NCBI GenBank assembly: GCA_002189035.1
Contig: NEEC01000025.1
Span: 434,001-498,000, forward strand
Direction: 5' to 3'
Length of the DNA stretch: 64,000 bases
Source of the DNA: Utricularia gibba
Lineage: Eukaryota; Streptophyta; Magnoliopsida; Lamiales; Lentibulariaceae
The translations under genes were made by a program, and so were the position numbers. The notes under the pieces were generated by a model that ran no database searches, had not been told where the DNA came from, and saw nothing but the letters and a program-made list of their open reading frames with translations. Positions 1 through 64,000 of this stretch are shown here, piece by piece (the first letter of the stretch is position 1; the number at the start of each line of letters is the position of its first letter).

Positions 1-189
1 ATCAACACGGTGTCTCCAACGCGGAGACGATAAATAACTCAGAGATCGTAACTGCACCTTCGGCTGACCAATACATCCACTAAGATGCCGAGATGCAGCT
101 TGTTCCCCAGAGGCAGAAGAGACCTTTTTTGCCGCGCAGGACCCGAAGCCTCTCCTAAGGAGAGTGGATGCACCACTTCTTATATACAT
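1..189 (-). CDS. N-terminal part of a mitochondrial precursor, probably aconitate hydratase (runs off the window)
   Basis: From an ATG at 187-189 the minus strand stays open for 63 codons to the window edge. The protein begins MYIRSG and is rich in Arg, Ser and Ala with almost no acidic residues, as in a mitochondrial presequence. Near the edge it reads SSPRWRHRVD. Plant aconitases also start with MY- and carry a similar R-W-x-H stretch before their catalytic core, so aconitase (citrate to isocitrate in the TCA cycle) is my best guess. No catalytic residue is inside the window, so this rests on leader resemblance only. The frame is open for about 14 codons upstream of the ATG, with no earlier ATG. 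A caution: TATATAAG overlaps codons 2-4 and could instead be a TATA box, which would move the true start downstream. Confidence 0.45.
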   Translation of the reverse strand, partial: MYIRSGASTLLRRGFGSCAAKKVSSASGEQAASRHLSGCIGQPKVQLRSLSYLSSPRWRHRVD

Positions 190-1144
190 ACCTACCGAAC
201 GCCGCCAGTCACATTCAAATGATAAAAGGATCACCCGATGGCAACAAGATGGCGTTTTCTTCAATGGTGGGATCGGATGGTTCTCTAATCTCTTGGGTTG
301 TGTGCCGAGACGGCGAACGCACTCAAGCGGCGGATTAGAAGAGAAAAGTAGCTTGTGGGGGACACAGAAACGGCGATTAGGACCTTGAAAACCTTTTCTG
401 TTGCTTTTATTCTCAAAATGAACAAGGCCCACGACAACTCGCGGCTGCTAATTCTTAACCTGAAAATTCGAGAAAAGCGGGACAGTAAAGTTGGTCTCCG
501 ATCCCCATTATCGCCCTGATTCCTCCTCCGCTGCTCTAAAATTAGCCAAAAGAAATTTGACTTCGCATCTGAAGCTTCAACTAAAGTAATGCTTTCAGAC
601 TTCTATTCTCTTATCCACCTTGGAAGATCGCAAAAGGTGCCATTTTTCTTCTTGGTTGCCACGTGAACCAGGTAACCTCTGTTGTGATAATTACCCCGTC
701 GACGACAACAGAGCTAGTCATGAAAGGGACGTATTCAGCTTAAAAATGCTTCACGAAAGGCGTCAACTGGTTCAATTCCTCTCATTTTTTGTTTGCCAGC
801 CTTCAAACAAAGGATAATCTCCATGTCCATTCAATGGGCCTGCATTTTAACATAACTGAATGTTTGAGCCAGAAACGTCCTCCCCAGTTCCATCTGAAAA
901 CCAAGTTCTGAACTTTCCCCGAGAGGCATGCCACTGTCCGGTTTTTGTGAAATAATGGACATGAAAAGCTAAAGACAGGGCAGAACTACAGATCAACCAG
1001 TTGTATTCTAATACCACAACTGATACATGTATAAACATGCGTTCTTCCTTGATAATTTGACAGGCATACATAGCCTTCCGTTTCCAGTTCCCACAAAGAT
1101 AAGCATAGCATAGTTTTTCAGTATTCTATGGGTGTACCACGGAT
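190..1144. other. Intergenic: leader of the left-edge gene and 3' flank of the aspartic protease
   Basis: Nothing coding was seen. The part next to 189 resembles a transcribed leader of the left-edge gene. The part from about 850 to 1144 is probably the 3' UTR of the aspartic protease on the minus strand. Short open frames at 620-817 and 847-1071 have no recognisable composition or motif. Confidence 0.5.
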
Positions 1145-4674
<3,530 letters not shown>

Positions 4675-5245
4675 TTACACAGGCTTAGCCTCCTTTTTCT
4701 CCTCGCCCAAGTACCTATGAGTAAACAAGCAGACTTCAACACTGAGGACATAATGCAGAGCATGAGCTCTGGAATGTGGTTTTAATCCCAACAGCGAGCA
4801 ATGAAATTTTAGAACTCACCCCTGGCCCTTGGCCCAGCGTGAAAGTTGATAGAGTTGCACTGTCTCATTGGAGGCATGGCAAGCAAGTAGCAGATAGTTG
4901 CGAGGCTGAACCATCCAGGCGAACCTCATGAACAAACCGGAATAAATGCACATTGCTGTGATGGTATGAGATTGAGTTGAAAGATGAGAAGGGAAGAGAA
5001 ATGGCGGTTGGAAAGATCTAAAATGAGCTACCTCCTGTCATGTTGCCAGATATCATTTCTGGGGGCTTCTTCATGTCCACCAGGCCCTGAGATGTAAGTT
5101 CACCAATGTTATGATCATTCAGAGAGCAGAAACTCAATTGGAAACCTACCGCAATCACAAAACCCCAGTTGGCCACCGGACCCCAAAAATGAGTTGTTTT
5201 AGGCCCAACTGGACTGTTCAAAAAGGATTTGAATGAAGAAGCCAT
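4675..5245 (-). CDS. MPC1: Mitochondrial pyruvate carrier subunit (MPC1 type)
   Basis: A small inner-membrane protein that forms, with a second MPC subunit, the carrier importing pyruvate into the mitochondrial matrix. Four exons (5150-5245, 5032-5086, 4820-4955, 4675-4714) join in phase to 108 residues, normal for the family. Landmarks are [19 protein letters not shown] near the N-terminus, the [15 protein letters not shown] stretch, and [19 protein letters not shown] in the last membrane segment. The tail is short, hydrophilic and Lys/Glu-rich. A 5' UTR intron of about 600 bp seems to separate the ATG exon from a leader exon ending near 5865 (donor GC/GTAAGTGG). The acceptor lies just upstream of the ATG. 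The gene is divergent from the DUF1068 gene. Confidence 0.95.
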
Positions 5246-6512
5246 TGATGCCTCGTGTTAATCTGTATTGCAAGAAAATGGAAAGAAGCCGTGACATAGA
5301 AACATTTCGATGACAATAAGCGCATGAAAGCATCAATTCGGTAATGATAAAAGCATCGTATTTTATCATCAAACAAAACAGTTAGTAAACAAAGCTTGGT
5401 ATTACCAAGTTTTCAAACTATGAAAAGATCACCCTGTTAACAAAAGCCAACATGTGTTTGAGAGTTTCCGATGGTGTATTTGTTTCAAAGTCGTCCAGCA
5501 CCACAGAACCCAATTAAGAAGATGCTTCAGTGCTGTGTAGTTACAGAAATCCCTTACATAAATTACATTGAACATGGGCATTCATAGATGAAGAACAACC
5601 AAGTCCTTAGAAATCACATTTAACTAAAAAAAAATCCGATGGAATTGATCCAACTGCAGAGTAAACAATGTTTAACACAATTTCAACTGCATCTCATGTA
5701 CGGTACACAAAATTTACTCAAGAATTTCAAATCAAATATCAAAGAAGAGATCGGGGAACCCTAGCACAGAATCATGATCAACGATAAAAGAAAAAGGGGC
5801 GATTCACAAAACCTACTTCTGCTCAATCGCTTTCAAAGAAAATTTCGTACGAGAAACCACTTACGCTCCTCTTGTCCTCTTCTTCCCGCTGCAACTGGGA
5901 GGTCTTCTGTCACCCGCTCAAATGCCAACCCTGGACACGCCGTAATCCGTATCCAAGGTTTTTTTTTTAATTCTAAAATAATAAAGCAAAAATGTCAAGG
6001 GTATTTAGGAGATAAAATAATTGAGAATTCGCAATCTTTGGGAAAACCATTCATTTTTGGTGAATTATTGATATAAAAACAATTTTGTTTAAAAAAAAAC
6101 CTTTGATATGAAGGGTTGGACAGTGTACCGGGTGACAGAAGGCCTCTCGTTTCAGTTGAAGATCTCGGGGAAGGGATTGCAGAGGAGAAGAGAACCCAGA
6201 AGAGTGACTCTTGTGAGTGGTTTCTCCAATTGAGCAGCGCTAGGATGTGTGAGTACCCGATCGTGTGTTAGGTTTTCCGGATCACTTTTTTTTTAATGTT
6301 TGGTTTGAAAATTTGGAGAAATTTTTGTGTGATGTGTATCAGAGCGGGTGAAGCATTACATTGTTTGCTCTGCAGTAGAAACGGTCTTCAGGAGATTCAC
6401 AATCTATCGCTTCGATTGGATCTAGAACTTGCACGCAGACTCGAGCTCTCAGTTTCGTTACAGACACACTGCTTCATTGATTCACAGGAAAAGGGATCGA
6501 AAAAAGGGTGAA
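5246..6512. promoter_or_regulatory. Shared head-to-head promoter and leaders (MPC1 / DUF1068)
   Basis: The region holds the 5' UTR intron of MPC1 (about 5262-5864) and its leader exon (about 5865-5950). A core of about 150-180 bp follows, then the leader of the DUF1068 gene from about 6130, which has a possible donor at GATGT/GTGAGTACC near 6250. No TATA box is evident between the two leaders. The short spacing suggests a bidirectional promoter, which is inference. Confidence 0.5.
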
Positions 6513-8084
6513 ATGGCAGTGAGAACGGGGATTTTGAAGGCAGTTGTGGGATTGATGGCAATTTGCTTGGCAGGATATATTTTGGGTCCTCCCCTTTATT
6601 GGCACTTGAGGGAAGGATTGGCTTCGACGTCTGTCTCCTCCGCTTCTTGCCCTGTCTGTGAATGTGAATGTGATTCGTTGTCCCATTTATCCATCCCTCA
6701 AGGTATTGACGATAGATTTGTTTTGATTTTTTTGTTATTGTTTTGGTTACTTAATTTTACGTTACCCCATCTGGGTGTTGGAATTATTGGTGTCGGATCT
6801 TTACCTTGACATCGCCAATCACATTGCTATTTAGTTCTGAACTTCTTACAGACGCTTAGATTTTCTCCTTGCTGCTCTTTATGTTTTCGTGTGTGGTTCA
6901 AGATTCAATCTTTTGATCTCCAAGCTTATTTATAAGCATATGGTTACACTTATAGATGAATCATGCGAAGAAGAAAAATTCTTGTTTTTTTTTTTTCTTT
7001 TAACCAGAGGTTGGTAAATTCTATTTGCAGGGGCACCATCCCTTTCCTTTTTTGCATGATCTGAACTCTGTCTTGTTTCTTCAATTAGGGAAGTTTTGAA
7101 GGTTGAATTTTTCGATGGATCTTTAAGTTTTTAATGATTTAATGCTATTCATGGACTTCAACAATATTGAAATTCCAATTGACATTTTGTGTCACTTCCT
7201 TTGAGTGGACAACCCAAAATATTTGCTTCTTATGATGTGTATAACTATACGTGATATTTGCGGCTCATTGGATCATCAATGGGGATTCTAAAATATGAGC
7301 TCAAGCTTCAGTTCTTTGTTTGCCACATAATGTATTGGATTCCAACATTTGACTCATTTAGAGGCACACCCTTCATTAAATGCTATTCAATCAAATGAGA
7401 ATTGTTTGTTTTGACACTTATGGTATCTTGGTATGTTTCACATTGCATCTGTTATTCTCTTGTTAATTGGCTCATATTGACTTTTTTCTTTTTTTCTTTT
7501 TTTGCAGTGCTGATAAATGCATCTTTCACTGGTAAAATTTCCTTTAACTTTAGCTAATAGTATGAATGTTATCTGGGACTGTGCTAATTGCATCTTTTCA
7601 TATCTTTGATTTTTTACTGTCTGTAATCCCTGAACTTTTCAAGATAAACCAAGCTGATCAAAACGATCATTTTGTACATTTACTGCTATAAGTAGTTTGG
7701 ACTTGACTGTGAGCTGAATTTGTTCATTGTCTTTTTTTCCTCTTTGCGCTTCACGCAGACTGTGCCAAGAATGATCCAGGAACCAACCCAGAGATGCAGA
7801 AATATTCAGCTGATCTACTGTCAGAAGAAGTAAGGATTCACGAAGCTGAAGCTCTAGCAAACCAGCAGCGCGCCGACATGGCATTACTCGAGGCAAAGAA
7901 GATGACATCCCAGTACCAAAAAGAAGCAGACAAGTGCAACTCCGGGATGGAGACTTGTGAGGAGGCCAGAGAGAAGTCGGAGGCTGCTTTGATAGCGCAG
8001 AGACAACTTACTGCCATGTGGGAGCAGAGAGCGAGACAAAGAGGTTGGAGAGATGAACGCTCCAAGAGCAAATCCTCTTCTTGA
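6513..8084 (+). CDS. DUF1068 family protein (NKS1/ELMO type, Golgi)
   Basis: Three exons (6513-6702, 7508-7531, 7759-8084) join in phase to 179 residues. Residues 10-32 form a single hydrophobic segment ending in GYILGPPLYWH, typical of the N-terminal anchor of DUF1068 proteins. Next comes a Cys-rich stretch (CPVCECEC), then a long charged coiled-coil-prone region and a basic C-terminus ending SKSKSSS. The middle exon is only 24 bp. Arabidopsis relatives (NKS1 and the ELMO proteins) are Golgi membrane proteins that support pectin synthesis and Golgi organisation. I assign the same role here by family. The start follows the conserved MAVRTGILKAV. Confidence 0.85.
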
Positions 8085-8548
8085 TTCGGCATGTTGTATG
8101 CAATGTCCTGCTGTGCATGGTGCTTTTGATTAAACTAAACATGGTGAATTATTGTGAGCATTGTCATTCAACCCCTATTTGAATATCAAGTTCTCGTATT
8201 TCAGATTGCTCGTTTCGATGAACACACCACAACATATAGCAGTTTCCCAACATAAGCAAAAGAAAGCTATGATCCTGTTAAGGGGTTAGATTTAAATTGT
8301 AATCCATGGTTCCAGGTCAAAGTGGGACTACGCCGCCCTGACTCTATAGGCTCATGAACTGAAAAACAATGAAGAATCGAGGTGAATGAAGACACATCAA
8401 CCGTAAAACCAGATAAGGAAAACCATACAATAGGAAAGGATCAACTGTTCTGGCATTTCTTTCAGGTTCAGTGGTCTCAAGCTTCATCATAACCCCCATT
8501 ACAGCAATACTTGGAGGTACTGTGCAAAAGATTATAGCATCTGGGTTT
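8085..8548. other. Convergent 3' flanks of DUF1068 and EBS genes
   Basis: The stop codons of two convergent genes are 464 bp apart. The interval holds their 3' UTRs. An AATAAA-like signal is not obvious, and no other feature was seen. Confidence 0.5.
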
Positions 8549-9886
8549 TTATCTCTTTCTGCGCTTCGGCTCCACCTGGTAATGACATCAAACACACCCC
8601 AGTGCGTATATCTTTCTATATTTAGCATTGTGTGGGATTATCAAATGCGTTTAACTTCCAAGAAATGGCCTGTCATTACCTCAGACAAGGGTGACTCCGG
8701 AATCTCAGTCAAGGACCTTCTCATGTCATCATCGGATGAGCAGTCAGTACACACGAAACGGTCCAGTTTCTTTGCCTCTTCGATGGTCATACCCATACAA
8801 GAGGGGTGAAACCTTCAAGCAGAAGCTCATCAGTAAATTTGTCAAGTAGATGTTCCAAGGAACAAACTAACAAGACACATAAATAAATGCACTTTGACAG
8901 CAACTATAAACCACTAATGAGCCAGATGTATCAATGCATCATCATTATAACGGTGACCTATTTATGGGGATCTAACTTTAGGTTGCACTACGAGACTAAC
9001 CATGGAAAAAATCTAGGACGGCAAGTATGGAAAGAATTGCATTACTCATCAGCACATATGGATATTGTCAAGCATGCTATATTGAAACTTCACCCACCCG
9101 ATAACTCGAATGTCGTTATGTAGGTCTGCTTAAATGAAAAAAACTGGTTTCATTTTTCATTTGGGTAACACTTCGCTTTTTTCAGAAAAGAAACACAACG
9201 TACCAATCCTTGCACCCCTCACATTGCACCATGAGATCATCCGGGTTGTAAGGCATCTCACACTTGCAATACCTACAAAAAAAAGGCATAAAAAGTGAGG
9301 AAAAAATAGAATCCTTCTATGTTCATGTTTCCTTGAATGAACCAAGACTCACACAGCAACACGGTCAGGATTGAACCCTCCAGTGGCAGCCTTATACTCA
9401 AACCTACAAAAGTAATCATCCGCTCCCACATTTTCTAGCTTGGTGTAATTCTTAAAGCTGTGAACTCTGCACTTTCCTTCAATAGTGTTAGCACTCTGAA
9501 CATCATAGTGGTCTGACAAAAACAACTCCTTGGCACCATGAAATTGCCTCCGACCACCAATTGACTCCTCTGGCCGATAATACCATCGTACCCTAACTTT
9601 CACGTTGTTCCTATGGTCCGCCTCGATTTTCTCGACTTTTGCAACATACTGAGGCTTGTCAGAATCGGAAGGTCTCATCAACACACAATCCCCAGCTACA
9701 GAAACACACAGAAATCGTCAAACCACAAATCAGGAAACCAATGAAGCAGCTCTAACTTCAGTTTTGGCCCATAAAAGCCAGAAAAGACAAGAAATTAAAA
9801 ACAGTCATATTACGTCTAACGACTTTGTTGGTGCCCTTAATAGTGTAGGAATCCAAGTCCTTCTTCCCCGGCTTCGTCTTTGCCAT
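8549..9886 (-). CDS. EBS: BAH-PHD histone reader EBS (EARLY BOLTING IN SHORT DAYS)
   Basis: A chromatin reader that binds H3K27me3 and H3K4me2/3 and represses flowering genes in Arabidopsis. Five exons (9814-9886, 9353-9695, 9204-9272, 8680-8812, 8549-8575) join in phase to 214 residues. The N-terminus [20 protein letters not shown] matches EBS rather than its paralogue SHL. A BAH domain follows (about residues 25-140, with RWYYRPEES and [17 protein letters not shown]). The PHD finger has the C4HC3 ligand order: [19 protein letters not shown], the W-F-H-P-S-C pair, and a final CTDC. The last exon is only 27 bp and encodes VEPKRRKR, a basic tail resembling the family's nuclear signal. The gene is head-to-head with the ANTH gene. 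Confidence 0.95.
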
Positions 9887-10674
9887 ATGCAACCTGGCCC
9901 CCAAACCTCAATCTTGAGTTTCCAGGAAAGCGGGATCCTTCAATGCCGCACCTGATACAAAGATACCAACTTTTTCCAGCCCCCAGTAGACCCTGAAATC
10001 GTTGAGTTGATATACCTGGTGGGAAGCAGAATAAAACCCTAATTGCGGGATATCGAGACGCAAACCCAGCAAGGAGTAGGACTGAAGATGGAATCTACTA
10101 GAAGCAACTCTCTTATCCCTCAATTCCTTTTACTGATCGAGATCAGACCTGCGCTGACTGTATTTTTTCCTCCACCACTTGTCCTATTCGGATTCACAGT
10201 TTTGAGGCAACTGCGTCTTTGATGTAAATCTTTTTACTGTAAGATCATGGATGGGTTAGCATCATCACGGAATCTGTAATTATCATATCTTAATTAAACT
10301 AATCGCAATTAGAAAAATCAAATACCAGTTGAGAATCACATAAATGAAGGAGCTTTGGGAAGTAGATGCAACAGAAGAAGGCGAATGCTTCGTTGAAAGA
10401 TTCTCAGGCTCCAAAAGGGTAGTTGATGCCACTTCAATGCCATTAATCCCACGTTTTTCTTATCTATTTGACTAAAATTATAAATAAATAATAAAATAAT
10501 AAAAAACAGAATATTCATATTTAAAAAATAAAAAGGGAAATCTTTTTCCATACCAAGTGTATTCTGTTGCATGTGTTGTGTGGCCAGGAGAAATGGAGGG
10601 GGAGCCTCCGCTTTGATGAAACCAGTTGTTCTCAAGCTTCTGCATCTCCCATTTCGGCCATCAGTGGATTCATC
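9887..10674. promoter_or_regulatory. Divergent promoter region between EBS and the ANTH gene
   Basis: This 788-bp spacer separates two genes read outward from it. The 9900-10130 part looks like the EBS leader on the minus strand. About 10440-10560 is AT-rich. In the ANTH frame, 10567-10674 is open without the family's start, so it is probably leader. No clear promoter element was identified. Confidence 0.4.
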
Positions 10675-12590
10675 ATGCCCAGTAAGCTCAAGAAAGCCAT
10701 CGGCGCCGTGAAAGATCAGACCGCCATCGGCCTAGCGAAGGTCTCCGCCACCAGCACATCCACCGATCTCGACGTCGCGGTTCTACGGGCCACAACCCAC
10801 GACGATCTCCCCATCGACGATAGATATGTCATCGAGGTTCTTCGCATTGTTTCCTCCAGTAAAATCCACGCGGCGGCGTGCGCGCGCGCTATCGGGAGGA
10901 GAGTCGGCCGAACTAGAAACTGGGTCGTCGCTCTCAAGTCGCTGATGCTCGTTCTCCGTATATTTCAAGATGGGGATCCTTATTTCCCTCGGGAGGTTCT
11001 TCATTCCATGAAGCGAGGAGCCAGGATTCTGAACTTGTCGAGTTTCAGAGATGCGTCGCGCTCCAGTCCCTGGGATTTCACCTCCTTTGTCAGAACCTTT
11101 GCCCTGTATCTGAATGAGAGATTGGATTGCTTTCTAACTGGGAAGTTACAGCGTAGATCTGTGAATGACTCTTCGCCATTGATGTACAGAAGCAGAAGCA
11201 GGGGTGCGAGAATTGAACCCATTCGTGATATGAAACCAGCCATGTTGCTTGACAAAATGGGGTGTTGGCAGCGGTTGCTTGATCAGGCTATCTCCACAAA
11301 ACCAACGGGTGCGGCTAAGACCAACAATTTGGTGTTGATGTCTCTTCATGTTGTGGTTCAAGAAACTTTTGGTCTTTACAAAGACATCTCAGACGGACTG
11401 GAATTTGTTCTTGATAGCTTCTTCCATTTACAGTACCAGAATTCTGTTGCTGCTTTTCAAATATGCCTCAAGGCAGCGAAGCAGTTTAAGGATCTCAGTG
11501 GCTTCTACACCATGTGCAGAGGTTTGGGAGTTGGTAGAAGTTCTGAGTACCCAACTGTGCACTCCATTTCAGATGAACTGATTGAGTCATTGCAGGAGTT
11601 CTTGAAGGATCAATCTTCGTTTCCCATGAAGTCCAGAAGCCATGTTATAGAAAAGGCGGATTCTTCTCCGGCTGCTAAGAATGGAGCGCCAGAGTTTGGA
11701 AGACAAAGCACGTCTCTGGAAGAGCTTATAAGTGCAACAGAGTCATGGACTGGCCCTGCAATATCTATTGATCTTGAGGATTACTCTGAACCACACCGAG
11801 AAGATGCATTCGGGATCAGTGACACCGGCTCCAGCCGATCACTACCGGTGTCGAGTTCCATCACGGATCTCATATCATTGGATGACTGGTCGGAAGAGCT
11901 TGAAAACAAATCCAAGGATCATCAAAGGGAACAGCCTTCAGAGAGCCCATTGCAAACTTCAGGTTCCATGAATTGGGAGCTTGTGCTGGCTGAAACTGTA
12001 CAATCATCATCATCATCACCTATGCCCCCACAAACGCCGGACACCAACAGCAGTGATATCTTGAAACATCTTCCGATGCCGGAGGAGAAGCATCCAAGTA
12101 TTTGGGATCTTCAGTTGATTCAAGCAGTCGTACCGCCTATCTCAAACACTACTACAAACACCTTCAGCACATTACCAGAAAAACTCATCGCTGCGACGAA
12201 CGGCTGGGAGCTCCCCCCGCAGCCGCAACACGTCAATATCACCACCGCCATCAACCCCCGACAACTGGGTGGGATCTAGTGTTATTCCAAGGGCCGCCAC
12301 CCAATCCTCCACTGGAAAAGCTACCAGATGCCCCTTCGAGCGATCATTATAATCCATTTCTGATGCCTTCACTGGATGTAGCGGTACCAGAGACATACCA
12401 TCAGCCAGCGACATCCAACTCACTTCCCACATTTTCCGTGCAGAATCAAGCCCAGGATTCGTTTACCGATGACCCCTTTGCTTGCGACGACGCCGCGTTC
12501 AGTAATCCGGTAGATGATCAAAATCTGGTGCTCCAGCAGCAGCTCTGGTTGCAAAACCAAAACAGGATTATGGCGAAGCATTTTATTTGA
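10675..12590 (+). CDS. ANTH-domain clathrin assembly protein (AP180/CALM type), with frameshift
   Basis: An endocytic adaptor that binds PtdIns(4,5)P2 through an ANTH domain and recruits clathrin at the plasma membrane. It is a single exon. The ATG at 10675 begins MPSKLKKAIGAVKDQT, the conserved family start. The ANTH domain covers about residues 25-330 (TTHDDLPIDDRYV near 45). A Ser/Asp/Glu-rich linker with repeated N-W/G-W-E-L motifs follows. The first frame stops at 12279, but another frame continues directly with TGWDLVLFQGPPP, a short NPF motif, a DPF motif and a Gln-rich end, and stops at 12590. That tail is typical of the family. One base appears to be missing in the C5 run at 12255-12259. 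With one base restored the protein would be about 638 residues. NPF and DPF are adaptor-binding motifs and lie past the break, so a truncated model would lose them. Confidence 0.9.
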
Positions 12591-12838
12591 TCTATGAAAT
12601 AAAAATAATGTTGGTCGTCGTTTGTCTACCCCAATGCAACAGGAAGAGCAATGTCGTAAAAGCAGAAACTTTTGACGTGCATTCAGATGAAAACAGATAC
12701 AACTGCAATAATACAAAAGAAAAAAAATCACAGTACATGAGCACAGAAAGCTTGGTTATGGTTAGTTCTAGGGAAACAAGTACAACTCAGTATAAGCTAA
12801 GTGGCATCGACTTTGCATTCCTGCTCTGGTCGTGGATA

Positions 12839-14648
<1,810 letters not shown>

Positions 14649-16221
14649 AGCAGTTTTCCCTTGGACCCTCCTGATGAAGCAACAATGAGCCCAGATCACT
14701 GCTGACTCTTATACTTGATTTTTCGAAAGGAATGTACCAGATTCCCGGGCATCATCTTCCTCGGAGCTACCGACATCTATTGTTTCCATATTATTATTCT
14801 ACTAAACTCGAACCGGGTGGCTTTCCACCCGGTTTAGACCGGGTTCAAAATAAAAGCCAAGCCTTACAAAGATTCCAAGTCAAAGATGAAAGAACCCAAT
14901 CCACTTTGCATGGGGACGCGTGACCGGGTCCAGTGCCTCCGAACACGGAGTTGAATGCAACGATGTCGGTCTAACCGACCCGAAACCACATTATTTAAAA
15001 TGTTTTAAAATCATAATTAAATTGGATTTAATTTAAATTCATCTTTAAATTTATTTTATTTTTAAAATATTTTTAAAATGATCATTTTATACTAATTTTG
15101 CACAATTTGTGAAAATAAGTTTTTGAAAAAATGAAAAGAAAGGTCTATAATTTGTATGAATAAAAATTATTTTCATAATAAGTTATAACTATTTCTGATT
15201 TCTAATATAAATATGGAGAAATAAAAATAAAAATACATCATATTACATATAATTATTAATTTTATTTTTGAGAATGAAAAATTAAAACTATAAGTTATGC
15301 ACAATCTCGCTAATCAAATAAATATTCCGTTCAACAAAGGAACGTGGGACCCACAGAGTCCACATTGGGCAAATGCCGGTTTGGTCGGTCGCACCGGGGC
15401 CGCCACTCCAATCTTACTTTGTCGCTTTTCCTCCCAGCGTACGCTGACAAGACTCAAAGACCATTTCGTCCTTGTTTCTCCATCGCCCCCCCCCCCCCCC
15501 CCCCCGCGCTCCTCCTATTAATTCTGATTCTCTTAACCTGCTTTGTATCAAAACGGAGACGGGGGATTCATTTTGCCGCGGGATTCCTCTTCCATTTGCG
15601 CCGGCTTCAAGCTGTCTCCGTCGTCATCGTGAGTTTCTTTTTTTATATTCCGATCCTGCGATCTTTCCGAAATTCGATTTATTGGCATCTGTGAAAATGG
15701 ATGCGGATTCGCTAAGCGAATGCGTCTGGATCGGCGGCGATCTGGATTTTTTACTACTGCGATCGCGCTAAAGCCGATCCCGCTGATCTCGATTGTTCTT
15801 GTTTTGGTTTTTTGACTTTGGTTGAGTTAAGCTAATCATCACCTTCTTCGACGTATTAATTATGGTGGAAGAAAAATGAAGATTCTCGCATTGATTTGAG
15901 TTATGACTGTTTTAATTTCTGCATTAAGAAATAATCGCCCTACCTTTAACTGAATTTCCGGTTATTTCGTGAAGTTCATTGAACGCCAGCTTTTGCTGCT
16001 GTCCAGCACTGTAAAAACAGAACAGCTCACGTTTTGTTCTCATATTACTGGAGGCTTTTCCGGCGGGGTCCATGCTAAGCTAATACTTTTTTATTTTTAT
16101 GAAATTGGAGACAGTGAATCGCTGGGCTTAGTGGAGACCGCCTGCCTTACGCTCTGGTTTCGTGGTTGAGACAAAAAAAATCTCAGAACGCTTCGGTGCT
16201 GTAAACTTTTGCATTTGGGCG
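14649..16221. promoter_or_regulatory. Divergent spacer between CCT and the coiled-coil gene
   Basis: The stretch 14990-15290 is extremely AT-rich. From about 15450 the DNA becomes pyrimidine-rich, which looks like the leader of the plus-strand coiled-coil gene. A donor at CATC/GTGAGTTT near 15629 suggests a 5' UTR intron running to just before the ATG at 16222. No coding sequence was seen. Confidence 0.45.
15486..15505 (+). repeat. Poly-C tract (20 consecutive C)
   Basis: An uninterrupted run of 20 cytosines sits in the probable leader of the coiled-coil gene, followed by GCGCTCC. Such runs are prone to slippage in vivo and to sequencing error, so the exact length should not be trusted. Confidence 0.9.
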
Positions 16222-19200
16222 ATGGCAGAAGAAACAATCCCAATTCATACGGAGAAACTCTCAGATGAAATTCAGATCAACGGGACGGCCGTTCCGGTAA
16301 AACTCGTTCCTTCGATGATCTGATGATTTTCATTTTTTTCATATTTCGGTGATCAGGATTTGTTGATCTTTCTCAGATTGATAAAGAGAGCACGTCGATC
16401 AAGGAATTGAAGAAAGGGCAAGGAGAAGAAGCGCCTGTTAATGATGGCGAGATCATGAGTGTTGAGAAAGAGCGCACGGAAACTAAGGATCTGGATTCGG
16501 ATATGGATGAGACGACGAAGCGTGGGTTGTTGGAGTCGCGGGAGAAGTTTGAGGAGCTAGAGAAAGAACTGCAGAGGATTTCTGGTTTGTTGAAGGATTC
16601 TGAATCGAATAATGATCGATTGAAGGAAGAATTGTCACAGGCGAAGGAACAGCGTGAAGAAGTCGAGAAAAAATACGAAAAGCTCGAAGTTAGCAGCAAA
16701 AGGGTGTTGGAGGAGAAAACGGAGTCGGAGGGTAGGTACACATTGGAGCTCAAAGGTTTGAAAGAGGAATTGACAGCTCAAGAGGAAAAGCTCAAGGAGA
16801 TGGCGAATGTGAAAGATTCATTCGATCGCCTTAGCCTCGAGGTGGAAACCTCGAGCAGGAGAATTGAAGATCTCGAAGGAAAATTGCAAGTTTCAGCAGA
16901 AGAAATCCAGAAGCTTGAAGGGTTGCATAGGCAGAGTTGTGTACATGCGGAATCAGAGGCGAAAAAGGCCTTGGAGTTGGAAAAGTTGCTTGAGGAGGTG
17001 AAGTCCAATGCAAAGAATGTTGATGAACAGTTGCTTTCCATGAAGGAGAAGCTGAGAGCTTCTGAAGAAAACATTGCTGAGTATCAGAAGGTGGAGGAGG
17101 CGCTGGACGTTTCAAAGAAAGAACTTGCCGCTGTCCAGGGTGAATTGGAATTCGAGAAATCGAAAGTAGAAGATGCTGTGAAGAGGCTCGCTTCATCCGA
17201 AGATTTTGTTGTGGAGTTGAAGCGAGAATTGGAAGAAGCTAAAACTGCCGGATCCGAAGCGAGAGACAGAATCGCATCGCTAGAGGATCAGGTGAAATCC
17301 ACCAAAGAAAGCCTTCAAGAGAATGTTTCACAGCTTGAGGATTTGAAGTCAAAGCTCATAGAGGAGGCTGCTGCAAAGGAGAAGCTTGAAGAACTGTTGA
17401 ATTCTTATGAAAGGAATGCAAAAGGCATACAAGAAGAACTGGAGAAAGTGGTAAAAGAAAAACAGGAGCTAGAAAATGGTTTGCATGATCTGACCAAGCA
17501 TGCTGCTCAGATGAAGGAGATTTCTAGTGATCTGGAGGCTAAGCTGCAACAATCAGATGAGAACTTCCGCAAGGCTAATGCTCTTTTGGCTGAAGCAGTG
17601 GCCAACAGTAATGAACTCGAGCAGAAACTGAAAACTCTTGAAGAACATCACATTGAGAAAGAAAACGCTGTGTCCCTTGCAAACCAGAAGCATTCCGAGC
17701 TTGAGGATTTGCTGCGAGTTGCAAATACTGCAGCGGAGGAAGCTAAATCACAACTACAAGAATCTGAAATACGCCGTATTGGTGCGGAACAAAGAAACGT
17801 TGAGCTGGAGCAGAAGCTAAACTTGGAAGAATCAAAAAGACTGGAATACCAGAGGGGTTTGGAGGAGGCGTCTGAAAAATTGTCGGAACTGAATGCGGAG
17901 CTGGAGAAAAAAGATGTGGAGAAGCAAGAGCATGCTGCGAAGTTGCGTGACTTCCAATCAAAAGTAGAAGAAACTGAGGCTGAGTTGAGAAACTCATCAG
18001 CTCGTCATTCTGATCTTGAGACAGAGATAAAGAGTTGGATTGAGAAATGCAGTGAGCACGAAGGAAACGCGAATACAATTCAGCAGCGAATGCTTGAACT
18101 TGAGAGCTCAATGCAGTCGTCGGATTCCAAAGCTACTGAAGCAGGTCAAAAATTGATTGACTTGGAGCTACTTCTGGAAACAGAGAAGCTTAGGTTTAAG
18201 GAGCTTGAACAGCAGATTAATCTTCTAGAACAGAAAAACACAGATGTGGAAGAGAAGTCTTCTAATAGCAGGAAAAGAGTTTCAGAGCTTGAAGCAGAGG
18301 TTCAGATGCTCCAAACCAAAGCATCAGACCTTGAGGCTGCATTGAAATCTTCCATAGAAAAGGAAAGCGAACTGAATGAAAGGATAAATGCTGAGAGAGA
18401 AGAAAACAGAAGGGTAAAAGAGGATTATGGGGTTTCAGTCGAAAAGTTATCCGAAGCTGAAAATTTACTTGACAGCCTACGCCACGAACTGGATGCTTCA
18501 CATCGGAGGTTAGAAAGCATTGAAAATGACCTTAAGGGTACTGGATTGAGGAGAGCGAGGTCATGGAGAAGCTAAAGGTTGCAGAGGAGCAGCTTGAGCA
18601 ACAAGCCATAGCTCTGGCCAATGCAACCGCTACAAGTGCAGAACTTCGATCATCACACGAGATATCAACTCGGGATTCAGACTTGAAACTTCAAGAAGCC
18701 ATTGCAAATTTCACTAGTAGAGACTCTGAGGCCAGAGATCTGCATGATAAAGTGGTGGCTCTTGAAGGTCAAGTTGAAATTTATCAGCTGCAACTTGCTG
18801 AAGCAACTGAAAAGTTCGAGACCGCAAACAAGGAGCTTGATCGCGTCTTAGTAAAACTACAGTCTTCAGAGGCTTTCACCATGGAGTTACAGGAGAAGCT
18901 ACGAGCCATAACTGGACTTGTTGAAACTTATGAACATAAGGAACAGGAGTCCTCTCGATTGCTGAAAAGCAACGAGCTAGAACTTGAACAGAGTCTTGCG
19001 AAAATTAAGGATCTAGAGGGTGAGCTGGAGAGCCGCTGCAGTCAATTTAGAAAGGAAACTGAGTCACTGGTTGAAGACAACAAGAAACTTTCTCAAAATC
19101 TGGCATCCTATGTTTCAGAGCTAAGTGACCTGCAGGCAAAAGTGTCCATGCTTGCATCTGAGAAGGGAAGCACAGAAGAAGAGTTGAACTCCGCAAGAAA

Positions 19201-20212
19201 AGAAATTGAAAAACTGACTGCACAATTTGCATCTGAAGCTCAAAAGATACAATCTCAGGTAATAGCTCTGATCACTGCTAGAAACACCATTCTCTTTTGA
19301 AATACGTTCATTTTCTAACAGCATACTATCTCCTCACCCCTTAGATGAATTCGGTTCTTGAAGAGAAAGATTTACTTTCTGAGACATTTCAAAGCTCCAA
19401 AAAGGATCTTGACTTCATAATAATGGATCTCGAGGAGAAGCTGAAAGAACAGAAATCGGTTGAAGATTCATTGAAAGCCAACCTGGAAATCCTTAACACC
19501 GAAGTTTCCGAGAAAGCAGAGTTGCGAAAGAAATTGAATGAGCTTGAAGAGCTGTTAGCCAATTCAGAATCTACACTAAATGAAGAGGTAACTACTCCAT
19601 ACTACTACGCCTTTCTACATCCTTGAACTGTCTTTTCTATGCTGAGCACACGCACCCTCGCCATTTTTCATAAATGACCAACAGAGGGAGTTGAGATCCC
19701 AGCATCAGTCCGTGCATGAAGATGCTTCCAAGAATCACGCCGAGGAAGTCGAGAAGATGAAGAAAGACATTGCTTTTCTTACCAGCCAAACTAAAGATCT
19801 TGGGCTGAAGCTGCAACAGGCTGAGGCTCAAATCAAAGCAAAGGTCAGCTTCATTCCACCACCACTCCTATGTCTCAACTAGACTAGAAACAAACTATAA
19901 AATGAAAAATTATAAATTAACTTTCTTTTTAACCTCCCGGGAATTACCCACCCGCAGGATGATGCTAGGGGTGTTGCTATCAGTGAAAACAAGGATGAGA
20001 CTGTAAAATCTAGGGAAATAGAGTTACCCGCAACCGCCAGCCCTTCCAAAAGAAAGAGTAAAAAGAAGACAGAGACAGGAGGTTCGTCTTCCGATACAGA
20101 GATTCGCAGCAGCACTAGGAGTGAAGCGCGTCCATCCATGAGCTACCAGGTCATTCTTGGTGTGGCTATTGTCTCTATTATCATTGGCCTTATTCTTGGG
20201 AGAAGATACTAG
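16222..20212 (+). CDS. Long coiled-coil tail-anchored protein (PICC / myosin-heavy-chain-like), with frameshift
   Basis: Five exons (16222-16296, 16377-19258, 19345-19587, 19685-19843, 19958-20212) encode about 1,204 residues, almost all heptad-like Glu/Lys/Leu-rich coiled coil. The N-terminus is MAEETIPIHTEKL. The C-terminus has a basic SPSKRKSKKK stretch followed by one hydrophobic helix (VILGVAIVSIIIGLILG) and RRY, a classic tail anchor facing the cytosol. This layout matches Arabidopsis PICC (At2g32240 family), an ER-anchored coiled-coil protein linked to immunity. I use that by resemblance only. In exon 2 the frame breaks near 18545: one frame reads ENDLKGTG and then fails, while the next frame reads EESEVMEKLK and continues. 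One base is missing, and exon 2 is 2,882 bp, one short of a multiple of three. Confidence 0.88.
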
Positions 20213-20471
20213 GGAGAGATTCTCAAACTCCCAGCGTTGAATTTTGCATTGCGCGTGACAAAAAGAAGATTGAAGACAGATTGTTTGATATTCATGCAGT
20301 AGCCATCAATCATACTGCGGTGGCTTGTAGTTTTGGGTTTGCGCGTTGATTTCTTTGTACCTAAGCTTTGAAGCACATGAGCTACGCACAAGAAGAAGAA
20401 GCAGAAGAAACAGAGGAGATTGATTTGTGAAGTGGGTGTTAATTTGGATTTTTTTACGGTAATTGATGTAA

Positions 20472-21721
20472 TCAGGGTGGTAAATCTGGTGTTTCCCAAG
20501 CGGAGGCTGTGAGCAAAGGGGAGTTCTTCCATCCCATCTTCAGCCATCCGTTTTCCTCCACCAAAGTATACCCGCGCCATGGCATCATCCCCAGGAGAAG
20601 GCTGGCCTGCGCGGAGGCGTTACCCCCGAGCGACACCCGCCGGAAACCTAATCCCGCCATCGCTTTCCCCACATCTCCACCTCCCCATCTCGCTTCTTCA
20701 GAGACAGAATGTTCCGTATTTCGCATCCAAACAACTGCTGTTCCACCGTGTGTCTGTCCAGACTCTCCGGTGCCGACACGTCGCCTAAGGCATCGAACAG
20801 CGCTGAGTAGTAATGGAGGGCGCCGATGAATCGCCGGAGGAAACCGCCTTCTCCGCTGTTGCTCAGATCGTATGTTCTTTCGACGATTGTGATGAGTTTG
20901 GGTTTGATCATTTTGAGTAATCTGAAAACCCCCAAGTCGCTTCCGGTCATGTCGTAGAGACTGTGGTGCATCCAGTGGACGATTACTGTTTCGCCGATTC
21001 GGACTTTGAGTTGATCGATTTCTGAGATGTTTCCGATTTTCCCTTCGACGGCGTGGAAATGGAATGGGATGTTTACGGCGCCGGCGAATTCGGCGAGGCG
21101 GAGGCCCGTTGAGTCGAGGAGGTCGAGAGAGGGGCCTAGGCCGGTGATTCTTAGGGACTTCAGTTTTCGTGGCTTGGAAGCCAGGATTTGGAAGAAGCCC
21201 GGCCACTGGAGCCCCTGCATGATGTCGAGATCGATGACGTGCACGTGATCGGCCCCGTCCACCGCCTGCTGGATAGCCTGGTTGGCCGTGAAGTGGGAGA
21301 ACTTGATCATCGGCGTGATTGAGTTGTACGTCTGGAAAGCAGCGAGGACCTTCTGGTAATGAGATTTCCACAGAGACAGCGGCAGCGTGGGCAGACACGG
21401 GACCGGAGATTTCCCGATTACGTAACACGCAATCACCCGCGACGATATAGCGTCGGCGAAGTACGCGCCGACGCGTTGAACGGAAGACCCAAAGGGAGAA
21501 GAAAGCTCGAGTATCTCCGGAAGAATCTGCGATGCATCGAGAAGGTTGTCGGCAGCCAGGCACTCGGCGCATCTCAGCAGAAGCTGGACCAATCGCAGTC
21601 CCGCTTCCTCGGAGTCCCTCTCGAACCCAATAGCGGCGGCGCGATGGCGCTTGATTGGATCAGTAACAGAGATGCCCTCGTCAACTTCATCCTCAATCGG
21701 GCGCTTGCCGGCAGAAGCCAT
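20472..21721 (-). CDS. SCL23: GRAS transcription factor SCARECROW-LIKE 23, with frameshift
   Basis: A single-exon GRAS regulator, closest to SCL23, which works with SCARECROW in endodermis and bundle-sheath patterning. The N-terminus is short ([14 protein letters not shown]). LHR I starts near residue 42 ([20 protein letters not shown]). The VHIID motif reads [20 protein letters not shown] and the PFYRE region follow, and the end carries [15 protein letters not shown] and the SAW motif LLTASAW. The first frame stops at 20648, after [11 protein letters not shown]. The other frame carries [18 protein letters not shown] through to the stop at 20472. One G is apparently missing in the run at 20667-20670 (C on the plus strand). 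Restoring it gives about 416 residues, the family length. The gene is convergent with the coiled-coil gene. Confidence 0.92.
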
Positions 21722-22049
21722 GGAAACTGGGGAGGAGCTCCGTGGCCTGAGAGAAGTGTAAGCAGAAGCATTCGCATATCTCGTAATTCGGTATTGTAGT
21801 GGAAGGGAAGGTGAAAAGGAAAAGGAGTGTTATTGAGTTTTGTCTGATAGGGAAAAAGGCAATCGGAAAGGCAGGAGAAAATGACAGAAGAAGCTTGAGG
21901 GGCTGTACCCAGAAATGATGGCGATGGTGAAACACATGCTACCAGATATTACTTATAAGCGCATGGACTGAAGCCAAGTATCCAAGATGGGTATGAAGTG
22001 CAATACAACTGAGAAGGAAAAGCTGCTTCTGCTTCTGATGCAGAGAGAA
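21722..22049. promoter_or_regulatory. Promoter/leader of SCL23 and 3' flank of CYSTM copy 1
   Basis: The 328 bp between two minus-strand genes. The 21722-21935 part is pyrimidine-rich on the minus strand, as expected for the SCL23 leader. The rest is the 3' UTR of the CYSTM gene. No distinct element was recognised. Confidence 0.4.
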
Positions 22050-22443
22050 TCAGAAGCAAGCATCCAGCACACAGCAGCAGCACAGACCAGCACAGCTCCA
22101 AAACAAACAGAAGATCATCTGTATCAGCTTCGATACTCTCCCATGGCGATATATTAAAATAATAAAACAAACAACATTCTTTTTTGACTACTGACCAGCC
22201 CCTCCAGAAGCCGTCTCCCTTCAGCCGAGAGTAGCGGGAGTTGCAGCCGGAACCTGCACACCCTCGTCGTCTTTCGCTGGATAGCCCTGGGGCGGCGGCG
22301 GAAAAGCCGTGTTTTTCTCCGCCTTGGATACGGTGCCTGGTAAGGGGAATTCGAAATCAAACACCCTGGGTCACTTCAATAGATTCGCCCTTCTGAGAAG
22401 TTGGAAGCTTGGGTTTACCTGGATTCCGATCGTAGCTATTCAT
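22050..22443 (-). CDS. CYSTM family protein, copy 1, with frameshift
   Basis: A short cysteine-rich transmembrane-module protein of the kind anchored in the plasma membrane and often stress-induced. Three exons: 22419-22443, 22196-22336 and 22050-22095. Exon 1 encodes MNSYDRNP. Exon 2 has the Pro-rich PPPPQGYPAKDDEG typical of the family and, in a different frame, KGDGFWRG. Exon 3 gives CCAGLCCCCVLDACF then stop, the diagnostic Cys module. The exon 2 halves are out of frame by one base near 22217-22226, so a single base seems to be missing. With it the protein is about 70 residues. Exons 1 and 3 have exactly the same lengths (25 and 46 bp) and the splice phases match those of the neighbouring copy at 23284-23680, so this is one of a tandem pair. 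Confidence 0.82.
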
Positions 22444-23283
22444 GCTGATCTGGTACCCCACCGGAGGCACAGACTTGGCGCTCTCCTTTATGCGTAAGCA
22501 AGGAGGAGGAGCTGCGGCGTGGCGTGCATAGCATATACGCGTGTGCATGGATGATTGGGTCGCGGTTCACCTAATCCACTGACCATCTCGATCGCCAATC
22601 CCCGGACCCGGGACCCCAACCAATGTCAACCCTATTGTCCTTCTCCACTAAAAACCACTCCATCACTGCTTCCGTGTAATCGATGTAACCCTCTAATATG
22701 TGTTTATAACCTGTGCACATCTTAACAAACATTCAAAGTTTGTATTAAATCAATAATCTTATATAATAAACTGAAAGTGAAATAATTAAGTATATAATAA
22801 AGATTCAAAGTTTGTATTAGATTAACAATCTCATATCATGAATTAAAAATAAAATAATCAAATATATAATAAATTATAAGTTTTATTTTATAAATTTTAT
22901 TTAATTATTTTATATGATTATCTTTATATTTTTTATGTATTTAAACTTTTTTATCCTATTTACCAAATCTTTAATTTCATGGTTTTGATAACCCAAAATT
23001 CTAAAGAAAAATTGGTATCATTCAACACACCATGAATTAATTTTATTAGAATAGAATAAAACTGAAATACCAAAACATCAAAAATAGAATCATAATATCA
23101 AATATATCATCATAAACATAATATCTATGGGGGTTTGCACAAATGGAAAATGGTGACTCTAAGAAATGTGATACGTAAGAGAAGGCAACGGGACACGGCA
23201 GTAGCAACGGGGAACGGGGAATATGAAGGAAAACAGGCAGTGGGGTGTGGGAGCCGTGTGCAGGTGATCCGTCTGATGAGAAC
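22444..23283. other. AT-rich spacer between the two CYSTM genes
   Basis: The 22444-22640 part is the probable upstream region of CYSTM copy 1. From 22680 to 23110 it is strongly AT-rich and includes a degenerate tandem repeat. No coding sequence was seen. Confidence 0.5.
22731..22874. repeat. Degenerate 72-bp direct repeat, two copies
   Basis: Copy 1 (22731-22802) and copy 2 (22803-22874) both begin ATTCAAAGTTTGTATTA and both end around TATATAATAAA, with diverged middles. The copies are contiguous with a 72-bp period. This looks like a local tandem duplication. No terminal inverted repeats were seen. Confidence 0.7.
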
Positions 23284-23680
23284 TCAGAAGCAGGCGTCCA
23301 GCACGCAGCAGCAGCACAGCGCGGCACAACTGCAAAAACCAGACTCGAGATTAACATACCACACAGAGTTGGCGTTTTCCTAGAGAGTTCTCTTCTCGCT
23401 ACTCACCATCCCTTCCAGAAGCCGTCGCCTCTGGACTTGGTTGCGCGCCGCTTACCGAATTCCTGCGCCGGTGCTTGCTCCCCTTCTTTCGCCGGGTATC
23501 CTATCGGCGGCGGCGCGGCCACGAAGGCAGGGGTGGTGCTCTGCGGCAAATAACTCGCTGCACAACCAACAACGTAAATCCCCTCGGCAACCCAACCAAA
23601 TCAAAAGAAAAAAATGAAAAAGAACCGCGAGTGGTTCCGGATGACGAAAAAGTACCTTGATTCTGAGCGTAGCTACTCAT
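23284..23680 (-). CDS. CYSTM family protein, copy 2
   Basis: Three exons (23656-23680, 23407-23557, 23284-23329) join in phase to 73 residues. The N-terminus is MSSYAQNQASYLPQ, followed by a Pro-rich PPPIGYPAKEGEQ region, then KSRGDGFWKG and the terminal Cys module CCAALCCCCVLDACF. The small size, Pro-rich cytosolic part and Cys-rich membrane segment define the CYSTM family. Members dimerise at the plasma membrane and often respond to stress or pathogens. This copy is intact, and its neighbour at 22050-22443 has the same exon structure. A TATA-like element lies about 80 bp upstream. Confidence 0.88.
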
Positions 23681-24541
23681 GTCTGACCAGAGGAAGAAGG
23701 AAATCTGTCTTCGATCGGAGACGGTATGGCACGATGATAGGAATACCCAGGGGCCGTGTCTATATATAAAACAAAAACGACGAGAGGAGGAGGAGGAAGC
23801 AACCTGGAAGTCGGCGACTCCGCGTGGGGAGAAAATACGCCGATGGGAGTTGAATTACCGTTTCTCGTCGTCAACAACTTCAGGTTCAGGTAAAGACCTA
23901 CTCCAATCAATGTGCAGGCGGTGCTGACTTCAAACGGAATTTTACTAAAGATGGAGGACCATCCATCCAACTTAAACGAGATTTATCAATTTTCAAGGGA
24001 CCTGTTGTTAATTTCTAAATTTTAAAAAACGATTTCCATATTTTAATAATAAGAATAATATTTCGTAAATTAATATATTTGTTAAAAAAGATGATTAATA
24101 ACAGTGGATTCAACCTCTTGAGCGTGTTTATTCATAGAGCTGATGCACCCAATACGATGATGAGGAAGGAAGGTGTGCTTCTTCGCATTCTCCACCTTCC
24201 ATTTCTTTGATATATCATTTTTTGTGTTTGGCTCTCATTTCTCGGTGGTTATTCCAGGAATATGCAATTAGCAAGTAGAGTCCTTTTGAAGTTGATCTCC
24301 ATTCAACGCGGTACGTCTTGAGTTTCACCCTGTTCTCCTCCAAAAAGTATCGGTTTCGTGGTGGGTCAGGGGTGAATGCTTTCGTGTTCTTTTTGGATTG
24401 AAGATCTGTAGGCAAAAGCTGGTTTTTTTATTCGTGGGAACGAGTTCTTTTTTTCCAAATTACATTGATCGTTTCGTTGTTGGATCTGGTGGGTTCTCAT
24501 TCTTTGCTACGTTGATTTTGAGGTAGGTGGAGGAGCAAGCG
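23681..24541. promoter_or_regulatory. Divergent spacer between CYSTM copy 2 and the OTU gene
   Basis: An AT-rich centre (24010-24100) separates the CYSTM promoter from the OTU leader. A likely 5' UTR intron acceptor (TTTTGAGGTAG) ends near 24526, 15 bp before the OTU ATG. No other feature was seen. Confidence 0.4.
23761..23767 (-). promoter_or_regulatory. TATA box of CYSTM copy 2
   Basis: TATATA on the minus strand, about 81 bp upstream of the ATG at 23680. This fits a short leader of about 50 nt. Confidence 0.5.
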
Positions 24542-26163
24542 ATGACTGATAAGTATAATAGTCAATGGCGAACGAGACGGGATTGGGGTTCACAGGATAC
24601 AAGGGATGATCATATGATTGCTTTGATGTTAGCTGAAGATGAAAGATTAATGCATTCAAATGGCATGAGACCTTCTCAGTTGAACTCGATTCCGGTACAA
24701 ATCCCTATCATTTAATCCTGTTTTCACTATTGTTTTCATTGAGAACTACTACCTTTCCATTATGCTGTAGGACTTTGATTCATTTTCTGTTCCACAAAGA
24801 ATTCTCACAAATTATAGTATTCAGATTTCCGCCTGGGGGTATTGTCTAGTAAATTGTCAATGTTGCTGTGTGAAGTTCACGTAATGTGTTAGGAGCTATA
24901 GATAATGTTGTCCTGCATTTTGTACACGGGTTTACAAACTTATAAGTCTGTTGGATTTGCAGCATGTATCGCATGCCTTCACAAATAGATCTCATCCAAA
25001 TTATGCGAGCTTATACCATGAGAGCTTAGCAGACAGGTTGGATATTGTCTCCGTAGTTTTTGTTCTCTGTTTCTGTCATCATTAAGGGTACCCACGTATA
25101 ATCTGGGATTTATCAGGTTAGCCAGATACCGCTTAGCAGAATTGCAGATTCAGGGAGATGGAAATTGTCAGGTTGGCTCTCAATGCTGCTGATCTTTAAA
25201 CTGTAGCTCCATTTTTTCCATTCCTTTTTTTTTTCCCCTTGTTGAGGTAAACTAAAGTTTCAATGTGAACCCAATTTTTACTTCACAGTTTCGAGCCCTT
25301 GCCGACCAGTTGTTTCACAAACCAGATCAGCACAAGTATATACGAAAGCAGATTGTCAGACAGGTGCAGTTGAAATTTTTTCCCCTGTCATTCTTAGAAC
25401 TCTCATGTCATATGTGAAGTGATCATTATAATAAAGTATACTCATAGCATGCATTTTTCCAGTTAAAAGATCATCGCAATCTATATGAAGGCTACGTGGA
25501 CATGAGTTACAAACACTATGTGAAGAAGATGAATAGGTCAGATTTCATCTCCCTCATTGCTGTGTCCCTAGACTGTTGTGCGTCTAGAAAGAGATGAGGG
25601 GTGAGTAAAATTTCCTTGCGGTTTCAGATTGGGGGAATGGGGTGATCATGTTACTTTACAAGCAGCAGCTGACAAAGTAAGTTGTGTGACTAACTTGACA
25701 CAGAGCACAAATTATCACAAATTTTATTGTTACAGTTACAATAAAATTTGCTTGGAGTAAGTAGTATCCATCCACTGATATGCTTGATGTTTGCTGTAGT
25801 TCGAAGTAAAAATATGTTTGATCACAACTTTCAGAGATAGCGGCTTCATTGAAATTCTTCCAAAAGATAAAACTCCTTACAGAGGTACAATACAACATCC
25901 CTTTCCTGTGATCAGAAGCATACCTTGTCCTCCTCTTCCCTCAAAGTATTCTGTCTGTTCCATTTAGAGCTGTGGCTGAGCTTCTGGAGCAATGTTCATT
26001 ACAATTCCTTATATCCAGCCGTAGGTACGAACGATGCTTCACCCTGAAGCCATCTCCACCACACATTCTTGACTTGTACTTATGATATCTTCTGCTGTGT
26101 TGCTTGACAGAGGCTCCTCTGAGACGACCGAGGAAGAAGCATTGGCTTTTTCACGTGTGGTGA
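24542..26163 (+). CDS. OTU-domain deubiquitinase
   Basis: A cysteine protease of the OTU family that removes ubiquitin chains. Nine exons (24542-24694, 24963-25036, 25117-25171, 25289-25363, 25463-25536, 25628-25676, 25800-25884, 25968-26024, 26111-26163) join in phase to 224 residues. The catalytic core QGDGNCQFRALADQLF holds the Asp and the nucleophilic Cys. The catalytic His lies in the terminal motif SNVHYNSLY. Between them are the conserved GDHVTLQAAADKF and the beta-strand FEVKICLIT. The end reads RPRKKHWLFHVW, close to the usual KKHWLF terminus with four extra residues. For the last intron an alternative donor four bases earlier is also in phase and would change two residues. The layout resembles the short plant OTU proteins of the At3g02070 group. 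Confidence 0.92.
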
Positions 26164-27816
26164 AACTTGCTGAGATGCATCAACCCCATTTTGTATTGTA
26201 TACCATATGCTCCTTTTTGGTTCTTCACACCTCACACACACATGTTTCACATGATGTCTCTTGTTTAATCACTGTAATTATTGAATCACAGAGATTTTTG
26301 AACTGCGGTTGTTTTGTTCAAATGACCATTTTTCTGAATCCTTTGATATATTGCATGTGGGCTTGAAGCGTGGCCCAAATGATGGTGAAATCTAAACGGG
26401 CCGTCAAAGTAAGAATAATACCTAGCCCACCCATCACTATTTGGAGGCCTATCAAGGAGAGAAGGGCTACGTATTATTATTCGGTTTAAAATAATAATAA
26501 ATTACAAAGTATCCTTCAAAATTTGTGTATTTTCTATTTATTTTAAACATATTTATCAAATATAATATTTTTCTAATTATATATTTATAAAATCTATATA
26601 ATAAATACATATTCAACTTTACTCACATGATATCTATTATTCAAATGAATTATTAATTAAAATCTCCTATTAACCACCCTATAATTGGATGAGGTTTATA
26701 ATTAATCAATTGTCAACGTATTTATACATTATAGAACTAAATAATATATTACAATATAAATTATTTATTATTGAAAAAAGCTCCGGTTGTTTAAAACCTG
26801 CCGCCGGCCGCAACCAACGAGTATCCAGACATCAATACGGGACCTGCCGGTGTAATGGACGGACATTATTGCACGAACTGAGCCAGTTACACCGAATGTG
26901 GGTTGGCCCGGGAGGCTATTCAACACTGCGTTAAACTGCAATATGTTGGTCAATTTTGGATTTGTTTTTTAGGGAGAAATTGGTTTGATCGAGGCTTGGG
27001 TGGTGGACACGTGTGCTCCAGGCTGCGGGTAACCCGGGTGCCGAGAGGGAGAAAAAACGAGAGAATAAATGAATGCATGGCTTTGAGCTGGTCAAGATTC
27101 TTTCTGAGCATCTGGGTTTTGAGGTAATCTCATTTCATGGCATTTTCTTCATTTGAAACTATTCGCATCCGCGAAGACATAACATCATAGGTGAGCCGCG
27201 CGCTATATGTGCGTATTAATGGTTTCCCCCCTAGGATGGATCGTTGACTTTGCCCGCGTTATATTTTGACTTTGTTCTTGTTCATATTAACTACATGCTA
27301 GTGATCATTCTGCTCTGGGATGAGTTGATTCTTTTGTTTATTGGTTAAAGTTTTTGTCTTTTTGATTTGGGGTAATTTGAATTGGAGATGTGTAGCCGAT
27401 TCTTTGAAGGATTTGGATTATGATTGTGTATCCCTGTTGGTGATTCTGCCGTTATCTTTAGGAGAAAAAAAGAGCTTCCATTTTCAGGGAGGTGGCAGTG
27501 CTTGCGGATTCAGTGCATATACATCTCAGAGCCTCGAAGACTTGAGGTACGTCATCTTGTCCATCTTCTTCTGTTTTCCTGATTTTGATCATATATAGGC
27601 GTTGACTCCATGGCGTCAAAGTTTGATGTTCCTGATATCGATCTCTTGATTTTTAGTTTTGATATTTTTGGAAAAGTTTTAGTTATCTGTCTTGTGAGGA
27701 AGTAATTTAGGCTCTTTGGTAAACTCGAATGTCCTGTTTCACTCCCTACGTTGATGATGTGTGTGTATTTTTAATGGTGGAAGGGCAAGGAAGTTGAATA
27801 AATTACATCTATAGTG
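26164..27816. other. Spacer and leader of the epimerase gene
   Basis: 26460-26770 is very AT-rich. 27000-27130 is GC-richer and may contain the transcription start of the epimerase. A plausible non-coding exon ends at GACTTGAG/GTACG near 27547, and an acceptor (ATCTATAG) ends just before the ATG at 27817. I found no gene in the first kilobase. Confidence 0.4.
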
Positions 27817-29589
27817 ATGGATTACACGGGAATACGGCATGGAAACTCGACTCGGAAAGTTCTAATTGTCGTTGGGTTAATCGCCATTTTCATCTTCACG
27901 TTTAAGGGATCGCCCACAAGCTCAGTTTCTAACAAAGTAGGACTTCTCATCATCTTTACACTCTTCTTAGAAAGAAGCTTCTTAAGGATTTCTGTTCTGC
28001 TTTTCAACCTGCAGTTTTCTGAGCATGAGGTTGGTGTAACTCATGTTTTGGTTACCGGAGGTGCAGGCTACATAGGATCTCATGCTGCTCTCCGATTGTT
28101 AAACGATTCCTATCGCGTAACCATTGTCGTATGTCTTGATCAAACTGAGAACATTGCACTATTACTTGTATCCTTCGAGTGTAATACATTGTAAGATTTT
28201 ACAGGACAATCTTTCTCGGGGAATATGGGTGCTGTTAAAGTGTTGCAAAGACTTTATCCGGAGCCAGGAAAGCTCCAGTTCATAAAAGCTGATCTTGGAG
28301 ATGCTAAAGCGGTATTCTTGGCTTGGATTCTGTTCTTTTTGTGATAAGCATCATTTTTGGTTCCAATGTCTTATCTGAACTCTATGCATCAGATAAACAA
28401 GATTTTTGCTGCAAATGCTTTTGATGCTGTCATGCATTTTGCTGCTGTTGCCTATGTTGGTGAAAGCACAGCCGAACCACTTCGGTACGCCGGTTTTTCC
28501 CTCTGCCATTCAAGCTACTCTTCATCTCATGCTCCATCATGCTTAATATTTTCAGGTATTACCACAACATTACCTCAAACACCTTGCTGCTTGTGAAAGC
28601 AATGGCAGCTCATGGAGTGAAAACCTTGATATATTCGAGTACTTGTGCAACCTATGGGGAGCCGGAGAAGATGCCTATTACAGAAGAAACTCCCCAGGTG
28701 AGCCAGTATGAAGTTTTTTGCTCTGTTTTCAGCCTCGCTCATCAACTTTCCTCGAACTAGGTTCCAATCAATCCTTATGGGAAAGCTAAGAAAATGGCTG
28801 AGGACATTATAATGGACTTCTCAAAAACATCAGACATGGCCATCATGATTTTAAGGTGGCAGGTCCTTCTCCCTTGCCTGTTTGTAAGCTGAGTTACTGG
28901 TCACATGGTTAATATCTGCTGCCACAAAAAATTGTATCAGATACTTCAATGTCATCGGCTCCGATCCGGGTGGACGGCTGGGTGAAGCCCCAAGACCGGA
29001 GCTCAGAGAACAAGGACGGATATCAGGAGCATGCTTTGATGCAGCAAGAGGAATCATTCAAGGACTCAAGGTACTTAATACTTCCAGTCTAACCATTTTG
29101 AGAAGAAACAAGACCACTTCTCAAGTATTGAGATCATAGATCAGAGGAAGAGATTACAACACTCCTGATGGAACTTGCATTCGAGACTACATCGACGTCA
29201 CCGATCTGATCGACGCCCATGTGAAAGCCTTGTCTCATGCCAAGCCCAAAAAAGTCGGGATCTACAATGTTGGCACAGGAAAAGGTTGGAACAACACTCG
29301 GGTCTTTAGCCAAACAAGGAGATGTCTTTACATATCTTGGATCATTTCATTTGCAGGAAGCTCGGTGAAGGAATTTGTTGAGGCGTGCAAGAAGGCAACT
29401 GGTGTGAACATAAGCATCGAATACCTCGATAGGAGACCAGGAGACTACGCACAAGTATACAGCGACCCATCCAAGATTTGGAATGAGCTCAAGTGGAAAG
29501 CCAAGTATACCAATCTCGAAGAAAGCCTATCAACCGCATGGAAATGGCAGAAAACTCACAGAAATGGATATGATAGCAGCGCCCAGTGA
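27817..29589 (+). CDS. UDP-D-xylose 4-epimerase (UDP-arabinose 4-epimerase, MUR4 type), with frameshift
   Basis: A Golgi enzyme interconverting UDP-xylose and UDP-arabinose for cell-wall polysaccharides. Nine exons (27817-27936, 28015-28128, 28205-28311, 28393-28484, 28556-28697, 28761-28855, 28941-29070, 29140-29284, 29357-29589) encode about 392 residues. The N-terminus has one membrane helix ([15 protein letters not shown]), a type II Golgi anchor. The NAD-binding motif is [11 protein letters not shown]. The catalytic YGKAKK (Tyr, Lys) and SSTCATYG follow, and the end reads [11 protein letters not shown]. In exon 3 the frame breaks after DNLSRG: one A is apparently missing at 28222-28223 (family sequence would need GGAAATATG). 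The exon is 107 bp, one short of in-phase. The start aligns with an internal Met of MUR4, so an upstream coding exon is possible. Confidence 0.92.
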
Positions 29590-30432
29590 AGTGAAGCTTC
29601 AATACGATGATCGGATCAATAAACGAAGTCATAACCATCGATAACGAGGAAGGCCAGGGAGTTGCACTGTATGTGAAAAGTTAGGACTGGACACTGACAA
29701 CTACCGTAGTGCTAGAGCAACACATAACATTGCGATTGAACTCTTTATCCAATAAGAAGGTTCTCACGGAAATAACAGTCAAACCCGACTTTTACTTAAC
29801 TTCCATGGATAAAAAGACGAGTTCTTGGCGCGATATGGATCGCAAGCCCAACATGATTCCCCTAAAATCGAAACTTTCAATTGCAATTGTGCGGTGCCTG
29901 CTACCTTGCTTTTACCCAGACGAAAAGAAGTTGATGTTCGAAGTAAATTTGACAGCGGTGAAAGAAGATGGGAGGGAGACAGGGTATGCAGGAATGCCCA
30001 GGTGGCAAGTCGCTGGAGCGAATTGAAGATATCACACCATCAAGATAGGAGATAGAGATTTTCCTCCTGGAAGCAAGTGCCCCGGTCCAGGAGGAATCCA
30101 GTTCCTCCAGTATCTATTGGACACGTGTCAGGCTAAGCCTGCAGTCCATTTCAACAAGTTTAGGGGGATTGCGTCTTAATTCCAATTCAAGAATTGTTGC
30201 CCGAATGGTGCATTCGTATCTGTTTCTTTCAGCATATTCTTCTTAGAAGAGGTCGATTTTCTTACTTTTCTGGTAGAAGCTTAGCCTGCGAATCGATATG
30301 TAGCTTCTCTTCAATATTGTGTCTGGTTTTTAAAAGAAACCAAGCATTTGCATTGGCATTTGTGTAGATTCCCGTATATGAAGTAGAGGAAAACATGGGA
30401 TCTCAGTGATGCTTTCTGTATGACTTTGTAGA
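29590..30432. other. Spacer between the epimerase and the bHLH gene
   Basis: Holds the 3' UTR of the epimerase and, from about 30200, the probable leader of the PIF-like gene. Contains an inverted repeat (listed separately). No coding sequence was supported. Confidence 0.45.
30061..30096. repeat. Perfect 10-bp inverted repeat (hairpin)
   Basis: TTCCTCCTGG at 30061-30070 is perfectly complementary to CCAGGAGGAA at 30087-30096, with a 16-nt loop. No T-run follows. If it is transcribed it would form a stable stem. Function unknown. Confidence 0.7.
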
Positions 30433-32130
30433 ATGTCTGCAATGGATGGTTATGGGCATACAGAGTTAAATGTTGAGTGCCCGCTGCTGCCTTTTCAGAG
30501 ACAGTCTTTTGGGTGAGTGTGCACACTACTTTCCTGCAAAGGGGTGGTGTTGTTTGAACTCAATTTTCATGTTTCTGTACACAGGCTAGAGAATGAGTTG
30601 ATGGAGATATTATGGCAGGATGGGGAGGCGTTTCTTCAAAGCCAATCTCATAGAAAACCAAATGAGCATGTTCCATGGGTTGATGATAACTCTTTTGACT
30701 ATCTAGAGTTGATGTCTGGGATCCCACCATCCCATCTGCCTGAACCCAACAAACTTGCAGATGTGGAGGAGGACTTCAGACTTGCTATTTTCAATCCGAT
30801 TCAATTGCCACTACCAGCAGCAGCTGTTAGTGATAGGGAACAGGGCTTTGTCACTGATTCTTCAGTTATGACAATGGATTTGAGCAATGGATCCAGTTGT
30901 CCAGTGGGAAATGAAGTGAATAAGAGCTCTCGTGGGAAAGGTAGCAATGCTGTACTTGCTGAAGTGGGAGATAACTCTTGTAGGAAAGTGAGCTCTCAGA
31001 TCAATGACATTGGAAAGGAGATGACTGAACCGGAAAATGCTTCTTTTAGAGGATCCGCAAGTGAGGATAACAAAAGTAGCAAGAGAAAGATCAGGGATGT
31101 GGACGAATCTGCATCTCCAAGTGAAGTATGCCACTTACTTTGATACTCTGTTTTTACTCGTACTTACTTATTAGGCTCGAGTCACAGCTTCTGCACTGCA
31201 GGATTGTCAAATGGAATCGTCCGGTGGAAAAAACCGATCACCCCAGAAATCCATACGCCGGAGCCGTGTTGCTGAGGTGCATAACCTGTCAGAGAGGGTA
31301 GGAAATGATACTAGGACCATTTTGAGTCCTCCTAATTTTATTGTTTTTTGCTATCTCTTCTTGTGAACTTTGCATCTGTATCCTACGCAGAGACGGAGGG
31401 ACCGGATCAATGAAAAGATGCGTGCTTTACAGAAGCTTATCCCTCACTCCCATAAGGTAAATCTCTCTAATAATGATGCCAATGTCAAGATTAAACCTTG
31501 TCCACAAGCTTGAGAACTCCATGTTTCCTGATATTTTGTTTTGTATCCCAATTTTCAGTCAGACAAAGCATCCATGTTGGATGATGCAATTAAATACATG
31601 AAGTCACTGCAATCGCAACTTCAGGTAGTAACTTCTCACAAATTTATGGTAAAAAACATGAAGTTTTTATCTTCTGTTGATGCTGATGCTGCTAGTGGTG
31701 GATGGGAAACGGAATGGCGCAAACGAGGATGCTGCAGCAACTCTACCATTCTGGGATAGGGATGAGGCCTCCGGCACTTCCTTCAATGCAAAACCTCGTA
31801 TATCTCTCAGGGCTTCCCCTTGTTGGTCAAGCCATGAACCCCATGCCGCCGCCTTTTGGCCATGGCTTTCTGTTGGATCCTTTCAGTTCCCAAAACCAGA
31901 TGCCACCCGAGAGAAAGTCTGAACCCAGAGGAGTCCATTTTGTGCCATATGCACAGGTTTGTTACATCAATGTGATGTGTTTCTTCAGTTTTCATGTTCT
32001 CTGATGACAAGAGAGCGGTTCTTGGCTTCTTCAACAGTCACTGGATGCAGCCGGTTTCAGTTCTCATGCAGCTCAAGCAAATCATGTATCAGCACACCCA
32101 CATACCGGCAACAGCCAGATGAATCTATAA
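30433..32130 (+). CDS. PIF-like bHLH transcription factor
   Basis: A G-box-binding factor of the phytochrome-interacting (group VII) bHLH clade. Seven exons (30433-30512, 30585-31125, 31202-31297, 31391-31456, 31559-31624, 31696-31956, 32038-32130) join in phase to 400 residues. The N-terminal segment ENELMEILWQDGEAFLQSQ aligns with the active-phytochrome-B binding motif. The bHLH starts at RRSRVAEVHNLSERRRRDR (basic, with the H-E-R DNA contacts), then INEKMRALQKLIP, a loop, and KASMLDDAIKYMKSLQSQLQ. The bHLH is split over three exons as in other PIFs. The C-terminal part has WMGNGM and LPSMQNL, also seen in PIFs. The APB core is degenerate: E-I instead of E-L and G-E instead of G-Q. Phytochrome binding may therefore be weak or absent, which is inference. 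Confidence 0.9.
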
Positions 32131-32899
32131 CAGGTAGGCAATCTAACTTCATTCAAGCAGATTGTACTGTTTATTTCCATTCCTATTCCCTGAAGCACAA
32201 ATACATGATAATGCAGCTGCACCAATTACGGTGGCAAAAAACATATTTAGCAATCTCAGGTCGCTGGGACACGGATCAGTACAATTTGGTGTAGGGGGGA
32301 CGTGGTGCTTATCATATCTCTCCCTTTTTTGGTGAACAAACAACTGCTACTTGCGATGCCGCTGTCATAGCTATCGAAATAACTGGTTCAGAGAAATTGT
32401 TTATCAACGCATGTTTAGGCAATAAGGCAACTTGTGTAGAGGGAAGGTGGTGCTGTTCTTTTGCAGTAGTGTACTTTCAGAAATTGGTTGGTTTTAAACT
32501 GGATTTTTGGAACTTCATTCCTGAAAACAGAGGTTCCCTATGAGGTTTCCAGTCAGTGCTAAAAGCAAAAAATATAGGAAAAACCTGAGATGGGGTTTTT
32601 ATCATAAGCTCTGGCTTCTCAGTTGAATGCCAGAGTGAATAGAAGCAAATTTGTATAAGCACAAGGGAGAACACAATGTAATATACAACCAAGCAGAAGT
32701 TCAATGACAAATAGATGGGTTCATATAGGGACACTCCAGAGTAGAGATATCTTCCAAACCAGAGGTGTGCCATCTATACATGCTCTTTATTCTCAATCGA
32801 TGAAATGAAATCACATGTACCAACATGATGCTCTAATCACTCGATCGCGAAACCTTGGAGTTTCCGCAATGCACTCAGAGCAATAAGTGTGCCAACAAG
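32131..32899. other. Convergent 3' flanks of the bHLH and polyamine oxidase genes
   Basis: 769 bp between two convergent stop codons, presumably both 3' UTRs. No coding sequence was recognised. Confidence 0.45.
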
Positions 32900-35761
32900 C
32901 TACATACGTGATATCAGTAATGGAACTGAACTTGTAGCATCTTCCCCTGTGAAGAAGTCCAACTCCCCATACCGTTCGAGGACCCGCATTCTGCAGTCCT
33001 CAGCAGCCTGTGTACCTGTCGAATATGCTCCATGTACCGATCCTGTATAAGCAGAGCTTGTAGCTTCTCCAGCGAAGAATAAGTTGTCAACAGGGACCCT
33101 CATCCTTTCAAACAGATCATGTGGTTGTCCAACAAGGTCATAGCTGTATGAACCAAGAGAGTTCTCGTCGGTGCCCCAGTGAGAAACCAAGTATTGAACC
33201 TGTTCATGCATTAATGTAAGAATACATAAAAATCTATGATTCTCCAGAAAAAATGAAACCAATAAAAAGCGGCCAATTAATATGATGAAATGATAGGGAA
33301 AGAGGAAAATAGAAGGCATACCGGTTCAGAGGACTCAGGAAGGATTCTTTTAAGTTGTGTGAAAGCAACATTAGCAGCAGCTTCATCAGACATTTTCTCA
33401 ATGTCACGCGCAAGTTTCCCAGCAGGCATATAAACAAGGACAGGGTGGCCAGTGGCCTTGTGCAAATTCAGAAAGTAGCTACACCCATAAGAAGTCTCCG
33501 CAACAACGCCCAAGAACTCCACGTTTGGCCAAAAGACTCTGTCGAAGTGCAAAATTATTTTATTTTCAATGCCAACACCAATGCTCTTAATTGCTTCTTC
33601 TTTCCATTCAGGGAGCCTTGGTTCGAAACGGATGGTATTTGATTTCAGGACACCAAGAGGAACGGCAATCACAGCAGCATCTGCTGCAAATGTTCTCCCA
33701 TCTTGAATGGATACCTTCACCCCGTTATACTTCCTCGTAATTTTTGTCACTCTGAGCAACATGCAGAAAACATAAGAAAAAAGAGAATTCGGAGAATTGA
33801 GGCATATAAGTGAAACGCTAATTAAGCAAGAGAGGGAGAATCAACTCTCACCTGTGGCTCAAGCGGATATCGAGACCCTTTGCCAAAGTGTTAATTACAG
33901 GGGTGTAACCCCTTACCATGAGTCCATGTCCACCGGGAAGCAAGACTTCCTAAATAAAACACAAAAATGAAACATGAAATAGTGTCAGTATTGTTTACAC
34001 GGTAGAAACAGGTTATAAATGGATCACGAAACATAACATTCTTAGCTAGCACTAAGCTAGTAAAAACTTCCACAGTATCTTATCGAGTACTTATTTCAAA
34101 AAATGAATAACAGGTCCATGCCACCAGAGATCAAGTATTAGAGACGAGAAGATTCAACCTGATCCCAGCCCCTTACAGAAATGGTGTCAGCATCTGCAGC
34201 AAACCAGCCTTCCATCCGGCATAGGTACCATTGCAACACCTTGTTTTCGAGTCCCTCCAACCTAAAAAAAACCACCCATGAGCATCATATAAAGATGAAA
34301 GTACTCTTGGAAAACTCAGTGTGCGATGGAAAACCTGAGATCTGGGTTCCGTTCCAACACAATAGAGATTGCACGTTCTATCGACATGTCCTTGGTAAAT
34401 TCCTGTCTCACAACGTTTGTCTGAAAAAAAAAAGAACAAAAATAATTTTTTTCACAAAAACTGGAGCACAAGATACATATGAACTCTCCCGAATGTGGGT
34501 ACAATGCAATGATGCTAACAAACAAATGTAAGCATAACCAATAATAGACATGCCTCTTCCAAGATTCTTTCAAATGTTTCGCCAACCCTTGTGACTAACT
34601 CTTGAGGTACTTGATTTCCTTCCATGTCAAAAAGAGCATAACTACAAAAGTGTTATTTCATAAGTCACAAAAATAACATGATTGTGAAGAAAAACAAAAA
34701 GGAAGGATCCTGAATCTATTTTTTTCGAATAAAAAATACAAAAATTTGCAGTGATACTTTCATCAGGAGTTTCGTAATTCCTGAAGCAACGAACCTTTCT
34801 AAATCATGGTCATACAACACAGAATTGTCCCCGCTAGTTCGGTAAAGAGGCAGCCCCAGTTTTCCTATAATTGGAGCCAAAGGATTTTCCTTGCAAACAC
34901 CATGTAACCTTACCAACATTTTTAAATCAGTAACATTAGAACACCATCAGAGAAAGGATTTACTCATACGAACACAAAACTCACCATGATGCCCCCAAAT
35001 CAACAGGGAAACCAAACGAGTAGTCAGTATGAACTCGACCACCAATCCTGTCCCTGGACTCCAGCACGGTAACCTGCAAAATAACTCATTTCGTCACAAA
35101 TATTCACATGGCTTTCCTTAATAATATTACATACAAGTATGTACATACTTGAATAGATGCATCATGAAGAGCTCGTGCAGCAGCAATTCCAGCGATACCA
35201 GCACCTATGACGATGACAGAAGGCGTGGTTGTTCCTTTCCTCTGACTTGAGTAGCAAAAATCTTCAACAAAATAACCAAATTAGTTATAACCATAGAGGT
35301 CAAAGAGTGTTACTTTCTTTTTCCACCCGCAGTTACAAGAAAAACTGTCGTCCACCCACGAAAAAAGTTATTATAGACGATAAGAATATGACGACCTAAA
35401 TAAAAACATATGAGGCACAGGTGCAGGTACGCCTATTCTGGTGTGAGGCGCTTCGTTTCTAGAAGCAATCGTAGCCATGCGATACAAAATAATTCTAAAC
35501 TACCGAAATAAAAAGGCAAGCAACAAAAATATCCCAAAACCAGTTTAAAAAAACAACTTTTACGAAAAAAGAGGACAAGCGGAGACGGGAGATATTGCGA
35601 TTTCCAGATTTTGAGTGGGCTTTATGATTTGACGCAGCGACATCGCGCACTTCAATCAATAAACTTAGTGGCTGTAAATCATGCACGGAAACGTGAATTA
35701 TCATCATCTATCACCCACCTGCTTCCAACTGTCGACTACTCTTGTTGTTCCTTGGCTCCAT
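32900..35761 (-). CDS. Polyamine oxidase (PAO2/PAO3 type, peroxisomal)
   Basis: An FAD enzyme that back-converts spermine and spermidine, producing H2O2. Ten exons (35719-35761, 35149-35261, 34985-35073, 34795-34908, 34554-34641, 34335-34420, 34159-34261, 33852-33949, 33322-33751, 32900-33199) join in phase to 487 residues. The FAD motif [17 protein letters not shown] opens the domain, followed by [19 protein letters not shown]. The C-terminal FAD contact region is [24 protein letters not shown]. The protein ends LLISRM. SRM is an accepted plant type-1 peroxisome signal, and the Arabidopsis counterpart ends SRL. The intron after exon 5 has a GC donor (GAG/GCATGT) with a normal AG acceptor. 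The nearby GT would break the frame. The start [14 protein letters not shown] at 35761 resembles PAO2. Confidence 0.95.
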
Positions 35762-36743
35762 AACTGAACGAATATCGAGGAGCGCGATCGTTTAACAGAA
35801 ACGATGGACTTATCGATCAACCTCAGTATGGATAAAAACTCCGATAATCTCAAGAGCAAGAGGAACAACCTCAGTATCGATATCAACCTTAATGTCGATA
35901 TACAGATGTTGGTATTCAAGAACCCAACCAAAGAAGCGACGAAAAGAATGGGATTTTTTGAAGAAATCTCCAGTTTTACCAACCCGGTCATGCGTCTTAA
36001 GAATCAGCGCACTTTCCCGAATTGAAATCTCACCCCCTTCCCCTCCCTCAACGGAAATGCGACGCAGAAGAAGGCAACAACAGTGATAAAAATCCGGGTT
36101 GGAATTACAAAAACCGACCGATTAGCTCCCTAATATACCGATATCCGAGTGCATTTTCTTTCCAGCGATTCCTTTCCCACCGGAGAAGATCCCTAGGAAG
36201 AAACGAAATTGAATAGGGATTTATGGAAGGCGGATTGGGGGAAGCTCCCGTCCCGTATGATTAGGACGTGTGACAGCCAACACAACCACTGTGGCTTCCC
36301 TGGACCACCACCGCACCGCAATTCACCAAACCTCTTTTGTTTTTATTCGCTCCTGGCGTGAACCACGTGACCCAACAACGGAACACCATACTTTTTTATT
36401 ACAATGAATCCACCCATCGCTGTCGCACAACTCCACCACAACTTCTCCATCCACTTTTTCCGTGTTGGGCTTTACCTTTTTAGCCCAATACGGAATTATT
36501 GGGCCCATGATGGGCTGGACTTGAATCAACCTCCAAGCTCCTAACCGTCGATGAAGGCGGGCATCAACTGCTAGGCCAAGCCCAGTGTCATTACGCTTTG
36601 GCTGGCCTGCGAGGTTTGTTTACACAGAGAAAACCCTGAAACAGTAAAGCGACTTGAAATCGTGAAAAAACCCAAAACAAGATTTTTACAATTTGTAAAG
36701 GACTTTCTGGAAAAAAAAAAATTATAGCGCCCTCTTGAAATGC
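35762..36743. promoter_or_regulatory. Upstream region of polyamine oxidase
   Basis: Contains the polyamine oxidase leader. On the minus strand the only upstream ATG (35989-35991) opens a 95-codon frame that overlaps the main start out of frame. A plus-strand frame at 35804-36025 (73 codons, with repeated LSI/NLN units) is the mirror of the same AT-rich repeat and is not convincing. 36300-36743 shows nothing recognisable. Confidence 0.4.
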
Positions 36744-37242
36744 TCAAAATAAGTGGTTGAGCAAAAAATTATTGGCTTCATAAAGATGGCTAGAAAGAAA
36801 CCTCAAAGACAGCCTCGAAACATATGCATGAAGACCCTTCGTGATCAATTCTTGAGGGGGTGGTGGCTTCACTGAGACCAGTCCTGGAACAGGAAACTTG
36901 AAACTATTTCCAAATGAAGAAACAGTGGACTCCTTAGGCATGGAGATACTATGCAAAGCTTAGGAAATAGAAAAGCGTATATTCCATGAAGTCCAAGAGC
37001 CCACCAAGAAACTGCTATAATCAATGGCAAAAAATACCATTTGTCAGAGTTTGAAACATAGGCCCAGTCCAAGAAACCACTATCATCAACGGTTTCTTTA
37101 GGTGAGGCAATTGAAGAAACAAACGGTGTCGGTCAGATAAAAAAAAAAAACAAGCCGACTGCAAAACCGAGATCATAAGAAAGCTTCTCAATCTGCGCCG
37201 GAAAGCTGCCATGACTATTTAACTCGGAAGGAAACACAGAAT
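36744..37242 (-). pseudogene. Unrecognised membrane-protein sequence, interrupted (degraded gene or error-hit exon)
   Basis: I do not recognise the family. Three adjoining pieces look protein-like. Minus 37242-37150 reads PAQIEKLSYDLGFAVG and runs into a T12 tract and an in-frame TGA (37133-37135). In the same frame, 37130-36960 reads SPKETVDDSGFLDWAYV and then a strong hydrophobic helix (FLPLIIAVSWWALGLHGIYA). Then, shifted by one base near 36957-36961, comes HSISMPKESTVSSFGNS and VKPPPPQEL, ending at 36744. The final shift has the same -1 direction as seven clear frameshifts elsewhere in the window, so an intact gene spoilt by base errors is possible. No start codon could be fixed, and a plausible acceptor (GGTGAG/ATTC) sits at 37242. 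Confidence 0.35.
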
Positions 37243-37568
37243 CTCACCAACATTGTGACGTAGATGGCACCCGACCGTGGCGTCATCTGTCGGTAACCTC
37301 GCCGGAGTAAACAATCATGCGCCGTGACCAGTCCCCATCTTTTAAGGGGCCCCCTTTGGCCTTTAGCAATCATTCATGAGAGAACTTTGATTTGCACATT
37401 AAACCCGACGAAAATAAACCCGCAACCTACCGGATTCCAACACCCACAAAGAAACGCACCTCAGATTTCACCATTAATTCCAAGCAAACCTAGAGCATCC
37501 ATGCTTCATACCTGCATTATGTGGAGGTGAAAGATGAACGACTTTGTTTTGCGGGATTCAGTAACGCG

Positions 37569-37585
37569 CACGTGTCACGCACGTG
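37569..37585. promoter_or_regulatory. Paired G-boxes upstream of the FLA gene
   Basis: Two perfect CACGTG palindromes at 37569-37574 and 37580-37585, 11 bp apart, about 90-105 bp before the FLA ATG. G-boxes bind bZIP and bHLH factors, including PIFs. No TATA box is evident nearby. Confidence 0.65.
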
Positions 37586-37674
37586 ATCTCGTCTGATTTT
37601 TCGCTTTTTATTTCGAGAGCGCGCAGTAGCCCCTTCCCCCACAAACAAACACCCCACCTCCAATTGGTAGGCAA

Positions 37675-38852
37675 ATGGAGGCCAGGGTCTTCTCGTTCAT
37701 CATCGGCATCCTCCTCTTCGCCGCCGCCGACACCGCCTGTGCTCACAACATCACCCGTATCCTCGCCGCACATCCCACCCTCTCCACCTTCAACCACTAC
37801 CTCACCGTCACGCACCTCGCCGCGGAGATTAACCGCCGCCGCACCATCACCGTCTGCGTCGTCAACAATGACGCCATGGCCGAGCTTCTAGACAAGCACT
37901 ACACGCTCCCCACCATCAGAAACATCCTATCGCTTCACATCTTCGCTGATTACTTCGGCTCCAAGAAGCTCCACCAGGTCTCCAAGGGCAGGACCACCAC
38001 CTCCTCCCTTTTCCAGGCACCGGCGAAGCCTCAGGAACCTCCGGATACGTTACCATCACGGATATGAAAGGTGGAAAAGTTGGATTCACCCCTGTAGACA
38101 GCGATTCCAACCAGCCGGTGGCCACATTCGTTAAATCTATTCACGAATTGGCCTACGATCTCGCCGTTATACAGATCAATCATATTTTGACCTCCCCTGA
38201 AGCCGAAGCTCCGACGGCAGGTCCGGGAGATTTAAATGTGACCACCATCATGTCGAAACAGGGTTGCAAAGAATTCTCCGATCTGATCACCGAGCAAGGA
38301 GTTGAAGAAACATTCACGCAGAACCTCCAAGGCGGCCTAACAATTTTCTGCCCTTCCGGTGAAACTCTCAAAGACTTTATGCCCAAGTACAAAAATCTCA
38401 GCGCCGATAACAAAACTGCCCTTCTCCTTTACCACGGCATTCCCATTTACAACTCTTTAGGAATGCTGAGATCCAGCAACGGCCTCATAAGTACGTTGGC
38501 CACAGAGGGAGTCAAGAAGTATGATTTCACCGTTCATACCGACGGCGATGACGTCAAGATAAAGACGAAGGTGGTGACGGCGACCATAACAGCCACATTG
38601 ATTGACGAAGATCCCCTCGCGGTGTTCAAAATCAACAAAGTTCTGCAGCCGACTGAGCTATTCAAGGCTGCCCCTGGGCCGAAATCCGCGAAATCGTCTT
38701 TCGACGATGACTCGGCCGATGGCCCGAGCTCCGATGACGAGGACGATACGTCGGCGGATTCGACCAGCGATGGTGGAGTTTCCCTCCTCCGCCGTTGGCT
38801 TTTCACGGCGTTGTTCACTTCAGTCCTTGTCACTCTTCTCTCCCCATTGTGA
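37675..38852 (+). CDS. Fasciclin-like arabinogalactan protein (FLA1/FLA2 type), with frameshift
   Basis: A GPI-anchored cell-surface glycoprotein. It is a single exon. A signal peptide (residues 1-23) is followed by HNITRILAAHPTLSTFNHYL, the start typical of the FLA1/FLA2 group. The first FAS1 domain contains RRRTITVCVVNNDAM and NILSLHIFADYFG. The second FAS1 domain runs from DLNVTTIMSKQGC to about KVLQPTELFKAAPGP. A Ser/Asp-rich spacer and a hydrophobic C-terminal GPI signal (WLFTALFTSVLVTLL) end the protein. The usual Pro/Ala-rich AGP stretch is short here. The first frame stops at 38067. The next frame carries GYVTITDMKGGKVGF and onward to 38852. One base appears to be missing at about 38016-38019 (GGC/ACC), which would restore QATGEASG and about 392 residues. 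Confidence 0.92.
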
Positions 38853-40305
38853 TATACTTTCCTTCACTCTCTCTCCCTTGTCTGTGATGGTGGTGTGCAT
38901 CATACAAAATACATGAATTGAAAAAAGATTGTACCTTATATTTCGTTCCCATTGCTGTTGATTGGCTGTAATAATAATGATTCTTAAATTAGGGAAATTG
39001 GTAGAATCGGGATTCAAACCCTGACTTACTCACAGAGTACAACAACAATGCAAATATCGTAACCGTCATTGAGCAGAGAAAACAAGAGGCGAGGGAAATA
39101 AATGTGTCGAGCTCAACCCACTACACGGCCGTGTAACCGTCGCTGGCAAAACCAAAAAAATCTAGGTTTCTTGTCGGCCATGTGCAAACATCGTAAACAG
39201 AGGACTGAAGATCATATCCCGAATTTCTCAGAAAAAAAAAAAGAGAATGAAAACCGCAAATATTTCACACAATGAGGAACCGGAATGGAGAAAATTAACA
39301 ACGGCAGTTCGTAGAAACTGCTCCTTATTACGCACAAAATCCGACCCTGAGACATTGAATCAGCGAAAATTTAAACCAAGAACAGTAGAGTAGTGAAATT
39401 CAGGAAGATGCGATCGAATCAGAGCGATGACCCGAAAATCCGTGAGGAACTGCGGAAGCATTCAACCAAAAGGAACCGGAACACAACCTCACCTGTGAAA
39501 GCCGGCGAATCTCACTTTACCCGTGAAAAACCCCCAGTAGAAAATGAGGCATAAAGGGAGGCGAATGCGCGCGTCCCTTCATTTTTTATATAGTAGCGGA
39601 AGTGGGGCCCGCACTTGATAATTGGGCCTCGGATCCAATTAGAGTGGGCTGAAATACAAAGCTACAGCCTTGAACCCACTACTTAGTGGGCTGAATGCCG
39701 TTTGACATCGATGCGATATTTTTTAGATGATAGATTGGTCTCTTAGTCTTATTCGTTTCTAATATTTGTAAAATTACAATAATAATTCTCACTGTTTGAA
39801 TATTATTTTTATTATTTCAACACAATGACAAAATTGATCTTCATTATTTAATATATATCAATTTAATATAAATAATTCTCATTACTTGAAATAATTGACA
39901 TTTTTAGTTTTTAATTATTTAAATATTCAAAATATACAAACAAGCCATTGTGTATTTGCGTTTCTAGAAATCCCAACCACTACCAACTGCCACGCTTTAT
40001 TTTATTTTATTTGTCGGCATCTACCAAGTTTTATTATTATTATTTTTAATTAAAAATGAATTCAATGTTACATTTTTGTACTATTTTTTCTTTATTACAA
40101 CAATGACTGCATACTATTAAAGCAGGTAGGAAACTTCTATAATTAAATATTTTTGCATACCTTTCCACATGATGCATTGGGGGCGATTGTAACGTTTGAC
40201 AATAAATAAAAATGGCAAGTTTAAATTTATTAATATAAAACTATTAAACAAAATGGGAAAATTACAAGTTTTTTTTTATGCACAGATGTTACATTACATG
40301 AGGAG
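38853..40305. other. Spacer with a possible small spliced transcript on the minus strand
   Basis: On the minus strand a TATATAAA box lies at about 39585-39592. A GC-richer leader with a good donor (CACAG/GTGAGGTT) follows near 39494, then a possible acceptor after a T-tract near 39233, and a 22-codon frame starting MADKKPRFF near 39182. The frame is too short to support a gene call. 39720-40290 is AT-rich and empty. The 3' UTR of the GTPase gene is at the right end. Confidence 0.35.
39122..39135. repeat. Perfect 14-bp palindrome
   Basis: TACACGGCCGTGTA is self-complementary over its full length. It could be a dimer-binding site or chance. It lies within the possible small transcript described for this interval. 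Confidence 0.6.
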
Positions 40306-42002
40306 TTAGAAGTCGACAATGGGTTCGCCAATGGACAAGTTTCTCTGAGGAGTCCATGGCAAGTCGAAGAGCTTCGCCGTGATGAACTTGAAGATCTTGT
40401 TGACGTTGATGTTATGCTTGGCGCTTGAGAAGAAGAGCGTTGCTTTCATTGCTCTTGCGTATACTCGAGCCTGCGTCACGATGGTCAGCTGGATATCGCG
40501 TGGAAGTCGGGCGAAATCGTCGAACTTCGTCCCGATTAGAACTGGAATCGCATTCTGCGAACAGGGAAAAAGGCAAGGTTAAAACAAACCATGTTCGATG
40601 TGATCCAAGCAGCTCATTACAGAGAGTTAGGTCCCCTCATGTGTCTGAGGTTCTCTACTATAAACTAGAGGGTGCGGCCCCATGGCCATATCATCATGTT
40701 TGCCAAGGATGTCTCTCCCAACACTCCAACTAACACTCAAACAGCTCCAGAATCCAAGACCCGGAAATGGTTTACACCGTTTTCGGACTGCTTTTTGGAG
40801 CTGCTGGAGGAATCCCAAAAGACACACAGTACACACTCTCTATTACTTTAGACAGCGATCATCTACTCTAGATATGTCTCCCATAAGATGGATACTACGG
40901 AGTAATGGCAATAAGAGCAAGAGCATGTGCCGCATTAATACCAATTCAAGAAAATGGTTGAGAGAGTTATTCACCTGATTCCACTTTCTGGCTTCAGTGT
41001 ACCATTCAGTTACACTGCATTTCAAAGAAGGGTTCATTAGCTTACTCTCGAACTAATCAAACTGTGAATTGAAGATCTACCTGTTGAGAGTGCATCGACT
41101 TGTGAGATCAAACATGAATAGAATAGCTACAGCATCTTTGCAGGCAATAGGAACTTGATCAGACGAATTGATGCTACCTGCAATTCGAGAAGTGGTCAGT
41201 CATTCAATCCAAGTGGCCATCGAACAGTTTAACTTTTCACGTCTTCGAATCAAGTAGTTACACCTACCTTTCTGACGTTGAAATGAGTAGAATCAAGTCA
41301 CATATCATCACTGAACTTAATGTAAACTTGCTCAAAAGTGGTACCTCCAACATCCCAAATTCTGAAAGAGATTCTGGCTCCATCGACAAGTAAGGTTTTG
41401 TCTACTAAATTCAATCCCTCCATTTGCAGACTCCTCTTAACTTCTTCCTCCCCCACATACTTCATCTGATCATTAAGATCCAGAAACAATTACTATAGGC
41501 AACCGAAAGGACCATTTATGATTCGCAGATAAACATCTGAAACACGCCAAAAAAAAGCAACCTGAAGAGATACTTCTGTTTAATCTAACCAACAGAAAAG
41601 AATAATTACGCATAATGGCGCAAGATAACGAGAAATTGATGAAGAAATTACCACGAAAGAGGTTTTCCCAATCTGACAATCACCCAAGATGCTGATCTTG
41701 AGCGACACCAAATCGGAATCGGTCTCGTATCCGCTGCTAGACGCGGTCGTTTCACTTTCACGATCCTCTACTCCCAGGAGCTCCACATCCATACCGCCGC
41801 TCCGCCGGGACACTAATCTTCGGTAACGAGGAGCCCGCAGCCTCACAGACAAATCTATAATCCTTTCCCAGAGTAACCTGCAGAGGTCCCGCAACGCGGC
41901 AACCTTGAATTCCCCTGTCCACCGGAGGTTAATTCGCACGACTCTCCGACAGAGCTGAGCCACCTTCCCGGCGGCGGCCTGGAACTTCTGGACATCCATC
42001 AT
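40306..42002 (-). CDS. Septum-promoting GTP-binding protein (SGP1/SGP2 type, TEM1/Spg1-like)
   Basis: A plant Ras-like GTPase related to yeast Tem1/Spg1. Five exons (41652-42002, 41345-41465, 41081-41177, 40975-41014, 40306-40554) join in phase to 285 residues. The N-terminal extension of about 95 residues (MMDVQKFQAAAGKVAQLCRR) is Arg-rich. The G1 loop is GDCQIGKTS, the G3 region WDVGGS, and the G4 motif TKFDDF in place of NKxD. The end reads RNLSIGEPIVDF, as in SGP1. In Arabidopsis these proteins bind MAP4K kinases of the Hippo/Ste20 type. I infer a similar role. A second ATG directly follows the first, so the start could be 41999. No frame break was seen. Confidence 0.92.
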
Positions 42003-43198
42003 GCTTCCTCCGGCCCCGGATTCCGTTCACATCCGTAAAGCAGCAGCTGAGTATATATTTATGACCTCCGCGTGCATTTTCCCCAGCTTTATTCTGCGCT
42101 CAGAAAGAAGTGAAAGACAAGATATCTCTTACAAAAAGGATTAAAAAGAAAGCATCCATCGCAAATTAATAATATTAATAATAATATATTATATTATATT
42201 ATATATTACCTTTCCCTATGCACAAAAATCCATTTGAAATTATTACTAGAGTTTTATTCCCTCATCTGGACTCCTTCTCTTCCTATTTTTATTTTAAATT
42301 GGAAAAAATACGAACAATTATCCAGAAGAAGTCAAAAGGTAGGCAAAGTTGGTGCGTGAGTCCAATTCGTATATGACCGGAAACGACGGTGGTCCAGATC
42401 GCCGGCATTTTGGTTTACCGACGGGGCGTAGGTGAGAGTAGGGCAAGGGGCTAGATGCAATTTCCGGCCGTCTATTTTTCTGGCATTAAATTTAGCATTA
42501 TTTAATTCATTTAATGAAATTATAATAATTACTTTTTTTATTAGAGAAATGGAACTGTTCTCATCTATGAATCATTTGAGTTTGGTGGGCGATCAATTTG
42601 TCCAGTTTTAAAAATCCTGATTTCCACTTCTCACCCATTTTTGTTTGCTCTAATTGATATAAAAAATCATTAATTATGCGAATTATGAAAATTTGTAATT
42701 TTCATAGAAATGTTCGAATTTTTTAAGAGATATTTAATACTTAAAAAACCCAATTTAATTCTTGTTAAATAAGATTTATTAAAACTGGGTAACCCGAGAA
42801 AACGACAATTCACTCTCTTGACAGGGACTAGTGGATGAGGTGCGATTGGTAATGAGGGTTTATTGAAGGCCACAACCGTGGATAATTGCGGTCACGTTGT
42901 TGACTACGTGGTCAATGAATAGGCCGCATTTTGAATAGGCCCATCAACGCTGGACACAGATTCGGCCCATTAAATCATTTGTGAGATTGCGGCCCAACAC
43001 ATCCTTCTAAACACACTGAAAATGACATTCCGGCCCACTTAAATTAAGAACAATAAACAAATTAATTTTCTATTTACAATAGGATGGGAAAACCGCATAG
43101 ACCATCAGACCCTCGGAATAGGTTGGGTTTGTTTAGCTCTCAGTCTCAAACACGGCGCCGCGGTCCACGAGAACCAATCGTCGTCATCGTCGTCGTCG
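42003..43198. other. Spacer, AT-rich
   Basis: Upstream region of the GTPase gene, followed by AT-rich DNA including a (TAATA)-type low-complexity tract at about 42165-42210. 42800-43080 contains the 3' flank of the next gene. No gene was seen. Confidence 0.45.
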
Positions 43199-43480
43199 TC
43201 ACTCCGGAATACTCTGCAGCGCCGGCGTCCAGTGGCGTTCGTTCGCCGACCATCGATCTCCTACGTTCATTAATTGAGCCAAAACCTCCTCCGCCGACAT
43301 CCTCCCGGCCTCCGCCTCAGTAAGTACCGCCTCCAAGTCCTTCTTGGACACCTTGATCCTCACGGACGACGACAATTTCACCTCGCCGCCTCCCACCGCA
43401 TACTCCGCCGCCGATCCGAATGAGCCCCAATCCTCGCCGCCCCATTCACAACGAGAATCCCTAGTCAAGCAGTTTCCCAT
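43199..43480 (-). CDS. Small MGNC N-terminal plant protein (putatively acylated), unknown function
   Basis: A 93-residue single-exon frame beginning MGNCLTRDSRCEWGGEDWGS. Gly2 followed by N-C is a canonical signal for N-myristoylation with palmitoylation at Cys4, so membrane attachment is likely. The middle has VRIKVSKKDLEAVLTEAEAG and EEVLAQLM, and the end is HWTPALQSIPE. Short plant proteins with this combination of an MGNC start, a V-x-I-K-I/V-[ST]-K-K-x-L-E core and a W-x-P-A-L-Q-S-I-P-E end are common, but no function is known to me. The start ATG is at 43478-43480 and no upstream in-frame ATG is needed. Codon use fits a real gene. Confidence 0.8.
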   Translation of the reverse strand: MGNCLTRDSRCEWGGEDWGSFGSAAEYAVGGGEVKLSSSVRIKVSKKDLEAVLTEAEAGRMSAEEVLAQLMNVGDRWSANERHWTPALQSIPE

Positions 43481-44969
43481 TTTAAGGCGACCCCGGAATG
43501 TGGAAGATTTGGATGAAACGCACTTTGATGGTATATATAGCAGAGTTCTGAAGTGGGGGCGGAATATTATTTTATAGTATAATGAAAAAAATACTTATTT
43601 TGATATTGCGTATGCTCTATATAGCATCTTATGTGCCTTTTAATATTGGCATGATATAATTAAACTCATCTTAGATATAAATATATCACAAGTTAAATCT
43701 TCTAATATCATATTAAAATTAAGAATTATATGAATCGAATTAACACGTATATAAAAATCCATAGATTTATTGATTTTGTTAGCAAAGGAATAGAGCCGCG
43801 GCTTGGTGTGAAACGCAGCGGAGCCAGGGAATCTACGTGTAGACACGCCTTCGAATGACGGCTGGGCTGGGCTGGGCTGCGCCGGGCCGGGCCACGCCCG
43901 AGCCAACACCAAGATTTTTTTTTTTTAGAAAAAAAGGAAAAAGCTTACCGTAATAAATTTATAATTTATAGGTCAAAATCAACTTTATGAAGCTAGAGGC
44001 CCCGTCTCTATCTCTATTTAGGATCAATAACATCGAATGATGGACAGATAATTGAGGCAATTAATTACATTTACGGGGTGTTCTTTGGGCCCCACTTAGA
44101 TATTTTTCGAAACTAGAACAATAATTATACCGACTTTATACTTTTATTTATTAGAAACATTTTTGGAAAAGACATGATAAAACAATTTGATGGTTGGATC
44201 ACCATAAAATGATAAATGGGGTGTCGGAAATATCAATTTTTTGTTAATATATTTTTATATAATATTTCACACTTGTAATCTCAAGTTTTGGTTTGATATT
44301 ATCAATTTTAACCCTTTTCATTGTGGTTTTAATCTCATCATTTTCAATTCACATGGTCTTAAGTACACGAATTTTATTATTCCTTTTTAATTTAAAAACG
44401 AAGGCAATGTTAGTAATTAATTATTATATCGCAGGAGAATCGTGAAAGAAAAAAGAATAGCAAAGAAATGGATAAATGTGGAAGAAACAGATAAGTTTGA
44501 ACATTATAGAAAATGATAATATTTTAAAATAAATATTATATATTTTAACCCCTGTGTTTTCGGTTGGAAGATATTTACTACTCAGCCACCATATTTGGAG
44601 TGATTTCCTGGTGGAGTTATTGCAGAGGAAGGGGGAGAAGATTCCCATTGGTCCAAGACAGCGTTGCGCCTCTCATCTGTCTCCTTCTTAAATAATGACC
44701 AGGGCTCGGGCTCGGTCTCATCTACTCCCCGTTTTGTAATAATAATGATAATAATTTGCAAAAACCAGCCACAAAATTCAATACTATATTCACAGTTTAC
44801 ACCTTGATAAGATATCCTTTTGCTGATGATTTTATTGTGTTGGCGTGAAGGGAGGGATGGAGCGGGGGGGTATGTACAGAAAGAGTGGATTCAAGACACT
44901 TGAAAAGAGCAGCGGTGGTTTCTTCTCTTTACATTTCCCCTTCCATGTAAACATCCCCATCTCCTCGTC
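43481..44969. other. Spacer, mostly AT-rich
   Basis: Promoter side of the MGNC gene, then AT-rich sequence interrupted by a GC-rich repeat at 43860-43892. 44800-44969 is probably the 3' UTR of the RING gene. No coding sequence was supported. Confidence 0.45.
43860..43892. repeat. GC-rich pentanucleotide repeat (GGGCT/GGGCC)
   Basis: Imperfect tandem repeats of a 5-bp GGGCT unit grading into GGGCC, about 33 bp, in otherwise AT-rich DNA. On the minus strand it reads as a Pro/Ser-Ala repeat frame, which I treat as non-coding. Confidence 0.75.
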
Positions 44970-46442
<1,473 letters not shown>

Positions 46443-46577
46443 TTGCACCAAAATTCAGAAATTGGGTGACGGCCGGGTGGCGGAATACCACTCCTTACTG
46501 TTCGAACGACATCTACTGAGGAACACCAGTCACCAGTGCTACAAAGACTTGAAAGGAAACACGGAACCCCAGCGCGG

Positions 46578-46585
46578 TTTATATA
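46578..46585 (-). promoter_or_regulatory. TATA box of the RING-H2 gene
   Basis: TATATAAA on the minus strand, about 136 bp upstream of the ATG at 46442, which fits a leader of about 105 nt. Confidence 0.6.
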
Positions 46586-49464
46586 GTGGGGGAGGGAGGG
46601 CTCCAGATAGAGAGAGAGAAACAGCATTCATCACTCATTTTTTTAAAAAAAAAAATTGGCTCCTACCATATATTATATTCAAGTAGTATATTATTTACCT
46701 ATGATTATGCAATAAAATAATCCAAATTCTTTAATTAATTAAAAAAAAACTCATCACTTGTTTGTTGAAGACATTGAACATTGCGTTATGTTAAGTAGAA
46801 CAACTTAATAATACAATTGGTTAGAATTAATAATATTTAAACAAATTCATTATTCAATATTAAATACATGGATTTAATTAATCTCAGCAGAATATTATCT
46901 TTTTCACTCTGCTTCTTACGTTTATTTTTTTCCCTTTTTCAATAAATTATTGTTTATATTCAATTTTAAATACATAATCTAAGAATCATTTTTTAAACGT
47001 ATTTTAAATTATAAATGTTTTGATAATATTTTATATACTATGCTTATCATCAACATATCTTATATAAAAATATGAATACTTTGATAATTATCTCCTACTT
47101 TTTTCGTTTGATTTGTCGTTATTCTGGATAACTTATTTGATTAGCACCGAGCATAACGGCGAATACTGCATTATCGGAAGTAGAATAGTATCAACTTAAT
47201 TTCGAATAAATGATATCACAATAACTAACATATCATTTATAAAATTGATCATCCGTACATAATCTATCATTATGAATTACCAATTTTTTCACAAATTGAT
47301 AAGAGTATGATCAAATTTCTAATACAATCTCAATCCATCTACTCATATGATCAAATTTTGTTTTTCTTTTTTTAAAAATATATATATTGAATCAAAATTT
47401 TCAAATATATATTATAAAATGATGAAATATTAAAATGAATCCAGTGGTGGTGGTGATCTCACCATCCTCGTGCGCGTAGTCCTGCGTGAATCGAAGGGGG
47501 CGCCAAGAGAACTCTCGACCGCACGCACGAAAAGATTTCGCTAAATCATCAAAAGCGATGTTGCCCGAGATCGTCTAATGGCGATTAATCCCTAACGTGA
47601 GCATGCTCAGCGCCATGGCCCCATGTAACTGGAGCTGGAGCTCACAAACATGACAAGTAAATATTTCTCAGTAATCCCAGAAACGCGCAGTACCCTTCTG
47701 CGCCATGTTCTTCTTCTGCTTACGGTAATTCAGGCAGACAGGACAAGTAGCCGGGGAAAGCATGATAATCCTTCCAAATCAAAGGGGACGCAGCCCAGCA
47801 TTGTGGTATAAAGATCACATCAAGCGATGCGTGAACGTCAAGAGTTATCAACAGAAGGGAGGGCGATGATTGATCTGCTGTTAACCCATCGCCATTTTCT
47901 GATAGCTGAGGTCGGGGGATGGAAGACTGGTTCAATCGGCGAAACTGGAAACCGGGGTTCAAAGTCCGAATCCATCAGCAGCGCGGTTGCTGGTTCTGGA
48001 GGGGCATTGAATGAGGACGGCCCACCTCCTGAGGATAAGAGGAATTCCTCGCGCCACGTCGCGCCCTCTCTCTCGAGGGAAAAGGCATTCATCAGGCTTC
48101 TTTGTCCCGCTTCGCTTGTGTCTATCCATGGCTTCCCTTACCGACCCTTCAAGTTTCCATGTGCACTCGCTTCGCCTTGGGAGGGCAGTTTTGGGAACCA
48201 GACTTTGTCTTGAAATATATAGAATTTAATCATTATTGGACGGTATTAGAACAAACAATTCCACATCTTAAAATTAAAATTACAAATTAATATTATCTAA
48301 TCTTTTTTAATATGATCATTTTGTAAAACGATATGTTTCTTAGCTATAAATTTCATTTTGGGTATTATATTTAGAAACCACACAAGGAATGATTATACGA
48401 AAAACATGGAAGTGGAGGTGATTTACACATCCAAGGAAGAATACTTCCTCATAAAACTTGAAATGTTCTTTTTGTCCCATTCAATAGTAGTATGATTCTA
48501 AAAAAAAAGAAAGTTAAATTTTCCCTTTTTAAATAGTACAAAAATAATAATAATTTAAATTTATAATTTTTTTTGTGTGGTTATGTTTAAGTAAACATGA
48601 GTGGCTTTGGCTTCCACATATTGGATTCTTAACCTCATAAGCGTTTGTAAAGTTGGTAGGGCAGGTTATTGTCTTTGTGATTATTAGGGTGGTGTTCTGG
48701 TCGGATATCTGCATCAAAAATTACAAATATCGGATTTTAAATTTTGAAATTATGGTTTTCAATTTTGAAACGTGACATAATTAATTTCAATTTAATTTTT
48801 ATTAAATAAAAATTCTAAATCATAGAATCAAGTGTGATATAATAATTGTTGCAATATATTTGATTATATTATTAATTAATTCATATGTAAACATTAAGAC
48901 AAATAAGATATTAATGGAACGTTTGGTAGAATCATTCAATCAATTGTTTTCCAAAGTATGATTATAATATTTATTTTTGCAAAATATGTAACTTTTAAAA
49001 AAACCAAATATGTGTTGTGTTACTATAGTAAAAATGAGAATAAATTCATATCCTTATAAAAAAATATGTATACATAAATTGGTAACGGAATTGCTGGGGA
49101 CAATTTGAAGACCCCAGGTGATGATTGAATGGGCAAATGCCATATAATTTTCGTAGGAGCATGTTACTTGAAGTTACAATTTCATGGAGAATCACGTCTC
49201 CAGTGGATGGGCTGGGCCTCTCGCTTTTTGTTCATAATGGGCTACAGTGTGGGTCCAATCATGGAAGCCCAATCGGTGCCAAGAAGCCTTCCAATTAATT
49301 TTCGCGTTCAGTTGCGTTAATTAATGAGAGAATAATCAATCATAATTGGAGATTGTTTACATCAAATGGTATTGGGCTCATGAAGGTGGAGCAGTAATGG
49401 GCCTGAATTGCTGTAGGCCCATATATGGGTCCGGCCCGGTAATGAGGAATATCCTTCTTAGCGC

Positions 49465-49472
49465 TATATAAA
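49465..49472 (+). promoter_or_regulatory. TATA box of ATG8
   Basis: TATATAAA, 235-242 bp upstream of the ATG8 ATG. It implies a leader of about 210 nt. Confidence 0.6.
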
Positions 49473-49706
49473 CAATCTGTATGCGATTGGGTTATCCTAA
49501 TTACGATTGCGTATGTCATTGAGGAGCCCAAGTTTCTTCGCCAAGTGGTAGACCCTCGAGCTGTCTCTCTTCATGCGCTTCAGCGTTTGTTTGCGAGAAT
49601 TCTGTGTGTTTCTTTTGGAATCTGTGCTTCTGATTTTTTGGTTCCGTTTCTGTGTGCAGATTGTTTGTAGGAAGCCTTTGGTATTAGAGAAAGAGAGGGA
49701 GGGGTT

Positions 49707-50703
<997 letters not shown>

Positions 50704-51241
50704 AACACCCCGTCGATCACCACCAGAATCTGTAAATAGCAACTCGTTGACCAGTACCTGCTGAACGTCGTGCCGTTTCCCAGTTGAATGTTCCTTCTGC
50801 TAGACTTTATGCTGACGATAATAATATGTCCTTCCTGTTCTGTTATGTCATTATGAGCGGTCCAGTCTGCCACTGGACATGGGGTGTCAAATGATTTTAT
50901 CAATCAATCAATAATCAATAATGATTCATCAGTTCTATTTTAAAAGCAAACCCAAAGATTAATAAAGTTTTGGTTTGTGGTTCAAGGTAGCTCATTGTGG
51001 GAAACATGCTAAAATTTTGTATGATGCAAAGCAAGCAGCATCCATGGATCAGCACTACAAACATCAATGGCGTACAAACACCAGCATAGAAGAAGAAAAA
51101 AATGGGAGCCTGAGAGAATATAACAAACCATGCAATCTGCTTCTCGAAGAATACATTATTCACTCAGGTTCTCATCATGCTGTTTCTCCCAAGCAGGATG
51201 CGAGCGTGTAAGCAGCATTCAAGGTGTCTGTATCGACTTTC
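50704..51241. other. Convergent 3' flanks of ATG8 and the bromodomain gene
   Basis: 538 bp between two convergent stop codons, presumably 3' UTRs. No other feature was recognised. Confidence 0.45.
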
Positions 51242-54200
51242 CTAAAGCTGAAGCGCCAAATCCGGCTGCTGGGGATCCACGAGGACGCCGGAGGGCCCTC
51301 CGGGTGAACCTGAGGGCTGGAAGCCGATATTGAGATCCGGAGGAAGGGATTCCTGCTTCTGTTTAGGGTGCATTTGTGGGCTGATGCTCCGCCATGTAGG
51401 CTGAAGTTGGAATCTGGATAAATCGCCACCCAGCTGCGGATAATTCATCGCTTGGTTGCGGAAGTGTGCTCCATTTACAACAGGACCTTGTGGAACGAAG
51501 GCATGGAGTGGAGAATTGTTCCTCTCTAACTGAAGGGCCTTTCCTCTGACTGAAGCTAACTCTCCAGGGTACTGTGGTTGCATATTCCGGGGAGAACTCA
51601 ATGGGGTGTTGATGTTTGCCAAGGGAGGTCTAAATCCAACAGTCCGCATAGGGATCGGTGCGCCGGAAGCCGCAGCTGTCGATGCAGGAATGCTGCGCAG
51701 TAATGGGGCTGAAGAGAGACTCGAATTGGCTGACCACGGTCTTTGACCCTTTTCAGCAAGCATTCTTGTGGCATCATCAAGAACCTGCCCCGTTCCTTGC
51801 TGATAGCAGCCTGCTGATGTAGCCTTACTGATTGATGAGCCGGAAATATTTTCGATATCCAGTCTACCAAAAACTTTTCCGTTCGGCAATGCTCCAACTG
51901 CAGTTCCATAATCAGGTTGCTTCAAATTTTCAGCCATCGAAAAGGCACCTTGCCTTGAAGCCAACTCCTTTGGAGATTCCCTTTCTGTGCTCCCCCGATT
52001 TTGCCTTGGGACCATACTTTCAGCAGCATTTGGATTGAATGTTGGAGGGAGTCCTTGTCTTAACTGTTTTGAAACCCTTTGATCAGTAAGAGTAGATGCC
52101 CTGAATTGGGAAACAATATGCTGGTGACCCATGCTAGCAGAACCACCACCAGCCTTGATCTCGGAGGACAAGAATAAAGAGCTCATATCAGAAGGATTCA
52201 CCCTCGTCGACGGTACACTGCCAGAAAAACCAGAGGTGCTACACGAAGTGTCACCAGAACGATGAAAAAACGGTAAAGATGCCAAATCAAGGTTCCCCTG
52301 CAATGAAACTAACACAGGGTTATCATCATGCTTCTTGGGCTCAGGAGCAGGCTTTGCTTTGGCAAAAAATGGTGGTTCTCTAGTATTGGCGTTTTCCATA
52401 ACCGGCACAGGAGTTGGAAGAGGCTCATACTCTCCGACCCACCCTGGGCCAAACTCGAAACCTTGAGGAAGTGCTTGTTCAATTCTCTTAGAGCTAATGT
52501 TCCACACTACAGACCCTAAAGTCGCAGCAAAACGAGCTAAGCTCCTTGCATACGAATGATCAGAATATAGTCCAACCTGATTCCGAAAAATAGGAATGAT
52601 GCTTACATGACTGCATGTTGATAACTTGAAATGAAATGGGCATAAAAAATGACATACTGGAATCAGTTGCTTGCCTTCACCATCAGAACTTGAGAACATG
52701 GACCATGAGCAAGCTGCATTACAAGCAAGTGATATGTCATATGTTTCACGGCGACTTACATCCTGCATCGGCGACTTCTTGCCAAACCTAGGCATCAGGC
52801 CCTTTCCTGGAAAGACCAAATGAGTGGTCAGGGTATGCGATGTTAAAGCATGGGCACATATTGCCGTTATATATGGTACCTGGAAGAGATTCATCTCCCT
52901 TGTCTAAACTATTCTCATTGAACGAATAACTTCCAGCAGGATGAACGTCAGCATTACCATGTCTCTCACATTCAGGATTTTGGGATGCATTTGAAACATT
53001 CCGCAGGTCAGCACCCATGTGCATTGCAGATGATGACATGTTGGAGCCAAATGGTTCTTGCGTACGAATGATAGATGCGTGAACCAGTTTATTCACAACA
53101 GGCGTCGTCCTTAGCGTTTGCTCAGGTTTAACGGATTTGTCAGCACCTTCAACTTTCAAACTCAATTTCTCGAACTTCCTTGTGGCCAACTCTTTTATTG
53201 AACGCGCCTATGAGATATAGAGAAGGGAGGTATATTTCACCAAGCACAGAAAATCAACAAGATAGCTCCTATTATACCTGCTTGTGGTAGATAGTATCGG
53301 GGGCATTGTATTCCATTGCATTTGTGCAGATAAGGAAGACATCACCCTGCACGGCCGTTTTGTTTTGGAAGGGAATTACTCATATTGAAGTTCATAGCCA
53401 CCATATCCAGATGATAATAAAGAAAGCAAGCGGACTGAAGCTAACTTCAGTCCGGAGAAAGTGGAGAAATATCACAGGAACCTCAACTTGACAACCATCA
53501 CGAAAGAATGAAAATAAAGAAGCATTCGTTACCTCAAACTGTTCCAATGTCTCATACGATCCATTTGCCAACTTTTTTCTCACAGTGGCGAAATCCATTG
53601 GGTGCTTTATTACATCGTGGTAATCAGGAAGCTGCCTCAAAAACAATCCATCAGGCATATAAATGCAAAAGGATGATCAAGCAGACAAAAAGTTGGATCC
53701 AGCATACCTCTTCAGGATCAACTGGTTCCGCATACACACCGTAGATGTCTTTCCTGGTTAAATGGCATAACAGGAGGTCGCCTTGGTCAAAAAAAAAAAA
53801 AAAAAAAACAATACAAAAGAAGAAGGATGCCAGAGTGTTAAAGGCATACTTCTGAAGTTTGTCCAGAATCAACTCCAAGGTTTTCTTATCAGGCAACGGC
53901 TGCCCTTGCAAAGCATCAGACGGTGTCGCTGTATTATACAAAACCAATAGTTGGAACGCTACTTCTTTCCTAATTCATCAAAGAAAGCGAGAAGACAAGA
54001 ATTATCAAACCTGGACACGAGTCTTCTCCTCCGCGCACGGGCTTCTTCTTCGTAATCTGCCAACAATTGACAAATATTCTTCTTAAATTTCCCAAAAAGA
54101 TAAAAGTACGGAAACACCATAACCTACATTCAGTTGGATTGTGGAACCCAGAAAGTACAACGTAACCCCATTCCTCCCCCACCCTAACAGGCATAACAAG

Positions 54201-54820
54201 GTATAGATTGCAAAGGACGCGTTGTAAAGGTAAAAAAAAGCCGGCTTTGTTTCGGGAATATCAAGAATAATCAGACAAGATCAACCCATATGCAAATGGT
54301 GCAGCAAGTTTCAGAGAGAGCTCTGCTGAAAGAGACGGAAGCAGAGCCATCAGATTTTGTGGGTTTTCCAAGAAAATGCGAAGTAGCCTACGACCCATTT
54401 CGATAAAGATAAGTACTCGTAATCGCCATAAAAGATCACCTCTCGACCCTTCCCTTCGCTGTAGTTGGCGTCGTGGTTGGGGTCATCATCCTCGTCAATC
54501 TCATCAATAACTTTCCGCTTCTTAAGCGACGGGCCGTCAGAAGAAGATTGAGATAAATCGGGGGCGATGGTTGTCGTTTTTGTTGAGCGCCGCTCTCCGG
54601 TTTGGAGGTTGAGAAGATAATTGAGCTTCTTCTCCCTCCGGCGCTGATCCTCCTCGAAAAGGTCGTCCTCATCGAAATAGTCATCGAGGTCGAAGACGTA
54701 CTTGACATTCCTCCGACGCAAACTCCGGCGAAGGTCCGACTCCGGCGGATCGTAGTTGGGTGCACGAGCTGTGCTGTTCCTCAGCTTGCTCTTCTTCTTG
54801 TTGTTGTTGGTGTGGCCCAT
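51242..54820 (-). CDS. Bromodomain protein of the plant BRD1/BRD2/BRD13 type (SWI/SNF subunit)
   Basis: A nuclear acetyl-lysine reader related to human BRD7/BRD9 and part of plant BRM-type SWI/SNF complexes. Nine exons (54440-54820, 54011-54056, 53850-53928, 53708-53753, 53533-53631, 53278-53346, 52880-53207, 52658-52806, 51242-52576) join in phase to 843 residues. The N-terminus is basic, then acidic (DLRRSLRRRNVKYVFDLDD). The bromodomain spans LPDKKTLELILDKLQKKDIYG, EPVDPEELPDYHDVIKHPMD, and ICTNAMEYNAPDTIYHKQ, with the conserved Asn of the acetyl-lysine pocket. A second conserved block reads SYARSLARFAATLGSVVW. The long C-terminus is low-complexity. The start at 54820 (MGHTNNNKKK) is preferred, and an in-frame ATG at 54883 (MSAERKRG) is possible. 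The introns at 52577-52657 and 52807-52879 contain no stop in the exon 9 frame. Confidence 0.93.
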
Positions 54821-55644
54821 ATTCGTACGCCTTTTGTCTCCTAGTTCTGCTCCAGCAGCTCCCCTTTTTCTCTCAGCAGACATGGGAATTAGGAATGGGG
54901 AACTCAACCCCTCAACTCCACTCCCACTCACTAGCCATCCTCGTGCTGTTGCAACATCAAGACAAACCAAGCCCTACACTTTGGATTTTTCGCTTTCAGA
55001 GATTCAACCAATAAAGCTAGATCTAGCACCTTTGGCTGCCCAATGTCTACAATTTCAACAAGCCAAGGGAAACCCTACATATGTAGCCCCATCTCCGAGT
55101 AGCTGCAGCTGATCACTCCGACAGATTGCGCGGCAGATCCCAGCATCCCGGGTACCAGCAAATTTAGGGTTCAGGTCACCTCCCCTCCCCTTCCGTAGAT
55201 TTTTACTGCAACAGCAACTCCACTTTTCCTTCCTTTCACTTTTTTTCGCTGCTCCCTTTTTTGACATCCCAACAATCTTACGGTACACCCTCATCCCTCC
55301 GCTCATTTCAGCCACACCCTAAAAAACCCCGAATTCTGTAATAATCTTTCTTTTTTACCTATTTTTCTGATGTTATTCACCCATGCTTTTGCTGCTGATT
55401 TTCGGATAAGGCCCATTATTTCTCAAAAAACGAATTAATAGTATATAAAAGGAAAAACCTTGAAAGCGCGTTGTCAGTTACCAAATTCGAAAACGCGACT
55501 CTTGGAACAGGGAATTACAAGCAGAGGGCACATCTTTCCATGGAGACGTGATAATTCATTCCAGAATAAGTCAACAGGCAGAAGGTACCTATCCATTGAA
55601 GCAACTGGCGCCGCCACAGCCCCAAGAAAGCAGGGGATGCAGGA
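54821..55644. promoter_or_regulatory. Promoter of the bromodomain gene and 3' flank of HISN4
   Basis: Upstream of the bromodomain gene on the minus strand. The stretch 55100-55320 is pyrimidine-rich on the plus strand. The right end (after about 55450) is the HISN4 3' UTR. No coding sequence was supported. Confidence 0.4.
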
Positions 55645-58600
55645 TCAAGATTGCATTCTAACTTCTATCCCTTCATCCAGCAGGTGCTTCTTCACGAATT
55701 GGATGGGTACCTGTGGTGGGGAAGAGCAGGGCGCATGCGGTATGCAAAATGGAAAGTTTTTTTTTTTTTCTTTGAATGACGGGTGACTGTACCTCTCTCC
55801 GGTGGAAGATACCGGCAGCAAGGGCAGCGGATGCTTTTGTTTTGGAGAAGACCTCTGAGAAATGCTCCACTGCACCAGCACCACTACTGGCGATCACTGG
55901 AATGCTCACGGCATCCGAGATGAGCTTTACCAGATCTATATCAAATCCTTTCCCTTGGCCTGGTGCACACTTCCAACTATCAGATGTGTGCAGTTTGTGT
56001 ACAGACAACATTCAATTAAAACCTAAAATCTAGCTAAGGGCCAGGGCGAGTGGAACTTTAGAGAATGACTGACTAGATCCATGTAATGGGAACTCTTTTT
56101 TTTTTTTTAAATAGGAAAAAGAATACCAAAACTGGATGGGGAAAGTTACATTACCATCACAGTCGATGCAATTTAAGAGTATTTCTCCAGCTCCAAGCTC
56201 TTCCACAGCTTTAGCAAGCTCATAGGCTCCAATTGGTCGACCTTCTCGTCCACCGTTCACCTAAACACAGCCCAGAGAAAAGTTCAAATACTCAAAAACA
56301 AATGCTTCATTTCACTTAGAAAAAGAAGGGAAGAAAGGAATACCGTGCATTGATACCATGCATACTTCTCACCGTTTGGACCTGAAGCCACAGCCAAAGT
56401 GCTTGTTATTTACTAACAATTTAGCATTTCATTTTTTTTGAACAATCGATTAAATAGAGCGTGAGATTCTTGGAATCCATCTGCATATCTACAACTTAAG
56501 ACCTATAAATCCCCCATGGGGAATCAAACTATGTATATTTAATAACCGCCTTTTCCATTGAGCAACTATACCTGGCTTCGTGACTCTTATGGACTTGAAG
56601 CCTACATCACTTGGATCCTTCACATATAACCTTCGAGGATCAATGCTTATAACCACAGCCTAAGGAATACGGAGGAAATGCAAGAAAGAAATGAGGGCAT
56701 GTTTTTAATAAATAAAAAAAGTCATATTCAGGAAGTAATAGGATAACATTAGCTTCACCTGGTTTCCGTACACTCTTGAGATTTGCTCTATGCTGCTCTT
56801 TCCAGTTTTTACCTACAACAAATTGACATATCAGTCTTATATTAAACAAAACATCAAGGAAAAAGTAATGAACTTAGAGATTACATTAGTTTTGAGGTAT
56901 TCCTCAGCGGCATACACGGCATCGCTTCCTATTGAAACTTTGTCTGCACCAGACCGAAAATACTCTGAAGCAACGTCCAAACTTGAGTAGTATCTACAAT
57001 ATTATTATCATCAGAATAGCAACCAAAGGAATAGAAAATATCTATCACGAGATTGAAAATTTTAGTTGCTGAAAATCAGTATGATTTTAAGAAACCTATA
57101 CTTACTTCCCGTTTTCATCGGTAAATTCGCGAATACCACCTCCAACTGTCAAAGGAACAAAAACGTTCTCCGAGGCGTACCTCAACACCTACAGCAACAA
57201 TGAATGCAACTTCAAATTACAATTATGCTGTCGTTGTATGTTCAAAATGATTTTAACCGAATATCCTTTTTCTTGCTAAGCTATCTGGAAAGAACAATGG
57301 CTGCATTCCAATATCTCGAAGATGACAAACCTGCAGCATTGGTAAGTCGCCCAGAGGGAAGTCTCGGAAGCCAGTAATATTCAGAAAGCTGACCTGCAAA
57401 ATACAAATCTCAGTTTTTTTGGGGTGAGCTCTCTATTGCACTTAATATCTTTTTCAATGTTGAACACATGAGCATTTTCTAAATTAGCATCATATTTTCC
57501 CCTTGCGGCTGAAGAAAATTGCATACTTAAATTACATTAAAAGGACTCATTAGCAACAGAAGAATACCTCATCGGCACCATCTTCATAATACTCTTTTGC
57601 AAGATCCACGGGCTTGCCAAGGTTTCTCACCTTGAAGAAAAAGAGATTATATAGAGACACACTTCGGAACTGTGGACATGGCACAAATGATGAAATACCT
57701 CGCTTTCTTTGCCATGCTCCCTCACATCATATTGATCTCCTTTAGTCACGACAAGATCACCTTTGTCATTGGCCCTAACATCAAGGCACGCGATTACCTG
57801 GCGCATAGTGAAACCCCAGGAAAAGAAAATGTCGGTATTAAAATGCAAAGACTTTCTGAACAATATGATGCTCATTCTAAATACCCGGTGTTGCATAAAT
57901 GAGCAATATAAATAGATGGCGCAAAGCTAACCGTAAAATAACCTACAAAACAATTAATAACCAATAGCCAAGTTTTAGATCAATTTCAACACTCACCCTC
58001 TTCGCTAGACTCGAAGCTGTCCCTTTGTTAGGCATCTATCTTCAGAACAACGAAGAGTTCTATTAGATGTTAACTGTTAAAGAAAATAAATCTGCAATAA
58101 TCCAATGAAAGCTACCTTTTCCGTCACATAATCAGGATACAAGAACCTCCTTAAAACCGAAAGGCCTGCCTCTGCAAAAAGTACAATCAAAACAGAATCA
58201 TAGAGTTATTTTTGGAAGTTGAGAAACAAATATTACTGTGGTTTGATGGAATTAAGATTATGCCAAGGGCTCTAACCACCACTCTTCTCTGGGTGAAACT
58301 GAACCGCATGGACATTTCCTCTCCTCACAGAAGCTATGAAGTCACCTCCATAATTGCATGTTGAAGATACCCATTCCTCATTCTCGGCTGACTGTAAATG
58401 CACGAGAGCCATTGTAGATCACATGAATGCACCATACGTGAAAAAACACCTACTAGAATGTAAAATGTCAGGAAGGATAACAGAGATTACTGGGATGGCA
58501 CGATATGAATGAACAAAATAAACATGACGGCTTCCAATATCATCCAGAATCCCAGACTTGTGCACTACATTGATTGCATTCCATCCAATATGAGGTACTC

Positions 58601-59613
58601 GACATTCTTCTGAAGAATTAAAACGGGCTACTATTCCAGGAATCAAACCGAGTCCTTTCACTGGAGATACTCCTCGAGTTAGTTCATACCACATGGTAAA
58701 AGACAAGAGCAGATAATAAAAATAAGAATCAGAGATTAGAAAATTTTCATTAAATTTCTATGCATATAAAAATGAAAATATTGCCAACGTAAGAAAAACG
58801 GAACCATTTTTATGGACCAAAAATTAAACGAGCCTCAATTGGAAGAATGAACTGATTACCTGGACCATTTTCTTCACTCGACTCGAAAAGTAACTGCAGT
58901 CCAAGGCAAATGCCCAGAAATGGGCGATCTTGCCCAATGTAATCACAAAGAGCTTCGGCGAGTCTACAATTTCCAAGAGGATTAAAATAATTCAATCCAG
59001 CTTGCCAAGCATTCCAAGGAAATTATATGAAGAATTAAATGAAATAGGACATTGGCAGCCAATCCCAGACCCCCCTTTAGAAATATAACGATGTTTTACC
59101 CGTTTCTGTTCAACACATCCATGGCAGCCGCAAAAGCACCCACGCCTGGAAAAATAAGTCTTTTGGCATTTAAAATATCCTCAGGCTCTTGAACCTGGAT
59201 GACGATACATTTCAGTTGCAAAACGAAAAACAACGCTCATAAAATTCTGTCTATGCTACAAAACATACCTCTTTAATTTTGCAGCCAAGGTAACGAATAG
59301 CATTTCGGATACTTCGAACATTTCCGGCTCCATAATCAAGCAATGTGACCACTGGCAGCAGCAATCAGACGTCCCAAAAAAACAGAAAAAATGGGAACAG
59401 CCAATCCAAACTTACATAGGCATAAACAAAGATGTATCAAGCATTCACAGAATTACCAGAATCGTCGACCGATGAAGCAGCGGCACAAACGGAGAAAGTT
59501 CTTAAGCGTCCAGCTTTAACCCTGACCCGCACAAACTGAACAGCGGGAGAACTGCCAACGCACAATGAACAGGAGGAGCAAGAAATCTTCGGTGGTGGAG
59601 CAAAAACCGCCAT
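55645..59613 (-). CDS. HISN4: Imidazole glycerol phosphate synthase, bifunctional HisHF, plastid
   Basis: Converts PRFAR and glutamine to IGP and AICAR, the fifth step of histidine synthesis, linking it to purines. Nineteen exons (first 59457-59613, last 55645-55710) join in phase to 584 residues. The N-terminal 50 residues ([15 protein letters not shown]) look like a plastid transit peptide. The glutaminase half starts [19 protein letters not shown], has the nucleophile motif [13 protein letters not shown], and the His/Glu pair in [11 protein letters not shown]. The cyclase half starts [16 protein letters not shown] with the first catalytic Asp, continues [11 protein letters not shown], and has the second Asp in LNCIDCDG, then [13 protein letters not shown]. 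Other exons are 59269-59351, 59100-59194, 58860-58963, 58491-58660, 58277-58391, 58116-58171, 57997-58035, 57699-57797, 57568-57630, 57331-57393, 57106-57188, 56885-56993, 56759-56812, 56572-56659, 56344-56381, 56155-56260 and 55793-55959. No frame defect was seen. Confidence 0.97.
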
Positions 59614-60816
59614 TCGAATGACAGCAGAATGACGGTCGTCAGGGGACGACGGCGTCGCCAGTATACTACTTCCTTTCTCCTAGGCCCAATAACCAAGCCC
59701 ATCAGACTCTCCCGGCCCATCCTTTTACCTCCAGATAGTAATCACTCCAGAGAGTGACTAAACATGCGTTAATCCGTTTTAGCGCATTCGGAAAACTCAT
59801 TAACCCCTCCGCCATTCCTTTTTCCGAGAGGGGATCGCCCTCTCGTTCTAAGTTGCGGGGATGAATATGCATGGGTTATTCGGTTTCCCATGGGGCCCCG
59901 GAATTCTTATCCCTTTCTCGGAATCAACGCAACCACAAAGCAAGAAGAGCACTTTAGCCGGAGATCAGATCGCATGATGAAGCTTTAAGGGATTCCCAGT
60001 AACAGCAGAATCGTGATCGTTTCATGCCGTTCGTACGTAAAGCACCAGACGACAAAAGCCTTGCGAACCCCGACGGGATTGAATTGGATGGAAATTCATC
60101 ATTCACCAACACGATTCTATCTTTTTTTTTCTTTGGAATAATTAGAAAAAAAAAACTCATATTTCCATCATGAGGGACTGATTTGAAAAGGTGGTATTTT
60201 CAATTGGCCCCATAAGTTTAATCAAATAGCAAAGACGCCACCCACCTCTATTTAATATCCAAACGGAATAGAATAGTATTGCTGCCGCGGTCGTTGAATG
60301 CTCAGCGGGGTTGCGCAGCCATTCCCATGGGACGCCTTCAATTAAACAACTCAATTATCAAACGCACGAATTTATTACGGGGCATGTGCTTTTTTTTTTC
60401 TATTCTTTTATTTAAATATATAAATGAATGGGTTTTTTTGTTGTTGTGCGGGTTCTTGCATCGTTGGTTGACTTTTGGACACCGGGATCCAACTCTAATT
60501 CCACCCCGAAGTCAAACTGGGAGCCGTACGACGATACATAATTCGGCTTATCGGAGCGGGGAGCTCGCACGCTCGCTCTACATGAGCACTGATTGTACGT
60601 CTCTAGTTTCAGAAGCATTGACCACCATCTATGTGAATGAATAAATAGGGATTCAAATGGTACGGATGCCGGAGCAGGAACACGGCGGGGTGCAGTGCTT
60701 TCCAGAAAGTAGGTGGAGGAGGCAAGCCATGGTCGTTGTTTGAGTTACTGACCCCATGGGTCAACGGATCTTTCACCTCCTTCAATGGCGGAAAAGAGAA
60801 AAATGGATGTGCTTTT
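59614..60816. other. Spacer: HISN4 upstream region and 3' flank of the MAPKKK gene
   Basis: The HISN4 leader and promoter occupy the left part. 59730-60400 has no recognisable feature apart from short T-runs. 60660-60816 is the probable 3' UTR of the MAPKKK. No gene was seen. Confidence 0.45.
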
Positions 60817-62043
60817 TTACCGATTTTTCAATGGGAGAGTTGGTGTAAGAATGGAGTTTTCTTCTGATATTAGGACAGTTCTGTTTGATAATGATACAGG
60901 GGGCGGAGGATCATGTTGTTCCTCCCTAATGTTCAGACTATCGGAAATGAATAGAGCTCCTTCCTCGGTGTTGATCGAGGAGGCTTCAGTTTCTGATTCA
61001 TCATTCACGATTGGTGAACCAGAGGACGCTTCAGGGTGGCGTGAGGATGATTCTTCGTCATCGTTTCCTCTGATCTTAAACCAATCTTCCTCATCGCCCC
61101 AATTTGGGAAATTTGAATTGGAGCCGATTCCGGTCAAGTCCTGGATCCTGGTCGCCGGAGAATCTGAGGATGAGGAGATCGCGGTCGCAGATTCTGGATC
61201 CTCCTCCAAATCATCCCAAAACGCTTGATCCACAACACTCGTCGGGGATTCTCTGGTGGGCACTCTGAACTTACCGGAATATTCGTCGATGAACGGGTGG
61301 TACAGTAGCTCCCTCGCCGTCCACCGCTCACCGGGGTCTTTCATCAAGCACCTGGCGAGAAAGTCCTTGGCGGTGTTGGATAGCCAATCAGGGAGCGCCA
61401 CCGTGTCGCCGGAGTGCGCTACTCTGTAAAGAACAGAGATGGGATCCTTGATCTCCGGCCAGGGATTAGTTCCCGTCGCCATTTCTATAACCGTGCAACC
61501 CAGAGCCCAAATATCCGCCGCATAGCCCTGTGTTTCCCCGCGAGCAACTTCCGGCGCCATGTATGCCGGAGTTCCGGCTATTGCAGATTCGGCTTTGGAG
61601 CCCCATTTCGCACACCCGAAATCGCCGATCTTGACATCTTCGCCGCCGATCAAGATATTCTGCCCTTTGATATCGCAGTGCACAAGCCCTTTCCCGTGAA
61701 TATAGTCCAGTCCCTTGGCAATCTGGTGAACGTAAAACTGAATACTCTTCTCATCGAGGGATCCCCCGCGGCTCCTAATCAGATCTGAAAGCGTGCCTCC
61801 GGCGACGTACTCCATGAAAAGGTTAAACACGGGTTTTCCTCCATGGTCCGTCACATCGGAACCCAGGCACTTGACGACGTACGGAGAGCACAGCTCCGAC
61901 ATCACTCGCTCCTCATTCCGTAACCAACCGGAGGAACAGAGATGAGAAGATTTGACGGCGAATACTTCTCCGGCGACGGTTGTTGCGCGGTAGACGGTAG
62001 CGGAGGAGCCCCGGCCGATGACCGGACCCCGTTCCCATTCCAT
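60817..62043 (-). CDS. MAP kinase kinase kinase of the MEKK-like MAPKKK17/18 group
   Basis: A single-exon Ser/Thr kinase of 408 residues, the usual size and structure of the intronless MAPKKK13-21 clade. The start MEWERGPVIGRGSSATVY at 62043 is chosen because the Gly-rich loop begins at residue 10. A longer frame upstream would need a non-ATG start. Catalytic Lys31 is in FAVKSS. The catalytic loop is VHCDIKGQNIL (HCD rather than HRD, normal in this clade), then DFGCAKW, the activation-loop GTPAYMAPEVARGE and DIWALGCTVIEMATG. The C-terminal 150 residues are acidic and Ser-rich and contain EEDWFKI. Arabidopsis MAPKKK17/18 are induced by ABA. The ACGTG-rich promoter here fits that, but the exact orthologue is not resolved. 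Confidence 0.94.
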   Translation of the reverse strand: MEWERGPVIGRGSSATVYRATTVAGEVFAVKSSHLCSSGWLRNEERVMSELCSPYVVKCLGSDVTDHGGKPVFNLFMEYVAGGTLSDLIRSRGGSLDEKSIQFYVHQIAKGLDYIHGKGLVHCDIKGQNILIGGEDVKIGDFGCAKWGSKAESAIAGTPAYMAPEVARGETQGYAADIWALGCTVIEMATGTNPWPEIKDPISVLYRVAHSGDTVALPDWLSNTAKDFLARCLMKDPGERWTARELLYHPFIDEYSGKFRVPTRESPTSVVDQAFWDDLEEDPESATAISSSSDSPATRIQDLTGIGSNSNFPNWGDEEDWFKIRGNDDEESSSRHPEASSGSPIVNDESETEASSINTEEGALFISDSLNIREEQHDPPPPVSLSNRTVLISEENSILTPTLPLKNR

Positions 62044-62115
62044 CGCGGAGAGATTTTTCAATTGACTCCTCCAATGAATTCCGTCCGCCTTAGGTGCCCG
62101 AAGAAAGGAGGCGGG

Positions 62116-62123
62116 TATTTATA
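62116..62123 (-). promoter_or_regulatory. TATA box of the MAPKKK gene
   Basis: TATAAATA on the minus strand, about 75 bp upstream of the ATG at 62043, implying a leader of about 45 nt. Confidence 0.65.
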
Positions 62124-62142
62124 AAAGTCAGTGGTTTTGATT

Positions 62143-62463
62143 ACGTGTACGCGAGTTCAGTTTAACAAACGTGGACCTCGCGAGCACAGAAGAATCTTCC
62201 TGGCCTATTCCTCTCCCTTTACACAATTCCCGCGAATCGAGTAAACGCCGCTCCGTCGGTGACCGCCACTCGCCTCCAGAATTACTATGTTTTTAACAAA
62301 ATAAAAATACTATTTTAATGAGCTTTCGGGGTGCGCAACGCGACACGTGGACGCGGGCGAAAGCCATGTAGATCTGCATCCGGTGGCAACAGCTTGTCCT
62401 AACTCCTAACACGCGAACCCAAGTAAAGACACGTGAGGAAAAAGAGAGCGGTGCAACGTGGCA
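62143..62463. promoter_or_regulatory. Cluster of five ACGTG cores (ABRE/G-box like) upstream of the MAPKKK
   Basis: ACGTG cores occur at 62143-62147, 62169-62173, 62345-62349 (within CACGTGG), 62431-62435 (within CACGTGA) and 62456-62460 (within ACGTGGC). ACGTGGC and CACGTGG match the ABRE consensus bound by ABF/AREB factors. All lie within about 420 bp of the ATG. Confidence 0.6.
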
Positions 62464-64000
62464 CCCGGCGAGGCGGCGCGTGTAGAAGGTAGGTCTCGAA
62501 ATGGAGGAGCCGTCGCCACGTCGACGGCAGAGCGATGGGTCGGAGGATTCTGCCAGGTGTGCCTGCCGCCATTATTCACTCCCATATTAATTCAACACCT
62601 GTCATGGTATTGTTGTACTTTTTACCATTACCACCCCTCCCTCCTATTTTCGAGTTGGCACATTTACTGCGACACCCCCTTGTTATCAAACATGTATTTT
62701 TAGTTAAATATTACCTCGTGTGCTTAAGTATTTTATGAGTTTTATTAAACAAATCAAATTTCATAAGAATGAATTATAGTCTTATTCTATTTAAAACAAC
62801 ATATATCAAAATATATGCAGCCCCTCCCTCCCTCACTTATGAATGGGCCTGGCCTGCCCAGACAGCGACACACCAAACTACTGGAATTAAATGTTGCGTT
62901 TTCAATTTGTTTGTTTTTTAATGGTACAAGATTCACATTGTACTGTCTGTCAATTATTGTGTTAGGACACGTGACATGGCATGTGTGGGATGAATGAGCT
63001 ACGCTACAGCTTGGTGGTGTTATAACTCTGTAGCACTGAATGGGGAGGTCGGCCCTAAAATCCGGTGGCCGAGAATTCAAGTTGAGGGGGGAATCTCAAC
63101 GTGCACCATGCTATCCTATCCTATCGCTGCTATTTTCTTTTGTTTCACATAATGTCAATTGTTTTGTAATTAAAATATAATTTTAATGACGTAAAAATTT
63201 TAGTTTTACTCAATCAAACAGTTTTAAAATGTGGGTCGGGGTCGGGTCACCAACCCTCCTCGCCCTTTGAACTTTTCAATAATGTGGGCCAGAAGTCCCC
63301 AGGAGGGTGGATATGGAACCTGTAAGAACCTTCCCGTTTCCTCTCCCCCCCAACTCGACCCACTTCGTTGACCGCTGACTCCACCCAACTGGGCCCGACC
63401 TGCGGTTGACCGGCTTCAGAAGGGTGGCTGGTTGGGCCATTATGGTTCGATCCAATTACTTTATTATTGGGCTTCGGCCCATTCTAAGGAAAAGGGAACC
63501 CCACCCTCGTTTTTTATTCGGAATTAAATATTATTATTATTTATTCCGAGTCGGCCGCGACATCGAGAAGAAGCACGTTGTGCGGTCGGAATGAGTCCAT
63601 TTACAGGCCACAAAAATAGGGGGGTGGGTCTTCTCGTGCTTCCAGGACCACCATATAAAATAAATTACAAAGGCGTGGCCCAATTTATTCCAATAATATT
63701 AATAAAGTAATCAATTAATTAAATGTGGTCTTGAATCCCACGCCACTCCCCTTCATAATTTCATTTTACTCAAGAAAAGTGTGACAAAATTGAGGCTTTG
63801 ATTGCAGCAGTGTGTTGCTCATGATTAAAATATTAGGGTCGCCTTTGGTGGCCTATAAGATTATAGGGTTCATTTTGATTACCATCTCCTCAAGAGCACC
63901 ACAAATTCTAGGCATAGGGCCGTACGTTATACGTAATTTAATAATTTAAATATTTTATATAATTTATTTGTAAGTATTTTTACCCAGGGCATGTAAATGT

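Follow-up and report, generated by a model that had tools for sequence, protein, structure and literature searches.

Seven genes in a 64-kb stretch of plant DNA (C480:434001-498000, the whole of which is called the window here) appear to have lost their reading frame, and the question raised by the locus is whether the plant or the assembly is at fault. In a preliminary description one frame break had been assigned to each of the seven genes, all of the breaks being deletions of one base, several of them in runs of four to five identical bases, and residual assembly error had been proposed. According to the evidence given below, the breaks are almost certainly residual consensus errors of long-read assembly and not mutations of the plant. 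The assembly holding the window comprises 100.09 Mb in 516 contigs, some of which are multi-megabase, and contains duplicated blocks; those facing the window as homeologs are C375:2.1755-2.198 Mb and C328:0.734-0.812 Mb. The C375 and C328 blocks, together with paralogs on C451 and C413/C4, were used as internal references, and the homeologs were compared by HSP filtering and ORF-to-DNA searches. Chaining of all-frame tblastx matches between the window and its homeologs was dropped owing to the noise from aligning antisense frames.

Frame breaks in the window

A single frame break in the coding sequence was placed in six of the seven genes (ANTH, PICC, SCL23, UXE, FLA and RING-H2), and the seventh, CYSTM copy 1, was found out of frame with a break that could not be placed. 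The -1 sign claimed earlier for all breaks holds for the six placeable sites, for five by comparison with relatives and for ANTH by the reading frame, since the window copy was one base short (modulo 3) against a homeolog or paralog in all placed genes except ANTH. As to the runs of four to five bases, the claim stood for ANTH, SCL23, RING-H2 and UXE, all with G/C runs, and did not for PICC, FLA and CYSTM copy 1.

The SCL23-like GRAS gene (20474..21720, minus strand) is broken at 20667-20670 (G4 on the coding strand), and its homeolog has an extra base relative to the window at 20667. The Pfam GRAS profile was matched from 1 to 316 in one frame and from 317 to 374 in the next with zero positions lost, and dN/dS (0.12-0.20) was near-equal on either side of the break. 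For the intronless fasciclin-like arabinogalactan gene (FLA, 37675..38852, plus strand), the break at ~38018 corresponds to GGCACC in the window versus GGCCACC in the C328 homeolog (C versus CC). The two Fasciclin halves were matched in two different frames by the domain search, and dN/dS was 0.13 upstream of the break and 0.12-0.14 downstream. The UDP-xylose 4-epimerase gene (UXE, 27817..29589, plus strand) is broken at GGGG 28218-28221, beside which the paralogs on C413 and C4 are both one base longer.

The RING-H2 (NIP-like) gene (44978..46250, minus strand) is broken at a C5 run (coding strand) at 45198-45202. There the window exceeds the homeolog by 14 nt (15 minus 1), and its frame switches between 45220 and 45196, while the homeolog at C328:785-788k keeps a single one; the CAICLQ half and the second half of the RING, split by a short intron, both read cleanly. 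The PICC-like coiled-coil gene (16353..19300, plus strand) is shifted by -1 at ~18541-18550, where short runs only are present, against a paralog (C451:5500-5509k) with a single frame across the site; its dN/dS was 0.22 upstream of the break and rose to 0.47 downstream, so that constraint is less clear for this gene.

The ANTH-domain gene (10672..12590, plus strand; domain match E 5.5e-73) has CCCCC at 12255-12259, where the ORF 10525-12279 continues in the next frame as the ORF 12057-12590 with a stop at 12590. A homeolog or paralog of the ANTH tail was sought and none useful was found, and GC by codon position gave slight support for the continuation of the frame. A break at this C5 run is thus proposed with moderate confidence from the reading frame and a weak GC-by-codon-position signal, as the weakest of the six placeable sites.

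In CYSTM copy 1 (22030..22443, minus strand), the start (PPPQGYPAKDDEG) and the end (KGDGFWRG) of exon 2 are out of register by one, which confines the break to the stretch from ~22209 to ~22260. Positions 22217-22226 do not form a homopolymer, and a search for close relatives found none able to place or size the lesion. A tandem CYSTM pair occupies 22030-23700 of the window (minus strand), with a clear C375 homeolog for copy 2 alone. The AT-rich stretches at 22797-22980 and 26519-26680 of the window are dispersed repeats with ~20-30 genome matches at 70-93% identity.

As far as the exons could be followed by eye, no break was visible in the aspartic protease, HISN4, MAPKKK-like, PAO, CYSTM copy 2 and bromodomain-like (51-55 kb) genes, and no firm +1 break was found in the window. 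An apparent +1 at 52857 (52760..52960, minus strand) in the bromodomain-like gene was rejected as a coding break, being a probable intron (GT...TTTCCAG) around which both copies can splice in frame. An apparent homeolog break at 13049 was likewise rejected as a short intron with proper ends in both copies.

Sequence context and recurrence across the assembly

Every one of the firm coding breaks in the large contigs was -1, with six of them in the window and some ten in other places; a sign test gave 16/17 as -1, the one exception being the 52857 site that was later shown to be intronic. G/C runs of at least 4 bases contained 4 of the 6 placeable window breaks versus 1.75% of coding bases (binomial 1.4e-6, to be taken as a guide because gap placement within runs is ambiguous), and 9 of all 16 breaks at the time of counting. 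The PICC and FLA breaks have no run longer than two bases, and some EF-2 sites also lie outside G/C runs of at least 4.

Control genes were picked by function, before their frames were looked at. PRP8 is a core spliceosome protein, and the loss of PRP8 or of PURL (FGAM synthase) would be lethal. PRP8 was found once in the genome, and a -1 in a C run at C412:~508.3k comes between ...LLFAP and RPFNMRSG..., two parts that directly follow each other in the PRP8 proteins whose structures are known. PURL, also found once and intronless, has a -1 at GGGG (C1:~2,606,917). SF3B3 and CARB were unbroken apart from introns, and DDB1 was dropped as a control because it has too many introns for scoring without a reference.

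Among the EF-2 copies, the one at L044 is intact, L042 has one -1 and L041 (C451:6032301-6035200) has three; L042 and L044 are on C304, where two copies lie ~4 kb apart and in opposite orientation. Very low dN/dS values are a feature of several EF-2 copies. In all four segments of L041, dN/dS was 0.007-0.045 at a dS of 0.6-1.1, a level that could not be sustained by a gene long out of frame. The relatives of the window genes are broken as well: two -1 breaks were found in the homeolog of SCL23 and one in that of FLA, all at sites other than those of the window, and the C4 paralog of UXE has one.

In the control genes six breaks were counted over ~28 kb of coding sequence (the sum of the scored stretches), or ~1 per 5 kb, and in the window six or seven over ~24 kb (an estimated coding length), both rates being drawn from small samples. 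The break rate of the window is similar to that of the controls and the window is not special; the error problem is assembly-wide and not local to it. The comparison of C480:498-528k with C328:812-842k as a further rate sample gave no sense-strand break in a scant amount of aligned coding sequence. A gene for an hnRNP-like RNA-binding protein is present as 95% identical tandem copies in the joined C480:498001-528000 stretch (at 16.9-19.3 kb and 24.7-27.2 kb of it) and is single in the homeologous block; at 95% identity the pair was rejected as an error yardstick for being too old.

One locus assembled twice

SNU114 is present on two contigs. On the 2.1-Mb contig C142 its frame of 1,040 codons is unbroken; the other copy is on C151, a 34-kb contig that repeats part of C142. 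The stretches C151:1-3600 and C142:1983501-1987000 (L043 and L038, respectively) were compared, and 0 mismatches and 9 indels were found over 3,425 bp, every indel being located in a homopolymer or a dinucleotide (TC) repeat. Eight of the nine indels are bases missing in C151 (at G5, G5, T3, a TC repeat, T5, C5, T9 and T7), and the remaining one is an extra T. In a longer comparison, over 18 kb, the main contig C142 was also short at one G5/G4 and one A13/A12. The substitutions over the 18 kb were a lone one at 11.8 kb, the only mismatch of the first ~17 kb, and a cluster of seven at 17.5-18.1 kb, at the alignment end. Most of the errors lie within the first 3.6 kb of C151. Indels without substitutions, as found at SNU114, are the signature of sequencing error and not of divergence. 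The redundant pair C151/C142 is a direct, read-free yardstick for the error spectrum, and such contigs could be used for calibration of the error rate.

Origin of the breaks and consequences for gene-loss studies

Taken together, the four of six breaks in G/C runs, the breaks in single-copy PRP8 and PURL and the SNU114 indels lead to consensus error as the explanation. At runs of identical bases, chiefly G/C of ~5, the consensus would lose one base, and genes whose frame is whole in the plant itself would thereby appear shifted; with errors spread over the assembly at ~1 per 3-5 kb coding, the observed count would be expected in a gene-rich 64-kb window. As the cause we infer undercalling of the PacBio type left after self-polishing. 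PMC12007338, for example, describes errors in long-read assemblies that fragment genes. Homopolymer errors of self-polished PacBio (CLR) assemblies resemble the present ones in being single-base homopolymer deletions, without substitutions, by which many genes are apparently truncated; the difference here is that some sites are only two-base runs and that G/C runs dominate the coding sample. According to PMC5793159, the Utricularia gibba PacBio assembly was made with HGAP at about 88x and has a contig N50 of 3.4 Mb, and the HGAP procedure given in that paper includes polishing with Quiver from PacBio reads only. The genome of the window is like that assembly in its multi-megabase contigs and duplicated blocks.

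Real pseudogenisation, with redundant copies lost after whole-genome duplication and frameshifts fixed or segregating in the seven genes, is very unlikely as the general explanation. Gene loss does occur in this genome, as is evident from the homeologous blocks on C375 and C328 and the decay of two C375 homeologs, those of UXE and PICC, and several of the affected genes are duplicated, so that the loss of any single one is tolerable; one of two duplicates being out of frame is also what fractionated plant pseudogenes after whole-genome duplication look like. However, FLA and SCL23 would each need to have lost both copies at once, the identical lesion type is found in single-copy PRP8 and PURL, and the break in the window UXE would come on top of a syntenic partner that is already heavily decayed. 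Constraint is kept on both sides of the breaks (0.12-0.14 for FLA, 0.12-0.20 for SCL23 and 0.007-0.045 for EF-2 L041), and dN/dS does not move towards 1 in these genes, PICC being less clear. That real pseudogenes would carry mixed lesions, as had been argued beforehand, was borne out by the C375 homeologs of PICC and UXE (at ~2260-2520 and ~5760-6500 of L006), in which insertions, longer gaps and stops are found next to conserved neighbouring homeologs, whereas the seven window genes have one frame break each with constraint intact and no stops, insertions or larger deletions were seen in them.

It is about equally improbable that most of the breaks are introns that went unrecognised, or exon ends that have diverged, with no base missing. 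The frame changes at 52857 and 13049 did prove intronic, and ANTH and CYSTM copy 1 are without a close relative across the site, but at the other five sites the relatives align straight through with a net -1 (modulo 3), leaving no space for an intron, and the GRAS profile is split without a lost position. Still less credible is programmed ribosomal frameshifting, by which a genuinely short base would be corrected at translation. The recurrence of breaks in conserved genes and in slippage-prone homopolymer runs is in keeping with it; the sites share no common stop or slippery motif, unshifted copies exist (EF-2 L044, UXE on C413 and SNU114 on C142), and one locus is found with and without breaks on two contigs (C151/C142). 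To our knowledge, there is no such widespread frameshifting system in plant nuclear genes.

The earlier proposal of assembly error is thus upheld by the same -1 in single-copy PRP8 and PURL, the SNU114 indels without substitutions, the constraint on EF-2 L041 and the homeologs broken elsewhere. The artefacts may conceal the genuine, recent loss of one duplicated gene, which we consider doubtful; CYSTM copy 1 would be the likeliest of the seven because of the lack of a homopolymer at its site, the lack of a placeable lesion and its intact tandem neighbour. Small-genome plants are subjects of gene-loss studies, and since this assembly has ~1 artefact break per 3-5 kb coding, counts of lost or truncated genes would be inflated by the artefact, as would estimates of fractionation after duplication and claims of a broken PRP8, EF-2 or similar gene.
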